From contig CP150183.1 of NCBI GenBank assembly GCA_037965595.1, positions 3,286,001-3,350,000 of the forward strand: a DNA stretch of 64,000 bases, given 5' to 3'. Of this stretch, positions 1 to 64,000 are shown one piece after another; the stretch's first letter is position 1, and each line of letters begins with the position of its first letter. The notes beneath the pieces were generated by a model. That model saw nothing but the letters and a program-made list of their open reading frames with translations. It was not told the origin of the DNA and ran no database searches. The stretch is from Alkalihalobacillus sp. FSL W8-0930. GTDB taxonomy: Bacteria; Bacillota; Bacilli; Bacillales; Bacillaceae_D. Position numbers and translations under genes: made by a program.

Positions 1-106
1 TCTCGCTCCCACACACGGTTCAGTAAGTAACGGTAGGTTCCAGTCGAATCTAGAAATGCATCTGATGACAAGTACTTCATCTATTTCCCCTCTCCTTTTC
101 GCAAAA

Positions 107-142
107 AATCCACCACCGGACATTTTTGCCCGATGATGGATT
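107..142. terminator. Inverted repeat, probable terminator
   Basis: A 13-bp imperfect inverted repeat (AATCCACCACCGG at 107-119 against CCGATGATGGATT at 130-142) is flanked by an A-run on the left and T-rich sequence on the right. Read on the minus strand the mismatches become G-T wobbles and a run of six T follows. It probably closes a transcription unit outside the window, and separates it from the gene at 288. Confidence 0.45.
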
Positions 143-287
143 TTATTCAACTAAGTTGGTAAAAAGAAGCCATCTTGGTGTTAGATGATTTTTTTGGATT
201 AAAGAGAAACGAAGACAGTTATCATAAATACCATCATTCCTAATATATATGCATATAGTTTATTACATACACGAGGAGTGTTCTTAA

Positions 288-899
288 ATGACAGCTGTAG
301 ATCAACTCATAACAAATGCCGTATCATTTAAAAGACAAGGGAAGTTTGAAGAAGCAAAACAGTGTTATATCGATGCTCTAGAGTATAACCCACATGATCT
401 AATGAACTACGTAGGTTTAGGAAAAATTGCTCACTTATCTAACGCACAAGGTTTAGCCATTAATTGCTATTTAGCTGCTGCACATTTACAAATCGCACCT
501 GTAAAAAAAGCAATTGAAGACAATTCTTTGCCATTACCTTTAAAGTTACAATATGATCAAATTCCAGCTGATGTAATGAAACAGCTGCCTCATGAATCAG
601 CATTTATTATTTTAATTGATGCGAACACACCTCGGCATTTAGCCCATTCTTTCGTTGATTTATCAGAAGATTTCTTGGCTAAAAATCCAGGTATCAAGAA
701 GTTCAGTGAGATTTATAGTGCACATATCCTTGGAGATGGAAGCTATCAATCAACTTTAACCAAATGGGAAACCACACAAGACCATCAAATTGAAATGGAT
801 GAAACGTTTTATCTACCTGAAGGAAGAGATTTCTTGTTAAAGTACTTGAAATGGGGACAATTAGATTCTATGGATGTGTTGAGCCTTTACTTTAGATAA
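288..899 (+). CDS. TPR-like protein, unknown function
   Basis: Soluble 203-residue protein with no signal peptide or membrane segment. Residues 4-55 read as one to two tetratricopeptide-like helical pairs (AVSFKRQGKFEEAKQCYIDAL followed by NYVGLGKIAHLS...AINCYLAAA), a fold that usually mediates protein-protein contacts. The remaining 140 residues are not recognised. The start is supported by CGAGGAGTG upstream of the ATG. It is a single-gene unit closed by a strong hairpin at 948-985. No partner is evident from context. Confidence 0.75.
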   Translation: MTAVDQLITNAVSFKRQGKFEEAKQCYIDALEYNPHDLMNYVGLGKIAHLSNAQGLAINCYLAAAHLQIAPVKKAIEDNSLPLPLKLQYDQIPADVMKQLPHESAFIILIDANTPRHLAHSFVDLSEDFLAKNPGIKKFSEIYSAHILGDGSYQSTLTKWETTQDHQIEMDETFYLPEGRDFLLKYLKWGQLDSMDVLSLYFR

Positions 900-947
900 A
901 AAGATGTGGACCACAGTTGGTCAATACTACGTAATACAACTACATCG

Positions 948-986
948 TCTACCATCGGCCTTTTGTCGCCGATGGTAGATTCTTTT
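948..986 (+). terminator. Rho-independent terminator
   Basis: Perfect 12-bp stem TCTACCATCGGC (948-959) with GCCGATGGTAGA (968-979), followed by TTCTTTT. It ends the TPR-like gene. There is no T-run on the opposite strand. Confidence 0.85.
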
Positions 987-1185
987 AATTAAACCCCTTC
1001 TGAGATCCACTCGGCACCCTCGCAACAATCTTCATCACTACAAAAGCCAGGCTAAACACAATCAGCCATTCAATCGTCTGATGCACCCAGCCACTCGCTG
1101 TTGCCTGTACGCTCACTGACACGGATAGATACGAAATGACAAAAGCAGTTAGCGTGAGAAACCAATTGCTTGATAGAAAAGACAT
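985..1185 (-). CDS. Small membrane protein, unknown
   Basis: About 66 residues with two hydrophobic helices (roughly residues 5-25 and 38-54) and a basic C-terminus, so probably a two-pass membrane protein. An upstream in-frame ATG at 1206 exists, but GGAAGGGAGGG lies just in front of the ATG at 1185, so the protein most likely begins MSFLSSNWFL. The family is not recognised. It is transcribed convergently with the preceding gene. Confidence 0.6.
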   Translation of the reverse strand: MSFLSSNWFLTLTAFVISYLSVSVSVQATASGWVHQTIEWLIVFSLAFVVMKIVARVPSGSQKGFN

Positions 1186-1313
1186 AGTCAGCCCTCCCTT
1201 CCTCATGTATTTACTTTTCCAATATCCAATTTACAGGTATTTAAACATATTTTGTTTAAGCAGTCTGTAACCGGGTACTCAAACACAAAGACATGATTAA
1301 GGAGGATTGTTCT

Positions 1314-1526
1314 ATGGTTACACTTAAACAGAGGGTAGATCATTCACATTACAGAACCATCATTTCTGGAATTGCAGTTATGCCCATCATCGCCATTCTA
1401 GGTTTTTTAAATGTAATTCCTGTCTCTAACACCGTAGCTTGGTTATCTCTAGCTGCATTCTTGATAAGTTTATTTAAGTTCTTCTTTACATTCAAAGGCA
1501 AGGACCCAGCAGAGGATATCAATTAA
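1314..1526 (+). CDS. Small membrane protein, unknown
   Basis: A 70-residue protein with two membrane segments (about residues 20-40 and 45-62) and a charged tail GKDPAEDIN. An AAGGAGG at 1299-1305, nine bases before the ATG at 1314, fixes the start; an earlier ATG at 1293 would put the ribosome binding site inside the gene. The family is not recognised. A hairpin terminator follows immediately. Confidence 0.65.
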   Translation: MVTLKQRVDHSHYRTIISGIAVMPIIAILGFLNVIPVSNTVAWLSLAAFLISLFKFFFTFKGKDPAEDIN

Positions 1527-1552
1527 AGACATTCAAAGCGAATGTCTTTCTT
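1525..1552 (+). terminator. Rho-independent terminator
   Basis: Stem AAAGACATTC (1525-1534) with GAATGTCTTT (1540-1549), then CTT. It ends the small membrane protein gene and meets the convergent esterase gene. Confidence 0.7.
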
Positions 1553-2355
1553 CAACTCTTATAAGAAAAATAAAGCCCCTCATACTCCGGATCATACAAA
1601 TAAGGCTCTTTCCGATTATTCACATGAAAGGCCACATTCCGCCCTGCCTCCACGCCAACATGATTATACCCCTCCTGCGTGTAATGAATGCCATCCTCTT
1701 TCATTAGATTCAGCTTGTCTGAGGTCATCCCAGCATAGAGAGTAGACACAAGCGTTGCATGGGGATAGGTCTTACAAAACTCCGTCTGCATCTGTATCAT
1801 CGCCTTGTACAGATCCGTCCCCTCCTTATTGCCGATCCTAATCATGTAACAACGCTCGACTCCATGTTCCATCATCTCTTCAATCATGTTCGTAAGCTTC
1901 GGCACATAGCTATCCTTTGGCATAAGCGCATCTGTCTCTCCTTGGCACCACACCATAAACACATGCCGCGTCTCATATCCGTTCAACTCTAGCCATTCCT
2001 TTGTTGTGTGCAGTCTACCAATTGCGTCATCCAAATAAGCCGTACCAGGCTGCCATTCATCTATTGAACTCCCACCCTTTGATGCAGACACAGCTACAAT
2101 CGGCACCTGCGTAATGAAGTAATACTCATTGATAAAGGCCGAAACGAGCGACCCCGTCTTCGTCTCCTCTGTAATTCCGTCCTCCCTGTTCTCATTCACA
2201 CCAAAAGGCTCCGTCACAGGATAGAGCTTCGTCGGATCTGTGACTGCACGAAATTCAAACCCATGCCCTTCCGCCACAGTTGGCGCATCCTCTGCAACAC
2301 CTCTGCCCGCAATATTTGACTGCCCCATAAACAACACAAGATTCACTATAATCAC
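1552..2355 (-). CDS. SGNH-type carbohydrate acetylesterase
   Basis: 267 residues resembling the sialate O-acetylesterase/CE6 esterases that remove O-acetyl groups from sugars. The nucleophile block is LFMGQSNIAGRG near residue 10-20 (Ser in GQSN), WCQGETDA is the conserved oxyanion-region block near residue 135, and DGIHYTQEGY near residue 225 supplies the Asp-His pair. No signal peptide is visible, so it is probably cytoplasmic. It starts at GTG (2355), with AAGGGGGG five bases upstream. It lies 15 bases downstream of a polysaccharide-deacetylase-like gene, so the two likely form an operon acting on acylated sugars. The substrate is unknown. Confidence 0.8.
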   Translation of the reverse strand: MIIVNLVLFMGQSNIAGRGVAEDAPTVAEGHGFEFRAVTDPTKLYPVTEPFGVNENREDGITEETKTGSLVSAFINEYYFITQVPIVAVSASKGGSSIDEWQPGTAYLDDAIGRLHTTKEWLELNGYETRHVFMVWCQGETDALMPKDSYVPKLTNMIEEMMEHGVERCYMIRIGNKEGTDLYKAMIQMQTEFCKTYPHATLVSTLYAGMTSDKLNLMKEDGIHYTQEGYNHVGVEAGRNVAFHVNNRKEPYLYDPEYEGLYFSYKS

Positions 2356-2370
2356 AATGTCCCCCCTTGT

Positions 2371-3144
2371 TTAGTCGTCGATTTCATCCATCGGAAAACC
2401 GAACCGATAGCTATTCCCTACCGCAAATTCACAACATAGTCTAATCTTTTCTTTCATCTCTTCAGTAAATAGGTACTTCTCATGTGTAAAAATAATTAAT
2501 TCCTTCTCTGTAGCTTGAACCAGCTTAAGCTGACTCTCTACATCCGGGACATGTTCCAGACGCATATCCGTTCGATAAATCGTAAGACCCCTTGTCCTAT
2601 CCCTTATACGCCCGTCTCGTCTCAATTCATCACACTGCTCAGCACTCAAATCATAACTACGGCGATCATCCTCCGAAGAAAGCAGCCCAGTCACGCCATG
2701 TTCAGAATGATCCTTAAATGCTGAAACAGCCTCCGCATTCCCCTCATAGAAATGCGTGCGCACAACCCGATCAATCGCAGCTGCCCCTCCCGTGATCCGG
2801 CTTAGCTCCCTTAGCACTTTCTCATAATCATTCTTCGCTTGATCATAAGTAGTAGACTCATAGCGCGACCGCACATTCTCCGCATGAAACCCCCACCTCA
2901 ACCAATGAGCATTCTCTTGAAACTCACTGGCAAACGTCTCAGGAACCTGAGTCAGATCAAATGATTGATCTTCCGACTCATAAAACACATATCCACTATG
3001 CACCATGCCATATTGAAGGTGCATGTCTCTTAAGAAGGACAAAATCGGTTGATCAAACATGCTTGTGTAAGAAGAAGCATAGCGAGCCAAATCTTCAAAC
3101 ATAGTTATCATATCGTCCGTCGAGATATGCATAAAAGACTTCAT
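2371..3144 (-). CDS. Polysaccharide-deacetylase-like protein
   Basis: 257 residues, no signal peptide. The pattern STDDM near the N-terminus, FLRDMHLQYG, WLRWGFHAEN, VVRTHFYEGN and FTHEKY near the C-terminus looks like a NodB-fold (WbmS-like) polysaccharide deacetylase: an Asp pair in motif 1 and conserved His in the later motifs are seen. This assignment is by motif memory only. The start at 3144 is chosen because GGGGTGA precedes it at good spacing; an earlier ATG at 3174 has no ribosome binding site. First gene of a two-gene operon with the acetylesterase. Confidence 0.6.
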   Translation of the reverse strand: MKSFMHISTDDMITMFEDLARYASSYTSMFDQPILSFLRDMHLQYGMVHSGYVFYESEDQSFDLTQVPETFASEFQENAHWLRWGFHAENVRSRYESTTYDQAKNDYEKVLRELSRITGGAAAIDRVVRTHFYEGNAEAVSAFKDHSEHGVTGLLSSEDDRRSYDLSAEQCDELRRDGRIRDRTRGLTIYRTDMRLEHVPDVESQLKLVQATEKELIIFTHEKYLFTEEMKEKIRLCCEFAVGNSYRFGFPMDEIDD

Positions 3145-3246
3145 TAAGTCACCCCTATAAGAAAGCGATTTCAAAAATACCTTGAATAAATCTCTATCTT
3201 CAAACTACACTGTAAGAATAGTGTAACGGATAAGGAGGAATGAATC

Positions 3247-3477
3247 ATGTATTTACTGACGATTATTACAACAACTCTATCATTGATCTACGCAATCGTT
3301 TTATGGAACACACCTAATACGTTTACGATCGTGTTCACACCTCTGTTTATACTCTCCCTATCTCTAAGCTTCATCAATAAAAAACACAAGCTTACCCTCA
3401 TAGGCATTAACGCTTTTCTGTTTTTCTTTATGCTAACGATTTTCTTCTTCAGATACATCTTCTTTGCCAATCCATAA
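3247..3477 (+). CDS. Small membrane protein, unknown
   Basis: 76 residues that are almost entirely hydrophobic: about three transmembrane segments (residues 2-20, 28-43, 52-72) separated by the basic loop INKKHK. AAGGAGGAA precedes the ATG at good spacing. No family is recognised. It is divergent from the deacetylase-like gene, with the shared promoter region at 3145-3246. Confidence 0.65.
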   Translation: MYLLTIITTTLSLIYAIVLWNTPNTFTIVFTPLFILSLSLSFINKKHKLTLIGINAFLFFFMLTIFFFRYIFFANP

Positions 3478-3565
3478 ATTTCAAACGCTTAGAAGGATTT
3501 TGTCTAACCATAGCGAATAAAAAGAGATATGTAAACGCTTAACTAAACCTTGGAGGGATCCACCC

Positions 3566-4216
3566 ATGACAGCAACAACTCAAGACTTCTCATCAAAACA
3601 TCTCCTAATCTTCGGAGACAGCATTGCACATGGCAATGAAAATAACTTAAAATCATTCGCCACAATGGCTGCAGACAAATTAGCTATGCCATACACCAAC
3701 TATGCAAGAGGCGGCGCAACGATTACAAGCATCCCTCACCTAGAAAATGATCTACATATCCATATTGAAAAAGCATTAAATGAAGGTGCTAAAGCTAATT
3801 ACATTGTCTTTAACGGAATGACCAACGATATCGTGGGCTCACGCAACGCGCCACTAGGTGAAGTAACAGAAGGCTACAACAACGAGTTTGATGAGAGTAC
3901 ATTCTGCGGAGGATTTGAATCCATTTGTAAAAAGTTTAAAACAAACTGGCTCGGCGCCAAAGTCCTTTACGTCCGCCCGCACAACATGAAATCAAGAGAA
4001 GCTGATAAACAAAAGGCTTTTGGAGATAAAGCATTGGAGATTTGCTAAAAGTGGAGTATTCCCTATGTGGACCTATTTACAGAAGGTGGCCTGAATACCT
4101 ACTTAGAAGAAATGAACAATGCCTATACCATCAACCAAGATGGAACTCACCCGAATACAGAGGGGTATGAGTTGTTTTATGTGAATCCAGTTGTGGCGAG
4201 GTTAACTGGGTTGTAA
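3566..4216 (+). pseudogene. SGNH/GDSL hydrolase with in-frame stop
   Basis: An SGNH hydrolase frame of 217 codons runs from the ATG at 3566 (GGAGGG ribosome binding site) to TAA at 4216, but codon 161 is TAA (4046-4048). The first part carries the Ser block IFGDSIAHGN (Ser 19), the GGA motif and NGMTND; the second part, in the same frame, carries WSIPYVDLF and the catalytic DGTHPNTEGYE. The truncated product lacks the Asp-His pair and should be inactive. The expected residue before KWSIPYVD is compatible with a GAA-to-TAA change. It may be a true nonsense pseudogene or a sequencing error. Confidence 0.8.
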
Positions 4217-4239
4217 CGAAATGACTGATAATAGAATAA

Positions 4240-4288
4240 ATAAAAGGACAAATCATTTATATGACTCAATGATTTGTCCTTTTATATT
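4240..4288 (+). terminator. Rho-independent terminator
   Basis: Very long perfect stem: 18 bases at 4240-4257 pair with 4268-4285, followed by ATT. The A- and T-rich ends make it able to act in both directions. It closes the SGNH hydrolase unit. Confidence 0.85.
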
Positions 4289-4413
4289 GTATTAGACAGA
4301 ATCATTTGTAGGTATTTAGACTTTATTCATACTAACTTTAGAATTAAATTAGAAATTCATTGGGCAATTAGTGGTAGTATCAAAGAAACACATGATCTGC
4401 ACAAGGAGAGTAT

Positions 4414-4653
4414 ATGGTTGATTCGTTTAAATCTTTTTTCATAACATTTGTGATAGCTCCATCCATTCTTGGAGTTGGGTTTGCCCTTACATACGAGCTC
4501 CTACCATTTTTATGGAGTCTAATTACATTTAAAGAAGTTAGTTTAGCATTTAAAAACGTTGGCCTTACCTTTCTTATAGGTTACGTCATGTACCTCATAA
4601 TTATTGTATACAAAGCAGTTTCCTATAGATTTAGTAAAACAAAAGATGAATAG
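4414..4653 (+). CDS. Small membrane protein, unknown
   Basis: 79 residues with two to three hydrophobic helices (about residues 8-36 and 48-68) and a lysine-rich tail. AAGGAGAG precedes the ATG by three to four bases. Not recognised. It is followed 32 bases later by another membrane protein gene on the same strand, so the two may be cotranscribed. Confidence 0.65.
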   Translation: MVDSFKSFFITFVIAPSILGVGFALTYELLPFLWSLITFKEVSLAFKNVGLTFLIGYVMYLIIIVYKAVSYRFSKTKDE

Positions 4654-4685
4654 ATTAGTGAATGGAGTTCAGGAGGATACAAAAC

Positions 4686-5207
4686 ATGCAGCTAGAGAAC
4701 ATCAAACAACTTGAACACTTCACATTGGGCAAGTCGTATATATTAAAACGAATGCAGTACACAGAAGACCTCGTGATCGAGAACGACCTGGGAGAACTAA
4801 AACGACTGGATCTAAAGGCGACTACCATTAGTGAGGTTGACCGAACCGAATTAAGATGGTTAGGTAGGTACTTTAACTTTACAAGTGACGAGAGTGAAAT
4901 GCCTATGGTTCGGCAGACCGGGAAACAAAAAAGAGTAGTCACACAACTAAAAGTTGGGTATTGGATGTTTCTTGGTTTCGTTTGCATGGTCACTGTAGCT
5001 ATCATGAATATACTTTTTCACTTTACTAACGCATGGATAGATCAGAATACGTTCTTCTTGCTCGACCTTCTTTATTTTGTCGTACAATTCATTACTGCAG
5101 GAGCTATTGGCTGTGCTATTTTCATGGTATATGAGCGACTCAGCGCAAGATATAAAAGAAAGAAATCAGGACTGCCGATGATAACATTGAGGATGGAACA
5201 TATATAA
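4686..5207 (+). CDS. Membrane protein, unknown
   Basis: 173 residues: a soluble N-terminal part of about 85 residues (contains KSYILKRMQYTEDLVI and RTELRWLGRYF), then two transmembrane helices near residues 90-110 and 122-148, and a basic C-terminus. AGGAGG at 4671-4676 selects the ATG at 4686 rather than the upstream ATG at 4662. No family recognised. Possibly cotranscribed with the small membrane protein before it. Confidence 0.65.
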   Translation: MQLENIKQLEHFTLGKSYILKRMQYTEDLVIENDLGELKRLDLKATTISEVDRTELRWLGRYFNFTSDESEMPMVRQTGKQKRVVTQLKVGYWMFLGFVCMVTVAIMNILFHFTNAWIDQNTFFLLDLLYFVVQFITAGAIGCAIFMVYERLSARYKRKKSGLPMITLRMEHI

Positions 5208-5266
5208 TTCTTCATTATAAAGTCTGATGCAAGGAGCTCTAAGATTAACTTCAAAGGAAGGTATAA

Positions 5267-5592
5267 ATGGACCTAAATAAGGTGAAAGAAAAATTTATCA
5301 AACACGCTTAATTTATGAGGAAACAGGTAACTATAAAAGAGGCAACAAGTCATCAAAAATTCTCTTTACCTTATCTGAAAAAATCAGACGTGACTCAGTG
5401 AACGGTCCTATTATTATAGACAACCTCTTGGAAGAAACGAATCCAAGTGTGCTTATATGGACAAGTGTCATATCCATTCAAATGAACTATCGTAAAAAGG
5501 ATTCGATTGCCATTCTTAGAAGACTTGCCAAAGATCGCAACATTGGTCAACAACGGTTTAATGCTGAAATGACTCTTAGGGAATACGGATAA
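5267..5592 (+). pseudogene. DUF2019-type gene, frameshifted
   Basis: A ribosome binding site (AAGGAAGG) and ATG at 5267 open MDLNKVKEKFIKHA, which stops at 5311. From about 5302 a different frame continues as TRLIYEETGNYKRGNKSSK and runs to TAA at 5592, ending in RFNAEMTLREYG. The joined sequence has the feel of the DUF2019 helical-repeat family (a PSVLIW block, then ILRRLAK, then FNAEMTL). One base appears lost between 5290 and 5305. A short product from the GTG at 5398 cannot be excluded. Confidence 0.6.
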
Positions 5593-5593
5593 A

Positions 5594-5622
5594 GCAAAAA
5601 ACCTCTCAAATTCGATGAGAGG
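5594..5622 (-). terminator. Rho-independent terminator
   Basis: On the minus strand CCTCTCA-TCGAATT-TGAGAGG is followed by six T. It ends the gene at 5644-6162. Confidence 0.8.
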
Positions 5623-5643
5623 CTGTTCATGTTATAGAAAATC

Positions 5644-6162
5644 TTAACTAACATAATTAGGTTGAATCGTTTCCTTAAATTGGTCTAATCTCGTTTTAGG
5701 ATTTCGAGTAATTTGAAGTGATTGGTCATAACGATCTCTGCCTGTACCATATGCCTTAATATAAGGACTTCCGTTAGTCGTCCTCATCGCCACAGTTCTG
5801 TTTGGTGTCTGATAATCAATTCCTAAACATTCTTGGAGCTCTTTAATACTTAGAAAGGCAATCTCACTTTCTCTAAGTCCGAGTCGTCCACATACAAATG
5901 CAAAAATGAATTTCTCGTTAGGACTCAAATCCCTTATCCGTTTCAGTTCCAATTCACTAAACTGAAACTGCCAAGTACTATCTTTCTTAGATTCAGAACT
6001 AGTCTTAGATAGATATTTAGAATAAAAGACATAATCGTAATTAGTCGTTATCTTATAAATCTGATTGGACTCTCCCTCTTCTATTATAGCCGGGACGAAT
6101 CCTGTTTTAACTAACAATGATAGCAATGCTCCAAAGTAGAAGTCTTGCTTTGATAACTTCAT
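5644..6162 (-). CDS. Hypothetical protein
   Basis: 172 residues, no membrane segment or signal. The N-terminal block MKLSKQDFYFGALLS, the central YKITTNYDYVFYSKYL and the later WQFQFSELELKRIRDL look like a coherent globular protein, but I cannot name the family. AAGGAGG six bases before the ATG gives a confident start, and a terminator follows the stop. Single-gene unit beside the sortase locus. Confidence 0.65.
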   Translation of the reverse strand: MKLSKQDFYFGALLSLLVKTGFVPAIIEEGESNQIYKITTNYDYVFYSKYLSKTSSESKKDSTWQFQFSELELKRIRDLSPNEKFIFAFVCGRLGLRESEIAFLSIKELQECLGIDYQTPNRTVAMRTTNGSPYIKAYGTGRDRYDQSLQITRNPKTRLDQFKETIQPNYVS

Positions 6163-6193
6163 ACATAACCTCCTTGAGATTAATTATGGAGTA

Positions 6194-6802
6194 TCACACC
6201 CCAAAGTTCTCAATTAAACTCCCTCTAATAATCAACCGATCCTCAGGGTCTTTCGCTCCAATTGGCGTACACGTTACTAACGTCACCACAGCTTCTCCTG
6301 TATCTTCTAAGACACTGACATCCGTTTCATGTACGACAAACACGTCTTCTACAACAAACACATACTGACCATAACGAGAGATCACGTCAATGGTGTCGCC
6401 TTCATCTACCTCACCTAACCGGTTAAATAGTTTTCCATCCGTGACTGAACGGTGGCCGGCAATGGACACATTCGATTTTCCTAATTCATCAAAGCTTGTA
6501 ATGCTCCCTAATCCTCGGTCTAGATTCTCATTGCTGGCCCCTTCAAAGATAGCTAACTCCAAATCAATCGCTTCAAGTCTCAAGATTCCTACTACATCAC
6601 TGTCTCCGATACCTTGCAGCCCATTATTAGACACATCAAGCGTATGTTCCTCGTTTTCATCGACGTCAATTGATGATAGCAGCTCAAACTCCCTTACTAA
6701 ATTCTCTTGCTCTCCTGCAAAGTAGAATGCCTCTAGCTTTGGATAGAGTAATAAGCTCACCCCAACAATCACTAGAAATACAATCAATAGTTTTCTAAGC
6801 AC
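6194..6802 (-). CDS. Sortase (class D-like)
   Basis: Transpeptidase that would cleave LPXTG proteins between Thr and Gly and join them to the cell wall. It has an N-terminal membrane anchor (residues 4-22) and the sortase catalytic set: His117 in SIAGHRS, Cys178 in TLVTCTP and Arg189 in RLIIRG. Size and lack of a C-terminal membrane helix suggest a class D (YhcS-like) enzyme. GTG start at 6802 with AGAGGG upstream. It lies directly downstream of two LPXTG genes on the same strand, which are its obvious substrates; a terminator sits between it and the nearest substrate gene. Confidence 0.9.
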   Translation of the reverse strand: MLRKLLIVFLVIVGVSLLLYPKLEAFYFAGEQENLVREFELLSSIDVDENEEHTLDVSNNGLQGIGDSDVVGILRLEAIDLELAIFEGASNENLDRGLGSITSFDELGKSNVSIAGHRSVTDGKLFNRLGEVDEGDTIDVISRYGQYVFVVEDVFVVHETDVSVLEDTGEAVVTLVTCTPIGAKDPEDRLIIRGSLIENFGV

Positions 6803-6821
6803 AGCCTGCCCTCTTTTCTAT

Positions 6822-6853
6822 AAAAAACCATCCCTAGGCTCCCCTAGAGATGG
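6822..6853 (-). terminator. Terminator after LPXTG gene
   Basis: On the minus strand CCATCTCTAGGG pairs with CCTAGGGATGG across a short loop, followed by six T. It lies between the large surface protein gene and the sortase gene, so sortase is made either by read-through or from its own promoter. Confidence 0.75.
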
Positions 6854-6865
6854 ACTCTCTATCGT

Positions 6866-9460
6866 TTAAGCTTCCTTACGTTTTTTACGACCGACTGTTA
6901 AACCTAACGCACCTAGTAAAGCAGTAATGCCTAGCATAGTCATCCAAATAGGATATGCTTCACCTGTTTGTGGCAAGCTTTCTTTGTTTGAATCTTTGTT
7001 ATTTGTTTTAACCTCAGACGTTTCTTTCCGATCCGATGTATCTGTATTCAAAACAAGGTCACCCTTACTAGATTCATTGTCTTCCACCGTTTCAGTCACT
7101 TCTAGATCGGTTTCTTCATTTTGCTTAATCGCATCCTCAGTTGCCTTAGTGCCTACCTCAGTATTTGTCTCTTTAACACCTTCAGTGACATCACGACCTG
7201 TTTGATTATCTTCAGTCTTTTTGTCGTCCTCGTTACTAACAGGTGTTTCACTACCTAACTCGTCATCCTTGCCTTCTTGACCAGTAGCACCTTCAACATC
7301 ATCCTCTTCAGTTTCTGTTCCTGTTTCAGCTGGTACTTCAGCAGACTCTTCTTCCTCTGTCTCTGTACCCTCTTCTGTTCCTGGTTCAGTTGGAACCTCA
7401 GCAGACTCTTCTTCCTCTGTCTCTGTACCTTCTTCTGTTCCTGGTTTAGCTGGAACCTCAGCAGACTCTTCTTCCTCTGTCTCTGTACCTTCTTCTGTTC
7501 CTGGTTTAGCTGGAACCTCAGCAGACTCTTCTTCCTCTGTCTCTGTACCTTCTTCTGTTCCCGGTTCAGTTGGTACTTCAGAAGTTTCTTCCTCTTTCAC
7601 AGGAGCCTCCACTTCCACGTCTTCTACGACAACAGTTCCAGTCTCACCATCACTAGGCAGCTCAGACCCTCCAATGGTTTCTCCACTTGTCGTAACAAAT
7701 GAAACTGACGCAATCTCATATTCACCTGGATTAAATTGCGTACGGTCAAACTCAATCACATAACGCTCATTCACAACATCCGCTGCAAATGGAGTCATAA
7801 ATCCAACACGTAATCCAGCTAATGACATACCGTTTGCAACAGCTTCTTTTCGAATGGTTGCTTCAGAGGTTACAGTGTGACCCGTTTCTTTATTTTTTAA
7901 TGTCACGATCACTTTATCAAATTCAGAAACATCACCGTCTAACTCCACCTCTACTGCTACTTTGTCTGCACTTGCTGCTTCAACAAACTTAGCTTGTTTT
8001 ACGTTTGGTGCTACAGGAGTGACATCATCTTTCTCAGGGAATTCTTCTTCAATGTTTTCGTCTCCCCAAACTAGAGGTACAGTTATTAAACCAACAAAGA
8101 TACTCCCATTCGGACCATATAGTGCAAATCGAAAGTATACTGCTGATTGACCTTTTTTAATCCCTTCCATTGTCAGTGAGTCATCATCTAACATAAGCAT
8201 ACTTTCAGTACCCTTAATTGGATCCTCAATTGTTAGTTCAGTTGCGTCATCATCCATCATGACAGGATCTAGAGTTATTTCCTGACTATGCATCTTTATA
8301 GTCTCAATATGAGATAAAGCACTAATATCAGAAATTTCATTGTGGTGAAGAATGATCTCGGTAAGCTTTGTATTAGCAAACATACTTACATCTGTTAGAT
8401 TAGACTCAGATGCATTTAATGATCTAAGACTTTCAATAGAAGCAATCATATCTAAATCAGATTGCTTAACAACCCCTCCAACGGCCAAAACTTCAAGATT
8501 CTTAAAACGGACGAGACTTTGAATGTCTTTTACTTCTGTGTGTCTAATATCTAAATTAGTTAAACTTTCATTCGAATTAATTAAATTTAAATCATTAAAA
8601 TTACTATACGGGGTCAAAAAGGTTCTCAAAGTAAATTCACTAATTGAAGACCAATCTTTTACAATTGATGAATCTATAGAAAGTTCACTAAGATTTAACC
8701 CTTGCAGAAAATCGAGGTTATCTATCCTAACACCCATCAAGCCAAATGAATTTAAATTCTTGCTATTTGTTAAAGGTGACCAGTCTTTCGCTTTAACGCC
8801 TTCTAAATTTAGATGAGTTAAGTTTTTAGTATGCTCCAGAAAAGATAAATCAACCGTGTTATCAACAGAGTAAGTAGAACCGATATGCAATGACGTTAAG
8901 TCATGGATCATGGATTCAGTTACTTTACCATCTTCTGGATAATCCCAACTAAGAGTTTCATTAATTTTCAGCTGCTCAATTACATAATTACGTACATGCC
9001 TATCCTCTAAGAAATTATCACCATTAATATCTTGTTCGGACGCAGGAAGTGTTTTACCTTCAATACTTTCTTCTTCAACCTCATCGAATTGTTTTATATC
9101 TTCTTCGTATTGGTACTCTTCATATACTTTTTCTACGACCGGATGTTCAATGTTATCTTTTACCTCAGATTCTTCAACTTGCTCTTCATAATCCTCATCA
9201 TCTATAAGGATCTCTTTCTCCTTATCTGCCTCTACATTCTCATTATTCTCTACCTCGGATTCTTCAAGCAGCTCTTCATGGTCCTCATCATCTTTAAGGA
9301 CCTCTGCTTGCTCATCATCCAGTACATTCTCATAATCAACTAATTGCTCGATTGTTATACTGTCCATTTCTTCAACTTTTTCTGCATGTGCAGATACCGG
9401 TGCCACAACTGGCCCTAATGCTAATACGGTTGCTACTGTTAACTTAGTTGCTTTGTTCAA
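6866..9460 (-). CDS. LPXTG surface protein with leucine-rich repeats
   Basis: About 864 residues. Signal peptide 1-27 ending SAHA; a highly acidic stretch to about residue 150 with an internal near-repeat of DDEDYEEQVEESEV; internalin-like leucine-rich repeats to about residue 390 (SFLEHTKNLTHLNLEGV and similar); a beta-rich region; a Glu/Thr/Pro stalk with four 20-residue repeats (about 634-714); and LPQTG at 829 followed by a membrane helix and GRKKRKEA. It should be anchored to peptidoglycan by the neighbouring sortase. Start: AGGGG lies nine bases before TTG (9460) but directly abuts the ATG at 9469, so TTG is preferred; the NlpC/P60 gene at 34.5 kb begins with a near-identical TTG-AAC-(A/C)AA-GCA-ACT. 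Ligand unknown. Confidence 0.9.
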   Translation of the reverse strand: MNKATKLTVATVLALGPVVAPVSAHAEKVEEMDSITIEQLVDYENVLDDEQAEVLKDDEDHEELLEESEVENNENVEADKEKEILIDDEDYEEQVEESEVKDNIEHPVVEKVYEEYQYEEDIKQFDEVEEESIEGKTLPASEQDINGDNFLEDRHVRNYVIEQLKINETLSWDYPEDGKVTESMIHDLTSLHIGSTYSVDNTVDLSFLEHTKNLTHLNLEGVKAKDWSPLTNSKNLNSFGLMGVRIDNLDFLQGLNLSELSIDSSIVKDWSSISEFTLRTFLTPYSNFNDLNLINSNESLTNLDIRHTEVKDIQSLVRFKNLEVLAVGGVVKQSDLDMIASIESLRSLNASESNLTDVSMFANTKLTEIILHHNEISDISALSHIETIKMHSQEITLDPVMMDDDATELTIEDPIKGTESMLMLDDDSLTMEGIKKGQSAVYFRFALYGPNGSIFVGLITVPLVWGDENIEEEFPEKDDVTPVAPNVKQAKFVEAASADKVAVEVELDGDVSEFDKVIVTLKNKETGHTVTSEATIRKEAVANGMSLAGLRVGFMTPFAADVVNERYVIEFDRTQFNPGEYEIASVSFVTTSGETIGGSELPSDGETGTVVVEDVEVEAPVKEEETSEVPTEPGTEEGTETEEEESAEVPAKPGTEEGTETEEEESAEVPAKPGTEEGTETEEEESAEVPTEPGTEEGTETEEEESAEVPAETGTETEEDDVEGATGQEGKDDELGSETPVSNEDDKKTEDNQTGRDVTEGVKETNTEVGTKATEDAIKQNEETDLEVTETVEDNESSKGDLVLNTDTSDRKETSEVKTNNKDSNKESLPQTGEAYPIWMTMLGITALLGALGLTVGRKKRKEA
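7321..7580 (-). repeat. 60-bp tandem repeats in surface protein stalk
   Basis: Four copies of a 60-bp unit in exact register (7321-7380, 7381-7440, 7441-7500, 7501-7560) with the next copy breaking down after about 20 bases. Each encodes 20 residues of the type EVPAKPGTEEGTETEEEESA. The central copies differ by only one or two bases, so copy number is probably variable between strains. Confidence 0.95.
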
Positions 9461-9547
9461 ATACGCCATCCCCTAGTTTATAAAATAGTGTAAATTGGAC
9501 TTCTTTGGAGAAACGATCCTTCGGATTACCAATAAATGTATTTATGT

Positions 9548-11338
9548 TTAATGCATTTCTTTACGTCTCTTTCGGAAAACGATTAAACCGAGTGCACAAA
9601 GTAATGCTAAAATTCCTGCGATCGTTGACCATATAGGATATACTTCACCCGTTTTTGGTAATTCCTCTATTTTCGGGTTCGCATTTTTTTCTTTCGTTCG
9701 GTCACTTCCTTTATTGAGTGATTCATTTTTAAGGTTGGGTAATAACGTTTCTTCGGTTTCCTTTTTCGCTTCCACTACTTTCTTATCCATACTCTTATTA
9801 GAGATTTCATCTTGATTTTCAGAACTTATCTCATCAGATTTGGTGTCACCTTTTGATTGGTTGTCTGGTGTAGTCACAACAGAATCCTGTTCTTCTTCAT
9901 TGCTCACATCAAATACAGAAAACGTGCTAAAGTGGGTGGTAACAGCTGATACCTTTCCATCTGAGTACGCACCACCGATCAATTCCCACTCATTTGTTTT
10001 CTCATTTAAAACATGTACTTTTAATTGATTTGGATCGCTTGCTCCTGCTTCTACATCAAAAGTTAAAGTGACTCCTTCATCAAACTGACTGATATTTGAA
10101 TGACCTTGTTGAATCGAGAAGTCATAGACGGAGCTTTTACTTTTATCAACTCTATCCAATTCCTTGAGAGTAATTGTTACTTCCTCATCTTGGTTATTGA
10201 ATACGGAAGATGGAATATCTAATTGAACCTTCTCATTTACAATGGAGAGAGGCAGATTATTTTCAATAAGATGGCTCAATTGGTTAGCACTTAACTTAAC
10301 CTCTGAGTGATCAAAAACGGAGACCTCCCCTGCATGATTGACTACAAATCCTTGAGCAGCTGGGAATGTGTTTACTAGATGTAACATGTCGATCCTTGAA
10401 TAACTATCCTTACACTCAAAGGTCTCTCTATTCAGTTCACATAGTCCTCGTTCACTAATATATTCATACGATATTCCATTCTTCTCGTACGATAGAACGT
10501 ATATACCATCTGAGATTAAGTGTTGAATGGTCCGATCATCGTCAACCGAATTTCCAAGCATTCTTATTCTCTTATTCTTATCTGCCCATGAAATCTGCTG
10601 AAGAGGAGAGATATCTGTAATGTTGTTATTGGTAAGAAGTATTTGCCAAAGTCCATTATTTGAATTCATTTCAATTAAAGGTGTAAGATTGCTAATGTTA
10701 TTATCTTCTAAATATAATAGCCCTACCTTCTTTAAATTAGCTAATGGGGAGAGATCATCAATCTTGTTACCATTAAAAACAATTGCAATGAGTCCAGTTA
10801 AGTCAGACAACGGTGAGAGATCCTGTATTTCCTGATTCTCCAAACCAATCTGAGTTAAATTCTTTGCGTATTGAATGCCCTCTAGCGATTTTATCTTTGT
10901 TTCTGACTTGTCACCGTATAATGACAAAGTGTCTAATGTCAAAAGGTCCTCTTCAGTTAGTGGGGCTTTAGTGTTAAGTTCTTTTGCAATAAGTGCTTCC
11001 AGCTTCGCATCTTTAAACTGGACAGTCGGAGAAGATTTTTCTTTTTTCTCCTCATTGCTTTTTTCATCATCTACTTGTTGTTCTGGATCTGATTGTTCAA
11101 GATTACCTTCTTGCTTATCATTTAGATCTGTTACTATTTCTTCTAATTCAGTCTGTTCCTCCGTCACTACCTCGTCTGATACGTCCTCTTCTTCATCAAA
11201 TTCAACAGTCTCTTCCAAATCTACTAAATCTGTTTCATCGACAAGCTCTTCTGCTTTCATGCCTTGTAGTGGCAACATGAACAACACGATGGTCATAGCA
11301 AACGTAAATAAAATCTTAGAACTATGTAATTTAAACAT
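9548..11338 (-). CDS. LPXTG surface protein, internalin-like
   Basis: 596 residues. Signal peptide 1-29 (MFKLHSSKILFTFAMTIVLF... ending MKA), acidic region with repeated Asp/Glu, then a leucine-rich block around residues 110-240 (LEGIQYAKNLTQIGLENQ, LSDLTGLIAIVFNGNKI, and so on), a beta-sandwich-like middle (residues 330-480), a charged linker, LPKTG at residue 560, a membrane helix and FRKRRKEMH. Homologous in plan to the next gene, and both C-termini share GE-YPIW after the sorting signal. AGGTGAT precedes the ATG. Presumed substrate of the sortase at 6194. Confidence 0.9.
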   Translation of the reverse strand: MFKLHSSKILFTFAMTIVLFMLPLQGMKAEELVDETDLVDLEETVEFDEEEDVSDEVVTEEQTELEEIVTDLNDKQEGNLEQSDPEQQVDDEKSNEEKKEKSSPTVQFKDAKLEALIAKELNTKAPLTEEDLLTLDTLSLYGDKSETKIKSLEGIQYAKNLTQIGLENQEIQDLSPLSDLTGLIAIVFNGNKIDDLSPLANLKKVGLLYLEDNNISNLTPLIEMNSNNGLWQILLTNNNITDISPLQQISWADKNKRIRMLGNSVDDDRTIQHLISDGIYVLSYEKNGISYEYISERGLCELNRETFECKDSYSRIDMLHLVNTFPAAQGFVVNHAGEVSVFDHSEVKLSANQLSHLIENNLPLSIVNEKVQLDIPSSVFNNQDEEVTITLKELDRVDKSKSSVYDFSIQQGHSNISQFDEGVTLTFDVEAGASDPNQLKVHVLNEKTNEWELIGGAYSDGKVSAVTTHFSTFSVFDVSNEEEQDSVVTTPDNQSKGDTKSDEISSENQDEISNKSMDKKVVEAKKETEETLLPNLKNESLNKGSDRTKEKNANPKIEELPKTGEVYPIWSTIAGILALLCALGLIVFRKRRKEMH

Positions 11339-11660
11339 CCTATCACCTGCAACCTTTCGTTAGTTAAAGATTTAAACCATATGAATCATTTCTTAATGAA
11401 ACGCTTCACGATCACTCCTTTATTCTCAAATTTAATGCTTACATACATACTATCGGTATAATAAGGATCTTTTTCAATAATTTTCTTCCGCTTTGACATA
11501 TGAATATACATATTTCCACACTCGACTAAGAGCCCACCAAAATAACAGTTCTTAATAACTTATAATTATCCAAATTATACTATAAACAATCTAAAAAATC
11601 ATGTAATTTAACGATCGTAGTATGTTAAGGTAAAGCTATTAGAAAATTTAGCTAACTGAA
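11339..11660. other. Gene-free stretch upstream of surface gene
   Basis: AT-rich, no open frame of note. It holds the 23-bp element shared with the 15.77-kb region (11564-11586), which on the minus strand reads as an AT-rich promoter-like sequence. No convincing -35/-10 pair was identified. Confidence 0.5.
11564..11586 (-). repeat. Duplicated intergenic element, copy 1
   Basis: Identical over 23 bases to 15772-15794 (begins AATTATCCAAATTATAC on the plus strand). Similarity continues more loosely for about 40 bases toward higher coordinates. In both places it sits downstream of a Rap-like gene and upstream of a minus-strand gene for an envelope protein. Confidence 0.85.
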
Positions 11661-11682
11661 AAACATCCCTAGAGATGTTTAT
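11660..11682 (-). terminator. Terminator of Rap-like relic
   Basis: Minus strand AAACATC-TCTAGG-GATGTTT followed by TT; stem 11661-11667 with 11674-11680. Resembles the hairpin after the intact Rap-like gene (15850-15881). Confidence 0.65.
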
Positions 11683-11717
11683 TTAAGATCAGAGTATAGT
11701 TGCTTTATACCGAACTT

Positions 11718-11965
11718 CTAATTCTCCTCTCTCATCAAAATCAGTTTAATCTCCGTCAACATCGTGCTCGCAGATTGCTTTAACTTCTTATAACACTCAT
11801 TTCTTGAGAACATCTCTATTGCTTTTTCCAAGTAGTATAAAGCTGTGCTATATTGATTCACCCGCTCATACAATTCCACTACTTTATTGTTGTAAGATTT
11901 GTTCACTCATTGTTATTCGAAATCGATTCCAAAAAGCTCTCTGCACTCTTATAAGAACGAAGCTT
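11718..11965 (-). pseudogene. Relic of Rap-like TPR gene
   Basis: The open frame 11718-11906 (62 codons, GTG start) matches the C-terminal end of the Rap-like protein at 15908: KVVELYERVNQYSTALYYLEKAIEM here, KVVELFYGMNQYVRAALYLERALDK there. Upstream of the GTG another frame reads YKSAESFLESISNNNE, which aligns with the AEALLDRIPDEYE part of the same protein, then hits TGA. So this is a 5'-deleted copy with a frameshift near 11904. The N-terminal region of the gene is not found upstream. Confidence 0.75.
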
Positions 11966-12125
11966 CTAAAACAACAACACACTTAAACTCATCTAAATAT
12001 TGATTTAATTATCTTTTTATACAATATATAATATTAAATATGAGAACTTCATTATTTAACTAATACTGTATAATGTACGATAAAGAAAGTAGAAGAAATA
12101 AGTGATATAGAAATGGAGATAGCCT

Positions 12126-13070
12126 ATGAATCCGATACGTAAAATCTTCGCTGGACTAACATTTACATTAGTATTAGTCGCCTGCGGGGGACCAAATGAA
12201 GAAAAGATTCTTGGAGGGTGGAAGGTTGTACCAGAGGAATATGAAGAGATTGAGTTATTTCTAGAGATTTCAGATGAGCGAATGATTCACCGAGAGGTTT
12301 CTGATGATGACCCCGTGAGTATTGATTATCGTCTAACAAATACTCAAAATGATCGATTTATTATAGATTACACTGATCCAAGTTCTGGACAAAGCGAGTT
12401 CCTCTTTGAGGGATACTTTGAAAATAAAGATAAAATCATTATTGAGAATGGTAATGGAATTCCAGACTCATATGAATTAATTAGAGTAGACAATATTGCA
12501 AAAGAGATAGCGGAAGAAAAGGCAAGGCAGGAAAAAGAAGAGGCTGCCGCATCGAAGGAAAGAGAAAAGAAGTATCAAGAAGAGCAAAAGCGAGCAGCTA
12601 AAGAAGAAGAGAAACTACAAGAAGAGAAAGAGTTAGCTGAAAAAGAAGAAGAGAAACGTCAAGAGGCAAGTGCAGATGAAAAGGTAGGTGAGGATTCAAG
12701 TTCAAACCAAGGAACCTCTGAAACGGGACTCCAAGCTTCGTATTTGCGTTATGCAGATGAACTAGAGGCGGGTATCATGGCAGAAGCAAAGGAACTGTAT
12801 GAACAGGACACAGAACCAGGCTTTTATGGTCAATACTATGAAGAATGGGATAGCTTGCTACAAGGGGTTTGGGATGAGTTACAAGGAATTATGCCTGAAG
12901 TTGAATTTGAGAATTTAAGATCAGAACAAATTGATTGGATTAATATGAAAGAGAGTACGTTTGCTGACATGCCAGCCGATGTAGCAGTAGAAAGATCACA
13001 AGGGATGGATTATCTTGCAACGGAAACGAAAGATCGTACGTATTATTTGATTCATCATTACTTAGACTAG
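12126..13070 (+). CDS. Lipoprotein with LprI-like C-terminal domain
   Basis: 314 residues. Type II signal peptide with lipobox LVAC (Cys at residue 20), a beta-rich N-terminal domain to about residue 125, a long Glu/Lys/Ala coiled coil (about residues 130-185), a Ser-rich linker and a helical C-terminal domain containing LLQGVWDELQGIM and LRSEQIDWI, which resembles the DUF1311/LprI domain of lysozyme-inhibitor-type proteins. GGAGAT six bases before ATG. Probably anchored on the outer face of the membrane; an envelope-protection role would be inference. It ends three bases from the convergent rhomboid-like gene. Confidence 0.75.
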   Translation: MNPIRKIFAGLTFTLVLVACGGPNEEKILGGWKVVPEEYEEIELFLEISDERMIHREVSDDDPVSIDYRLTNTQNDRFIIDYTDPSSGQSEFLFEGYFENKDKIIIENGNGIPDSYELIRVDNIAKEIAEEKARQEKEEAAASKEREKKYQEEQKRAAKEEEKLQEEKELAEKEEEKRQEASADEKVGEDSSSNQGTSETGLQASYLRYADELEAGIMAEAKELYEQDTEPGFYGQYYEEWDSLLQGVWDELQGIMPEVEFENLRSEQIDWINMKESTFADMPADVAVERSQGMDYLATETKDRTYYLIHHYLD

Positions 13071-13073
13071 TCT

Positions 13074-14201
13074 TTAGTTAAGGAAGCAGCACACAACGAC
13101 ATGCTTGCCGTAAAAATGCACGGTGCTTCCTTTATAATGTTCTGTTCGTTTTTGGAGCTCTTTATAATCAGTCTCCATTGGTTGCTCCAAATACAGATTT
13201 AGGTTAATTGTTTCAATTTGGTACTGAGCCTCTTCGTATTCAGCAGATGATTTCTTCACCTTTTTTAATTCAGCTATAGCTAAATCAGGCTCTCCTTCTC
13301 CTAGAAATTCTGCTGCTACAACCATATGATCGATTTGTTCAGCTTCATTTTCCTCAGGAGGTTCTTCTTCCTCAGTAGCACTTGCACGATTAGAGGAATC
13401 AAAAAGGCTGCTAACACGATCAAGTTGTTCATCCTTAAAAGTAGATACTGTATCTAGTCTATCTTTCACATGTTGCGTGACATCTCCAAAATGATTTGTT
13501 GGTTCAGTGAGATACATAGGTACAAATAGCATGAAAAATAACATACCTACAACAAAGACCGTTTGGAGCATAGCGATATAGGGGTTGCTCTTGGATAGTT
13601 GAGCAAACGATTGAGGCTGTACAATTACTGAGAAGACTAGACCACTAATCAGTGAAGAGAGATAAGAGATCCAAGGAAACTGAGGGAACGCATAGGTGTA
13701 AGCCACGATACTAAAAACCGATAGCCACATAAAAAGACTGTGATTCGAGTTCATCATGGATTTACCTCTAAGGAGCAGACCGATCTGCAAGCCGACTAGT
13801 CCAAGTAAGCTAATGCTAGCTCCTCCGACAACGTCATCCAGCGGTAAGGTAAAAAGAAAAGAACCTCCAATCATTCCAGTGACTATAAATAATAAAGTAA
13901 ATTTAACAGATCCATAGACTCGCTCAAGTGGTGGTGCAATGAAAATAATAGCCGTAAGCATAACAATGAAATGAAAGAACCCACCCGTTTCAACAAAGAT
14001 ATAAGAGGCCACCTGGTACCACTGTTCAAACGGGTCACCTCCCAATTGGATCGCTCCAAAAGTGATAGCCATTCGATCAGAGCCATCTCGTAAAAGGTTG
14101 ATACATAGGTACACACTACTTATCAATAGTACAAAAAAGATGACGGAAGGAAACCTGCGCAAATAAGATTTTAAAGTAGCTGAGTCGATGAATGAGAACA
14201 T
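13074..14201 (-). CDS. Rhomboid-like membrane protein, probably inactive
   Basis: 375 residues, about six to seven membrane helices in the first 230 residues and then a soluble, TPR-like tail (EFLGEGEPDLAIAELKKVK). The rhomboid plan is visible: WYQVASYIFVETGGFFHF, PPLERVYGS, and GGASISLLGL with the catalytic-type Ser129. However the helix that should carry the His reads WISYLSSLISGL, with Ser where the His belongs, and the HxxxN motif of helix 2 reads HFIVM. It therefore looks like a non-proteolytic rhomboid homologue. AAGGAGATT precedes the ATG. Last gene of an operon with the two genes upstream. Confidence 0.8.
   Translation of the reverse strand: MFSFIDSATLKSYLRRFPSVIFFVLLISSVYLCINLLRDGSDRMAITFGAIQLGGDPFEQWYQVASYIFVETGGFFHFIVMLTAIIFIAPPLERVYGSVKFTLLFIVTGMIGGSFLFTLPLDDVVGGASISLLGLVGLQIGLLLRGKSMMNSNHSLFMWLSVFSIVAYTYAFPQFPWISYLSSLISGLVFSVIVQPQSFAQLSKSNPYIAMLQTVFVVGMLFFMLFVPMYLTEPTNHFGDVTQHVKDRLDTVSTFKDEQLDRVSSLFDSSNRASATEEEEPPEENEAEQIDHMVVAAEFLGEGEPDLAIAELKKVKKSSAEYEEAQYQIETINLNLYLEQPMETDYKELQKRTEHYKGSTVHFYGKHVVVCCFLN
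13080..13136 (+). terminator. Possible shared terminator of convergent genes
   Basis: AAGGAAGCA (13080-13088) pairs with TGCTTCCTT (13124-13132) and an inner CCGT/ACGG pairs too; TTTATAA follows. It lies inside the last codons of the rhomboid-like gene and would end the lipoprotein transcript. Confidence 0.45.
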
Positions 14202-14239
14202 AAGCGTAATCTCCTTGTCTATACTTCAATTAAACTAAA

Positions 14240-14917
14240 TTACCTTCTCCAAAACCGTCTTCTTCTTTTCCTTTTAAACTCAACTACGTTATCTTTAGGT
14301 TGTTGTTCCATGGTATGATAGTTCCTCGGGACACTCTCACCAACGCGTGGATTCTCCTTGAAATACGCTTCATTCATTCCTACTTCTGAAGGCGATAGTG
14401 TATTCATTAAAATTCTTTCATACCTGTCTTCCTCTTCATTTAACGAATCGATCTCTTCCCAATACTTTAAAGCCTTACAGTAATCCATCGAATACGCTCG
14501 TGCATCTCGTTCAACAAAACAATTGATATACTCACTAGCAGAAGTATACGATGTCGCGTAATATAAATCCGGATAATAAAAGTATTGATGCGCATGTCTC
14601 ATTTCATGTGAAAGAATACTAATTAAATAATAATGGTCAAGAAGCTCAATATGATTCCGATCCGGATGATAGAAACCACCCATTCCACCTGGAAGTTCAT
14701 AGCTTCTAGGATAGATAGAGACTGTGGGATAGACCTTTAAGTTTTCTGCGATCCGGTTATAATTCTCAAACAACGTACTCTGTGTAAAATGATCCACTCT
14801 TCCGTTCACCTTAATTTTGAATCTCGCATGCGAGAAAAGATTTTGCTCAGTCATCGAATTGTATGTAAGTGTGCCGTTCGCAAACAGCTGCTTGGCTTCC
14901 TCATAGGTGTTATCCAT
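14240..14917 (-). CDS. Putative zinc metallopeptidase-like protein
   Basis: 225 residues, soluble, with a very basic C-terminus (FKRKRRRRFWRR). SILSHEMRHAHQYFY (about residues 100-114) is an HExxH zinc motif and FVERDARAYSM about 30 residues later could supply the third ligand. The family could not be named. GAGGAGAG precedes the ATG. It sits 12 bases after a membrane-protein gene and 38 bases before the rhomboid-like gene, so all three are probably one transcript. Confidence 0.65.
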   Translation of the reverse strand: MDNTYEEAKQLFANGTLTYNSMTEQNLFSHARFKIKVNGRVDHFTQSTLFENYNRIAENLKVYPTVSIYPRSYELPGGMGGFYHPDRNHIELLDHYYLISILSHEMRHAHQYFYYPDLYYATSYTSASEYINCFVERDARAYSMDYCKALKYWEEIDSLNEEEDRYERILMNTLSPSEVGMNEAYFKENPRVGESVPRNYHTMEQQPKDNVVEFKRKRRRRFWRR

Positions 14918-14929
14918 CTGCTCTCTCCT

Positions 14930-15712
14930 CTATATGAGTCCCCTAATATAGTTTGAATGAAATTCCTTGCTCTTCAGAATCTTTTTTGTCTCATCTTCTA
15001 TGATGTGTTCAAGTTCACGATCAGAGTACTGAATGAATTCATCATTTGCCCTAAGCGTTCTAATAAGCTTTTCTTTGAAACTCACTAAAATCATATGGTT
15101 AAGTGTCCCTGTCTGATCAAAGACTTTCTTAATCAGCCTTAATGAGCTAGAGTGCGTGAGAATGTGTGCTCTTAGTTCCTTTCGCAAGCGTTTTTCTTTC
15201 GTATGGAAGATATTCTTTTTAGGTGTAGTTGCTTGTTCCCTTAGGTCCCTTTTAAACACAGGGGATTTAGTATCTTTTCTTTCAACCGTCACAGGTTTGA
15301 TTGCGACTTCTGGTTGAATAGCTACTTGCGGCTTAACTTCAGATTTCGGCTTAATTGGAGGACTTACTGTTGTCGTTTCCCACCTCTTCACAGGCTTCGA
15401 CTTTTTAATCGTTCGCTTTTTTTTCTTACGGTTTGTTCGTTCCAATGTTTCTAAATAAGGGGCTCGAATCACAAAAAGATGGACTATGGAAATGACCCAG
15501 CTAATTAATAAAACCATACTCCATGCTCCGGAGGTAGGGGCATAAAAAAAGAAGAATAGAATTGAGGTATACAACACACCATACACTTTCCACCTTAAAC
15601 GCCTTGCCATAAACCCAACATAGAAAAAAGCAAGAAAACTAGTTAACCCAAACGGCACCAGTGACAATAACAACCACCAGCTATGAAACATCCTCCAGAA
15701 AAATCGACGCAT
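14930..15712 (-). CDS. Membrane protein, unknown
   Basis: 260 residues: two or three membrane helices in the first 95 residues, a Lys/Arg-rich segment (NRKKKKRTIKKSK), a Pro/Lys/Val-rich linker (residues 115-150) and a helical C-terminal domain. GGGGTGA at about 15719-15725 points to the ATG at 15712; the longer GTG start at 15724 overlaps that ribosome binding site. First gene of the three-gene operon with the metallopeptidase-like and rhomboid-like genes. Confidence 0.65.
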   Translation of the reverse strand: MRRFFWRMFHSWWLLLSLVPFGLTSFLAFFYVGFMARRLRWKVYGVLYTSILFFFFYAPTSGAWSMVLLISWVISIVHLFVIRAPYLETLERTNRKKKKRTIKKSKPVKRWETTTVSPPIKPKSEVKPQVAIQPEVAIKPVTVERKDTKSPVFKRDLREQATTPKKNIFHTKEKRLRKELRAHILTHSSSLRLIKKVFDQTGTLNHMILVSFKEKLIRTLRANDEFIQYSDRELEHIIEDETKKILKSKEFHSNYIRGLI

Positions 15713-15771
15713 ATATATGTTCACCCCACTAGACTAAGAGACCACTAATGTATTAGGTCTTACTTACTTTT

Positions 15772-15794
15772 AATTATCCAAATTATACTATAAA
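15772..15794 (-). repeat. Duplicated intergenic element, copy 2
   Basis: Identical to 11564-11586. Here it lies about 60 bases upstream of the start at 15712 and just downstream of the Rap-like gene terminator. Its minus-strand sequence contains TATAATTTGGATAATTA, which could contribute a promoter. Confidence 0.85.
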
Positions 15795-15849
15795 ATTCGG
15801 TAGAAAAATATGTAATTCGAAATATACTAAATTCGCATGAGTCTCACCT

Positions 15850-15881
15850 AAAAAAATATCCCTAAGTTATCCTTAGAGATA
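15850..15881 (-). terminator. Terminator of Rap-like gene
   Basis: Minus strand TATCTCTAAG pairs with CTTAGGGATA, followed by seven T. Confidence 0.8.
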
Positions 15882-15907
15882 GATCATACCGAACGTACCA
15901 AAATTAA

Positions 15908-16489
15908 TTATTGTGAGATTGCCTGATAACGTTCTTTAAACTGAGTATTTGGTTCAATCAATAGTTCAACATTCTCTAAAAGAGCCCTCACCAATTGTTC
16001 AAATTGCCTGTCTTGCATTGAGAGCTTGTCTAATGCTCTTTCTAAGTACAAAGCTGCCCTGACATACTGGTTCATACCGTAAAAAAGCTCCACTACTTTA
16101 AGATAAAACTCTTCCTTCTCATACTCGTCAGGGATTCGATCCAGTAATGCCTCAGCTTTAATAAAAGATTGAAAAGCAGTTTCGTATTGTTCCTCAATTA
16201 CGTCTTGCTGACCTCTAAGAAAAAAGTACATATATCTTAAATATGGATGTAACATATTAGTCTCTTTTAATCTCCTAATATCTAAAGTTGATCGTTTAAA
16301 CACCTCGTTATAGCGATACATTAATAATGAAAAATAAGAGATTATTTTATCGTCCGGTTCCATATCTCTAATCAATACTGAAATTTCACTCTGAATAATG
16401 GTAGCTCTCTCTTCATTATTCGAAAGGATACTCTCATAAAAGTCAGCACATTTTGATCCGACATATGCTGATGTAATACTAACAAGCAT
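15908..16489 (-). CDS. Short Rap-like TPR protein
   Basis: 193 residues against about 370 for a normal Rap phosphatase/regulator. The N-terminal three-helix-bundle signature is present (VSITSAYVGSKCADFYESIL, then SYFSLLMYRYNEVF), followed by Rap-like TPRs (LRYMYFFLRGQQDVIEEQYETAF, AEALLDRIPDEYEKEEFYLKV). The frame then ends, so only two or three of the usual seven TPRs remain. It may still bind a response regulator through the N-terminal bundle. AGGGGGT before the ATG at 16489 fixes the start. No phr peptide gene is visible downstream. Confidence 0.75.
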   Translation of the reverse strand: MLVSITSAYVGSKCADFYESILSNNEERATIIQSEISVLIRDMEPDDKIISYFSLLMYRYNEVFKRSTLDIRRLKETNMLHPYLRYMYFFLRGQQDVIEEQYETAFQSFIKAEALLDRIPDEYEKEEFYLKVVELFYGMNQYVRAALYLERALDKLSMQDRQFEQLVRALLENVELLIEPNTQFKERYQAISQ

Positions 16490-16827
16490 GTTTCTACCCC
16501 CTATACTAGTAATTAGATCGGTCAACTAACTACATATATATACCTTTTTTAATAATATAATTACATAAAAGGTATACATTTAGAGTGTATTTCAGGGTAT
16601 AGTAAGTAAAATAGCTTAGCTAATGACTCTCCTATTGCAAGAAAAACCTTCTGACAATATTCTTATTTGCTCTCCACTATATCGTCCAATTAAAATTTAG
16701 TTTTAAGAGAAATTAACTACTCTTTATTAAGTTCGAGTCTAACTGAGAATCACTATACCTTGACTATCGATATATTGAGTGATAGCACATATATATATCG
16801 ACAGTCAATATATCGGGGGCGATAATA
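16490..16827. other. Gene-free promoter region between rap-like and padR
   Basis: AT-rich divergent intergenic region. The only clear structure is the inverted repeat at 16768-16815 in front of padR, with TTGACT at 16760-16765 as a possible -35. Confidence 0.5.
16768..16815 (+). promoter_or_regulatory. Inverted repeat, likely PadR operator
   Basis: CGATATATTGA (16768-16778) and its perfect reverse complement TCAATATATCG (16805-16815) are separated by 26 bases that contain an alternating TA run. It ends just before the padR ribosome binding site, where PadR-family repressors usually bind to control their own operon. Confidence 0.65.
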
Positions 16828-17151
16828 ATTAATACAGCACTTTCTGAACCAACCTATCTAATTATATTAGCATTGTTCCATAAACCTATGCACGGATATG
16901 GAATTATAAAGAAAATAAGCAAATTTAGTGGAAATAATTATGACATTGCTCCAGGAACACTCTACGGCGTGTTAAAGAATTTAGAAAAGCAGAAATTAAT
17001 TGCAACTTTGAGTGAAGATGGACAGAGAAGGAAGAAAATTTATTGTATAACTAAAGATGGCAAGGATTTAGTTCTTGTAGAATATAAAAGGTATCAAAAA
17101 TTACTAAACTTCACCAATGAGATATTATCAAATCAGGAGGATACAATATGA
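16828..17151 (+). CDS. PadR-family transcriptional regulator
   Basis: Winged-helix repressor of about 107 residues. The conserved PadR core is clear: LSEPTYLIILALFHKPMHGYGI, APGTLYGVLKNLEKQKLI and GRRKKIYCIT-like RRKKIYCITKDGK. No ATG, GTG or TTG exists in frame before the TTG at 16873, which would remove helix 1. GGGGG at 16815-16819 is eight bases before an ATT at 16828 that would give MNTALSEPTYLIIL, the expected PadR N-terminus, so initiation at ATT is proposed. Overlaps the DUF2812 gene by four bases (ATGA). Confidence 0.8.
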   Translation: MNTALSEPTYLIILALFHKPMHGYGIIKKISKFSGNNYDIAPGTLYGVLKNLEKQKLIATLSEDGQRRKKIYCITKDGKDLVLVEYKRYQKLLNFTNEILSNQEDTI

Positions 17152-17693
17152 ATGAGAAAGTAAAAAAGATTTCCAAAACATTCTCTAATTTTAAAGAGGA
17201 AGAGAAATGGTTAAAAGAAATGTCTGACGCTGGTTGGATGTTAATAAAGTATGGAACTGAAGTCGTGTCCGATAATACATACGTATTTAAAAGAAATTTA
17301 AAAACTAAATACATTATATTTAAAGTAGATTATAGGGAATTTAATGCAGTAAGCGAATATGAAGAATACAAGGAAATTTCCGAGGATTCCGGCTGGATAC
17401 TTGTTTCTAAAAATAAAAGCTATTCTAAACACATTTTTTACACAGAAAGCATCAATCTATCAAAAGTAATTTTTTCAGATTCTCAATCATTTAAAGGTAG
17501 AGAGAGTAGAAAAATGCATTCATCTCTGATGACATTTTTTAGCACGTTGATCGTTTTCCTTATTTGTATTCTGCTTTATTCAATTTATGGATGGGCAGGT
17601 TTTGGAGGCGTAGGACTACTCACCCTTTTTGGGAGCTTTAAATACTTAATGGACTATATTAAACATCGGAAAGTTTATAAATCGATTATTTAA
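17148..17693 (+). CDS. DUF2812 membrane protein
   Basis: 181 residues. The first 110 form a DUF2812-like soluble domain (FSNFKEEEKWLKEMSDAGW is the family hallmark); two membrane helices lie near residues 125-145 and 148-165. It is translationally coupled to padR, with AGGAGG before its ATG. PadR-DUF2812 pairs are common in Firmicutes and usually respond to membrane or drug stress, but the specific function is unknown. Confidence 0.85.
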   Translation: MNEKVKKISKTFSNFKEEEKWLKEMSDAGWMLIKYGTEVVSDNTYVFKRNLKTKYIIFKVDYREFNAVSEYEEYKEISEDSGWILVSKNKSYSKHIFYTESINLSKVIFSDSQSFKGRESRKMHSSLMTFFSTLIVFLICILLYSIYGWAGFGGVGLLTLFGSFKYLMDYIKHRKVYKSII

Positions 17694-17852
17694 GACTAGG
17701 GAATTTGTTTACTTCACAACACCAATGATTGTTAACCCTCAATTAACAAACACTACAAAGTAAAGAGAAGTTAAGAAACGACCTTAATGGCGGTTAACAT
17801 GAGAAATCACACCGCTGCTGGTTTGGCGATGTCCTTAATCTATAAAGATAGA

Positions 17853-17900
17853 GAAAAAAGATCTCATTCACTTTTTTTCAAGTGGACGAGATCTTTTTTG
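17853..17900. terminator. Bidirectional terminator
   Basis: AAAAAAGATCTC pairs with GAGATCTTTTTT, with an inner CACTT/AAGTG pair. It serves the DUF2812 gene on plus and the rfbD end of the polysaccharide operon on minus. Confidence 0.85.
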
Positions 17901-17942
17901 TATCAAAAGATAGTTATATTCCAGCCTCTTTTTACTCAATTA

Positions 17943-18800
17943 TCATTTGGCAGTACTATACTCTTGAAGAAACCTCTTTAATGAATCCTTCCAATGAGGC
18001 ATTTCTTTAATATTATTTAATCTCAGATTCATCTGATCAAACACTGAGTAAGCCGGTCTTTTAGCTGGCCTAGGAAATTCCTCAGATGTTAGAGGATTTA
18101 CTTTTACTGATTTATTACTTAATTTAAATATCTCTTTAGCAAACTCATACCAACTACAACTTCCATTGTTAGCCACATGATATGTACCGTACTTTTCAGT
18201 TTTGACAAGTTCATTAATAACATGTGCCAAATCAACTGTGTAAGTAGGGCTTCCTATTTGATCACTTACTACACCAAGCTCATCCTTCTGCTCTGATAGT
18301 TTAAGCATAGTCTTTACAAAGTTGTTTCCATTTAACCCAAACACCCAGGAAGTACGAACGACAAAGAATTTATTACTTAAATCTTTTACGTATTGTTCAC
18401 CTGCAAGTTTAGATTTTCCATATATTCCTAATGGCGACACTGCTTCGAATTCGTTAATAGGTTCTGTAGCTTCACCATTAAAAACATAATCAGTACTAAC
18501 ATATACCAACTTGGATCCGTAGCAATCTGCTTCAATTGCTATGTTTCTACTGCCTATTGAATTTATTAAATAGGCAGTTTCCTGGTCGTTTTCAGCATTA
18601 TCTACCGCTGTATAGGCAGCAGAATGAATTACTATCTCTGGCTTAATATTAGAGAAAACTTCTTTTACTTTCTCTTGATTCGTGATATCAAGTTCTTCTC
18701 GACTTAAACCGAATACTTCGTAGCCTTGGCTAGCAAATTGCTTAACAAGATCATTACCTAATTGTCCTCCAGCCCCTGTAATTAAGACCTTCTTAGACAT
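17943..18800 (-). CDS. rfbD: dTDP-4-dehydrorhamnose reductase
   Basis: Last step of dTDP-L-rhamnose synthesis: NADPH reduction of dTDP-4-dehydro-L-rhamnose. 285-residue short-chain dehydrogenase: nucleotide-binding GAGGQLGNDL at residue 8, YVSTDYVF and the YGKSKLAGE catalytic Tyr-Lys motif. It overlaps the rfbB stop by eight bases; GAAGG precedes the ATG. The four rml genes sit together at the distal end of the polysaccharide operon, which predicts rhamnose in the polymer. Confidence 0.95.
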   Translation of the reverse strand: MSKKVLITGAGGQLGNDLVKQFASQGYEVFGLSREELDITNQEKVKEVFSNIKPEIVIHSAAYTAVDNAENDQETAYLINSIGSRNIAIEADCYGSKLVYVSTDYVFNGEATEPINEFEAVSPLGIYGKSKLAGEQYVKDLSNKFFVVRTSWVFGLNGNNFVKTMLKLSEQKDELGVVSDQIGSPTYTVDLAHVINELVKTEKYGTYHVANNGSCSWYEFAKEIFKLSNKSVKVNPLTSEEFPRPAKRPAYSVFDQMNLRLNNIKEMPHWKDSLKRFLQEYSTAK

Positions 18801-19812
18801 TTATTTTACCTTCATATTGTTTAGCATAATAGTCCATATAGTCACCGGACTTAATACGCTCCCACCACTCACGATTATCTAGGTACCATTGAATCGTTTC
18901 TTTAATACCAGTTTCAAAATTGTACTTAGGCTTCCATCCAAGTTCAGACGTTAATTTCTCTGGATCGATTCCGTAACGACGATCATGCCCTAATCTATCT
19001 TCTACATAAGTGATAAGGTCTTTAGAAGCACCTAGCGCTTCAATAATGGTCTCGACAATTTGAATGTTTGTACGTTCATTATGACCACCTACATTGTATA
19101 CTTCTCCGGATTCACCTTCATGTAATACAAGGTCAATGGCTGAACAATGATCCTCTACATGCAACCAATCCCTTATATTCTGCCCATCTCCATAAACAGG
19201 AAGTGGCTTTCCTTCAAGTGCATTTGAGATCATTAATGGAATTAATTTTTCTGGGAATTGAAGTGGACCATAGTTATTTGAGCATCTTGTAATATTTACG
19301 TTCAAACCAAATGTTTCGTAGTATGCCCTAACTAATAAATCTGAGCCGGCTTTACTTGATGAATAAGGGCTGTTTGGTTGTAACGGTGTTTCCTCAGTAA
19401 AATAGCCTTCTTTACCTAAAGAACCGTACACTTCATCCGTAGAGACTTGTACAAACTTAGTAAGATCTTGTTCCTTTGCTACATCTAAAAGTACCTGAGT
19501 TCCAACTACATTAGTTTGAACGAAAATACTAGGGTTGCTGATACTTCGATCCACATGTGATTCAGCGGCAAAGTTAATAATTGTATCAATCTTATTCTCT
19601 TCAACAAGACTTGTCATAAGAGCTTTGTCACAGATATCCGCTTTTACAAATTTGTAATTGCTATGCTCTTCAATATCAGTTAAATTCTCTAAATTACCTG
19701 CATAAGTTAAAAGATCTACATTTAGAAATTGATAAGTTGGGTATTTACGTACCATATATTTAACAAAGTTACTTCCTATAAATCCAGCCCCGCCAGTAAT
19801 CAAAATGTTCAT
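18793..19812 (-). CDS. rfbB: dTDP-glucose 4,6-dehydratase
   Basis: Second step of dTDP-rhamnose synthesis. 339 residues, full length, extended SDR: NAD-binding GGAGFIGSNF at residue 7, substrate block STDEVYGSLG and catalytic YSSSKAGSD (Tyr-xxx-Lys). Four bases after rfbC and overlapping rfbD, so tightly coupled. Confidence 0.95.
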   Translation of the reverse strand: MNILITGGAGFIGSNFVKYMVRKYPTYQFLNVDLLTYAGNLENLTDIEEHSNYKFVKADICDKALMTSLVEENKIDTIINFAAESHVDRSISNPSIFVQTNVVGTQVLLDVAKEQDLTKFVQVSTDEVYGSLGKEGYFTEETPLQPNSPYSSSKAGSDLLVRAYYETFGLNVNITRCSNNYGPLQFPEKLIPLMISNALEGKPLPVYGDGQNIRDWLHVEDHCSAIDLVLHEGESGEVYNVGGHNERTNIQIVETIIEALGASKDLITYVEDRLGHDRRYGIDPEKLTSELGWKPKYNFETGIKETIQWYLDNREWWERIKSGDYMDYYAKQYEGKINV

Positions 19813-19816
19813 TTAC

Positions 19817-20374
19817 TTATTCCCCTATCTCGAAGTTATTATCTGCATTTTTAAACAAAGGGTGTTTGCTATCTTTATCTGATAAGATTGGCTCTGAAAC
19901 TGGCCAGTCAATATTTAAGTTTTGATCATCCCAAGCAATACCACGATCGTGTTCTTGGGAATATAATTCATCAACTTTATATTGTACTTCTGTATCAGGT
20001 GTCAATGTACAAAAACCATGTGCAAATCCTTTTGGTACTAGTAATTGTCGTTTATTTTCAGAAGTTAATATAAACCCTTCCCATTGACCGTATGTAGGTG
20101 ACCCCTTACGAATATCAAGAATCACATCGTAAATAGCTCCACTAGTAACTCGAACCAGTTTGGTTTGAGCCTTAGGTGCAAGTTGATAATGTAATCCTCT
20201 TAAAGTACCAGCTAATTGAGATAATGAGTGATTATCTTGTATGAACTCTATATCTATTCCCAAAGAGGTGAATGTATCCTTATTATAGCTCTCCATAAAG
20301 AAGCCACGGTGATCTCCAAATACGTTTGGCTCAAGAAGGAATGCATCTTCAAACTTTGTTTCAACTTTTTTCAT
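19817..20374 (-). CDS. rfbC: dTDP-4-dehydrorhamnose 3,5-epimerase
   Basis: Third step of dTDP-rhamnose synthesis. 185-residue cupin: [13 protein letters not shown] near the N-terminus, the catalytic His in [10 protein letters not shown], and FAHGFCTLT. Overlaps rfbA by four bases. AAAAGG abuts the ATG with GGGGG a little further upstream. Confidence 0.95.
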
Positions 20375-21273
20375 CCTTTTAAGCCCCCCACTAAAACATC
20401 TACTTCTATTTGATCAGCAAGTTTAATTAAATATTTCCCATACTCATTTTTCTTCAAAGGTTCTGCTAGGTGTAAGAGTTGTTCCCGCGAAATGTATCCT
20501 TTACGATATGCAATCTCTTCTAAACAGGCGACCTTTAAACTCTGACGTTGTTCAATCGTTTCAATGAATGTCGATGCCTCAAGCAAAGATTCATGTGTTC
20601 CAGTATCCAGCCATGCAAAGCCACGTCCTAGAAGTTCAACATGTAAGTCACCTCTTTGAAGATAAGCTTCATTAACAGAAGTAATTTCAAGCTCCCCTCG
20701 CTCAGATGGAACAATATTCTTTGCAATATCTACTACATCATTATCATAAAAATATAGCCCTGTTACAGCGTACGAAGACTTAGGCTGATTAGGTTTTTCC
20801 TCAATAGAAATAGCTCTTCCACTGTGATCAAATTCCACTACGCCAAAACGTTCTGGATCTTTAACATTATAGCCAAAAACAGTAGCACCAGTTGATCGAC
20901 TTGATGCTCTTTCAAGCATTTTAGTAAAGCCATGTCCATAATAAATATTATCACCTAATACCAAAGCTACAGAGTCATCACCAATAAAATCTTCTCCAAT
21001 AATAAAAGCTTGAGCAAGACCATCCGGACTTGGTTGTACAGCATAACTCAATGTAAGTCCTAAAGATTCACCATCACCTAATAATTGCTCAAATCTTGGT
21101 GTATCTTCTGGAGTGGAGATAATGAGAATCTCTTTAATCCCCGCTAACATTAAAACAGATAACGGATAATAGATCATAGGTTTATCATATATTGGTAATA
21201 ACTGTTTTGATACGGATCGAGTTAACGGATAAAGTCTTGTACCACTTCCACCTGCTAATATTATACCTTTCAA
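20371..21273 (-). CDS. rfbA: Glucose-1-phosphate thymidylyltransferase
   Basis: First step of dTDP-rhamnose synthesis, dTTP plus glucose-1-phosphate to dTDP-glucose. 300 residues with the nucleotidyltransferase signature [11 protein letters not shown] at residue 8, VLGDNIYYG and EEKPNQPKS. It starts at TTG (21273), whose TTGA overlaps the stop of the glycosyltransferase upstream; GGGTGA is the ribosome binding site. Confidence 0.95.
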
Positions 21274-22202
21274 TTCTCAGTCACCCTTTCGTTTTTCCAA
21301 TAAAAATTATGCATACTTATTCTCCTTTTTAATCTAATAGGTATGATAGTCTCATTAACCCCCAATCTATAACCTAAATATTTCATAATATTCCTAATGA
21401 AACTAAAAGGAATTAAATGAATTTTTTTCTTTGATAGAATATAACTCATTTCGCTTTTTATAAATTTTAATCCCTCACCTTCTGCAGATGAATATTCTGA
21501 TTTAATCCATTTTTCTTTTCCATAAAATACACCTATATCAAAGTATCTACGAAATTCTTGCATAATAGTATAATTATGCGAATGCTTAATTTTAGCCTCA
21601 GCATTGTAAGCAATTTTATAACCTAAATCCAACATCTTAGCAGCTACAAAGGTATCTTCACTCAAAATTACATTTGAAGGAAATCCCCCAACTTCTATTA
21701 GTACATCTTTCTCATAAGCTGCAAATGAGTTGCTATTAAAAATTGTTTTTATACCATATTTTTCTGCGTCTGATTTTTGTCTAAGTTCACTATTTTTCTT
21801 GTAATTGAATTTTCTAGCAAACTCACCAAATATACTAGCATTATCATGCGGAATCTGGCGTCCATATGCAACTGATGTGTTTTCATTATTACAAATACTC
21901 TTTGCTAAATTAAAGATTGAATTCTCATCAACTGGAATGGCATCCTGTGTAAGATATACGACTATTCTTGCGGTAGTGTATTCCAACCCTAAATTCCGAG
22001 TGCTACCGTGATTAAAATCAGCCTTATCAATTCTTATTATATCGACATTATCGTAATTACTTACTATCGAATCAGTATTATCAGTGGATGAAGAATCAAT
22101 TATTAGAACATTGTATGAAATCAAAAATGGTAAACTTTTCTCTAAATATTTTGAGCCATTATAACAAGGTATTATTACAGTTATATTATTTTTATCTAAC
22201 AC
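21270..22202 (-). CDS. Glycosyltransferase family 2, rhamnosyltransferase-like
   Basis: 310 residues. GT-A fold: [16 protein letters not shown] at the N-terminus, [19 protein letters not shown] and TQDAIP (the nucleotide/metal block), GRQIPHDNA, and [18 protein letters not shown] near residue 210. The FNHG.TRNLG, TQDA and YGRQ.P blocks are typical of rhamnosyltransferases that extend surface polysaccharides, which agrees with the adjacent rml genes. GTG start directly after the previous stop with AAGGTGA as ribosome binding site. The acceptor is not deducible. Confidence 0.85.
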
Positions 22203-23171
22203 TTAGTTTTTCACCTTCTTAAAGAAACTTTCTTGCATTTGAGTAGGAATCCAGGGTAGTAAAATCTCAAATCCTATTACCATAGGATCCTTATTAAAGA
22301 TCTTTAACATTTTTGCAAAATTCACGAACCCTCCAGTCTTTTGATAATTCAATCTAGTTTCGCAGTGTTTTTCCCAATACTCTATAAACTTTTTATTAGT
22401 CCCTAATCTTTCAACATACTTCTTTAAAAATTCTAATCTTCCTAAATTAATATTCATTTTCTTAACTAAATAATCATTTGAATTATTGATTCCAGAAAGT
22501 AAACTATCTCCTACTTGATTATTTTCATGAATTCTATACTTTACTGTAGGAACGGGTGTATAAGAGATCTCACCTTTAAGTGAAGCCGTTAAAGCCAACC
22601 AATGATCATGAACATATAACTCTTTCTCGGGAAAAGGGATAGCTTCTTTAGCAATTTCAGACTTCATTATCATAGAGCAACCCGTAACCGAGTTACGTAA
22701 AACGAATGAACTAGATCTATTTTTTCCATATACATGCTTAATCCTTCTAGATTGTTTTTTTAAACTATCATGGATCAAGTTACCAAAACTATCAATAATT
22801 GAAAGATCCGAATACACAAGTGTAGAATTATCATGTTCAATTATATTCAATAGTCTAGTTAGTTTATCTTCATTCCATATATCATCTTGATCGCAGAATG
22901 CAACATAATTAGAATTCGATTTATTTACTAGTAATTCAAATGTTTTATTGCTACCTAGATTAAGTTCATTTCTGTAGAGCGAATATTTAAAATTTTGTAT
23001 ATGATGTTCAAGCAAATTACCTATTTGTTTATATTTTTCTAAATCAGAACAATCGTCTACAACTATTAATTCAACATTAGGAAAGTCTTGATTATTAAGA
23101 CTAATTAATTGTTCTTTAAGATAATTTAGATTTGGATTATAAGTTGCCAATAATATATCTATTTTAATCAT
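22203..23171 (-). CDS. Glycosyltransferase family 2
   Basis: 322 residues. ILLATYNPNLNYLKEQLISL, VDDCSD and FCDQDDIWNEDKL (donor and metal binding) are typical GT2 motifs, followed by TGCSMIMKSE and VHDHWLAL. It resembles rhamnosyltransferases of the WsaF/Rgp type, but donor specificity is inferred only from the neighbourhood. Its start overlaps the preceding glycosyltransferase gene by eight bases. Confidence 0.85.
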   Translation of the reverse strand: MIKIDILLATYNPNLNYLKEQLISLNNQDFPNVELIVVDDCSDLEKYKQIGNLLEHHIQNFKYSLYRNELNLGSNKTFELLVNKSNSNYVAFCDQDDIWNEDKLTRLLNIIEHDNSTLVYSDLSIIDSFGNLIHDSLKKQSRRIKHVYGKNRSSSFVLRNSVTGCSMIMKSEIAKEAIPFPEKELYVHDHWLALTASLKGEISYTPVPTVKYRIHENNQVGDSLLSGINNSNDYLVKKMNINLGRLEFLKKYVERLGTNKKFIEYWEKHCETRLNYQKTGGFVNFAKMLKIFNKDPMVIGFEILLPWIPTQMQESFFKKVKN

Positions 23172-24030
23172 GAAGTTCTCCTTTTAAAAACAAATAAACA
23201 TTTAATCTTGCAAAATTGTATCTTTTAGCTAGTAATAGCTTTATAATTCTACCAAATAGTTTTACTTTATAAGTTAAATATTCTTTTCTTGTTTTACCAT
23301 TACTATAAAACTTATTCTCACTGTTAATATAACTTCTATATCTATTTTCGCTAACACTATCCATATTATCTAGTGATAACTCATGTTCTAGCACCGAATC
23401 TAATATAAACACTGATCTTCCTTCAGTATAAATTTTTTCATAGAACCAATGATCGAGATAATCTAGAGGAAATTCACTATTGAAATAGCCTATACTTTCT
23501 AAGAAATTCAAGCGTATTACACTAGTTGAATTTATTGCCATAATTTTCTTTTTGTAAATTCTACTTCCAGGACTATCTATCGGTCTTAACAAACCAAAGA
23601 TATTAACATGTCTAGGTGACAAATAATAAGAAGCTGTTTTTATTTTTGGGACGAGTGCCACAATATCTTCATTATTACCTTGTGTTTCTATTTGATCAAT
23701 AACTTCATTTAAATATTTCATATCTAGACAAGTGTCTTGATCTAATAGAACTACCCAATCCTTTTGATATTTTTCTTTACTAAGCTTTGCACAATAAGTA
23801 TACGATTCCGCTAAACCCTCATTTTCGCTCTTATTAATGTATAAAAAAGGAAAATTTATCTTATTTCTATAGTCATATTCATTATTACTAACAACTGAGT
23901 TATCTTTTATTATAATTTTCAATAATTTTTTTCTCTCATCAGTTAATTTTATATATAATTCATTTAATGAATTTAACGTATTAGATTGATCATATCTCAT
24001 TTCATACATTACTATAATTAGAGCAAGCAT
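23164..24030 (-). CDS. Glycosyltransferase family 2
   Basis: 288 residues. A GT2 core with NEGLAESY, VVLLDQDTCLD (DxD-type motif, about residue 98), and a later DYLDHWFYEKI block. The N-terminus begins directly in the first beta strand (MLALIIVMYE). Part of the contiguous polysaccharide operon, coupled to the next gene by an eight-base overlap. Donor sugar unknown. Confidence 0.85.
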   Translation of the reverse strand: MLALIIVMYEMRYDQSNTLNSLNELYIKLTDERKKLLKIIIKDNSVVSNNEYDYRNKINFPFLYINKSENEGLAESYTYCAKLSKEKYQKDWVVLLDQDTCLDMKYLNEVIDQIETQGNNEDIVALVPKIKTASYYLSPRHVNIFGLLRPIDSPGSRIYKKKIMAINSTSVIRLNFLESIGYFNSEFPLDYLDHWFYEKIYTEGRSVFILDSVLEHELSLDNMDSVSENRYRSYINSENKFYSNGKTRKEYLTYKVKLFGRIIKLLLAKRYNFARLNVYLFLKGELHD

Positions 24031-24058
24031 AACGGACCTTCTTTCAAAATATTTTTTC

Positions 24059-25264
24059 TTACCTTACATAGAATAATCCTTTAAATGATGGAATGAATGT
24101 TAATATTAGTGGATAGGCTAATTGAAAACTTAGCCCACTAAAATTTATCATATTAGAGAAAGTATTAAAAAGAAATATAGTTGAATAAATAGAAACTGCT
24201 ATTAAAAAAAATGGAGATTTAATACTTCTTAGTACTATTATATAAATAAAAGAGCTCAAGATTAAAAAACTAAAGGTTAACAATGGACCTAGCCACTCTA
24301 AGTATATATAACTTCTTGAGTAAACAGTACCTACATTTAATTCGGGTGAAATTTGCACAACGTCTGGTCTTTCAATCCTATACTCATCAGCTAACCTTTT
24401 ACCTATAAAATCATATAAAATTTCATTATTATACCAAGAAATAAAGTCTTTAATTTTGATATCATTATTTGAATTTGAAGACTCATTTACTGTAGATTGA
24501 AAATTAGCTAAAGGAGAAGATATGTAAATGTATCCCCAAAAAAACGAATTGGGAATAATAGAAGATTCAAATTTGCTGTCAGCCCCCCCGATAGACATTA
24601 TCAGTGATGACTTAAATGGATCCTCTTCAACTCCATACGCATCGTTGACACGTAAATTACCCATTAACCCAAAAATATATAATCCTAAAAGTGCTAAACA
24701 TATCAAAGATATTAAATTTTTAAATTTCATCCTTTTGAGGCTTAAGATAAAAATATAAGTACAACAAATCAAAATCATTATAATCATACCACGATTAAAA
24801 ATTAAAACAGAAGGTATAAGTAATAATAAAAAAATATACGCATAATACTTTTTCTTATCAGAAAGCCATAGATGAAAGACTGTAATAGATACAAATGAAT
24901 GAAATGTTACCAATATTACGTGAAAAGTTGGAATCCCAAATTCAGCATAAACGATTCCCCCTTCTCTAAACAAATCAATTAAAGGAATTGTCCGATGATA
25001 TATAAATTCAATTAAGTAACCAGCATATATAATAATAGTTAATGTATGTAATGAACGGTCATTTTTTATATATAATTTTTCGAACTGAATTAATTTATTT
25101 TTTTCAACAAACTTACCTACTGCAAATGAGGCGATAAAGGTAAATAACAGAAATAAAATTAAACCACTACTTAGCTCTGGAAATTTATTTGACCAATTAA
25201 ATTGATAAACTACAATTACTAAAACAAAAGCATATATATAAATATAAAATGGATTTTTCATCAT
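24059..25264 (-). CDS. Polysaccharide repeat-unit polymerase (Wzy-like)
   Basis: 401 residues, nearly all membrane: about ten to twelve hydrophobic helices with one large extracellular loop (about residues 210-320, rich in polar residues). No catalytic motif is recognisable, as is usual for Wzy proteins; the call rests on topology, length and position between glycosyltransferases and the flippase. AAAGGGG precedes the ATG. Confidence 0.75.
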   Translation of the reverse strand: MMKNPFYIYIYAFVLVIVVYQFNWSNKFPELSSGLILFLLFTFIASFAVGKFVEKNKLIQFEKLYIKNDRSLHTLTIIIYAGYLIEFIYHRTIPLIDLFREGGIVYAEFGIPTFHVILVTFHSFVSITVFHLWLSDKKKYYAYIFLLLLIPSVLIFNRGMIIMILICCTYIFILSLKRMKFKNLISLICLALLGLYIFGLMGNLRVNDAYGVEEDPFKSSLIMSIGGADSKFESSIIPNSFFWGYIYISSPLANFQSTVNESSNSNNDIKIKDFISWYNNEILYDFIGKRLADEYRIERPDVVQISPELNVGTVYSRSYIYLEWLGPLLTFSFLILSSFIYIIVLRSIKSPFFLIAVSIYSTIFLFNTFSNMINFSGLSFQLAYPLILTFIPSFKGLFYVR

Positions 25265-25274
25265 AGCCCCTTTT

Positions 25275-26375
25275 TTAAATCGAATATTCTTTGAAAATAA
25301 CTATCCACCTCTCTAAATGTTCAAACCTGTCCTTAAATATATCACTATCTTCTATAATTTCCAATTCTTCAATTATTAATGTTATAAATTCTAGTTTAAA
25401 AAATAAATCAATTTCAATTAAATTTAATTTATTTTTAATTCCTCTTTTCTCACTCAATTTAGACATTGAGTTTCTTAGTTCAAATTTAAATTTTTGATGT
25501 GATGGTCTATCAGCAAATTCAAGTGTTTTATAATATAAAGTTAGTAGATCAAAAAATTGAGTCCTAAAACCCATGGTCTCCCAATCAATCAAGTATATTT
25601 TATTATTTTGATCAATTAACATATTAACTTCTGATAGGTCACCATGTGTAAAATATAAATCTATTGTATTTACATCTACATTTTTTTTGTAGTTTTCCTT
25701 AACTTGATTTAATAAATCACTTATCATATAACATATATTACTTGTCTTATATTGAATGAATTTCTTTCTGTTCAAAATATTTTTATTTCTATCTTCTAAC
25801 ATTAGGATGTAATCTTGATAGTTTACTTGTTTTTTCTTTCGATAATTTAAAACTGTATCAAACACATTTATTAGAATCTCATTACTAAGATGCCAATCAA
25901 TATTGAGTCGTTTTAATTGAGTTCCATTTATGTATTCTTCAACAATTAATAACTTAGCCTGATTCGATTCAATTATTCGTGGAGTAATATTCAAGTCATC
26001 AATTTGGACATTGATATTTCTTTGTTCATTAAAAGAAAATACGGTTTCATAGAAAGTGTAAACCTCGTTTTTCTTTAAATCGAATAATTTGTAACCACCT
26101 TTTCTTAATTTTATGCCGACATGACAATTCTCCCCATCAGCAGTTTCTATGTAATCACTAGAACTTTTATTATAATAATTATAGATCACTCTTGTGATCC
26201 TTATAAATTTAATAAATCTAGAAGGTACGATCTTCCATTTTTTATTAATTGGTTTTCTACCGAAGTTAAAAGTATTTCCTTTAGTGTAAAGCATCTTAAG
26301 TAATATAAAGATTTTTAAGTTTTCTTTAATATATAGGTTATTCACGGTATGAAAGAACTTATTAGATTTTGACAT
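25275..26375 (-). CDS. APH/choline-kinase-like phosphotransferase
   Basis: 366 residues. The kinase catalytic loop THGDLSEVNMLID and the metal-binding YLIDWETMGFRTQFFDL are clear; upstream a lid region with LLIVEEYINGTQL marks the hinge. Such kinases in polysaccharide loci are thought to phosphorylate a sugar or add decorations, but the substrate here is unknown. TTTAGGAG precedes the ATG; ten bases separate it from the polymerase gene. Confidence 0.8.
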   Translation of the reverse strand: MSKSNKFFHTVNNLYIKENLKIFILLKMLYTKGNTFNFGRKPINKKWKIVPSRFIKFIRITRVIYNYYNKSSSDYIETADGENCHVGIKLRKGGYKLFDLKKNEVYTFYETVFSFNEQRNINVQIDDLNITPRIIESNQAKLLIVEEYINGTQLKRLNIDWHLSNEILINVFDTVLNYRKKKQVNYQDYILMLEDRNKNILNRKKFIQYKTSNICYMISDLLNQVKENYKKNVDVNTIDLYFTHGDLSEVNMLIDQNNKIYLIDWETMGFRTQFFDLLTLYYKTLEFADRPSHQKFKFELRNSMSKLSEKRGIKNKLNLIEIDLFFKLEFITLIIEELEIIEDSDIFKDRFEHLERWIVIFKEYSI

Positions 26376-26396
26376 CTTTTACTCCTAAATAAAGAT

Positions 26397-27683
26397 TTAT
26401 CGTAAACTAGGCAACATCCAGAATCCTAAATTCTTTTTTACAAAAATGACAGATAATATATTTTTAGCTGACAGTGAAATCGCAGTCGAAATCGCAGCAC
26501 CGTTCATTCCTAATATAGGAATAAGAATAATGTTTAATATCAAATTCATTAACGCACACATCATAACATTTCTTTTGTAATATTTTTCATTACCAGACAT
26601 TATAAGCAAACTGCCTACTGGGCCTGTTGCTAGCGCAAAAAACTGACCCAATATTAAGAATGAGAATGCTGTTGTTCCTAAAATGAATTCATCACCAAAC
26701 AATAACATAATCTCATTTCTAAAAATGAATAATATTGTTACAATCAATATTGAGATCATGGCAGTTAATCCAGTAATCTTACGGGATAAGCTTTGGAGTT
26801 TTTTCAATTCACCTTTGCTATAAAACACCGAAAACTTTGGACCTATAACACCATTAACTGCATATAATAACATACTCGACATAAAAGCTATTTTAGCAGC
26901 CGAACTATAAATACCAACTTCTTCACTAGTTGATAATAATCCAATCATTATTGTATCCATTGTATCAATAATCAGACTCATTGATGAAACCCATAACAGT
27001 GGAAAGCTAGTCCTAACTAATTTTTCCCTATCAAAAACACCTTTTATACCCTTAGCATGATAAGTAATTCGTATCCAACCCAGCCATAAAGTGAATATAA
27101 CTATTAAATTCGCACTTAAATAAGTTAATATAGCAAGAGTAACTGTGATATTGTTATATAAAGATAACAATAATAATATATTCACAATTGGAATGCATGC
27201 ACCTTGTAAGAAGGTCGCCAATTTAACCTTCCCCAAGCCTTTATAAATCTCACTATATAAATTGATCAAGGCGTTAGGAAGAATAACTAATGACATTATT
27301 CTTAATGGTGTTTCAAGAGCTATATTTCCAAAAATAAACTTAGATATCCAGCCCGCATTCAAAATAATTAACACAGTTGCAACTAAACCAATTGTTATAG
27401 AAATTCTCAAACTTTGATTATGAAGACCTTTAATACCTGCCCAATTTTTATTAGAATAACCCTCTGCTATAAACCTTAATAAAGCATTATCTAAACCAAA
27501 CTTAGTAATTACAATACTTAATGCTGTAATCGAAATAGATAGATTGTATACTCCTATTCCGCTTGCTCCTAACTGCCTAGCCAAAACAACACTAATTGTA
27601 AAACCCAAAACTGCCCCAATTATTTTAAAACCAAAAGAAAAAACAATGTTTATCAAATCTTTATTAATAAATTTATTTGACAA
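26397..27683 (-). CDS. Polysaccharide flippase (Wzx-like)
   Basis: About 428 residues with around twelve membrane helices of the MATE/MOP superfamily; the opening VFSFGFKIIGAVLGFTISVVLARQLGASGIGVYNL is the classic Wzx start. It should flip lipid-linked repeat units across the membrane. GAAGAAGG lies nine bases before a TTG at 27683 and directly abuts the TTG at 27692, so 27683 is preferred. Confidence 0.9.
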   Translation of the reverse strand: MSNKFINKDLINIVFSFGFKIIGAVLGFTISVVLARQLGASGIGVYNLSISITALSIVITKFGLDNALLRFIAEGYSNKNWAGIKGLHNQSLRISITIGLVATVLIILNAGWISKFIFGNIALETPLRIMSLVILPNALINLYSEIYKGLGKVKLATFLQGACIPIVNILLLLSLYNNITVTLAILTYLSANLIVIFTLWLGWIRITYHAKGIKGVFDREKLVRTSFPLLWVSSMSLIIDTMDTIMIGLLSTSEEVGIYSSAAKIAFMSSMLLYAVNGVIGPKFSVFYSKGELKKLQSLSRKITGLTAMISILIVTILFIFRNEIMLLFGDEFILGTTAFSFLILGQFFALATGPVGSLLIMSGNEKYYKRNVMMCALMNLILNIILIPILGMNGAAISTAISLSAKNILSVIFVKKNLGFWMLPSLR

Positions 27684-27716
27684 AATAACCAACCTTCTTC
27701 TAAAAAATCTTTAAAA

Positions 27717-28394
27717 TTAATATGCTTTTGAATTTATCATAACTAGAACAGTTGATATTATTAATTTTACGTCAAAAACTAAAGACCTACACTTCATATA
27801 CTCAAGGTCCATTTCAACCATTTGATCAAACCCCACTTCATTTCTAGCACTGACTTGCCATATGCCTGTGCACCCTGGTGTCACTAATAAACGTTGTTTA
27901 TGATAATTACTGTATTCTTTAACTTCTCTCATTAAAGGTGGCCTTGGTCCAACCAAGCTCATATCACCTTTTAAGACATTAAATAATTGGGGGATTTCAT
28001 CTATACTTGTTTTTCTAATAAATTTCCCTACTCTTGTAATTCGAGGATCATCTTTCATCTTAAACATTAATCCACTCACTTCATTTTTATCAAGTAAATC
28101 TTTTAACATATCTTCAGCATTTGTAATCATTGATCGAAATTTGTACATGTTAAATTTTTTCCCATCTTTACCGACTCTAACTTGTTTAAAAAAAATAGGT
28201 CCTTTTGGATCTTCAACCTTTATCATTACCGCTAAAATAAAAAAAAGCGGTAAAAACATTAGTAGTCCGGTTAATGACCCGAAAATATCTACTAATCTTT
28301 TAACCAACAAATAACTTATTGAATCATTAATTTCTAACTCGTTTGTTTTTTTATTTTTAGGATTCTGAACTTTTTCGAATTGTGATTCTTTCAA
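27717..28394 (-). CDS. Priming undecaprenyl-phosphate sugar transferase
   Basis: 225 residues of the bacterial sugar transferase (WbaP/EpsL C-terminal) family: one membrane hairpin (residues 33-56), then KVEDPKGPIFFKQVRVGKDGK, FNMYKFRSM, RKTSIDEIPQLFNVLKGDMSLVGPRPP and TPGCTGIWQVSAR. It would transfer the first sugar-1-phosphate to undecaprenyl phosphate. TTG start with AAGGAG at good spacing. First gene of the downstream transcript; a terminator at 28713-28745 separates it from the phosphatase gene. Confidence 0.92.
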   Translation of the reverse strand: MKESQFEKVQNPKNKKTNELEINDSISYLLVKRLVDIFGSLTGLLMFLPLFFILAVMIKVEDPKGPIFFKQVRVGKDGKKFNMYKFRSMITNAEDMLKDLLDKNEVSGLMFKMKDDPRITRVGKFIRKTSIDEIPQLFNVLKGDMSLVGPRPPLMREVKEYSNYHKQRLLVTPGCTGIWQVSARNEVGFDQMVEMDLEYMKCRSLVFDVKLIISTVLVMINSKAY

Positions 28395-28712
28395 TTAGAA
28401 CTCTCCTTAAAAAATTTAATAGCTAATAATTAAACTAAAGAACCTGAATTTATTGATTCTAAAAGTATAAATTTCAAAGACCATTTTAACTTTATTTTAC
28501 GGTGGTTACATTTATGTAATATTCAGTACAGCTCAAAAAATATTATCTTTTTAAGAGTAAAGAAACATTAAAGTAAATAAAGTATAGTATTTATCAAGAG
28601 TATGTACATGTAAGTAATTCCAATTAGTAATTCAATATTACTACATATAAAGCTAGAAATCGATAAGTTTCCCAATATCTTTTTTTATTTCAAATTATTT
28701 TTATAAACACTC
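28395..28712. other. Gene-free leader of the polysaccharide operon
   Basis: About 320 AT-rich bases with no coding sequence. It must carry the promoter of the long glycan operon, unless transcription reads through the terminator upstream. No clear promoter consensus or regulatory RNA was recognised. Confidence 0.5.
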
Positions 28713-28745
28713 AAAAAATTAGCTCCTAGTTAATAACTAGAGAGC
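28713..28745 (-). terminator. Terminator or attenuator after phosphatase gene
   Basis: Minus strand AGCTCTCTAGTT pairs with AACTAGGAGCT (28721-28745) followed by six T after AA. It sits between the kinase/phosphatase genes and the sugar-transferase operon. Confidence 0.75.
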
Positions 28746-28752
28746 TTCTTTT

Positions 28753-29529
28753 TTAACGAAAAAATGTAAACAGTCTCTTTTTTTCTTTTTCAATATATTC
28801 AGGCGGATACATTATTAAATTTTTATCTTTATAAATATTTTCTGCATTCTCTTGAAAATAATAGAAAGAATTATTGCCATGATCTTTTTTTATTAGCTCT
28901 AGCGCTTCTTTCATACGAAAAGTGCGGGCTTTGAGATTATGTGCATCGGAAGCAAGAACATGTACTAAATTAGCTTCAATAAGCCTATTCGTAAATTTTT
29001 TTATACTTGAACCAAAATCTCCAGTTACGCTAGAAGTCGTAATCTGCGCAATTGCACCGTTTTTCACAAATTCGTAAAGCATTTCAGGTTTATTCAAAAA
29101 AACACTATTACGTTCTGGATGAGCTATAACTGGAATATAGCCTTTTAAGGCTAAATCGTAAAACAACCTTTCACTATAAGCTGGTACCGAGGTAGTCGGG
29201 AATTCTACTAATATATACCTTCCTTCACCTGTTAATGGAATAGAACGACCAAGATTAAGATCATCAATTAAATCTCCAAATATTCGAATTTCCTGACCTG
29301 GTTTTATGGTTAGAGGGATATTTTTAGAGTCAAGGGCTTCATTTAAAGTCTTTACTCCCGAGATCATTTGCTCTAACGTTGTATCAAAATATGGATTTGC
29401 ATAGTGTGGTGTAGCGATTATCGTAGTTATCCCTTCCTCAACAGCTTTAAGAGACATCTCGATACTATTGTCAAGTGATACAGATCCATCATCTAAGCCA
29501 GGAAGGATGTGACAATGAATATCAATCAT
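28753..29529 (-). CDS. ywqE: Tyrosine-protein phosphatase, CpsB/YwqE type
   Basis: 258-residue PHP-fold manganese phosphatase: MIDIHCHILPGLDDG at the N-terminus (metal-binding His-x-His), ATPHY, AHPERN and SDAHN. It dephosphorylates the tyrosine kinase next door and thereby tunes polysaccharide export. AAAGGAGA precedes the ATG. Genes run modulator, kinase, phosphatase, as in ywqCDE. Confidence 0.92.
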   Translation of the reverse strand: MIDIHCHILPGLDDGSVSLDNSIEMSLKAVEEGITTIIATPHYANPYFDTTLEQMISGVKTLNEALDSKNIPLTIKPGQEIRIFGDLIDDLNLGRSIPLTGEGRYILVEFPTTSVPAYSERLFYDLALKGYIPVIAHPERNSVFLNKPEMLYEFVKNGAIAQITTSSVTGDFGSSIKKFTNRLIEANLVHVLASDAHNLKARTFRMKEALELIKKDHGNNSFYYFQENAENIYKDKNLIMYPPEYIEKEKKRLFTFFR

Positions 29530-29553
29530 ACTTAAAATCTCCTTTTAAATATT

Positions 29554-30261
29554 CTAAGAATAATAGTAATAGCTTTTTTCATCTACAGGCTTATTGTTAA
29601 GTATCACGCCAAGTATATTTGCTTTTGTTTTATCGAGAAGCTCTTTAGTTTTAATTATTTCTTCCTTATCTGTTTTACCACTTGATGTAACTAAAATTGT
29701 ACCATCCACTTTGTTCGCTAATAACTGGGCATCTGTAACTGCCATTACTGGAGGAGCATCAAAAAATACTATATCAAACTGCGCAAGTGCTTCTTTCATC
29801 ATTATTTCCATCATTTGAGAATTCAACAACTCAGCTGGATTAGGAGGTATAGGACCACATGTTAATATTGACAAATTATTAATATTTGTTTTTTGTACAG
29901 TTTCTTCTAGCAAACTTTGTTTAGATAATACATTAGTTAACCCACGTGTGTTGGCTAAATTAAATGTATAGTGTGCAGTTGGCCTTCTCATATCTGCGTC
30001 AACAATCAGAACTGTATTCCCATTTTGAGCCATCACAATGGCTAAGTTAGCGACACTAGTTGACTTCCCTTCTCCAGGTCCTGCCGATGTTACTACAAAA
30101 CTTCTTAGTTCCTTGTCTACAGATGAGAACTCAATATTTGTACGAATTGTTCTATATTGCTCCGAAATGGGTGAGTGTTTATGAAGATCAGCTATTAAAT
30201 GCCGTTGAGTTTTATTTCTTGAATTTGTTTTTTTTTGCACTTTTTGCCTAGAACGTGTCAT
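29554..30261 (-). CDS. Tyrosine-protein kinase, CpsD/YwqD type
   Basis: 235-residue BY-kinase: Walker A in SAGPGEGKST (about residue 60), Walker A' VDADMRRP, Walker B FFDAPPV and a C-terminal tyrosine cluster KSYYYYS that is the autophosphorylation site. It needs the membrane modulator encoded just upstream. Ribosome binding site is weak. Controls chain length and export of the polysaccharide. Confidence 0.92.
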   Translation of the reverse strand: MTRSRQKVQKKTNSRNKTQRHLIADLHKHSPISEQYRTIRTNIEFSSVDKELRSFVVTSAGPGEGKSTSVANLAIVMAQNGNTVLIVDADMRRPTAHYTFNLANTRGLTNVLSKQSLLEETVQKTNINNLSILTCGPIPPNPAELLNSQMMEIMMKEALAQFDIVFFDAPPVMAVTDAQLLANKVDGTILVTSSGKTDKEEIIKTKELLDKTKANILGVILNNKPVDEKSYYYYS

Positions 30262-30279
30262 GTGAATTTATCCAACTTT

Positions 30280-30987
30280 CTATGTGTATTTCTTAGTGCT
30301 TTCTTGCATGGTATCCATATTGGAGACGGACCCTAGTAACGGTAATTTTAAAGCTTCCTCTATATCCTTTTCGGTCTTTATTGTTGTATCAAGATATTCT
30401 AATATAAATACAACTGCTATTGAAAGCATCAGCCCTACTACCGCAGCAATGGCCATATTTAGATAAGGATTTGGACTTATAGGAGAAAGACTTTCGTCAA
30501 TCTTAGCTGGAGATAGTATATTAACATTATCAACATTCATGATTTCAGGTATCTCAGATTCAAAAACCTGTGCAATAGTATTTGCTAACAGAACAGCTTG
30601 TTCAGGCGATGTGTCTTCAACAGATATTTTAATAACCTGAGATTCATTAGCTGTACTAACAGTAATCATTTTATCAAGTTGGCTAGTAGTTAGATCAACA
30701 TTAGTTTCTAATATTACCGGTTCTAATATCCGAGCATTTTTAATAATTTCATTATATGTATTTATTAGCTCAATGTTTGTTCTAATTTCTGTTTGAGTAA
30801 ATGCCTGATCTAACCCACCATTAGTTTGAGAAATTAGTAATTGTGTATCACTTTGATACTTAGGTGTTAATAAAAAAAAGCTAACTATTGCAGTAAAAGC
30901 TATTGCTATAACTGGTAATAATATAAGTAATTTAAATTGCCCCTTAAGTGTATAAAGTATATCTTTTAGACTAGTTGTTTCTTCCAT
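30280..30987 (-). CDS. Polysaccharide chain-length modulator (Wzz-type)
   Basis: 235 residues with two membrane helices (about 20-40 and 177-197) flanking an extracytoplasmic domain, and the KYQSDTQLLISQ and SPNPYLNMAIAAVVGL blocks of the Wzz/YveK/YwqC family. Its cytoplasmic tail activates the kinase encoded downstream. AGGGGGTC precedes the ATG. First gene of the kinase operon and divergent from the LCP gene. Confidence 0.9.
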   Translation of the reverse strand: MEETTSLKDILYTLKGQFKLLILLPVIAIAFTAIVSFFLLTPKYQSDTQLLISQTNGGLDQAFTQTEIRTNIELINTYNEIIKNARILEPVILETNVDLTTSQLDKMITVSTANESQVIKISVEDTSPEQAVLLANTIAQVFESEIPEIMNVDNVNILSPAKIDESLSPISPNPYLNMAIAAVVGLMLSIAVVFILEYLDTTIKTEKDIEEALKLPLLGSVSNMDTMQESTKKYT

Positions 30988-31171
30988 TCGTTTTGAAGAC
31001 CCCCTAAATTAAGTAACTTTCTCTAACTAAATTGGATTATATCATAGTTTACTGGAGCTTTACGATTAAATTTTGCTTGTGTATCTGTAATTTATTTCAT
31101 ATACTAATGAAAGTATTGTGCCTCAGGGGTCTTAAGTCCTATAAAACTTCAAAGAAGGGCGTTATTATTTT

Positions 31172-32074
31172 ATGAAAAAAGGTTTTAAGATTGCGATAAT
31201 TGTTGTTAGTGTACTGTTTTTAGCAGGTGTTGGCTTTACTTATTACGTTTATGATTCAATTCGCGACACTGCTAATGCAATTCATGAGCCAATTAGTGGT
31301 CGCCAACTCTCCACTCGTGATGTAAACATCGAAAACTCAGATCCTGTCTCCTTTCTCATTGCTGGAATTGATGCACGGGGGGATAATTTGTCAGGTCGTT
31401 CAGACACAATGATCCTGGTGACTGTAAATCCAAAATTAAATTCCATAAAAATGTTAAGTGTTCCTCGAGATACGCGAACTGAAATCGTTGGAAAAGGAAC
31501 AATTGAAAAGATTACTCATGCTTATGCCTACGGTGGACCAGCCATGGCCATGGATTCAGTTGAGAACTTATTTAATGTTAATATTGATCACTATGTAACA
31601 ATTAATATGGAAGGTTTTAAAGAGCTTATTGACGCACTTGGCGGAGTTTCGGTTAATAGCGATCTAGCGTTTAGTTGGGAAGGATATAGTTTTACAGAGG
31701 GCCCACAATTCCTTAACGGCGAAGAAGCTTTAGCGTATACGCGTATGAGAAAAGAAGATCCTCGCGGGGATTTTGGACGTGCCGCACGCCAACGAGAGAT
31801 TGTTGAAGCTGTTATTAAAGAAGCTGCACAATTTAGTTCAATTACAAAAGCAGGCGACATGCTAAATGTTGTTGGTGGTTCTGTTAAGACTGATATGTCA
31901 TTGGATGATATGTGGACTTTACAAAACAATTATCGTAATGCGTTAGGTACTATTGACCAGCTTGAATTTGATTATACTACCCCTACTATTGATGGTTTAT
32001 CTTATGTTGTCTTAAGTGATGAAACGATCGCAGATATTAGTAAAGAGTTACGCGAGCATTTAGAACTAGATTAA
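31172..32074 (+). CDS. LytR-CpsA-Psr family glycopolymer ligase
   Basis: 300 residues: N-terminal membrane anchor (residues 6-26), then the LCP domain with AGIDARGDNLSGRSDTMILVTVNP, SVPRDTRTEI, ITHAYAYGG, and YTRMRKEDPRGDFGRAARQR, which carry the conserved Asp and Arg residues for the pyrophosphate lipid substrate. It would attach the polymer made by the neighbouring locus, or teichoic acid, to peptidoglycan. GAAGGGCG upstream of the ATG. A strong terminator follows. Confidence 0.92.
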   Translation: MKKGFKIAIIVVSVLFLAGVGFTYYVYDSIRDTANAIHEPISGRQLSTRDVNIENSDPVSFLIAGIDARGDNLSGRSDTMILVTVNPKLNSIKMLSVPRDTRTEIVGKGTIEKITHAYAYGGPAMAMDSVENLFNVNIDHYVTINMEGFKELIDALGGVSVNSDLAFSWEGYSFTEGPQFLNGEEALAYTRMRKEDPRGDFGRAARQREIVEAVIKEAAQFSSITKAGDMLNVVGGSVKTDMSLDDMWTLQNNYRNALGTIDQLEFDYTTPTIDGLSYVVLSDETIADISKELREHLELD

Positions 32075-32082
32075 TGAACATG

Positions 32083-32115
32083 AACCCCCCTGTAGCTAGT
32101 ACTACAGGGGGGGTT
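32083..32115 (+). terminator. Rho-independent terminator of LCP gene
   Basis: AACCCCCCTGTAG pairs with CTACAGGGGGGGTT across a six-base loop. The tail is only moderately T-rich (GTTGTTGT). Confidence 0.75.
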
Positions 32116-32176
32116 GTTGTATAGTGAGTAACATGTTGTTTTTTACACTTTAATTGTTAAGGCGGCTGAACTCCTA

Positions 32177-32293
32177 TTAATTTGGAACCTCACTACCTCT
32201 TCGTTTTTTCCCACAAATAATACACTCATCGGTGTAATAACTATATTTGTGCTTCTTTTGAAATTTACATTTAAACCATGCTTTTAATTTCAT
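32177..32293 (-). CDS. Small Cys-rich zinc-ribbon-like protein
   Basis: 38 residues: MKLKAWFKCKFQKKHKYSYY followed by TDECIICGKKRRGSEVPN. The pattern Cys9 ... His15 ... Cys24-x2-Cys27 looks like a miniature zinc ribbon, and the protein is strongly basic. AGAGGGTG lies eight bases before the ATG. Too short for most gene callers; coding status is inferred from the ribosome binding site and composition. Confidence 0.5.
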   Translation of the reverse strand: MKLKAWFKCKFQKKHKYSYYTDECIICGKKRRGSEVPN

Positions 32294-32506
32294 CTTTATT
32301 ACACCCTCTTTTATTAATATTTAATAGACCGTAAAGAATACTTATCTTATTCTACATGAATTGGCAAAATCCTTTGTTGAGTCAGGGTGTGAAATTTCTT
32401 AAGATCTTGTGATATTTTACCCTGAATCTCAAAAGGTAAACGCTAACTGTGGGTGGGAGGAATTTGACGATTGATAGAGAAGTTGTTTTGAACGACTTTT
32501 TGAGGA

Positions 32507-33355
32507 GTGATTTTTGTATGTGTGGGATTCAACTCTAGCTATTTACTAAGAGATCAGGATTTGCCTAAACAACGCTTAGCCTTGCAACAAAGAATTGAGG
32601 GTGACTTACTTCAGGATAAACGCATAATTGGCGTCTTTTATGGAGGGTCGATTGGAACGAAGACTACAGACATCTATTCTGACATTGATGTGCGTATTGT
32701 TGTGAGTGATGAGCATTATGAACGCTATCGATTGGCTAAACGAGTGCGAGCTAAATGTTGGGGAGATGTGCTCTTTTTTGAGGATCTGCCTTGTACGAAT
32801 TATAGTGTGGCTCACTATGATTCTTTTTTAAAGGTAGATTCGTTTTATTATCGAACACGGGATCTTGTGGCCTCGGTATGGCTTCAGAACGTTAAGGTTT
32901 TGTTGGATCGGGGTGGATTTTTACATGAGCTCGTTGCAGAGTCGAGGAAACTGCGGTATGAGCCGAGTGTTGAGGAAGTCATAGTATTGCGAACGAAGTT
33001 TCTCGCCCATTCTCATGAGGTCTATCGACGTGCGAGACGTGGTGAGTGGAATTATGCTCTCAACTGTCTGAATTACTTACGAATGATTGTAGTGACAGCC
33101 TGGTGTATGGATAAGAGAATCCAGCCGAATACACTTGGAGATTGGGCCAAGTATGAAGGTGCGCGGAGTCAATTAGATGAGTGGCAACTTGTGTTCTTGG
33201 CCGAGTGGGATGGAAGGCGAGATGCTGAGGATATGTTGAGTAAGGTGCGGATGATGTTTGATGAGTTTAAGACTGTGCACCGGAGTTTGTGTGCGTGTGT
33301 TGGGATTGATGAGGAAAGTGAGATGATGGATCGGGTGATGGGGATGGTTGTTTAG
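32507..33355 (+). CDS. Nucleotidyltransferase-domain protein
   Basis: About 280 residues. GVFYGGSIGTKTTDIYSDIDVRIVV (near residues 43-67) is the GS...DxD core of the MNT/aminoglycoside-nucleotidyltransferase superfamily, followed by a helical C-terminal domain. The substrate is unknown. The start is unclear: the GTG at 32507 immediately abuts the GAGGAG, and the better-spaced ATG at 32518 is in another frame that stops after six codons. An upstream frame beginning TTG at 32464 (MTIDREVVLNDFLRSDF) might be the real N-terminus if a frameshift lies in the TTTTTG run near 32510. Confidence 0.75.
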   Translation: MIFVCVGFNSSYLLRDQDLPKQRLALQQRIEGDLLQDKRIIGVFYGGSIGTKTTDIYSDIDVRIVVSDEHYERYRLAKRVRAKCWGDVLFFEDLPCTNYSVAHYDSFLKVDSFYYRTRDLVASVWLQNVKVLLDRGGFLHELVAESRKLRYEPSVEEVIVLRTKFLAHSHEVYRRARRGEWNYALNCLNYLRMIVVTAWCMDKRIQPNTLGDWAKYEGARSQLDEWQLVFLAEWDGRRDAEDMLSKVRMMFDEFKTVHRSLCACVGIDEESEMMDRVMGMVV

Positions 33356-33464
33356 AGTTGTTCGTATTGTATGCGAGCTCGAATGCAATAGTGCTTACCT
33401 TTCTTTTTTCGCGTTTTAGTTGGTTCATAAAGGGTAAGGTGTAAATAAAAAGGATGTGTTTGTC

Positions 33465-33578
33465 ATGGACGATCCGAAAAAGATTAAGAACCCAAAAGCT
33501 CCATCTCAGAAAAAGATGTTCATTGCAAGTACGCTCGGGGTAATCAGCGGGGCTATCATATACACCTATTTCCTTTAA
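33465..33578 (+). CDS. Small membrane protein
   Basis: 37 residues: a basic, proline-containing N-terminus (MDDPKKIKNPKAPSQKK) and one hydrophobic helix (MFIASTLGVISGAIIYTYFL). AAAAAGGATG lies upstream and a textbook terminator begins five bases after the stop, which supports a real gene. No family recognised. Confidence 0.6.
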   Translation: MDDPKKIKNPKAPSQKKMFIASTLGVISGAIIYTYFL

Positions 33579-33582
33579 CATT

Positions 33583-33624
33583 AAACCAATCTGGTGAGCG
33601 CACCAGATTGGTTTTCGTGTTTTA
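33583..33624 (+). terminator. Rho-independent terminator
   Basis: AAACCAATCTGGTG (33583-33596) pairs perfectly with CACCAGATTGGTTT (33601-33614), followed by TCGTGTTTT. Confidence 0.9.
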
Positions 33625-33643
33625 AGTGAATTCGAGTTTAAAA

Positions 33644-33762
33644 GAAATAAGGAATAAAAATGAACATTTTTATCACTGCATTGGAGTTTGTGGGGGTATT
33701 CACGGAGAACTGGAATTGAGAGGGTTGCTCTCTTTACTAAGACGCCCCTCCCCCCACTCTCT
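33644..33762 (-). repeat. Collapsed copy of CTTGG array
   Basis: Begins with the same 40-odd bases as the 34.2-kb array, including AAAAATGAACATTTTT at 33656-33671, then keeps only the first flanking unit (GAGAACTGG) and the last (TTTACTAAGACGCCCCTC, compare TTTACCAAGATCCCCTCG at 34467). The ten units between are missing, as expected from recombination between units. Confidence 0.75.
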
Positions 33763-33767
33763 CAGGT

Positions 33768-34052
33768 TTAGTCCTCCTGAGCTTTTCTGGGCCAGCACAA
33801 AATAATGACCACAGAAATAACAAGTGAACACAGAGGAAGTATAACATTCCAAGAGGTGAAGCCGATGTCACTTCCAGGGTAATAATATCTGCTATACCAA
33901 GTTTCATACAGTAGATTTAGAAGTATCGTTACGATAGGAGCAACCCACATCTTTTTGAGAAGAATTGATACGAGCACCCCTATTCCAATAACAACCGATG
34001 GAACAATATATAATTGCATTAGAAAAGGATCTACTGCCTCCATCATGCTCAA
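33768..34052 (-). CDS. Small membrane protein, DUF2651-like
   Basis: 94 residues with three membrane helices (about residues 12-30, 36-52, 67-86) and the VAPIVTILLNLLYETW and WNVILPLCSLVIS blocks that resemble the DUF2651/YbeF family. GAGGTGA lies nine bases before a TTG at 34052; an ATG two codons later is possible. Function unknown. Confidence 0.65.
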   Translation of the reverse strand: MSMMEAVDPFLMQLYIVPSVVIGIGVLVSILLKKMWVAPIVTILLNLLYETWYSRYYYPGSDIGFTSWNVILPLCSLVISVVIILCWPRKAQED

Positions 34053-34199
34053 TTTGTAAGCTCACCTCTATTTCAATTATTTGCATCTAACATTATCCTT
34101 CAGTAACCATATGTTCAACTGACTCTTTGTTAAGATTGCGTGTTAATTGTTTGAATTTCTTAAGTAGGTTTTGTTTTTAAGTTCAATGAAATAAGGAAT

Positions 34200-34480
34200 A
34201 AAAATGAACATTTTTATAACCGCATTGAAGGTTGTGGAGTTATTCAAGAAGAACTGGGCTCGGAGCAAGAACTTTGAGTGTGTTACCAAGCTGAGAGAAG
34301 CTTTAGTAAGAGGAATAGAGGTTTTAGTAAGCCTGGAGCGAGTTCTATTAAGATGCAGGGTACGTTACCAAGGTCGGAGCGTCTGTTAGCAAGATCGGAC
34401 CTCTGTTACCAAGACTCCAGCGCCTCATATCAAGAACTCTCTCCGCCTTAGCAAGAGCTTTGTCCTCTTTACCAAGATCC
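34200..34480 (-). repeat. Twelve-unit CTTGG array (locus A)
   Basis: Read on the minus strand: twelve units with CTTG(G/C)TA-like cores. On the plus strand the AAG of each core starts at 34246, 34267, 34288, 34308, 34329, 34350, 34370, 34391, 34411, 34432, 34453 and 34474 (mean step 20.7). The inverted repeat AAAAATGAACATTTTT is at 34200-34215. It lies just beyond the terminator of the NlpC/P60 gene. Confidence 0.9.
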
Positions 34481-34495
34481 CCTCGCCCCCACACG

Positions 34496-34529
34496 CAAAA
34501 ACCCCCTCCGACACGGTCAGAGGGGGTTT
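34496..34529 (-). terminator. Terminator of NlpC/P60 gene
   Basis: Minus strand ACCCCCTC and GAGGGGGT arms (34501-34508, 34520-34527) with five T after. Confidence 0.9.
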
Positions 34530-34543
34530 AAATAAACGTTTAA

Positions 34544-35800
34544 TTAAAAGCGTTTTGCACCGATGTAGCGTGGTTTCCAGTAGCTGTTGTCCATGCTTGT
34601 GATCGTTACGCCTGAGCTAGATCCGGAGTGGATGAACTGGTTGTTTCCGATGTAGATTCCGTTGTGTGATGGGCCGGCTTTGTATGTTTCGAAAAAGACG
34701 ACGTCTCCCACTTGTAGGGAGGATACGCTTTTTCCGGCGCTGTATTGTGATGCTGCGGTTCTTGGGACTGAGATGCCTTGTTGTTTGAAGACATATTGGA
34801 TGAATCCGCTGCAGTCAAATCCAGATGGTGAGCCACCGCCCCATTTATATGGTACGCCGATGTGCTTAGAAGCTTCGGCTACGATGTTTGTAACGGTTGC
34901 ACCTGAGTTATTGTTGTTGCTTACTGTTTCACTTTTCACTTCAGTGTTTGGCTTGTATGTTGAGCCTTGTCCTAGTTTCGCGAATGTTTTTGGACCTGCA
35001 ATTCCGTCTGCTGTCAGCCCATTGGCACTTTGGAATTTACGCACGGCGTCGCGTGTGTCATTTCCGTAGTAGCCTGTTGGATTCTGGTTGAACACGCCAA
35101 CGGAGCGTAGTTGCGATTGAAGCTCAGTTACCGCAGCTCCTCTGCTTCCAACACGTAGGATGCTTGATGTTGCAGATGGGCTTGAGTTGGTGTTCTTTGT
35201 TGTTTGGTTTGATGGTGCTGGTGCTTTTGAGCCACCTGTGTTATTTAGTGCTGCAAATGTTTTTGGACCTGCAATTCCGTCTACTTGTAGGTTCTTGCTA
35301 CGTTGGAATGAGATGACTGCGTCTTTTGTTGTGTTGTCGTATTGTCCGTTAGGTTCTTTGTTTAAGAATCCAGCAGAACGTAATTGTGATTGTAATTGTT
35401 TCACTTGGTTGCCACTAGATCCTACGCGTAAAATGCCTGAGTAGGAAACATTTGTTGATGCTTGTGACGATGAAGTCGCTTTTTGAGACGATGATCCGCC
35501 TTTAAGTGCACCGATTGTTTTCGGTCCAGCAATTCCATCTGCGGATAATCCGTTTGCTTGTTGGAACTTACGAACAGCGTCTGTTGTGATCGTTCCGTAG
35601 TATCCAGTTGATTTTTCGTATGTAAAGAAACCTTTTGACTTCAGCTCGTCTTGAAGCTGAGTAACGTCTGAGTGACTCATCCCTTGGCGAAGTGTCTGAT
35701 CTCCTAGTGCTGCGTCTGCGATGGTTGGAGCGGCAAGTACGATTCCTGTAGCGACAGTTGTTGTTAATACGGCCTTTTTCATCTTAGTTGCTTGGTTCAA
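34544..35800 (-). CDS. NlpC/P60 cell-wall endopeptidase
   Basis: 418 residues. Signal peptide (residues 1-32, ends ADA), three peptidoglycan-binding type 1 domains each containing DGIAGPKT (around residues 40-100, 120-187, 212-275), a linker, and an NlpC/P60 domain with catalytic Cys in GFDCSGFIQYVF and His in GPSHNGIYIG. It would hydrolyse peptide stems of peptidoglycan outside the cell. TTG start at 35800 with AGGAGG at 35809-35814, eight bases upstream. Monocistronic, with its own terminator. Confidence 0.92.
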   Translation of the reverse strand: MNQATKMKKAVLTTTVATGIVLAAPTIADAALGDQTLRQGMSHSDVTQLQDELKSKGFFTYEKSTGYYGTITTDAVRKFQQANGLSADGIAGPKTIGALKGGSSSQKATSSSQASTNVSYSGILRVGSSGNQVKQLQSQLRSAGFLNKEPNGQYDNTTKDAVISFQRSKNLQVDGIAGPKTFAALNNTGGSKAPAPSNQTTKNTNSSPSATSSILRVGSRGAAVTELQSQLRSVGVFNQNPTGYYGNDTRDAVRKFQSANGLTADGIAGPKTFAKLGQGSTYKPNTEVKSETVSNNNNSGATVTNIVAEASKHIGVPYKWGGGSPSGFDCSGFIQYVFKQQGISVPRTAASQYSAGKSVSSLQVGDVVFFETYKAGPSHNGIYIGNNQFIHSGSSSGVTITSMDNSYWKPRYIGAKRF

Positions 35801-36039
35801 AAAAAGAACCTCCTCTATCTCTAGTTTATGTGGTATGTTTCGGCTGCGTGAGTCTAATGCGTCTAAAGTCCTATTTATTCCCGCATAATAATCTTACAAA
35901 ATAAGGGATATAACTCGAATATAAACTAAATTTTACACGAATTTTGTCTTCTAATCTATCATTGTAACGAAACTGTAATATTACATTTTGAACGTAACGA
36001 GAGCGTTCATGACAGGGATTAAAAGAAGTAGAGACACAC

Positions 36040-36063
36040 AAAAAATCCCCCAAGCGTGGGGGT
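36040..36063 (-). terminator. Terminator of ureohydrolase gene
   Basis: Minus strand ACCCCCACGCTTGGGGGATTTTTT: hairpin plus six T. Confidence 0.85.
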
Positions 36064-36081
36064 CATCGCGCTTATCTTTAT

Positions 36082-37065
36082 TTATTTTTTATAATTGATG
36101 TGTCCTGCCAGTGCATAAAGCGCAAGGGTTGAGGCAAAATGTGAGGAAATATCGTTTGCGTCCTGCTGAGGGTAGACTTCAACAAAATCCATTCCAACAA
36201 GTCCTCTTGATGCAAATTCATAGACAAGAGTCAGTAATTCATAGCTTGTGAGACCATTTACGTCGGCGGGTCCTCCGGGATTAAAGGCCACATCTAATAC
36301 ATCACTGCAAATAGATAGGTATACTAAATCGACATTGGCACTAGCCATGTCATATAATTCACCCGCGAACTCTCGTAGGTCAGTCGCTTCACGAATCTGG
36401 TTCACAGTCACCGTTTTGGCCCCGGCTTCTTTCGCATAACGTCCGGTCGCAGGCTTATTACGCGGTCCGTGAATTCCTGTGTGAATCAAGCTCTCATTCA
36501 CTACGCCATCCAGCTCATATAATCTAGCAAATGGTGTAGAGCGAGCGTACTTTTCGCCTTCATGGTGAGGCATATTATCGTAATGCGTATCTAGGTGTAA
36601 AATACCGATTTTCTTATCAGGGTATGCTTCAGTTAAGCCACGCACGATTGGATAGGTAATCCCATGATCGCCTCCAAGTGCGATTGGAAACGCCTTTGTT
36701 TTCCAGACATCCTTTGCAAACTTCGCAATACGGTTCATCGTCTCATCTACGTCGGCTGGAACGACATCTACGTCCCCTAGATCTGCTAGAGTTAAGTGCT
36801 CAAACACATCGATGTGATCGAGCTCCGGTAAATACCCTGAGTAACGCCCAGAACATAAGCGCATCACTTTAGGTCCGAGCTCACAGCCTGTGTAATCTCC
36901 CCAGGTGACAGCACCTTCCCATGGCACACCATAAATCAGAACATCCGCCTTTTCATAGGAATCGGTTGTTCCATTAATCGCTCCGAGAAAGGGCGGGGTA
37001 TTTCCATACAGCATTGAATTGTTGGTAGACATCCACTCATCCTTTCCTACAAACTCTTTGCTCAT
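36082..37065 (-). CDS. Arginase/agmatinase-family ureohydrolase
   Basis: 327 residues. The manganese-site motifs GGDHGIT and HLDTHYDN are present, but the third motif, normally SxDxDxxDP, reads LSICSDVLDVAFNPGGP, with Cys in place of the first Asp and Val in place of the Pro-preceding context. So family membership is firm, while agmatinase activity is not; a guanidine- or guanidino-acid-specific branch is possible. No signal peptide. Upstream start at 37065; a weak AAGGATGAG lies in front of the internal ATG at 37032, which would give MSTNNSMLYG and is an alternative start. Confidence 0.8.
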   Translation of the reverse strand: MSKEFVGKDEWMSTNNSMLYGNTPPFLGAINGTTDSYEKADVLIYGVPWEGAVTWGDYTGCELGPKVMRLCSGRYSGYLPELDHIDVFEHLTLADLGDVDVVPADVDETMNRIAKFAKDVWKTKAFPIALGGDHGITYPIVRGLTEAYPDKKIGILHLDTHYDNMPHHEGEKYARSTPFARLYELDGVVNESLIHTGIHGPRNKPATGRYAKEAGAKTVTVNQIREATDLREFAGELYDMASANVDLVYLSICSDVLDVAFNPGGPADVNGLTSYELLTLVYEFASRGLVGMDFVEVYPQQDANDISSHFASTLALYALAGHINYKK

Positions 37066-37141
37066 TACCCGTTTTGCAGATTGTTTAAACGTTTGTTTAA
37101 TAAAAAATGGTGCGGAACCATTGAGGTCCGCACCTTTTCCT

Positions 37142-37630
37142 TTATTGAAAGTTTTGTAGGAATGCTTGGCATCTGTGTGCTTTGGTTAGCGCGCCAAGAA
37201 ATTGATTGTGTGAGATGTCAAAGAAAACTTTGGTACGGTCCCTGAACGTGACCTGTGTACCATTCTTTCCTTCTTGATTCGTTTCATCAATTGCTACTAC
37301 GTGCCTTGAAAAGAACCACTCACATCTTGGATTTGAAGGTGAATGTGTCGGTGCCGCGATAATCGCTTGGCTTTCACTGATTAAGATCGGGGGCTTAGAT
37401 TTGATTCCTAGACTTGACACACTAAACGTTGAACGGCCATCGAAGCTTGAACCGTTTGTTAAGCAAGCTTGTTTAATTAACTGAAGAGGCGTTTGTTTTA
37501 CGTAGTATGTTTGATTCGATTCCATGATTACGGACGAGAATTCAATATCATATAAGGGTTTAATCAGTAACGTATCCTGAGTAATCTCATAATCGTCCGC
37601 GTGCTGAATGTGTGGTGTATATGTTGTCAT
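37142..37630 (-). CDS. comK: Competence transcription factor ComK
   Basis: 162 residues matching ComK throughout: YEITQDTLLIKPLYD, a CLTNGSSFDGR block, and the hallmark APTHSPSNPRCEWFFSRHV. ComK activates DNA-uptake genes by binding AT-boxes. AAGGAGG lies six bases before the ATG at 37630; the longer open frame to 37696 is not needed. Possible AT-boxes lie in the upstream region (37653-37676). It is divergent from a sigma factor gene whose frame begins in the shared region. Confidence 0.9.
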   Translation of the reverse strand: MTTYTPHIQHADDYEITQDTLLIKPLYDIEFSSVIMESNQTYYVKQTPLQLIKQACLTNGSSFDGRSTFSVSSLGIKSKPPILISESQAIIAAPTHSPSNPRCEWFFSRHVVAIDETNQEGKNGTQVTFRDRTKVFFDISHNQFLGALTKAHRCQAFLQNFQ

Positions 37631-37846
37631 AATGAGCCTCCTTAAGATTTTTAAAATGATACTTTTCTTTAAAAAGAACGAATTAAAAGCTGTCATTTGT
37701 GTATAATCTTGAGGTCATTTTTTGTAAAACTGGCCTTCCTCTCTTCCCGTTTCCCCTTTTTACCTACATGCACAAAACCCGGAACTCTCTTAATCTGTAT
37801 CTACCGCGGAATCCATAGAAAGCGCGCTTTCAGATTGGTTTATACA

Positions 37847-38365
37847 ATGAATTCTACGTTCGATCAGGTACTAACTCAGTACACCCCACTTATTAAGAGT
37901 CAGATTAAACGACTAAGTCTCATGCAGCATTATGATGAAGCCTATCAAGTTGCGATGATCGCCCTGTGGGACGCTCATCGCCGCTTCTCTCCGGAAAAAG
38001 GGGAATTTGCAGCCTTTGCACAGCTGCGTGTACGCGGTGATCTCATTTCCTACTTGCGTAAGGAGATTCGCATGGCAGAACGATTTGTACTGACGGATGA
38101 ATCCTCAGAACATCTGCTTGAGAATCTTTCTATCGAAGATGAATACGAGAACTCCGGGTTTTACTTCACTCCTTTCTTGAACCAATTATCACCACGCGAA
38201 CTGCTCTACGTTGAACAGGTGCTTATTCAAGGAAACAGCATCAAGTCTGTTGCTGCCAAAGAACATGTAACAGTGAACACTGTCGCCAGCTGGAGCAAAA
38301 CGGCGCGTCGTAAACTCCGAGAAATGGGAAAAACCCTCGGAGATCCACGAAAAATGAAGGATTAA
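37847..38365 (+). CDS. Sigma-70 family RNA polymerase sigma factor
   Basis: About 172 residues with a region 2 (YTPLIKSQIKRLSLMQHYDEAYQVAMIALWDAHRRFSP and FAAFAQLRVRGDLISYLRKE) and a region 4 helix-turn-helix (LSPRELLYVEQVLIQGNSIKSVAAKEHVTVNTVASW). It resembles the SigH/ComX-like small sigma factors more than ECF factors. The ATG at 37847 begins the conserved part, but no good ribosome binding site is seen; TTG at 37835 is an alternative. Divergent from comK, so a role in competence or a related late response is suggested by context only. No anti-sigma gene is adjacent. Confidence 0.8.
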   Translation: MNSTFDQVLTQYTPLIKSQIKRLSLMQHYDEAYQVAMIALWDAHRRFSPEKGEFAAFAQLRVRGDLISYLRKEIRMAERFVLTDESSEHLLENLSIEDEYENSGFYFTPFLNQLSPRELLYVEQVLIQGNSIKSVAAKEHVTVNTVASWSKTARRKLREMGKTLGDPRKMKD

Positions 38366-38448
38366 CTTACATTTTGTAATTCAGTTAAAATTATACTTGT
38401 CTGATAGCTGTCATGCAATTAATTTATCAAAATATTCTGTCAAATTAT

Positions 38449-39138
38449 CTAACAATAGAAATCATGGATGGTATACCCCACCCCATGAATGGTTTGGATA
38501 AAGCAAGGGTCCCCTTCTTTTAAAGGAAGCTTCTTTCGGATGTTACTAATATGAACCATGACTGTACCAGGATCATAGGGCCGCTCATCTCCCCATACAT
38601 GGTAAAACAGCTGGTTCGAGCTAAAGACAGTGTTTGGACTGTGCGCAAGAAATGTCAGGAGCTTAAACTCTTGGGCTGATAGATCAATCTGTTTATGATG
38701 ATGCTGGACTTTCTGTGATATTAAATCAATGGAAAGACCATTGAGCTGGAGCTCACACTGTTGTTGATCACGCGTTCGCTTATAATGATTCAGGTGTGCT
38801 TTTACACGTAACAGCAACTCTTCATACGGGACAGGCGTTGAAAGAAAATCATTAGCTCCCGCTTCGATTACGTTTTCCATCGTGAATGTTTGTCCAAGAG
38901 TCATGATGATGGGGATCACTGTCTGACCTCGAAGGAGTGTGCATAACTCGAGTGGCTCCCTGTCTAGTAAGGCTTCTCCAAGAATAATGAGCTTAGGTTC
39001 GAGCATCTGCATGACTCTTTCAAGCATGAAGTCACTTCGTTGCCTGATAAGAATAAACTTTTCTTTCTTTGCATCTCGGTCCAACTTTTCGTACAAATCA
39101 TCACTGTCATCTATCAGAAGAATTTGTGCCCTTGCCAT
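38449..39138 (-). CDS. OmpR-family response regulator, atypical receiver
   Basis: 229 residues: receiver domain (1-115) and winged-helix DNA-binding domain (130-225; SAQEFKLLTFLAHSPN, VHISNIRKKL, IHGVGYTI). In the receiver the acidic pair is present (IDDS), but the phosphoacceptor Asp is replaced by Gly54 (IILGEALL) and the conserved Lys by Thr101 (FLSTPVP). It should therefore not be phosphorylated in the normal way, and no histidine kinase gene is adjacent. GAGGGAAG precedes the ATG. Confidence 0.85.
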   Translation of the reverse strand: MARAQILLIDDSDDLYEKLDRDAKKEKFILIRQRSDFMLERVMQMLEPKLIILGEALLDREPLELCTLLRGQTVIPIIMTLGQTFTMENVIEAGANDFLSTPVPYEELLLRVKAHLNHYKRTRDQQQCELQLNGLSIDLISQKVQHHHKQIDLSAQEFKLLTFLAHSPNTVFSSNQLFYHVWGDERPYDPGTVMVHISNIRKKLPLKEGDPCFIQTIHGVGYTIHDFYC

Positions 39139-39243
39139 CTTTCTCTTCCCTCGCTTCTACTTTTTTATAGTATACGTGGTAAAGAAGGATTTTCATAGTA
39201 ATAACAAGGACTTTTGTCACAAAATATTTGCCTAACTTCATAG

Positions 39244-39276
39244 GAAAAAGACCCCTGTCTATGCAACAGGGGTCTT
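39244..39276 (-). terminator. Terminator of lipoprotein gene
   Basis: AAGACCCCTGT pairs with ACAGGGGTCTT; on the minus strand five T follow. Confidence 0.9.
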
Positions 39277-39283
39277 CTGCCAT

Positions 39284-39550
39284 CTATTCGTCTGATTGCT
39301 CGTCCGATTCGACCGAGCCACCGTCCATTCGTTCATCATCATTGTCCATTAGCTGTTCGTCCGACGATTCCATTTGGAACTCTTCTTGATCTTCAGCTGA
39401 TTCTGGCTCATCAAAGGTTGCCGGATCTTCAATGCTATCGCGGTCGCTGCTATTTGAGGACGGTGTATCTTGTCCGTCATCATCTCCACATGCGCTTAGA
39501 ACAGCTACAGATAAAAAGGCTGCGGCTAGAATGCCTGTTGACTTCTTCAT
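39284..39550 (-). CDS. Small acidic lipoprotein
   Basis: 88 residues. Signal peptide with lipobox LSAC (Cys21), then a low-complexity Asp/Glu/Ser tail with no fold evident. Ribosome binding site GGGAGGTC. Probably tethered to the outer face of the membrane. Function unknown. Confidence 0.75.
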   Translation of the reverse strand: MKKSTGILAAAFLSVAVLSACGDDDGQDTPSSNSSDRDSIEDPATFDEPESAEDQEEFQMESSDEQLMDNDDERMDGGSVESDEQSDE

Positions 39551-39719
39551 ACGTTGACCTCCCGCAATGCGTAGTTGTTTTGATCAGCTATCATCTTACC
39601 AACGCCTGCGCCAGTCGTCTATTAAACAAGCCCGAGTTATACATTCTTTTGCAGGAACACACGGTCTCCCATATTGCACACATCCAATGATTCACGTAGC
39701 ACGCCTTATAGACGTGCCA

Positions 39720-40151
39720 TTAACTGTTTTGTTGCAGGGCAAACGTCATGTCTGCTTCCACAGCCACTTCGCCGTTTACTGTTGCCACACCATGTGCTTT
39801 AGCCACAGGTCCTTTTAAACGAGTGATTTCAACTTCCAGACGAAGCTGATCACCGGGCTTTACCTGACGCTTGAAACGACATTTCTCAATGCCTCCAAAC
39901 AAACCAATCTTCCCTTTGTTCTCTTCCTTTGTCAGAATCGAAACCGCTCCCGTCTGTGCAAGTGCCTCTAAGATCAGCACACCTGGCATCACAGGATAGT
40001 CCGGGAAATGCCCGTTAAAAAACTCCTCGTTTGCTGTTACATTTTTAATTGCCACAGCACGTTTGCCCTCTTCTACTTCATCCACACGGTCAATCAATAA
40101 GAAGGGATAGCGGTGGGGAATAATCTCTTTAATTTGTTCAATTGTTAACAT
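39720..40151 (-). CDS. fabZ: 3-hydroxyacyl-ACP dehydratase
   Basis: 143-residue hotdog-fold enzyme of fatty acid elongation (type II). [13 protein letters not shown] and the active-site block [23 protein letters not shown] carry the catalytic His and Glu. GAGAGG nine bases upstream selects the ATG at 40151; an ATG nine bases earlier overlaps the ribosome binding site. Stand-alone gene, in the position it has in the B. subtilis ywp region. Confidence 0.95.
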
Positions 40152-40271
40152 CGTCAACATCCTCTCATACGTGGTATCACAGGAAATTATATCACATTCA
40201 GATGCTAAGCGTTTTAAGTGAAAAGTTGAGGGGATTCAAGTACGATAACCCTATCAACTAAAAAGGGAGCG

Positions 40272-41039
40272 ATGACATTGGCTAGTTTTCACGGACACTT
40301 TGTACCAGAATCACTTGGCATGCAAACCGGACTACAGATTATTCTTCCCGAACACACGCAAACCACACACCCAAGAAGAACCCTCTACCTCTTGCACGGG
40401 CGAGGCGATAACGAAACCAACTGGGTCAGACGCACCGCAATCGAACGATACGCCGACACACATGGCATTGCCGTCATCATGCCAAACGCCGATACCAGCT
40501 TTTACACCGACATGGCCTACGGCAAAAACTATTGGACCTACATCTCAGAAGAACTCCCTCACATCGTAAACACTCACTTTAAAATCGAAACCAGCCCCGA
40601 GCACACCTATGTCGCCGGCCTCTCTATGGGCGGATACGGAGCATTCAAGCTCGCCCTTAACCACCCAGACCGCTTCCGAGCAGCCGCAAGCTTCTCAGGC
40701 GCAGTTGATGTCCGAGGCTTAATGAGCGCCGTCCCAGAAGAACAGCAAGATGAGCGCGAGCGCAGCTTAACCAGCATCTTCGGCCGCGATCCCGATCTCG
40801 ATGCAATCGGAGCCGACCTCTTCTCTCTAGTAACGAAGCACCAGCAAGCAGGACGCGCGCTGCCCGAGCTTTATCAATACTGTGGCACCGATGACTTTTT
40901 GTATGACATGAATATTAGATTTCGCGATCATTTGAAGGATCGCGGTGTTGATGCGTATTACGAGGAAGAGAAAGCAGATCATACGTGGGACTATTGGGAT
41001 TATTGTATTGAATCGTTTTTGGAGAAGATTTGTAAGTAA
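40272..41039 (+). CDS. Esterase (tributyrin-esterase type)
   Basis: 255-residue alpha/beta hydrolase of the esterase D/S-formylglutathione hydrolase type: LYLLHGRGDNETNW, nucleophile in VAGLSMGGYGAF, and ADHTWDYWDYCI with the C-terminal His. No signal peptide. The ribosome binding site GGGAG is only two bases from the ATG at 40272 but eight from TTG at 40278, so TTG may be the real start. The coding strand is visibly richer in C at third positions than its neighbours. Confidence 0.85.
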   Translation: MTLASFHGHFVPESLGMQTGLQIILPEHTQTTHPRRTLYLLHGRGDNETNWVRRTAIERYADTHGIAVIMPNADTSFYTDMAYGKNYWTYISEELPHIVNTHFKIETSPEHTYVAGLSMGGYGAFKLALNHPDRFRAAASFSGAVDVRGLMSAVPEEQQDERERSLTSIFGRDPDLDAIGADLFSLVTKHQQAGRALPELYQYCGTDDFLYDMNIRFRDHLKDRGVDAYYEEEKADHTWDYWDYCIESFLEKICK

Positions 41040-41054
41040 GAATGAAAAGAGGAG

Positions 41055-41079
41055 ACAACGCTTAGGCGTTGTTTTTTTG
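41055..41079 (+). terminator. Rho-independent terminator of esterase gene
   Basis: ACAACGC-TTAG-GCGTTGT followed by six T. Confidence 0.9.
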
Positions 41080-41106
41080 TGTGGGTGGGGGTTGCGGAGC
41101 GGGGTT

Positions 41107-41381
41107 CTTGGTTGGAGGGGTTTTGGGCTTGGTATTGGGGTCAAAGTTCTTAGTGTTTGGTTTGTTGCTCTTGGTATAAGGGGTGCGGGCTTGGTGTTTT
41201 TGGTTTGGGCTTGGTATCGGGGGTCTTTTCTTGGTGGAGATGGCTGCGGGCTTAGTAATTTGGCGTTTGCTCTTGGTGCTGGGTTCATCTCTCTTGGTAA
41301 CGCATGTAAGGGCTTGGTATTGGTGCTGTTGAGCTTGGTTCTGGTTTTGAGTTCAGTGCATTTGGAAAAATGAACATTTTT
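41107..41381 (+). repeat. Twelve-unit CTTGG array (locus B, copy 1)
   Basis: Cores (CTTGG or CTTAG) start at 41107, 41128, 41149, 41170, 41190, 41210, 41230, 41251, 41272, 41293, 41313 and 41334. Inverted repeat AAAAATGAACATTTTT at 41366-41381. First copy of a 296-bp higher-order tandem. Confidence 0.93.
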
Positions 41382-41402
41382 CATCCTTATTGGGTTGTGG
41401 TT

Positions 41403-41677
41403 CTTGGTTGGGGTGGCTTGCAGCTTGGTATTGGGGTGAGTGTTCTTGGTGTTTGGTTTGTTGCTCTTGGTATGAGGGCGGCGGGCTTGGTATTTTTGTT
41501 TTGAGCTTGGTATTAGGGGTCTTTTCTTGGTGGAGATGGCTGGGGGCTTAGTGTTTTAGCGGTTTTTCTTGGTGTTGGGTTCATCTCTCTTGGTAACGCA
41601 TGTGGGTTCTTGGTATTGGTACCGTTAAGCTTGGTTCTGGTTTTGAGTTCAGTGCACTTAGAAAAATGAACATTTTT
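41403..41677 (+). repeat. Twelve-unit CTTGG array (locus B, copy 2)
   Basis: Cores at 41403, 41424, 41445, 41466, 41486, 41506, 41526, 41547, 41568, 41589, 41609 and 41630: exactly copy 1 shifted by 296 bases, with scattered substitutions. Inverted repeat at 41662-41677. Confidence 0.93.
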
Positions 41678-41698
41678 CACCCTTATTGGGTTGTGATT

Positions 41699-41760
41699 CT
41701 TGGTTTGGATGGTTCGGAGCTTGGTTATGATTTCAGAGTTCTTGGTGTTTGTCCCGCTGT
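41699..41760 (+). repeat. Truncated CTTGG array (locus B, copy 3)
   Basis: Only units 1-3 (cores at 41699, 41720, 41741) are recognisable, again 296 bases after copy 2; the rest fades into unrelated T-rich sequence before the chemoreceptor gene. Confidence 0.8.
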
Positions 41761-42029
41761 TTTTAATATTTCTGTTTTTTGTCTTTATAGGTGATGCATC
41801 CCAACCATCAGCTTGGTCTTTTTCTCATTCATTCTTAGAGGAGTTTAAACTCTATCTCATATTTTTCCGATTTTTAAATGAAACTCGTTCAGGACTCGTC
41901 GACGCTTCATATTAAATGTTTTACCTGAGAAGTCGATAAAAAGAATGTTGCATTATACATATCATTTAATCCGGAATAATGAGTGGGAATGTATGTTGCA
42001 AAATAAAACATATAGGAGTTCTAAACAAG

Positions 42030-44048
42030 ATGAAAACAAAAAAAGAGAAACAACCAACCGGTAAAACGTTGTCAATGCGTTCAAAATTAATATTGGCTTT
42101 TTCCATTGTGCTTATTTTGCCTAGTATCATTATTGGATTTAGCTCATATCAAAGTGCAAGCTCAAACATTGAAGATAAACTACAAAGTTCAACAACAGAA
42201 AGTTTATCAATTATTGATGATACAATTAGTAATTTTATTCAATCTCAAAAAGAAAATATTGCCTACATTGCAGACGCTAGTGATATTGAAAATGGGTTTC
42301 TGGAAGAAGAGACGGAAGAACAGAGAATATTGCTTGATACGTTCCAGAATACAAAAGCAGATGTAGAACAGACCTTTGTAGGTACCGAAGAGGGAAACTT
42401 TATGAACTCTCCTACATCGTTTCAAAATCCTCCTGACTATGACCCGCGTGAAAGACCTTGGTATCAAACTGCTATGGACGCGGGACAAGAAATCATTCTT
42501 ACCGCTCCATATATCTCTGCTTCATCTGGGGAGCCAGTAACAACAGTCGCTAGAACGACCGCAGATGGACTTGGTGTTGCCGCTCTTAATTTAAAACTTA
42601 GTGAAATTACCGATATGTTAAATAATATTACAATAGGTGAGAAAGGCTATGTCTTTCTATTAGATCAGAATAATATGTATGTATCACACCCTACCGAAGA
42701 GCTTGGAGAGCCTGCTGCTGAAGAATTCCTCTCATTCCAGGATTCAGTAAGTGGAAAAATAGATTATCTTTATAACGAAACCGAGCAAACGTTAAATTAT
42801 TTAACAAACGAAGAAACAGGATGGAAGATTGTTGCGGTCATGGATCAGGCTGAGATTCAACAAGCATCAACACCTATCCTACACACAACATTACTTGTAT
42901 TGGTTTCCTCATTAATCGTCGGACTAATTGTTATCTTCTTCTTGTTGCGTTCGATTGTTGGACCAATCTCACTTTTGACGAAAGTGGCGGAGCGAATGAG
43001 TCAAGGTGATTTGGGCACAAAATATGAAGTGCATCCAAATCGTAACGATGAGATTGGACGTTTAGGAAAAGCATTTGAACATATGAGATTCGCATTATCA
43101 ACCATGCTAACAAGTGTCCAAGATAAAGCACAGCACTTGGCAGCTTCTTCAGAGGAGCTTGCTGCAAGTACGGAAGAGAATACACGAGCTACCGAACAAA
43201 TATCGGATGAAATGCAGGAGATGGCCACCGGTGTAGAAACGCAGAGTGAAAGAATCAAACAAGGAAACACTGTTTCTATCCAGATGGCACAGTCTGTTCA
43301 AACCGTCTCACAGCGTACTGAACAAGTTCAAAACACAGCATCTAATGCATCTCATTTAGTTCAAGACGGGAATAAAGCCATTCAAACAAGTGTAGAACAA
43401 ATGACTCAGATTAAAGATACCGTCCAAGAATTATCCGCAAGTGTTCAGGGGCTTGGTAAAAGCTCGGATGAAATTAGTAAGGTTGTTGATGTGATTAAAA
43501 GTATTGCCGAACAAACAAATCTGTTAGCTTTAAATGCAGCGATTGAAGCGGCTCGTGCAGGTGAACAAGGAAAAGGGTTTGCTGTCGTGGCTGAACAAGT
43601 AAGGAAGCTTGCTGAACAGTCTGCAGAATCGACACAAGTCATTGGTGGTATTATACAATCCATTCAAAAGGAAACAACGCACACGGTGAAAAAAATGGAT
43701 GAGAGTACAAATCAAGTTGAAAAAGGAATTGAAGTGGTTCATGTTGCAGGTAAAGCGTTTACAGAAATGAAGAAGTTTGTAGACGAGGTAGCAATGGAGG
43801 TCGCTGAGGTCTCAGAACAGACAAAGCAGATGGCTGCAGGGACTGATCAATTTGTAAAAACCTTTAATGATATTTCTACCATATCTGAAAATACAGCAGC
43901 TAGCACCGAAACAGTGTCTGCTTCAACGCAGGAACAGCTGGCTTCTATGGAAGAAATCTCTGCTTCTGTTGAGACATTAACAGGACTTGCTGAAGAACTC
44001 CAAGGATTAGTTCAACAATTTGAAGTAAAAGAAAATGATTCTATTTAA
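42030..44048 (+). CDS. Methyl-accepting chemotaxis protein
   Basis: 673 residues. N-terminal membrane helix (about 20-40), extracellular dCache-type sensor ([22 protein letters not shown] and [11 protein letters not shown] are typical), second membrane helix (about 285-308), HAMP ([22 protein letters not shown]) and a long cytoplasmic signalling domain with the conserved hairpin tip [20 protein letters not shown]. It would signal through CheA/CheW. TAGGAG lies eleven bases before the ATG at 42030; the longer start at 41979 has none. Ligand not predictable; dCache receptors often sense amino acids. Confidence 0.92.
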
Positions 44049-44240
44049 TTTCTTTGCTAGCAAAGTATTTAAAGCAGAAAAACTGGCTTCTTATATGTTA
44101 CATGTTACGAATTATGACCATCCTCTTGCTTTAACGCTGTATAACGCTCTTCCACCTCGGTTGTCTTAATAATAAATCGCTAGTAATAACTTATTCTTTA
44201 CGCTTTTTTTATAAATGACCATACAATTTAAACAATAAAA

Positions 44241-44275
44241 AAGTAGCTACGTTTTTCTTCGTAGCTACTTCTTTA
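44241..44275. terminator. Bidirectional terminator
   Basis: AAGTAGCTACG (44241-44251) pairs with CGTAGCTACTT (44260-44270), flanked by A-rich and T-rich sequence. It separates the convergent chemoreceptor and collagen-like genes. The 190 bases before it hold nothing I can assign. Confidence 0.9.
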
Positions 44276-44316
44276 TTATATTAAAGGTTTACAAGAATTT
44301 AAATTATTTATTAAAG

Positions 44317-45504
44317 TTAACTTATACCTAACCCTGCACTTGCATAACCAGCAACAGCATTAACTAAGCTAACCCCCGCAGCCGTTGCTGAGAAAACAAT
44401 TAAAAGACGGTCTCCTGCAGTTACTGGAATGGAAAGTCCTGTTACGTTACCAGTAGAAATAGTTCCTATAGACACTAATCCCGTTAATGGTGGTGTCAGC
44501 GTAACAGATGCTCCAGGTATTGCTGTTAAGATATTTGTTGCGACCGGACCTGGAGAACGGAAAACTTGCGCTGTTATTGTTACAGTAGTACCAACTAATG
44601 CTAGTGCAGCAGTGGTACTGAATAAGGCCGATAATGAAGTGATTACACCATCCCTTGGTACGATAAATGCAAAGTTTAGTAAGGTACCTGCAGCCCCTGT
44701 TAAATCAATCGTGTCGCCTCCGAGTAAACTTACTCCTGTTACAGAGTTACCAAACCCGACAAGACTTGTAGTACCAACTAATCCCCCAAGAACTGTAGTT
44801 AAGGCCGTTGGAAGACCAGATGCAAATGGGATAATCGCTCCGTTTCCAGCCACTCCTGTTGCTCCCGTTGGCCCTGGGGCTCCTGTCCCTGCTGGTCCTG
44901 TTGATCCTGTTGGTCCCGTTGGTCCCGTTGGCCCTGGGGCTCCTGTCCCTGCTGGTCCTGTTGGTCCCGTTGGTCCTGTTGGTCCTGTTGGTCCCGTTGG
45001 TCCCGTTGACCCTGGAGGTCCACTCGGGACAAATAATTGACTGGAAGAAATTAGTGCAACATCATCAATGACAATGTCAGACCCACCAACAATAGGGGCA
45101 ATAGTGAACGTAATGGTTGCTGAGGCTGCTCCTACTGGTACGATTGGAGTGGTTTCATACACAGTTAACCACGTTTCATTTTCAACAACTGGTAAACCAG
45201 ACGTTTCAATGACCACCGAAGTAGTCGCCCCAACAGCATTAAAGACTGCATCGAAAAATTGAACGGTTAAAACCACCTGTGGAGATGGAAGTCCAGTTGT
45301 TCTCGCCAGCGAGGCCAATACCTCAAAGCTCTCACCTGGTTCTATCGCAACATTTTGAGAAAGACTTGCACCTGTAGCACTAGAAAGTTGAACCGCATAG
45401 AGACCTGTATGGCTAAATGACGTAGTAAGAAAACCATTTGTAACAATCCATGGAACCAATGTTCCCGTTTCAAAACCACTGTTTAAAAGACGGTTAATTA
45501 ACAT
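44317..45504 (-). CDS. BclB-like collagen-like exosporium protein
   Basis: 395 residues in three parts. Residues 1-155: an NTTRR-F1-like beta domain ([31 protein letters not shown]). Residues about 160-220: collagen-like Gly-Pro-Thr triplets in two runs interrupted by AGTGAPG. Residues 222-395: a hydrophobic trimer-forming domain ([34 protein letters not shown]) matching BclB-type exosporium glycoproteins. Probably part of the spore outer layer, O-glycosylated on Thr. AAGGAGG before the ATG. Monocistronic. Confidence 0.88.
44840..45035 (-). repeat. Collagen-triplet DNA repeats
   Basis: Nine-base GGTCC(T/C)GTT units encode Gly-Pro-Thr. A larger unit containing GGGGCTCCTGTCCCTGCTGG occurs twice (about 44876 and 44936). 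Length polymorphism is likely. Confidence 0.85.
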
Positions 45505-45924
45505 CTTTACCTCCTTAGTAACTCCAATAATATTAGAGCTTTGATATCTTATGGGAAAGATAGATGTTGGAAACTCGATACGCCTATATGCATGTATAAT
45601 TCAGCAGATAGATGGATAGTAAATAATTTAGTGGATTTACCAAAGAATACTTGTAACAGATATATGGGTTTGCCCCTTAAATGGCATTCAATAGATTTAA
45701 ATAGTTGATATCAACTTCACATCACTGTAACTTAAATGGCTTATGGTGAATAAAATATTGTTAGTAAGTTCTTACATCAATTTTTCTTTGGTGTATGGCT
45801 TCTCCTCTACCTTTCCCCTTAATAGGAGCATTAAGGGGGATTTGTTTATTAAATAACTTTTTACAAGAAGAACGGTACTACATATGGTTATGTAGAATGA
45901 TATTTTATACTCAGTACAACAAAA
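45505..45924. other. Gene-free region upstream of collagen-like gene
   Basis: Contains the promoter side of the collagen-like gene and a strong hairpin at 45814-45840 (TCCCCTTAAT with ATTAAGGGGGA, then TTTGTTT), which looks like an orphan plus-strand terminator. No coding sequence recognised; the open frame from 45795 is a shadow over the IS relic. Confidence 0.5.
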
Positions 45925-46126
45925 TAAAATCCAAAACGCTTTTAGAGATCTCGCTCATTCTTGCCCTCAGGCATTCCCCATGTCAACAAACGTTGTATCT
46001 TAAACCTTCATCTTATCTCTCTACCCAGTTGTGGAGCATCTGTTCAGTCATATCTAATTCCCTACCTACTTCAGCTATCCGTTATCTATCCGTTCATACC
46101 ATTTCAACTGTTTGAACCTTGAACTC
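45925..46126 (-). pseudogene. IS3-family transposase OrfA relic
   Basis: On the minus strand one frame reads EFKVQTVEMV, stop, TDR, stop, RIAEVGRELDMTEQMLHNWVER, stop, DEGLRYNV, stop, HGECLRARMSEI. The helix-turn-helix block AEV.REL....LHNWV and the following G-HG..LR spacing are those of IS3-family OrfA. At least four stops make it dead; no OrfB or terminal repeats are visible. It directly adjoins a CTTGG array. Confidence 0.7.
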
Positions 46127-46191
46127 TACCTGTATCCAAATTTACCTGTCCATTTTTTTACTAGCATCACTTTGCTGATGGAGATTGTGGG

Positions 46192-46321
46192 CTTGGTGAG
46201 TTGGTGCTTTCTCTTGGTGTTTGGTTCATCGCTCATGGTAAAGAGGGTGATGATTGGTATTTGTGCTGTTGCTCTTGGTTTAGACTTGAGGTCTAATGCA
46301 CTTAGAAAAATGAACATTTTT
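46192..46321 (+). repeat. Partial CTTGG array, units 8-12 (locus C, copy 1)
   Basis: Cores at 46192, 46213, 46234 (CATGG), 46253 (ATTGG) and 46274, then AAAAATGAACATTTTT at 46306-46321. The spacing and flanking bases correspond to units 8-12 of a full array. Confidence 0.8.
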
Positions 46322-46342
46322 CTTCATTATTTGGCTTTGGTT

Positions 46343-46619
46343 CTTGGTTGGGTCGGGTTTCAGCTTAGTGATGCGGAGAGAGTCCTTGGTGTTTGGTTCG
46401 CTGTTCTTGGTATGGAGGGGGCGGGCTTGATGTTTTCATTTTTGTCTTGGTGTGGAGGGTCCTTTCTTGGTGGAAGTTGCTGGGGGCTTGGTTAGGGAGC
46501 GGTTTCTCTTGTTGTTGCTCGCGCGGTTCTTGGTAACGAGGGTTCGGGCTTGGTATTGGTTCTTTTTTTCTTGGTATTAGGTTTGGAGTTCAATGCTCTT
46601 AGAAAAAATGGACTTTTTT
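46343..46619 (+). repeat. Twelve-unit CTTGG array (locus C, copy 2)
   Basis: Cores at 46343, 46364, 46385, 46406, 46426, 46446, 46466, 46487, 46508, 46529, 46549 and 46570: the same step order (21,21,21,20,20,20,21,21,21,20,21) as locus B. The closing inverted repeat is decayed (AAAAAATGGACTTTTTT, 46603-46619). Confidence 0.93.
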
Positions 46620-46786
46620 CATCCTTATTTTCATTTGAATTTTATCGGTTCAGTGTACCACCTCCCCCGCTCACCCCATTTCAGTAAAAAAAGGTTTTTC
46701 CTTCCTTCTCCTCTTCAATCACCTGCCATACCTGCATCCGCCTTCTTTCTCCATCGCCTAATTTCACTTTTTTCTCCAAATACTGG

Positions 46787-46830
46787 TTGCACATTTCTAT
46801 ATCATGGTGTACTATTCAAGTAATACACCA
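46787..46830 (+). promoter_or_regulatory. Promoter and operator of Ytr-like operon
   Basis: TTGCAC (46787-46792) and TACTAT (46810-46815) are spaced 17 bases. The -10 overlaps a perfect inverted repeat TGGTGTA (46805-46811) and TACACCA (46824-46830) with a 12-base spacer, which resembles the AGTGTA...TACACT operator of YtrA-type GntR repressors. The operon's own GntR gene is the likely binder. Confidence 0.75.
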
Positions 46831-46853
46831 TAACAGAACAGGGAGTGGAGAGC

Positions 46854-47780
46854 ATGGGAGATCAGCTAGCTCGGCCTTTGGTTGTCGAGAATGTAAGTAA
46901 GAGTTTAGGTGGAAAGAAGATTATTAAGAATATGTCTTTCTCTGTGGAAGCTGGGAAAATTTACGGATTTCTTGGCCCAAATGGCTCGGGGAAAACAACA
47001 ACGATTCGTATGATTGTCAGCTTGATCAGTATGGATGAGGGCGATGTGAAGATTGGCGGCCACAGTATTCGTACGGAACGAGAGCAGGCTCTCTCCAAAA
47101 TTGGTGCGATTGTTGAGAACCCGGATCTCTATGAATATATGTCTGGTCGCAAAAACCTCATGCATTTCGCACGAATGTCCAAACAGAAGATTTCTCCTGA
47201 ACGCATTCAAGAAGTGATCAATATGGTTGAGCTTGACCATGCCATTGATAAAAAGGTCAAAACGTACTCGCTTGGGATGAAGCAGCGTCTGGGGATTGCG
47301 CTCTCCATTTTACATGAGCCTAGTATTTTAATTTTAGATGAACCGACAAACGGACTTGATCCAAAAGGGATTCGCGAATTGCGCTCGTATCTGAAGGATC
47401 TTGCACGCAACGCGGGTGTTGCGATTCTTGTATCCTCTCATCTGTTGTCCGAGATTGAGCTGATGTGTGACCGCGCCATCGTCATCAAGGCTGGCCAGGT
47501 AATCAATGAGCTTGCTGTCAGTGAACAGGAGCAAGGGGATCATCAGGAAGTGGCGGCTGTGTTTGAAGTCACTCAACCAAAGAAAGCGGAAGAAATCTTA
47601 GCCCAATACGGAACCGTGCGTAAAGAGGAGAAGAACCTAGTGCTCGAGGCAACCACAATTGAGCAGGTTCCTTCTATCGTAATGGCCCTCGTGAAAAATG
47701 AGGTTGGCATTTATCATGTGTCCTATAAGAAATCACTCGAAGATACGTATCATTCGTTAACAGAAAAGGAAGTGATGTAG
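46854..47780 (+). CDS. ABC transporter ATP-binding protein (BcrA-type)
   Basis: About 308 residues. Walker A FLGPNGSGKTTT, signature YSLGMKQRLGIA, Walker B LILDEPTNGLDPKG and a C-terminal extension typical of BcrA/YtrB-like ATPases. Pairs with the permease that starts on the base after its stop. GGGAG eight bases before ATG 46854 decides the start over GTG 46845. First gene of a five-gene operon probably induced by wall-active antibiotics. Confidence 0.9.
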   Translation: MGDQLARPLVVENVSKSLGGKKIIKNMSFSVEAGKIYGFLGPNGSGKTTTIRMIVSLISMDEGDVKIGGHSIRTEREQALSKIGAIVENPDLYEYMSGRKNLMHFARMSKQKISPERIQEVINMVELDHAIDKKVKTYSLGMKQRLGIALSILHEPSILILDEPTNGLDPKGIRELRSYLKDLARNAGVAILVSSHLLSEIELMCDRAIVIKAGQVINELAVSEQEQGDHQEVAAVFEVTQPKKAEEILAQYGTVRKEEKNLVLEATTIEQVPSIVMALVKNEVGIYHVSYKKSLEDTYHSLTEKEVM

Positions 47781-48578
47781 ATGTTTCTTTCATTAATGCA
47801 GAATGAGTGGACGAAGGCATATTATCGGAATAAGTTTTTGATTTTCTCGATTGTGATGGTTGCATTGCTGTTTGTAGGAGTAGCAGGGACGCTATTCTTC
47901 CAGAACTTTGATTTTGGTGATGATATACCCGCTATCCAAGTGGAACCAGTTGGGTTTGCTGTGGGTGCTGTGGATACATTGTTTGTCTTTGTCCTCATTT
48001 TCAGCATCGTGATGTTGATATCTGGAATTGCCACGGAGTACAAAAGTGGAACAATGAAGCAACTGTTAATTCGTCCGATCTCTCGGACACAAATTCTTCT
48101 TTCTAAATGGGTCACGATCTACCTTGTAACGATTGGAATCTTTGTTGGAATTGCGATTCTCAGCCTTCTTATTGGTTATGTTTTCTTTGACTCTAACACA
48201 GCATTTGGTGAATCAGTTTCTACATTATTTCAATTAATCTTGTATCGTTTACCAATGCTATTCTTTTATCAGGTGCTTGCATTACTTTTAGCGATTCTCA
48301 CTCGGAGCACCGCGCTCGCTCTATCACCAATTTTGATCCTACATTTTACTGGGTCCATTGTTATGGTATTCTTAGAAAGGTTTGAGTGGTCAAAATTTAT
48401 TATTATTCCAAACTTAAATCTTCTTTATTATAGCTCCAATGAACTCATCCAATATCCGGGTGGACCGTATTCAGATGGCATGACACTTGGTTTTTCTCTA
48501 GCAGTCATCGCAGTGTATTCCATCATCCTGCTGGTCATCGCTCATCTTGTCTTTAAAAAGAAAGACGTTTTATCATAA
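47781..48578 (+). CDS. ABC-2 type permease
   Basis: 265 residues, six membrane helices; the cytoplasmic GIATEYKSGTMKQLLIRPISRTQILLSKW is the usual coupling region of ABC-2 permeases. Starts on the base after the ATPase stop codon, so the two are translated together. Substrate unknown. Confidence 0.88.
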   Translation: MFLSLMQNEWTKAYYRNKFLIFSIVMVALLFVGVAGTLFFQNFDFGDDIPAIQVEPVGFAVGAVDTLFVFVLIFSIVMLISGIATEYKSGTMKQLLIRPISRTQILLSKWVTIYLVTIGIFVGIAILSLLIGYVFFDSNTAFGESVSTLFQLILYRLPMLFFYQVLALLLAILTRSTALALSPILILHFTGSIVMVFLERFEWSKFIIIPNLNLLYYSSNELIQYPGGPYSDGMTLGFSLAVIAVYSIILLVIAHLVFKKKDVLS

Positions 48579-48617
48579 AAGCAGCTTAGTTAAACAACAG
48601 AAAGGGGTGATCTCTAG

Positions 48618-49007
48618 GTGACGATTGAGTTTGACCCGTCAAAGCCGATTTATCGGCAAATAGCGGATTACTATTATCAGAAAATCAGTAATGGCGAACT
48701 CCGCCCTGGGGATAAACTTCCCTCGGTCAGAGAAACGGCCCAGTCCTTGCGCGTGAATCCAAATACCGCTTCACGGTCCTATCTTGAAATGGATCGTGAG
48801 GGGGTTACTTTTACGAGAAGAGGTCAGGGAACTTTTGTAACAGAGGACGAAGAGGTGGTAAGAGAATTGAGAGTACAATTGGCACAGTCTCACATTCAGG
48901 AACTAATTGATTATCTGCATAAACTAGGATTTTCCGACAACCAAATTAAAGATCAGCTTCATTCGTTACTTGAGGCACGGGAGGACGGGTCAGATGCAGA
49001 AAATTGA
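48618..49007 (+). CDS. GntR-family regulator, YtrA type
   Basis: 129 residues: DNA-binding winged helix (PIYRQIADYYYQKISNGELRPGDKLPSVRETAQSLRVNPNTASRSYLEMDREG) and the short two-helix C-terminus typical of the YtrA subfamily. GTG start with GGGGTGA eight bases upstream. Likely represses its own operon through the inverted repeat at 46805-46830. Overlaps the next gene by 14 bases. Confidence 0.9.
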   Translation: MTIEFDPSKPIYRQIADYYYQKISNGELRPGDKLPSVRETAQSLRVNPNTASRSYLEMDREGVTFTRRGQGTFVTEDEEVVRELRVQLAQSHIQELIDYLHKLGFSDNQIKDQLHSLLEAREDGSDAEN

Positions 49008-49692
49008 AATCACTCAACTATCAAAGTCATACGGGCGCAAAGAAGTGCTTCGAGATCTGAATGTAACACTGGAGGGCAACCGCATCTACGGAATCATTGG
49101 AGAAAATGGAACAGGTAAATCCACACTACTCCGCATGATCAGTGGCCTTGCCCGCCCCTCAAAAGGAAGCATTTCCGTAAATGGCCATACCACTGCAGAA
49201 GGCCGGCGGAGCCAGGTTGCCTATCTATCCGACCAAGAGATGCTGGACGGCTTCTCAACGCTCGAGTACCAAATTCAATTTCACGAAAAAATGATTCCGA
49301 ACTTTCAGGTGAATCGCGTGTACGAAATGTTAGATATGATCAAGCTGCCGGTCGATGGCAAAATTAAAAACTTATCTAAAGGCCACCGCAACCTATTTAA
49401 CCTTGTGCTCACACTTGCGAATCCAGCACCCGTTTTGATTATGGATGAACCACTTTCGGGGATTGATACGAATAAAAAAGAGGATTTGTTACATCTGCTT
49501 TCTTCCTTTACATTGGATGAGGAACGACTTATTTTGTTCGCCACGCACGAATATGATGAGATTGAATTTTTGATTGATGGATTGGTCATTATTAAAGGCT
49601 TCAGTATCGCGTATTTTACCGAGGATTTAGAAGAAATGCGGATCGAACAAGGCAAAACGGTTCAGGAAATTTTCAAGGAGGTGAGCAAATGA
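48994..49692 (+). CDS. ABC transporter ATP-binding protein
   Basis: 232 residues. Walker A GENGTGKST, Walker B VLIMDEPLSGID; the signature is degenerate (NLSKGHRNL). This form is typical of YtrB-like ATPases. GGGAGG nine bases before the ATG at 48994 decides the start inside the GntR gene. Its partner is the next gene. Confidence 0.88.
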   Translation: MQKIEITQLSKSYGRKEVLRDLNVTLEGNRIYGIIGENGTGKSTLLRMISGLARPSKGSISVNGHTTAEGRRSQVAYLSDQEMLDGFSTLEYQIQFHEKMIPNFQVNRVYEMLDMIKLPVDGKIKNLSKGHRNLFNLVLTLANPAPVLIMDEPLSGIDTNKKEDLLHLLSSFTLDEERLILFATHEYDEIEFLIDGLVIIKGFSIAYFTEDLEEMRIEQGKTVQEIFKEVSK

Positions 49693-50486
49693 CCTCGTTT
49701 CTTACTCTATTAAAGCGTGATCTTAGACTGCAAGTGCCGATGATGGTGATTTATTCAGCGGTGTTGGTGTTGATTGCGGTGGTGTTTACGTGGTTGGCTG
49801 TGAAGTTTAATGAAGTGGCTTACGAATTTATACCATTCCTTTATTTATCTCAATTCATTTTTTTGGGAATTGCCTTACCTATCAATGCAATTTGGAAAGA
49901 ATGGCGCATGAAAACAGTGGCTCACTGGTTAATGCTCCCCACTTCTGTTCATAAGAAAATTTGGAGTAAAGCTTTATCTGTCGTCATTTGGACACTTTAT
50001 ATTATAGTGCTTGTTATTATACTATGGGCTATAACTGGATTAATAGGCAAATCGCCTATACATGATGGTTCATATGAATTACTTAAATTCATTTTATCTA
50101 GTGACCTAATGTACTTAATTCCCTTTTCAGTAGTCTTTCTTACCTTAGGGATTTTTCCATTCTTCATTGGTGTTATCATGGTGAAAGGTGAAAAAGGTTG
50201 GAAGGGACCTGTATTTGCACTATTACTTATCATCCTCTTTGTTGGGGTTCATCCTTGGATTGAAGTTGCTGAAACTTTTTCATTTCTAGAGATTGGTCCA
50301 ATCTACATGGAGACTAACTTTACTCAAGCTGAATTTACATTTAGTAATAGTGAGGTTACTTTTAGTACAACAGGTAATTCCGATGAACCTATTACGTACG
50401 TAAGTAGCTTAATTTTTGATTTAATTCTTTATTCATCATTTTATTTTCTAACGTGGTGGTACCTTGCTAGAAAAGTAGAGATTTGA
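49689..50486 (+). CDS. Membrane permease of Ytr-like transporter
   Basis: 265 residues with six to seven membrane helices and an extracellular loop of about 45 residues before the last helix (GPIYMETNFTQAEFTFSN). Its ATG overlaps the stop of the ATPase gene (ATGA); AAGGAGGTG is the ribosome binding site. Last gene of the operon. Confidence 0.85.
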   Translation: MTSFLTLLKRDLRLQVPMMVIYSAVLVLIAVVFTWLAVKFNEVAYEFIPFLYLSQFIFLGIALPINAIWKEWRMKTVAHWLMLPTSVHKKIWSKALSVVIWTLYIIVLVIILWAITGLIGKSPIHDGSYELLKFILSSDLMYLIPFSVVFLTLGIFPFFIGVIMVKGEKGWKGPVFALLLIILFVGVHPWIEVAETFSFLEIGPIYMETNFTQAEFTFSNSEVTFSTTGNSDEPITYVSSLIFDLILYSSFYFLTWWYLARKVEI

Positions 50487-50490
50487 TCGT

Positions 50491-50520
50491 TGAGGCTGTC
50501 CGGGTGGGCAGTCTTTTTTT
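50491..50520 (+). terminator. Terminator of Ytr-like operon
   Basis: GGCTGTCC-GGGT-GGGCAGTC with wobble pairs, followed by seven T. Confidence 0.8.
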
Positions 50521-50550
50521 GTGGTTTAGTTTGGTGGGGGTGTGGGTTTG

Positions 50551-51191
50551 TTGATTTTGTTTGCTCTTTGTTGATTCCGCTTCCTCTTTGTTGATTCTTT
50601 CCTCTCTTTGTTGATTCCGCTTCCTCTTTGTTGATTCTTTCCTCTCTTTGTTGATTCCGCTTCTTCTTTGTTGATTCTTTCCTCTCTTTGTTGATTCCGC
50701 TTCCTCTTTATTGATATCTTCTTCTCATTGTTGATTCCGACTCTTCTTTGTTGATTCTTTCCTCTCTTTGTTGGTTCGGCCTCCTCTTTGTTGATTCTTT
50801 CCTCTCTTTGTTGATTTAGCTTCCTCTTTGTTGATATCTTCTTCTCATTGTTGATTCCATCCTCTCTCCGTCGATTCCATCCTCTCTCCGTCGATTCCGT
50901 CCTCTCTCCGTCGATTCCGTCCTCTCTCCGTCGATTCCGTCCTCTCTCCGTCGATTCCGTCCTCTCTCCGTCGATTCCGTCCTCTCTCCGTCGATTCCGT
51001 CCTCTCTTCGTCGATTCCGTCCTCTCTCCGTCGATTCCGTCCTCTCTCCGTTGATTCCGTCCTCTCTCCGTTGATTCCATCCTCTCTCCGTCGATTCCGT
51101 CCTCTCTTCGTCGATTCCGTCCTCTCTTCGTCGATTCCGTCCTCTCTTCGTCGATTCCATCCTCCTCTTCGTCGATTCCCGCTCCCCCTCC
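50551..51191. repeat. 32-unit array of 20-bp repeats
   Basis: TTGATT or TCGATT cores recur every 20 bases from 50551 to 51151, plus one at 51172. Left half (about 16 units) alternates two types, CCGCTTCCTCTTTG and CTTTCCTCTCTTTG after the core; right half is nearly homogeneous (TCGATTCCGTCCTCTCTCCG). The period is not a multiple of three, so three phases stay open on both strands and create spurious long frames. Fills the gap between the Ytr-like operon and the EpuA-like gene. Confidence 0.95.
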
Positions 51192-51227
51192 ATCAATCCT
51201 GCGTCCCCCATCGTCCCTCCAAACACA

Positions 51228-51253
51228 AAAAAAGACTAACGCACGCGTTAGTC
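51228..51253 (-). terminator. Terminator overlapping stop of EpuA-like gene
   Basis: Minus strand GACTAACGC-GT-GCGTTAGTC then seven T. The stem includes the TAA stop codon of the gene. Confidence 0.9.
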
Positions 51254-51604
51254 TTCTACACCCTTCATCAGGTCGACGATGTGGTACCATGTGTCGAGCT
51301 TGAATACTTCGAAGGGATCCTCTCCTCCGATGGTGCCGTAGCCTACCATCATTCCGAGGAAGAGGGAGGCACCGATGAGGGTGAGGATGATATATAGTCG
51401 CAGCCAAATGGGCAGGATGCGGATCCGGCCTTTTTTGACGCGGGCTGGTTTTTCGGCCTTCTGCTGAGCTTTTTGTTCAGCTTTTTTCTTGGCTTTGGCT
51501 TCGCGAATTTCCGCCCGTGTTATGGTTTTGGCTTTGGTTTGTTTTTTGGGTGCTTCAGTTGTCTTCTTTTCCGACTTCTGAGGCTTTTCTTGGTTCTTGT
51601 TCAT
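51248..51604 (-). CDS. EpuA-like membrane protein (annotated RNAP beta subunit)
   Basis: 118 residues: a Lys/Gln/Ala-rich cytoplasmic N-terminus (about 65 residues), one membrane helix and the conserved C-terminus LFLGMMVGYGTIGGEDPFEVFKLDTWYHIVDL, which is the EpuA family (often labelled DNA-directed RNA polymerase subunit beta, though the role is unproven). GGAGAGAG before ATG 51604 decides the start. Follows flhP on the same strand. Confidence 0.75.
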   Translation of the reverse strand: MNKNQEKPQKSEKKTTEAPKKQTKAKTITRAEIREAKAKKKAEQKAQQKAEKPARVKKGRIRILPIWLRLYIILTLIGASLFLGMMVGYGTIGGEDPFEVFKLDTWYHIVDLMKGVED

Positions 51605-51635
51605 GTATCTCTCTCCAGTCGAGCAACGTTTGCAA

Positions 51636-52448
51636 TTAGCGACGGATACCGTTGACGAGGCCAGCCATTTCGTCAGCGATGGATAGGGAACGAGCATTTA
51701 GTTGATAGTGACGCTGGGTTAGCATTAAGTCACTCATTTCTTTTGCCATGTCGACGTTTGATCCTTCAAGGGCTCCTTGTTGGATAAGCTGGTCCGAGGC
51801 TGCAATCATTTGCATCCGGTTGTCTCCGTCAGGCATGAGGAAATCGGTATTGCCTGCAGCTTCGAGCAGCTGAGGTTTCTCTACCTCAACTAATCCAATT
51901 TCTCCAATGGCGGCCGTTGTCCCGTCTTGAAGCAGAGCTTCAAGCTGTCCATTTGCATTCATTTGAATGGATTCAAATGTGTAAGGAACCGTCATTCGCT
52001 CACCGTTATTATCCAGTAGGTAAAAGCCATTTTCGTTTGCAAGAACTAGCTCTTGATCATTGTTTGGGTTTTCCGTTAAAAAGAAAGCTCCTTCTCGAGT
52101 CAATCTTGTTTCAGAAGCACCGTTCTCATTTCTCTCCACCTGAAAGAAATGATAGCCGTTTGTTAGCGCAAAATCAAGCATTCGTCCAGTTTGCATCGCA
52201 ATGCCCGGGTCATTGGATAGACGAGTCTGGGCAATTTTTGCACCTGAACCAACACGTAGGCCAGGAGGGGTTAATCGGTTGCCCTCCGTTGGTTGGTTCG
52301 TATATTCCTGGTTTAATAAATCAGAAAAGGTAACATCTCTGCGTTTATACCCTGCCGTTTCGCTATTGGACACGTTGTTTGAAATTGTATCAAGCTTACT
52401 TTGAAGCTGTCCCATTGTGACTGATGCAATGTTGGATGAAATATTCAT
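51636..52448 (-). CDS. flhP: Flagellar basal-body rod protein FlhP
   Basis: 270 residues of the FlgF/FlgG family: N-terminal MNISSNIASVTMGQLQSKLDTISNNVSN and C-terminal LMLTQRHYQLNARSLSIADEMAGL heptad helices that pack in the rod. AAAGGAG before ATG 52448 (MNISS). Second of two rod-protein paralogues downstream of mbl, as in B. subtilis mbl-flhO-flhP. Confidence 0.9.
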   Translation of the reverse strand: MNISSNIASVTMGQLQSKLDTISNNVSNSETAGYKRRDVTFSDLLNQEYTNQPTEGNRLTPPGLRVGSGAKIAQTRLSNDPGIAMQTGRMLDFALTNGYHFFQVERNENGASETRLTREGAFFLTENPNNDQELVLANENGFYLLDNNGERMTVPYTFESIQMNANGQLEALLQDGTTAAIGEIGLVEVEKPQLLEAAGNTDFLMPDGDNRMQMIAASDQLIQQGALEGSNVDMAKEMSDLMLTQRHYQLNARSLSIADEMAGLVNGIRR

Positions 52449-52475
52449 GAACAATCTCCTTTATAAGCCTTGGTG

Positions 52476-53276
52476 TTAGCCAATTCTGCCTACTTCATTC
52501 ACTGCTTTATCTAAGCTTTGATCATATGCCTGCAGTACTTTTTGATTCGCTTCAAATGTACGCATCGCACTCATCATATCTGCCATCGTCTGGTTAGAGT
52601 CTACGTTCGACTGTTCCACAAAACGCTGACGAATTTGAAAATCAAAGGCATTTGCTGGCAGCTCTTCTTCCGCGCGTAGGAGTCCATTTCCTTCTTTTAC
52701 AAGGGTCTGTGCATCTTCCGCATAGGCAATGCCAATCTGACCAAGGTTCACACCCTCAGAGCTTGTAATGGCTCCTTGCTCATTGATTAAAAATTCCTCG
52801 TTCTCTACCTGAATCGGTTGTCCTGCTGCGTTTAATACAGGGTAGCCTTCTGTTGTAACAAGCTGTCCAGAATCACTAACCGCAAACTGACCATTACGCG
52901 TATAACGAGGTGTCCCGTCATCCCCTTGCACCGTAAAGAATAGCATAGGGCGCGCACCCGCATCACCCTCAGGAAGCACGCCATCAAGTAGCGCAAAGTC
53001 CGTGCCATTTCCCGTTTCAACTAGAGATCCCTGAATGAAGTTTGGAGTGGCCTCCTGCATGTAGGTACCCGTTGAAAGGGAGCCAATCTGGTACCCTCTC
53101 CCCGTAACTGTATTGACGTTTCGTGCTTCTAAAAGCATCTCAGGGAAGGACCTGATACTTGCTTGATCCGCTTTATATCCTGGTGTTTGGGCATTGGCCA
53201 GATTATTTGTTAGCATTTCCTGACGTTGTTGCTGAGTCAGCATTCCGGCTGCTGCTCCGTATAAACCACGTAGCAT
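52476..53276 (-). CDS. flhO: Flagellar basal-body rod protein FlhO
   Basis: 266 residues, FlgF/FlgG family: MLRGLYGAAAGMLTQQQRQEMLTNNLANAQTPGYK at the N-terminus and MMSAMRTFEANQKVLQAYDQSLDKAVNEVGRIG at the C-terminus. GAGAGGAGAG before the ATG. Eighteen bases after mbl, so likely cotranscribed. Confidence 0.92.
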   Translation of the reverse strand: MLRGLYGAAAGMLTQQQRQEMLTNNLANAQTPGYKADQASIRSFPEMLLEARNVNTVTGRGYQIGSLSTGTYMQEATPNFIQGSLVETGNGTDFALLDGVLPEGDAGARPMLFFTVQGDDGTPRYTRNGQFAVSDSGQLVTTEGYPVLNAAGQPIQVENEEFLINEQGAITSSEGVNLGQIGIAYAEDAQTLVKEGNGLLRAEEELPANAFDFQIRQRFVEQSNVDSNQTMADMMSAMRTFEANQKVLQAYDQSLDKAVNEVGRIG

Positions 53277-53294
53277 GACAACTCTCCTCTCAGA

Positions 53295-54299
53295 TTAGAC
53301 GCGAGCTCGTTTCTTACTCATTTTATCTAGGTTTTCTAAAATTAATCCTGTACCCTTTGCTACACAGTGCATTGGGTCTTCTGCCACAAGAACTGGTACT
53401 TTAAGCTCTTCAGCAAGTAACTCGTCAATTCCGTGTAGAAGGGCTCCCCCACCTGTTAAGATGACTCCGCGATCGATGATATCTGCAGATAACTCAGGAG
53501 GTGTTTTTTCAAGTACTTCTTTTGCAGCTTGTACAATGTAAGAAGCTGATTCAGTAAGCGCTCCTTGAATTTCTTCTGTACGTACCGTAATCGTTCTTGG
53601 AAGACCACTTACTAGGTCACGCCCACGAATCTCGAGTTCCTCTTGACGTCCGCCTGGGAATACGGTGGCTACGGTTTTCTTAATGTTTTCAGCTGTACGC
53701 ACACCAATTAACAGCTTGTACTGCTTTTTAATGTACGTTAAAATTTCCGAATCAAAACGGTCCCCAGCGACTTTAATTGATGAGGCGGTGACGATATCAC
53801 CCATGGAAAGAACAGCAACATCTGTTGTTCCACCGCCTATATCAATGACCATGTTTCCGCTAGGTTGAAAAATATCCATACCGGCGCCGATTGCTGCGAC
53901 CTTAGGCTCTTCTTCTAGATAGACATCCTTCCCACCGCTGCGCTCAGCCGCTTGACGGATGGCCTTTTGCTCAACAGATGTAATGTTGGTTGGGCAACAG
54001 ATTAAAATACGAGGCTTTGAGAACATGCTTCTTACTTTAATCTTATCCAGAAAATGCTTCAGCATCGATTCAGTTAAGTCAAAATCAGCAATAACGCCGT
54101 CTTGCATTGGACGGATCGCCACAATATTCCCAGGAGTACGTCCTACCATCCGATATGCTTCCTCACCTACAGCTAATACGCTTTTCGAAGAGGTTTCCAT
54201 AGCCACAACAGATGGCTCATCAAGGACAATTCCACTTCCCTTTACAAAAATAAGTACGTTCGCCGTTCCTAAATCAATTCCAATATCTCGACCAAACAT
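53295..54299 (-). CDS. mbl: MreB-like actin homologue Mbl
   Basis: 334 residues: GIDLGTANVLIFVKG (phosphate 1), IDIGGGTTDVAVLS (phosphate 2), and ILTGGGALLHGIDELL (adenosine site). Directs sidewall peptidoglycan synthesis at the membrane. The gene order spoIIID-mbl-flhO-flhP identifies it as mbl rather than mreB. GGGAGG before the ATG. Confidence 0.95.
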   Translation of the reverse strand: MFGRDIGIDLGTANVLIFVKGSGIVLDEPSVVAMETSSKSVLAVGEEAYRMVGRTPGNIVAIRPMQDGVIADFDLTESMLKHFLDKIKVRSMFSKPRILICCPTNITSVEQKAIRQAAERSGGKDVYLEEEPKVAAIGAGMDIFQPSGNMVIDIGGGTTDVAVLSMGDIVTASSIKVAGDRFDSEILTYIKKQYKLLIGVRTAENIKKTVATVFPGGRQEELEIRGRDLVSGLPRTITVRTEEIQGALTESASYIVQAAKEVLEKTPPELSADIIDRGVILTGGGALLHGIDELLAEELKVPVLVAEDPMHCVAKGTGLILENLDKMSKKRARV

Positions 54300-54523
54300 G
54301 ATTCGTTCCTCCCTATAATTCGAACATTATGTCATCATTTACAATTTTCTAAAGGCTATCGTCTCTTCTTACCAGCATCCGACTGAGTCACCCTTACAAA
54401 ATTGCAAACATGCATCGTCGTGGGGCGGTACTCAAAATGTGCTCGAGTCCAGATTGACAGGCCTATATACCTAATTGTAGATTTTATCATATAATGTTTG
54501 ATTAGGGATGATTTTGGGGAAAT

Positions 54524-54811
54524 TTATTGACGAGATTTTACAATTAAATGGTCCGAAACATCTACAGTCTTTCGATACTTGACTTTCGTCGCTTCTCCAC
54601 CGCGCAAATGGCGAATCGATTTGTGATACTCAAGAATGTCCTTCACCTCATTTGCCAGCTCCGCATTAATTTCGGGCAGACGCTCCGTGAGATCCTTGTG
54701 TACAGTACTTTTTGAGACTCCAAACTCTTTTGCAATCGTCCTCACCGTTTTTCGAGTCTCAACAATGTACCTGCCTATCTTGATAGTTCGCTCTTTGATG
54801 TAATCATGCAC
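54524..54811 (-). CDS. spoIIID: Sporulation transcription factor SpoIIID
   Basis: 95-residue DNA-binding protein controlling mother-cell gene expression: helix-turn-helix VRTIAKEFGVSKSTVHKDLTERLPEIN and the basic C-terminal helix YHKSIRHLRGGEATKVKY. GTG start (54811) with GGGAGG eight bases upstream; the protein begins MHDYIKERTIKIG, as in B. subtilis. Upstream of mbl with a 220-base gap. Confidence 0.97.
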   Translation of the reverse strand: MHDYIKERTIKIGRYIVETRKTVRTIAKEFGVSKSTVHKDLTERLPEINAELANEVKDILEYHKSIRHLRGGEATKVKYRKTVDVSDHLIVKSRQ

Positions 54812-54949
54812 ACGACTCGCCTCCCTAATTCTGTGTTGGTGATTGGTACAGTTTATTAGGGAGTGGATATAGATATACCACCTTATTATAAGGACGAGCG
54901 CGGTTTCTGCGTGTACGAGCTTACAAAAGAGGCAGCACGTGTATCATAA

Positions 54950-55264
54950 TTAGCTTACAGACTTCAGACCTATAACAGAAACGAGAATAATCGTAATGAA
55001 CAGAACCCTCTTCCAATCACGAGATTCTCCGTAAAAAAACATGCCGATTAAGGCTCCACCAAACGCTCCAATCCCAGTCCAGACCGCATATACAGTCCCC
55101 ATCGGGAGCGAATCCATCGCATAAGACAATAACGCGAAACTAGCCGCAAACCCTAGTATGAGACCGATAATCGGCTTCGGACCTGGCTTACTCTTCAACT
55201 GGTTCATCATCGTTACACCAAACAACTCACACATTCCAGCCAAGATCAAACTAATCCATACCAT
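54950..55264 (-). CDS. ykkD: SMR guanidinium exporter subunit YkkD
   Basis: 104-residue, four-helix small multidrug resistance protein: MVWISLILAGMCELFGVTMMNQ with the membrane Glu in helix 1, and MGTVYAVWTGIGAFGGALIGM. Highly like YkkD. Overlaps ykkC by 14 bases; the two form a heterodimeric exporter of guanidinium. Confidence 0.92.
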   Translation of the reverse strand: MVWISLILAGMCELFGVTMMNQLKSKPGPKPIIGLILGFAASFALLSYAMDSLPMGTVYAVWTGIGAFGGALIGMFFYGESRDWKRVLFITIILVSVIGLKSVS

Positions 55265-55601
55265 GTTCGCTCACACTCCCTGTATCGGCTTCTTTTGTCA
55301 CCATCTTTAGCCCAACCACCCCAATTAAAAGAGTGATAATAAATAGTAATTTTAGCGAGGGAAGCGGCTGTGAAAACACCAGCGTATCCACCGCAACCGA
55401 ACCAACCGTACCAAGCCCCACAAACACCGCATACGCCGTGGCCACAGGCAGGACTTTAGTCGCCTGAATCAGCAGCACAAAACTACAAGCAATCGCAACA
55501 ATCGTGAGCCCCCACTCAAGCACCGACGACGCCTTATTTAAACCCATCACCCAGCCAACCTCAAACATGGCTCCGATGATTAACAACATCCAATTTCTCA
55601 T
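55251..55601 (-). CDS. ykkC: SMR guanidinium exporter subunit YkkC
   Basis: 116 residues, four membrane helices: MRNWMLLIIGAMFEVGWVMGLN with the functional Glu in helix 1, and LPVATAYAVFVGLGTVGSVAVD. Matches YkkC. Directly downstream of the guanidine-I riboswitch and first gene of the pair. Confidence 0.92.
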   Translation of the reverse strand: MRNWMLLIIGAMFEVGWVMGLNKASSVLEWGLTIVAIACSFVLLIQATKVLPVATAYAVFVGLGTVGSVAVDTLVFSQPLPSLKLLFIITLLIGVVGLKMVTKEADTGSVSEHGMD

Positions 55602-55626
55602 CCTACTCTCTCCTCTCTACACACAC

Positions 55627-55770
55627 GAAAAAGCCCGGAAGATCCGCACACCTCACGTGTGCAATCATCTCCCGGGCTTTTGTCCCTCCGTGTCACAGCC
55701 AAACGCTGTGCGCCCCCTCTCGGACCAGACCTGCAGCACAGTGGCAGCAGCGGAACCCTAGGCGGTCAAT
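55627..55770 (-). ncRNA. Guanidine-I (ykkC) riboswitch
   Basis: The minus strand carries the ykkC hallmarks in order: CTAGGGTTCCG (from about 55765), TGGTCCGAGAG, then ACGGAGGGACAAAAGCC and CGGGAG. The 3' part (AGCCCGGGAGAT) can instead pair with ATCTTCCGGGCT at 55632-55643, followed by TTTTTCG, to form a terminator. Guanidine binding to the aptamer should prevent that and turn on ykkCD. Confidence 0.95.
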
Positions 55771-55776
55771 TTTGCT

Positions 55777-55805
55777 ATTATAACGTAGGATGGCGGGGAG
55801 ATCAA
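55777..55805 (-). promoter_or_regulatory. Promoter of riboswitch-ykkCD
   Basis: Minus strand TTGATC (55805-55800), a 17-base spacer and TATAAT (55782-55777). Transcription should begin a few bases before the aptamer. Confidence 0.8.
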
Positions 55806-55845
55806 TGGGAGAGGTTGGAGGTGAGGCGGGTGTGGGGGGTGGCTT

Positions 55846-56093
55846 CTTGGTAAGTGTGCGCTCTTTCTTGCTGTAGGTGCTTCGGGGCTTGGGATGGGTC
55901 TTGGTATCGAGGGGACGGGCTTGGTAACGCCGCCGCTCTTCTTGCTATCAGCTCTCTCTTCTTGGTTGGCCCCCCGCTTTTTCTTGATGGATTGTACGTT
56001 CTTCTTGGTAAGAGGGGTGGGTTCTTGGTATTTCTGCCGTTCTTCTTGCTAATTCCCTAGACGTTCTTACTAAAATGAAAAATGTTCATTTTT
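55846..56093 (+). repeat. Twelve-unit CTTGG array (locus D, copy 1)
   Basis: Cores at 55846, 55867, 55888, 55900, 55920, 55941, 55961, 55983, 56004, 56024, 56045 and 56066; the 12-base step after 55888 shows a 9-bp internal deletion. Inverted repeat AAAAATGTTCATTTTT at 56078-56093 (centre TT instead of AA). Confidence 0.9.
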
Positions 56094-56114
56094 TTCCTTA
56101 TGTCAGTGAGGATT

Positions 56115-56371
56115 CTTGGTATTGGGCCGGTGTTTCTTGCTTCAGCTGCTCACGGGCTTGGTATCGCGCTCTTTCCTCTTGGTATCGAGCGCCCAATCTT
56201 GATAACGCCTCCGCTCTTCTTGCTATCGGCCCTCTCTTCTTGATTGGACCCCCGCTTTTTCTTGATGGATTGTGCGTTCTTCTTGGTAAGGCTCCTCGGT
56301 TCTTGGTATTTCTGCCGTTCTTCTTGCTAACTCCCCAGACGCTCTTACTAAAATAAAAAATGAACATTTTT
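56115..56371 (+). repeat. Twelve-unit CTTGG array (locus D, copy 2)
   Basis: Cores at 56115, 56136, 56157, 56178, 56198, 56219, 56239, 56261, 56282, 56302, 56323 and 56344 (steps 21,21,21,20,21,20,22,21,20,21,21). Inverted repeat AAAAATGAACATTTTT at 56356-56371. Confidence 0.93.
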
Positions 56372-56391
56372 TCCTTATGTCAGTGGAGGGT

Positions 56392-56647
56392 CTTGGTTTG
56401 CGTGTGATTCTTCTTGGTGTACGTGCTCCAGATCTTGGTATCACGCTCTTCCTTCTTGGTATCGAGCGCCCAATCTTGATAACGCCTCCGCTCTTCTTGC
56501 TATCGGCCCTCTCTTCTTGGTGCATCCCCCGCTTTTTCTTGATAGTTCCTGCGTTCTTCTTGGGAAGGTGCTTATGGGCTTGGTACTTCTTCCGTTCTTC
56601 TTGCTAATTCCCAGACGCTCTGACTAAAATAAAAAATGTTCATTTTT
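56392..56647 (+). repeat. Twelve-unit CTTGG array (locus D, copy 3)
   Basis: Cores at 56392, 56413, 56434, 56455, 56475, 56496, 56516, 56538, 56559, 56579, 56600 and about 56620: copy 2 shifted by 277 bases. Inverted repeat with TT centre at 56632-56647. Confidence 0.93.
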
Positions 56648-56668
56648 TTCCTTATGTCAGTGGGTCTT

Positions 56669-56772
56669 CTTGATAGATCCCGCGTTCTTCTTGGTAAGGC
56701 TCCTCGGTTCTTGGTACTTCTGCCGTTCTTCTTGCTCCCACTCCCGTTCTTCTTGCTAACCCGCTCCCATGC
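56669..56772 (+). repeat. Partial CTTGG array, units 8-12 (locus D, copy 4)
   Basis: Cores at 56669, 56690, 56710, 56731 and 56752, matching units 8-12 of copy 3 (for example CTTGATAG...CCGCGTTCTT). No closing inverted repeat. Confidence 0.85.
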
Positions 56773-56865
56773 AAATTCTCCTCCACACATCGCAAATTTT
56801 CTCACCCATTTTAAAGGATTTCATCCACTCGAAAAGAATAGTACAGTACGAAGGGAGTTGATGGT

Positions 56866-57861
56866 TTGATTGTTTTGAAGGAACGAACGCGTCCTGTGCG
56901 GATCGCTCAGCTTGAGGCGCTTTTGAGGCGTATACCGAACCAGCATGAGAAGGTGCCTAATATTAAGAAGGAACTGAATCGGCGTAGGATTGGGTATCAA
57001 GGGGAGCAGTCACTCAATTATTATTTTAAATTTTTGAATGATCCTCAGTTGTTTTTGCTTCATGATCTTCGTTTGCTTGGAATGAATCAATCGTATTTTC
57101 AAATTGATACGCTTTTAATTAGTAAGTCGTTTGTCGCAATACTTGAGATTAAAAATTATTCAGGGTCTATTTATTTTGATCCGGATACGTATCAGGTCTA
57201 CCGCACGTCTGCTACGCATGATGATGAAATTCTCACGAATCCTCTTCTACAGATCCAGGCACAAAAGCTACAGCTAAGAGATTGGTTGACTGCGCATAAT
57301 TGGCCGCTGCTGCCGATTGCGAAGCTTGTTGTGTTTAGTGATCCTTCTACAAAAATTGTTTCTACTCCAACGAATCTCCAACTGCTGAAGCAAGTCGTTA
57401 CGGCTCCCGCACTTCTTTCAAAGCTTGAGAGTCTTCAATCTATGTACTCAAAAGACTATCTGACTGACAACGCACTTGAAATGCTTACTCAACAGCTCGT
57501 CCACAAACACGTTCCCCCTGCTAGTTCTGATGTTCTCCATGATTTTCGTATTCCCGCTTCGACCATTATTTCCGGAGTATATTGCCCGTCGTGCCAGCGT
57601 CCGACACTTACGAGAGGGGTCGTTGTTGGGAAATGGTTTTGCCCTGATTGTTTGATTTCGTCTAAGCATGCTCATCTTTCAGCTCTTGAAGACTACTTCC
57701 TTCTATTAAATCACCAGGTATCCACAAGTGAGATTCATGCATTCTTGCAGACGTCGAACCGGCAACAAGCCTATGATTTGGTGAATAAGCTTCCACTACA
57801 TCGGGTGGGAGAATTTCGTGCGAGGCGCTATGAATTAATGTACCCGCTAAGCATTCCATAA
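56866..57861 (+). CDS. NERD domain protein
   Basis: 331 residues. A NERD (nuclease-related) domain at residues 35-150: GYQGEQSLNYYF, FQIDTLLISKSFVAILEIKNYSG carries the Asp and the E-x-K pair of the nuclease-like core. A C-terminal four-cysteine zinc ribbon follows (YCPSCQ ... WFCPDC). Probably a DNA- or RNA-processing enzyme, role unknown. TTG start with GGGAG eight bases upstream. Oriented against the surrounding minus-strand sporulation genes and directly after a repeat array. Confidence 0.82.
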   Translation: MIVLKERTRPVRIAQLEALLRRIPNQHEKVPNIKKELNRRRIGYQGEQSLNYYFKFLNDPQLFLLHDLRLLGMNQSYFQIDTLLISKSFVAILEIKNYSGSIYFDPDTYQVYRTSATHDDEILTNPLLQIQAQKLQLRDWLTAHNWPLLPIAKLVVFSDPSTKIVSTPTNLQLLKQVVTAPALLSKLESLQSMYSKDYLTDNALEMLTQQLVHKHVPPASSDVLHDFRIPASTIISGVYCPSCQRPTLTRGVVVGKWFCPDCLISSKHAHLSALEDYFLLLNHQVSTSEIHAFLQTSNRQQAYDLVNKLPLHRVGEFRARRYELMYPLSIP

Positions 57862-57893
57862 AAAACCACCGTAACCCTTATGGATTACAGTGG
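57860..57893 (-). terminator. Terminator of spoIIQ
   Basis: Minus strand CCACTGTAATCC pairs with GGGTTACGGTGG, followed by six T. It lies just after the convergent NERD gene stop. Confidence 0.88.
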
Positions 57894-57907
57894 CATTTAT
57901 GGGATAT

Positions 57908-58804
57908 TTACGTATTAGAAGATTCGCTTGGTACAAGGCCTGATTGGTCTTGCTCGGTTGCATCTTCTTCAGAGTCTTTAGACTCGTCAGCGTCTTCTTT
58001 TTCATCAGCTTCTTTATCAGTGTCTTCGTCTTTGCCTTGCTCAGGTGCTGGTGTTTCTTTTTCAGCTTCTGCTTCAGCATCTTCAGCTTCTTTTGCTTGT
58101 TCAAGCTTTTCACCGAAGAAGTCTTCTGGGTTCAATGCTTCGCCTTCGCTGTCACGGATTTCAAAGTGTACGTGTACGCCGGCTTGTTCGTTATAAACGT
58201 TACGTCCTGCTGCACCTAGCTTATCGCCTTGATTCACCGTGTCGCCTTCTTCAACTGAAAGGGTTGCTAAGCTGCTATAGTGCGTTTTGAATCCATCATC
58301 ATGCGTCACTTCAACGACATTTCCAAGAGTTGAATCTTGTGCTGCTTTTGTTACTTTACCGCTTAGGGATGCGATGACATCAAAGCCTTCTTCAGATGTT
58401 GCTCCAAAGTCTACCCCTTTGTTCATGCGGTACGTGTTGCTGTAGTATACAAGAGATGCTTGTTGCTCTTCTGCTGATGCAGATTCATCGTAAAAGTGTC
58501 CGATGATTTCTGCTTTTGAATCATCAAGTGTTGGTAGTGCAACGAGTTCTGTTGATGACTGAACTGGTACTGCTTCTTCATCACGTGGATCAAAGCCTAA
58601 TTGAAAATCGTTTGTTGGCTCTTCAGTATTCTCTTGCTCTAGTGGTGTTCCTAAGTTTTGACCTTGGAAATAAAAGACGGAGCTAAGAATACCTGCTGCT
58701 GCTACTAGATAGACTGCTGGCAAAACCCAGCGTTTACGTAAGATTCGTTGTGCATTTGACCACTTGCTTTCGTTATTAGAAGATCGATTGTTATCTTCAT
58801 TCAT
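57908..58804 (-). CDS. spoIIQ: Forespore membrane protein SpoIIQ
   Basis: 298 residues: one membrane helix (about 32-50) and a LytM/M23 domain (NKGVDFGATSEEGFDVIASLSG ... GVHVHFEIRDSEG), followed by a long acidic low-complexity tail. The first zinc-binding His of M23 enzymes is replaced (NKGVDF), as expected for SpoIIQ, which is a structural partner of SpoIIIAH across the engulfment septum. GAGGTGA before the ATG. The acidic tail (Glu/Asp/Ala rich, about 75 residues) is long. Confidence 0.92.
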   Translation of the reverse strand: MNEDNNRSSNNESKWSNAQRILRKRWVLPAVYLVAAAGILSSVFYFQGQNLGTPLEQENTEEPTNDFQLGFDPRDEEAVPVQSSTELVALPTLDDSKAEIIGHFYDESASAEEQQASLVYYSNTYRMNKGVDFGATSEEGFDVIASLSGKVTKAAQDSTLGNVVEVTHDDGFKTHYSSLATLSVEEGDTVNQGDKLGAAGRNVYNEQAGVHVHFEIRDSEGEALNPEDFFGEKLEQAKEAEDAEAEAEKETPAPEQGKDEDTDKEADEKEDADESKDSEEDATEQDQSGLVPSESSNT

Positions 58805-58921
58805 TTCTCATCACCTCAGCAACCATTCTGAACAGATTGCTAGAAATATATACATGGTGTGAAAAAAATTTTGAGATTCTTTTCGTAGCAGTGCTCATTC
58901 TCCATCTAGTAATCAACAGAG

Positions 58922-59028
58922 TTATTCACAGATCCACAGACTTTTCCCCATTTAGGCTGTTTTATCCACAGAAAAGAAAGCCTAGATTCTTAGAACTCCC
59001 AAGAATCCAGACTTTAGCCTGTGGATTA
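58922..59028. promoter_or_regulatory. DnaA-box cluster
   Basis: TTATTCACA (58922-58930), TTATCCACA (58962-58970, perfect consensus) and TAATCCACA on the minus strand (59020-59028) fall within 107 bases between spoIIQ and spoIID. A weaker AGATCCACA lies at 58930-58938. Confidence 0.6.
58979..59009 (-). terminator. Terminator of spoIID
   Basis: Minus strand CTGGATTCTT pairs with AAGAATCTAG across a nine-base loop, followed by a T-rich stretch (CTTTCTTTTC). Confidence 0.6.
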
Positions 59029-60057
59029 TTTTAAACGAGCCGTGACTTTCTCTGCGAAATGATTAATTCCAGCGATTTCAATGCCTTGATAGTAATGCTC
59101 AACAATCTTATCGTAGGTTTTTCCGTCCTTCGCCATGCCGTCTGCTCCGTATTGACTCATTCCAACGCCGTGTCCCCAGCCCTTTGTCTCAATCGTTACT
59201 ATTCCATTGGCACGTGTCCAGGTGAAGTCTGAAGAATCTAGAGCAAGTGCTTCACGGACCTGTCGTCCAGTAAGTTTTTTCTCACCCACTGTGACGGACG
59301 CAACTCTTCCACCATTTGTTCGTTCTGTGACTGGTGAGATGGAGCCATCAGATGGCAGGCTCACTTCTAATTTTTGCTGAAACTCAGCATCTGTTACTTC
59401 TTTTTTCGCTGTGAAACGTGGGGATTCCTGATCCCAAGGGCTTTCTACACTTCGAAGATAAGGAATTGGATTACTCCAATAGTCTTCGGAGTTCTCAGTG
59501 AATCCATTACTTGTTGAGAAAAACTGTGCGGATATAGGTTCGTCGTCATATGTCAGAATTTCTCCAGCCGTTTCATTTACTGCTTGTATGATCCGGTTGT
59601 TATAGGAGTCGAAGTCTTGTCCCCATTTCTCCCGAAGTTCGTTTGGATCTTGATACACTTGGTGAGTAATGGTGTCTGTCACAATGGCACCCTCTGGTAC
59701 TTTTGCACTTTCCCCACTTAAAATGGCCTTTAAAATATATGTTCTTGCTGCGAGCGCCTGAGCTTTTAAGGCTTCCATTTCAAAAGATGGTGACATTTCG
59801 GATGATACCACTCCAGCGACATACTCTTCTAAAGGTATTTGCTCAACCACATTCTTCTTACTTCGAAACACTGCGACTTCAATGGTAGAAGCAATTTCTT
59901 CCGCTTCCTTATCCACAACTTCGTCCCCCGATGGCTTAATCTCTTTTGTTGCTGCGCTGATTGATGGCTCATCTTCTGAGAAAAACGCAACCATTACAGA
60001 AGGGATTATCAATACAGCGACAAATAATATGACAAACGACCAAGCAAACCGCTTCAA
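59026..60057 (-). CDS. spoIID: Stage II sporulation protein D, lytic transglycosylase
   Basis: 343 residues: N-terminal membrane anchor (FAWSFVILFVAVLIIPSVMV) and the SpoIID domain (IPLEEYVAGVVSSEMSPSFEMEALKAQALAARTYIL with the catalytic Glu, and GWGHGVGMSQYGA). Cleaves denuded glycan during engulfment. GGAGGG overlaps the ATG at 60063, while TTG two codons later is six bases away and gives MKRFAW, similar to the B. subtilis MKQFAI start, so TTG (60057) is preferred. Confidence 0.95.
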   Translation of the reverse strand: MKRFAWSFVILFVAVLIIPSVMVAFFSEDEPSISAATKEIKPSGDEVVDKEAEEIASTIEVAVFRSKKNVVEQIPLEEYVAGVVSSEMSPSFEMEALKAQALAARTYILKAILSGESAKVPEGAIVTDTITHQVYQDPNELREKWGQDFDSYNNRIIQAVNETAGEILTYDDEPISAQFFSTSNGFTENSEDYWSNPIPYLRSVESPWDQESPRFTAKKEVTDAEFQQKLEVSLPSDGSISPVTERTNGGRVASVTVGEKKLTGRQVREALALDSSDFTWTRANGIVTIETKGWGHGVGMSQYGADGMAKDGKTYDKIVEHYYQGIEIAGINHFAEKVTARLK

Positions 60058-60125
60058 ATGCATCCCTCCATTGCCACTTAACTAACGCTACTCTTAAAGG
60101 TATGTTGTTTAAAAGACAAGTAGAA

Positions 60126-60167
60126 CGAAAAGAATAGAGACATTCACCGAGATGAATGTCTCTATTC
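60126..60167 (-). terminator. Terminator of murA
   Basis: Perfect 15-bp stem: 60132-60146 with 60153-60167, followed on the minus strand by TTTTCG. Confidence 0.85.
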
Positions 60168-60210
60168 CTTAAAAAATGCTGTCGTTTGGTATCATTTCCT
60201 AGGCAATAAC

Positions 60211-61548
60211 CTAGTTTGTAGACGTATTAAGTGTTAATGGTGCTGTTTCTTCAAGAGCAACTGCCTCTTCTTCGACAACTTCCTGTACTTCTTCAACACG
60301 CTCAACGTCTCCACCGAGTGCAGCTAACTTACCTGCAAGGTTCACGTATCCACGGTCAATGTGTTTAAGTTCCGTTACTCGAGTAACTCCTTCTGAGACC
60401 AATCCTGCAATAACAAGCGCAGCTCCCGCACGTAAGTCGGTTGATGCGACTTCAGCACCTTGCAAATTGTTTGGTCCAGAGATAATAGCGGAGCGTCCTT
60501 CGATCTTAATGTTACTGTTCATACGACGGAATTCCTCAACATGCATAAAACGGTTTTCAAATACCGTTTCTGTGATGACACTTGTACCCTCTGCTTGTAA
60601 AAGAAGAGCCATCATTTGTGCTTGCATATCTGTTGGGAATCCTGGATGAGGCATTGTTTTAAGATCTACTGCTTTAAGCTTTTCAGGTCCTACAACACGT
60701 AATCCATTTTCTACTTCTGTGATGCCTACGCCCATTTCTTCCATTTTTGCAATAAGTGGACGTAAGTGCTCAGCTACGGCACCTTCAACGATGACATCGC
60801 CTTGAGTGATCGCTGCAGCAACCATAAATGTACCTGCTTCAATACGGTCAGGAATCACTGTATGATCAGCAGCTACTAATTTGTCTACTCCTTCAATGCG
60901 GATCACACCAGTACCAGCTCCACGTACTTTTGCACCCATTGCATTTAGGTAGTTGGCAAGACAAACAATTTCTGGCTCTTCTGCTACGTTTTCAAGGATT
61001 GTTGTTCCTTCAGCTAAAACAGCAGCCATAATAATGTTTTCAGTTGCACCTACGCTTGGGAAATCAAGATAGATCTTAGCTCCCTGCAAGCGACCATCAA
61101 TACTTGCTTCAATGAATCCATTTCCGATTTCTACCGTTGCGCCCATTGCTTCAAAGCCTTTTAGATGTTGATCAATTGGTCTTGATCCAATCGCACAACC
61201 ACCTGGAAGAGCAATACGTGCTTTTCCAACGCGCGCAAGGAGAGGTCCCATTACAAGGAATGAAGCTCTCATTTTGCGAACATACTCAAAAGGTGCTTCT
61301 GTTGCGAGTTCTTTTGTTGCATCAACGATAAACTTTCCGTTCTCATACGTTACATCAGCGTTTAAATTCTTTAATACTTCTTTCATTGTATATACATCAG
61401 CCAGTGCTGGTACTTCGTGAATTACTCCCGTACCCTCTTCAGCTAAAATAGATGCAGCGATCACAGGTAATACAGCGTTCTTTGCGCCCTCTACCTTGAC
61501 GGATCCGCGTAGCTTGTTGCCACCTCGGACAATAATTTTTTCCAACAT
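60211..61548 (-). CDS. murA: UDP-GlcNAc 1-carboxyvinyltransferase
   Basis: 445 residues; first committed step of peptidoglycan synthesis (transfer of enolpyruvate from PEP to UDP-GlcNAc). [15 protein letters not shown] near the N-terminus and the catalytic Cys118 in [13 protein letters not shown], the fosfomycin target. About 25 residues longer than usual: an acidic tail [23 protein letters not shown] before the ATG. Between ywmB and spoIID as in B. subtilis murAA. Confidence 0.96.
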
Positions 61549-61586
61549 AGTCCCCTCCGCGTCAAGTTTTTGTCTCTTCTATATCA

Positions 61587-62348
61587 TCAATATTCAGTCG
61601 TAATAATAGGCGTTCCTATTGTCACAGTTGTCCCCTCGCCCAAAGCTTCATCGCTTCTTAGAGCAATCTGGACATTCATCGTTTGGTCCCCTGTATTCAG
61701 TTGGTGCTTCCACACAGTAGTATATGCGGATACCGAGACAAACGTTTCTTCTGTTAGAGCTTCTACCTCGTTTGCATCAAGTTTCTCCATGTACAGATGA
61801 GCTTGATCCAATAGAGAATCATTTTTGTGAGTAAGGGCATCCTGAGTGCCTTGTACTTGTGTAAAAAGCGATGCCGTGTCCATTGAAAATAGCAGCAAGC
61901 GATCTTGTAATTGCTCCTCCAGCTTGTATGTATGCCAATCAGTCGCACGTGATCCAACTAATTTATACGTTGAAGCCAGTGTGTGGGTTCCATTATCCGG
62001 GTACGCCATCAGACGTATGGATTCTGTTACGCCACCTTTAGAAGTCAATTGAAATTCAGCTGTCCATTCTGTTGCGCTAGTATCATAATACGTTTGGTTC
62101 CAGCCCTCAAGCTGATCACTAAGCTTATGTACGTGTTGTTGGAACATATTTTTTGATTCAATCGTTCCATGAACGTCCCTTGCAAGCACCTGCCATTCTT
62201 TTAGAGCCAAATCACCGTAATCAACTAGTTCGAGGATCGTTTCAATTGGTTGAATGTCCCGTTCAGCTTGCGTATTGTCCGAGTTTGTATAAAACACCAC
62301 TGCAGAAGACATAATAAGTAAGCTCAACAGACCCTTCAGCCATCCCAT
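61587..62348 (-). CDS. ywmB: YwmB family protein
   Basis: 253 residues with an N-terminal signal/anchor (residues 4-20) and the YwmB/DUF1779-type fold (KEWQVLARDVHG, TYKLVGSRATDW). A secreted or membrane-tethered protein of unproven function that is conserved next to murA in Bacillus. AAAGGGG before the ATG. Confidence 0.85.
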   Translation of the reverse strand: MGWLKGLLSLLIMSSAVVFYTNSDNTQAERDIQPIETILELVDYGDLALKEWQVLARDVHGTIESKNMFQQHVHKLSDQLEGWNQTYYDTSATEWTAEFQLTSKGGVTESIRLMAYPDNGTHTLASTYKLVGSRATDWHTYKLEEQLQDRLLLFSMDTASLFTQVQGTQDALTHKNDSLLDQAHLYMEKLDANEVEALTEETFVSVSAYTTVWKHQLNTGDQTMNVQIALRSDEALGEGTTVTIGTPIITTEY

Positions 62349-62443
62349 GAAAACCGCCCCTTTTTCGTTAAACTGTTATTACTAACAGTTTGACCGTTAC
62401 AAGGCTAAGCATACATGGAAGTTAGAGTCACCTTTCGACAGCA

Positions 62444-62677
62444 TTACCACAAATATTGGAGCAATCTGGATGCTTGAAGGTAATCAAGAAAAAAGCGGCT
62501 TACTAGGTATGCAAGAGCTAGGGCTGTAAGTAGTCTGAGCATGATTGCTTGGGGTCCTTTTGGTTCCCTTACAAACAAATCAAACCGAAAGCTTTGCAAT
62601 GCCCACCAGGATAGCCCCAGGAACATAAGATTCACAACAATCTGAATCAGTGCGTCCTGTCCAAAACCATCAGTCAC
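62444..62677 (-). CDS. ywzB: YwzB (DUF1146) membrane protein
   Basis: 77 residues with two membrane helices (residues 9-28 and 42-62), the DUF1146 family. AGGAG is nine bases before GTG 62677 but only three from TTG 62683, so GTG is preferred. Conserved upstream of ywmB-murA; function unknown. Confidence 0.82.
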   Translation of the reverse strand: MTDGFGQDALIQIVVNLMFLGLSWWALQSFRFDLFVREPKGPQAIMLRLLTALALAYLVSRFFLDYLQASRLLQYLW

Positions 62678-62949
62678 CTTCAAAAACTCCTTTTCTTACA
62701 GAATGAATCGCTGTAAGATTATTTGCCGTACATGTTAAAGCAAGTGTTAATAATGGATTATATGATGAAACAATCCACACTCAACTATAACGGAATTCCT
62801 TTAAAAAAGCTACATCAATTCTTTGTTGAATTCTAAAATAATGTTTAAAAGTTGACAAATTGAGACACGCTTTTTTATTTACACAAAAAACGTGACTTTC
62901 TTCCCTCTCTTCTACTACCCTAAAGTCCTTATCTTTAATCTTAAAATTC
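62678..62949. other. Gene-free stretch
   Basis: No supported coding sequence, RNA or clear promoter seen; the open frames crossing it lack ribosome binding sites. In B. subtilis the ATP synthase operon lies on this side of ywzB; here a BCCT gene follows instead. Confidence 0.5.
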
Positions 62950-62989
62950 AAAAAAGACGTGTGAACTACTGTCACATCGCCTTTTTTTG
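62950..62989. terminator. Bidirectional terminator
   Basis: AAAAAAGACGTGTGA pairs (with bulges) with TCACATCGCCTTTTTTT. On the minus strand it ends the BCCT transporter gene. Confidence 0.75.
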
Positions 62990-62992
62990 TCA

Positions 62993-64000
62993 TTATTTTT
63001 TTATGAAGCCTTGTTCTTTTGCAAGAATTCTGGCCACTCTCGGCGCGTGCCAAAGAAGTGGTAGCATCAAGATGGACACAGGGACGGCCGCAATGACAAC
63101 AAATGATTGTAGGGCTCCAATTCCCCCTCCTCCGATATTGATCAAGATAATAGCAATAACTGCCATAATGACAGCCCAAAACACTCGCACAGGTTTAGGA
63201 GGGTTCCCAACACCTGTCACACTCATTGCGAGTGAGTAGGACATTGAATCGACCGTTGTTACAACAAACAAAGTAGTGAGTAGTAGAAAGACAAATGGCA
63301 TAATCGTGCCGAATGGCATCTGATGAGCAATCGCAATGATTGCCGCCGGTAGACCATTTTCAAATAGTGGGCCACTAATACTACCTGCGTTGTTTAACTC
63401 ATAATGAATTCCGCTTCCTCCAAGCACTGTAAACCAAATATTTGTGATAATTGGTGTTAACACCGCGACCACTAGAAAGATCTCTCGAATGGTGCGTCCC
63501 CGTGAGACGCGAGCAACAAGAAGTGCAACAAGCGGTCCAAAACCGATAAACCAGCCAAAGAAAAACAAGGTCCACGATCCTAACCACGCATTATCGCCTC
63601 TAAAGGTACTCATCGTTATAAACTCATTGAGATAAAATCCCGTAGACGTGATAAATGAATCTACAAGGAATCCTCCGGGTCCAAACACTAGTAAAACAAC
63701 AGCAATGACAAGAGCTGCTCTTACATTTAAACTACTAAGAATTTGAATTCCTTTTTCAATACCAGTGATTGTAGAAAGCAGAACTACTGAACTTAACGCT
63801 AGAATAATGATCACTTGTGTCATAAATGTATTTGGCCAGCCAAACAGCACATTGACACCGTAACTCACCTGTAATCCCAAAAATCCAATTGGACCAATGG
63901 TTCCAGCGGCAGCTCCGATAATACAAACAACATCTGCAACAGTTCCCCAGGCACTATTCTTAATCTTTTCTCCGAAAATCGGATAAAGCAAGGTGCGAGG
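62993..64000 (-). CDS. BCCT betaine/choline transporter, partial
   Basis: C-terminal 336 residues; the N-terminal part lies beyond the right edge (the frame is open to 64000). Seven or more membrane helices, with the BCCT hallmark GSWTLFFFGWFIGFGPLVALLVARVSRGRTIRE. Sodium-coupled uptake of glycine betaine, choline or a similar compatible solute; the exact substrate cannot be read from the fragment. The C-terminal tail is short (ILAKEQGFIKK), unlike osmosensing BetP. Confidence 0.9.
   Translation of the reverse strand, partial: PRTLLYPIFGEKIKNSAWGTVADVVCIIGAAAGTIGPIGFLGLQVSYGVNVLFGWPNTFMTQVIIILALSSVVLLSTITGIEKGIQILSSLNVRAALVIAVVLLVFGPGGFLVDSFITSTGFYLNEFITMSTFRGDNAWLGSWTLFFFGWFIGFGPLVALLVARVSRGRTIREIFLVVAVLTPIITNIWFTVLGGSGIHYELNNAGSISGPLFENGLPAAIIAIAHQMPFGTIMPFVFLLLTTLFVVTTVDSMSYSLAMSVTGVGNPPKPVRVFWAVIMAVIAIILINIGGGGIGALQSFVVIAAVPVSILMLPLLWHAPRVARILAKEQGFIKK

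What the first reader, a model, noticed from the sequence alone, without database searches (positions are those of the whole stretch)
34200..56772. Dispersed family of twelve-unit CTTGGTA arrays capped by AAAAATGWWCATTTTT
Seven full and several partial copies of one non-coding element lie in four intergenic loci of this window. Each full copy has exactly twelve degenerate 20-22-bp units with a CTTG(G/C)TA-like core, then a spacer and a 16-bp inverted repeat with AA or TT at its centre. Sequence between cores has diverged a lot between loci, but unit number, order of steps and cap are kept, which implies selection on spacing or recent homogenisation. Units are not palindromic, there are no spacers as in CRISPR, and I know of no named family that matches. 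It may be a multi-site target for a DNA-binding or nucleoid protein, a structured RNA, or a mobile cassette.
Basis: seen in the sequence. Interest (0 to 1): 0.92.

Follow-up and report, generated by a model that had tools for sequence, protein, structure and literature searches.

The report
Phased twelve-site DNA arrays, probably protein-bound
Between genes, Alkalicoccobacillus bacteria carry dozens of arrays in which one short DNA word recurs about every two turns of the double helix, and evolution keeps the word while the letters between drift freely, so an unknown protein probably reads them.

Summary
The window holds seven full twelve-unit arrays plus fragments, in a genome with about 31 such loci. 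As far as sampled, the family is confined to one genus, Alkalicoccobacillus: 5 of 5 genomes have many copies, 3 of 36 others of the family have one weak match each.

The decisive result compares orthologous arrays in two species (14 of 31 loci). The core CTT(G/A)NT is almost frozen (3-5% changed), while DNA between cores drifts at the third-codon-position rate (28-30%), in two separate sets (p about 1e-40 and 1e-37). Neither strand folds as RNA, and predicted curvature is ordinary.

All four close copies of an IS3-family element sit inside these arrays, 1-2 bp before a core; a diverged fifth sits in a different array family of similar pitch. Loci are concentrated in the origin half of the chromosome.

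Best reading: rows of sites on duplex DNA for an unidentified protein, possibly chromosome-organising. The palindromic cap and the count of twelve are subfamily features. No binder was identified; listings of open-access papers showed no description.

The parts
34233..34476 (-). full twelve-unit element, single copy
   Evidence: model R1 positions 1-244, E 2.7e-34; same step code in sister species G001
   Evidence: exact match
33656..33671 (.). cap of what looks like a decayed partial copy; 33641-33713 and 34188-34262 resemble each other by eye
   Evidence: exact match of the cap; sequence; both stretches align to one place of G001
41107..41348 (+). full twelve-unit element, steps 21,21,21,20,20,20,21,21,21,20,21
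   Evidence: cap 41366-41381
41403..41644 (+). full twelve-unit element, same step code
   Evidence: cap 41662-41677
41699..41751 (+). first three units of a third copy, broken off at a 4.4-kb segment
   Evidence: sequence
41752..46175 (.). about 4.4 kb between two array halves in this genome, absent from the orthologous array of G001; holds a chemoreceptor gene (41979-44048 +) and a collagen-like ORF (44317-45504 -, Pfam score below the family cut-off)
46176..46285 (+). last units of the broken copy, then cap 46306-46321
46343..46580 (+). full twelve-unit element, same step code as at 41107; degenerate cap 46604-46619
55846..56083 (+). full-length element with degenerate first units; cap 56078-56093
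   Evidence: model 1-246, E 2.0e-35
56115..56360 (+). full twelve-unit element, steps 21,21,21,20,21,20,22,21,20,21,21; cap 56356-56371
   Evidence: best match of the model, E 9.3e-44
56392..56637 (+). full twelve-unit element; cap 56632-56647
   Evidence: model 1-246
56667..56764 (+). partial copy, last five units
50547..51179 (+). array of a different family (GTTGATTCC / GTCGATTCC units) with 20-bp period
   Evidence: Tandem Repeats Finder; sequence

Best explanation
Each array is a row of base-specific recognition sites (core 5'-CTT(G/A)NT-3', extended to CTTGNTAW in 20-bp units) placed about every two turns, so on about one face, of double-stranded DNA. An unidentified DNA-binding protein fills the row cooperatively and builds a regular nucleoprotein filament or wrap. 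The arrays are kept because each locus is useful in place, most likely as one of a set of markers or anchors concentrated in the origin half of the chromosome (a centromere-like or nucleoid-organising role). Shown: constraint on the core, near-neutral drift between cores, steps of mostly 20-21 bp, positions between genes, genus restriction as far as sampled, origin enrichment, IS insertion in register with the cores. Inferred: that a protein binds, that it binds duplex DNA, cooperativity, and the chromosome role. The last is the weakest step; I give it about 0.3 on its own.
For: Orthologous arrays of G000 and G001, 14 of 31 loci in two sets. Set 1 (five loci in three aligned regions: window 31-60 kb, window 25-40 kb, and 3.36-3.38 Mb): core positions changed 17 of 520 (C1 0/104, T2 1/104, T3 1/104, G4 13/104, T6 2/104), inter-core 369 of 1311, first, second and third codon positions 728 of 11065, 414 of 11070 and 3083 of 11064, other intergenic 787 of 6702; Fisher p 4e-40 for core against inter-core. 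Set 2, nine other loci (a tenth, L051, gave no aligned array and dropped out): core 26 of 520, inter-core 448 of 1500, third codon positions 6158 of 21651; p 1.6e-37. In 20-bp units positions 7-8 are also kept: 4/58 changed against 33/117 in 21-bp units (p 8e-4), and in set 2 4/43 against 38/112 (p 0.002), so step length and sequence are coupled. Steps in G000: 19 bp 3, 20 bp 86, 21 bp 191, 22 bp 10, and 33 of 39-44 bp where a unit is missed or elements join; mean of the single steps about 20.7. RNA folding is ordinary. 26 of 31 loci lie in the origin half of the genome (p 2e-4), and 29 of 39 loci on one arm of species G003 (p 0.003), with dnaA at base 1 of G000. Four of four close IS3 copies lie in arrays with the target duplication 2-5 or 3-6 bp before a core.
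Against: No binding protein was found, and no genome-wide search for one was made. Mean pitch differs between species (G002 about 20.4, the others about 20.7), so it is not one exact number. Indel constraint is only moderate: 87 of 96 comparable steps had equal length in set 2, and gap events per kb in aligned arrays (11.3) are like those of other intergenic DNA (12.3) in set 1. Spacers change faster than other intergenic DNA (28% against 12%), which could partly reflect misaligned tandem copies. Orientation relative to replication is biased in G000 (24 of 31 read toward the origin, counted by hand, p 0.003) but not in G003 (20 to 19). Origin enrichment could reflect where old, stable intergenic DNA lies. 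IS targeting could be a property of the transposase alone.
Confidence: 0.62

Rival explanations
1. RNA-level function: the arrays are transcribed and the CUUGNU words are bound as single-stranded RNA by an RNA-binding protein, as a sponge or stability element.
For: Several arrays lie next to terminator-like sequences (by eye); the core is short, and single-stranded recognition of such words is common. Conservation of cores alone does not exclude it.
Against: No consistent strand relative to neighbouring ORFs: sense, antisense, convergent and divergent positions all occur (simple ORF caller). Steps of 20-21 bp fit duplex DNA. No structure on either strand (25 elements). Three other array families of the same genome, with other words, also have a pitch of 20-20.5 bp (by eye).
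Confidence: 0.12
2. Selfish or mobile element: cores are sites for a recombinase or transposase that spreads the element; conservation reflects recent activity.
For: Dispersed paralogous copies, tandem copy number differing between sister species, IS elements and a 4.4-kb segment inside arrays.
Against: Orthologous copies at the same sites show near-neutral divergence between cores and near-frozen cores, which dead copies would not keep. No match of one element pair on plasmids or phages.
Confidence: 0.12
3. Constraint is on DNA shape (intrinsic bending or flexibility) rather than on reading by a sequence-specific protein.
For: Pitch near two helical turns; several unrelated words share it.
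Against: Predicted curvature equals that of shuffled sequences (mean z -0.12 over 25 elements; wedge values recalled from memory). C1, T2 and T3 are nearly frozen base by base while most of the rest is free.
Confidence: 0.06
4. Tandem amplification and homogenisation alone (satellite-like DNA) without function.
For: Higher-order repeats of 62 bp in G004 and of 277-296 bp in the window.
Against: Homogenisation cannot conserve 5 positions of each unit and leave the others at the neutral rate in orthologues.
Confidence: 0.05

Closest known systems
REP / BIME repeats of enterobacteria and pseudomonads
   Same: Dispersed intergenic repeats, bound by proteins, and precise landing sites of IS3-family elements such as IS1397 and ISPsy8 (PMC1525189, passages seen)
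   Different: REPs are palindromic, 21-65 bases (same passages); here the units are non-palindromic direct repeats at about two-turn pitch with no RNA fold
Plasmid iterons and centromere arrays (for example the 20-bp repeats bound by ParR of pSK41; recalled, not from a call)
   Same: Non-palindromic direct repeats spaced by about two helical turns, bound in a row by one protein
   Different: Here on the chromosome at about 31 loci; no initiator or partition family among ten proteins near the window arrays (Pfam); binder unknown
Noc-binding sites of Bacillus subtilis
   Same: Chromosome-wide set of about 70 binding sites, scarce near the terminus (PMC4726725, passages seen)
   Different: Single 14-bp palindromes; a noc gene is present here, but the canonical site (letters recalled) has 0 exact and 2 one-mismatch places in G000
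ram sites of RacA in Bacillus subtilis
   Same: Dense near the origin, spread over the rest of the chromosome (PMC6593407, passages seen)
   Different: ram is recalled as a short inverted repeat; racA was not searched for here
Other 20-21 bp arrays in Bacillales (this work)
   Same: Pitch; some share the word TTGGT
   Different: Other cores, other genera; homology not shown

Membership tests
CRISPR | near-identical repeats separated by unique spacers of fixed length | tested here: not met
   5-6 bp core inside degenerate units; stretches between cores are shared by unit position between loci
REP/BIME | imperfect palindromic unit able to form a hairpin | tested here: not met
   unit consensus not palindromic; folding z about -0.5 and -0.3
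REP/BIME | specific target of insertion sequences | tested here: met
   4 of 4 close IS3 copies inside arrays in one of two adjacent registers; this shows resemblance, not membership
Plasmid iteron / centromere array | direct repeats at about two-turn spacing | tested here: met
   single steps of mostly 20-21 bp, within an allowed range of 19-23
Plasmid iteron / centromere array | linked initiator or partition gene on a plasmid | tested here: not met
   ten proteins near the window arrays show no such Pfam family (one has no family); no plasmid match for one element pair. Neighbours of the other loci were not scanned
Structured RNA family | match to a known family or stable fold | tested here: not met
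   at gathering scores only a guanidine-I riboswitch, outside the arrays; z-scores
Noc-binding sites | palindrome ATTTCCCGGGAAAT (letters recalled) | tested here: not met
   0 exact and 2 one-mismatch places in G000; not the array core
RacA ram sites | bound by RacA | not tested
   no RacA sequence was at hand
Transposable element (MITE type) | terminal inverted repeats and target duplications | not tested
   the inverted-repeat cap lies at one end of a subset of copies; no systematic search for element ends was made

The most novel reading that the evidence does not exclude
Bacillales carry a so far undescribed class of chromosomal helically phased arrays: each genome has several families with unrelated words but nearly the same two-turn pitch, each read by its own member of a protein family, together forming a dispersed centromere-like or nucleoid-positioning system that IS elements exploit as safe landing sites.
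Probability: 0.3. Interest if true: 0.9.

Novelty: new variant of a known kind. Interest (0 to 1): 0.74.

Why it matters
About 31 intergenic loci carry a six-base word that, where tested (14 loci), changes about as slowly as second codon positions (3.3% against 3.7%; 5.0%) while most of the DNA beside it drifts freely. That is a strong sign of an unknown DNA-reading system. Because the word, the pitch and the loci are all known, the binder can be fished out with one oligonucleotide. If the chromosome role holds, it would show how a bacterium with a noc gene but almost no canonical Noc sites marks the origin half of its chromosome. The shared pitch of unrelated array families would raise a general question about intergenic DNA in Bacillales.

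Tried and rejected
Structured RNA: 25 elements folded on both strands, no signal; Rfam at gathering scores found only a guanidine-I riboswitch. Intrinsic curvature: no signal with wedge parameters recalled from memory. Replication polarity: significant in G000 (24 of 31), absent in G003 (20 to 19), and mixed for other array families when coordinates are read against the skew (by eye, no test), so dropped as a feature. TTGGT as a universal word: the three-word pattern finds arrays in several genera, but its reversed control also finds some, and a census without a word shows other words, so only the pitch is claimed to be shared. Mobile element on plasmids or phages: no match for window 56115-56641. 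Synteny through the chemoreceptor gene in four named genomes gave the genus, but none of the four 22-kb stretches holds a CTTG array; one of them, from A. porphyridii, holds a 20-bp array with another word. Literature: the listings (15 of 232 papers listed, 20 of 62, two calls without hits) show no title or abstract that describes such arrays; only open-access papers are held and none of these hits was opened. The locus at 1266082 (E 0.0026) was left out of the 31 as likely coding (nearly all steps 21 bp).

Full report
What is there. The window is bases 3286001-3350000 of a 3.885-Mb single-contig genome. By its chemoreceptor gene (91% identical to Alkalicoccobacillus gibsonii) it belongs to Alkalicoccobacillus or very near it. 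Chains of CTTG-type cores run at the places named; 19 of 20 single-base shuffles of the window gave no chain. The step order 21,21,21,20,20,20,21,21,21,20,21 is identical at 41107, 41403 and 46343, and 21,21,21,20,21,20,21 or 22,21,20,21,21 recurs whole or in part at several distant loci.

Copies in the genome. A sequence-only model from 24 elements finds 59 pieces in the genome. Leaving out one likely coding match at 1266082 and merging neighbours by hand, I count 31 loci. Those examined with a simple ORF caller lie between longer ORFs or run into an ORF end; short ORFs inside arrays were taken as spurious. In the alignment units 6 to 9 have their own consensus at distant loci, so these are dispersed copies of one element, not independent arrays. 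The 16-bp cap has only 10 exact sites in the genome and marks a subfamily.

Range. A three-core pattern gives 84 to 760 matches in 5 of 5 genomes of the genus, with 0 for the reversed control. Among 397 genomes sampled in the order, three of them from the genus, 73 have at least one match; outside the genus the counts are 0 to 7, about the size of the control counts. The model gives 51 to 86 matches in the five genomes of the genus (a search that scored at most 51 candidate stretches each) and one weak match in 3 of 36 other genomes of the family. In G004 the same core is arranged in a 62-bp repeat of 21+21+20, and in G002 the mean step is about 20.4 (from the step counts).

Selection. In orthologous arrays of G000 and the sister species G001, core positions changed 17 of 520 times, inter-core positions 369 of 1311, third codon positions 3083 of 11064, second codon positions 414 of 11070, other intergenic DNA 787 of 6702 (five loci). 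Nine further loci gave 26 of 520, 448 of 1500, and 6158 of 21651 for third codon positions. Together these are 14 of 31 loci; the rest were not compared. Cores were chosen in G000 only, so the choice of cores does not explain their state in G001. Misaligned tandem copies could inflate the spacer figure, but the single-copy locus at 34 kb shows the same direction (2 of 55 against 21 of 140). Units of 20 bp keep two more bases after the core than units of 21 bp do, so spacing and sequence are coupled. Against a strict spacing rule: gap events per kb in aligned arrays are like those of other intergenic DNA, and 9 of 96 compared steps differed in length, some of them probably jumps of the alignment; the search for chains allowed only steps of 19-23 or 39-44 bp.

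Not RNA, not bent, not seen on mobile DNA. Folding z-scores average -0.52 and -0.28 (25 elements); curvature z averages -0.12 (25 elements); plasmid and phage collections have no match to window 56115-56641.

Insertions. Of five copies of an IS3-family element (NF033516, 328.9 bits) found at E<=1e-40, the four close ones (93.6% or more identical DNA) lie inside arrays. Their 4-bp duplications end 1 or 2 bp before a core, and the interrupted unit is 21, 21, 21 or 20 bp long when read across (by eye). In G001 three of these sites were examined and the joined flanks align across the junction, so the element seems absent there; tandem paralogues make the exact orthologue uncertain for two of the three, and at the fourth site G001 is rearranged. 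The fifth copy (68% identical, one stop) lies in another array family with 20-bp units TTTTTGCGCA / TTTTTGAGCA. This resembles IS elements that insert into REP sequences (PMC1525189, passages).

Position. dnaA is at base 1. 26 of 31 loci lie in the origin half (p 2e-4), and no locus lies between 1.66 and 2.38 Mb (chance 0.0017, a stretch chosen after the fact). On the sampled arm of G003, with arm ends set by me from the skew, 29 of 39 loci lie in the origin half, but three lie close to its skew switch near 0.4 Mb, so terminus depletion is not strict. The list for G003 was cut, so 39 is a lower bound. A noc gene is present in G000 (375.8 bits, cut-off 315), yet the canonical Noc site is nearly missing in all five genomes (no exact copy, 1 to 3 one-mismatch places). 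I have no control count from other genera.

Wider picture. In evenly placed stretches of four genera (1.40 Mb in all; nine stretches moved onto known hits were left out) 38 arrays of 3.5 or more copies were counted as non-coding, that is outside longer ORFs or with a period that breaks the reading frame: 15 with period 20-21 or a multiple of such steps, 14 with 52 or 53, 9 others, one of them CRISPR-like by its repeat. In G000 5 of 5 have 20, 40 or 41. Three other families compared with G001 keep their words and pitch too (by eye). The 52-bp arrays often hold inverted repeats (by eye) and may be a separate matter.

Judgement. A row of sites on duplex DNA for an unknown protein explains the substitution pattern, the pitch and the lack of RNA structure. 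The chromosome role rests on position alone and is a proposal.

Noticed in passing
G000:C1 319119, 371389, 2907698, 3768391 (L039, L040, L050, L286): All four close copies of one IS3-family element sit inside the CTTG arrays, with 4-bp duplications ending 1-2 bp before a core; the sister species seems to lack it at the three sites examined.
   Followed up: yes
G000:C1 3387929 (L293): A diverged fifth copy with one stop sits inside an array of a different family (TTTTTGCGCA / TTTTTGAGCA, 20-bp units).
   Followed up: partly
window 50547-51179; L173 8443-8622; L169 1-202; L182 5933-6203; L172 18520-19000; L183 11209-11584: At least four further array families in this genome, with other words and periods of 20, 40 or 41 bp.
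   Followed up: partly
L207, L211, L213, L215, L219, L221 (G194); L226, L227, L230, L240, L243 (G022): Many arrays of 52-53 bp period in two other genera, several with inverted repeats inside the unit (by eye).
   Followed up: no
window 41752-46175: A 4.4-kb segment with a chemoreceptor gene and a collagen-like ORF lies inside an array that is unbroken in G001.
   Followed up: partly
window 55667-55772 and 55251-55601: Guanidine-I riboswitch in front of a small multidrug resistance family gene, next to the 56 kb arrays.
   Followed up: no
five genomes of the genus: A noc gene is present in G000, but the canonical Noc-binding palindrome (letters recalled) has no exact copy in any of the five genomes.
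   Followed up: partly
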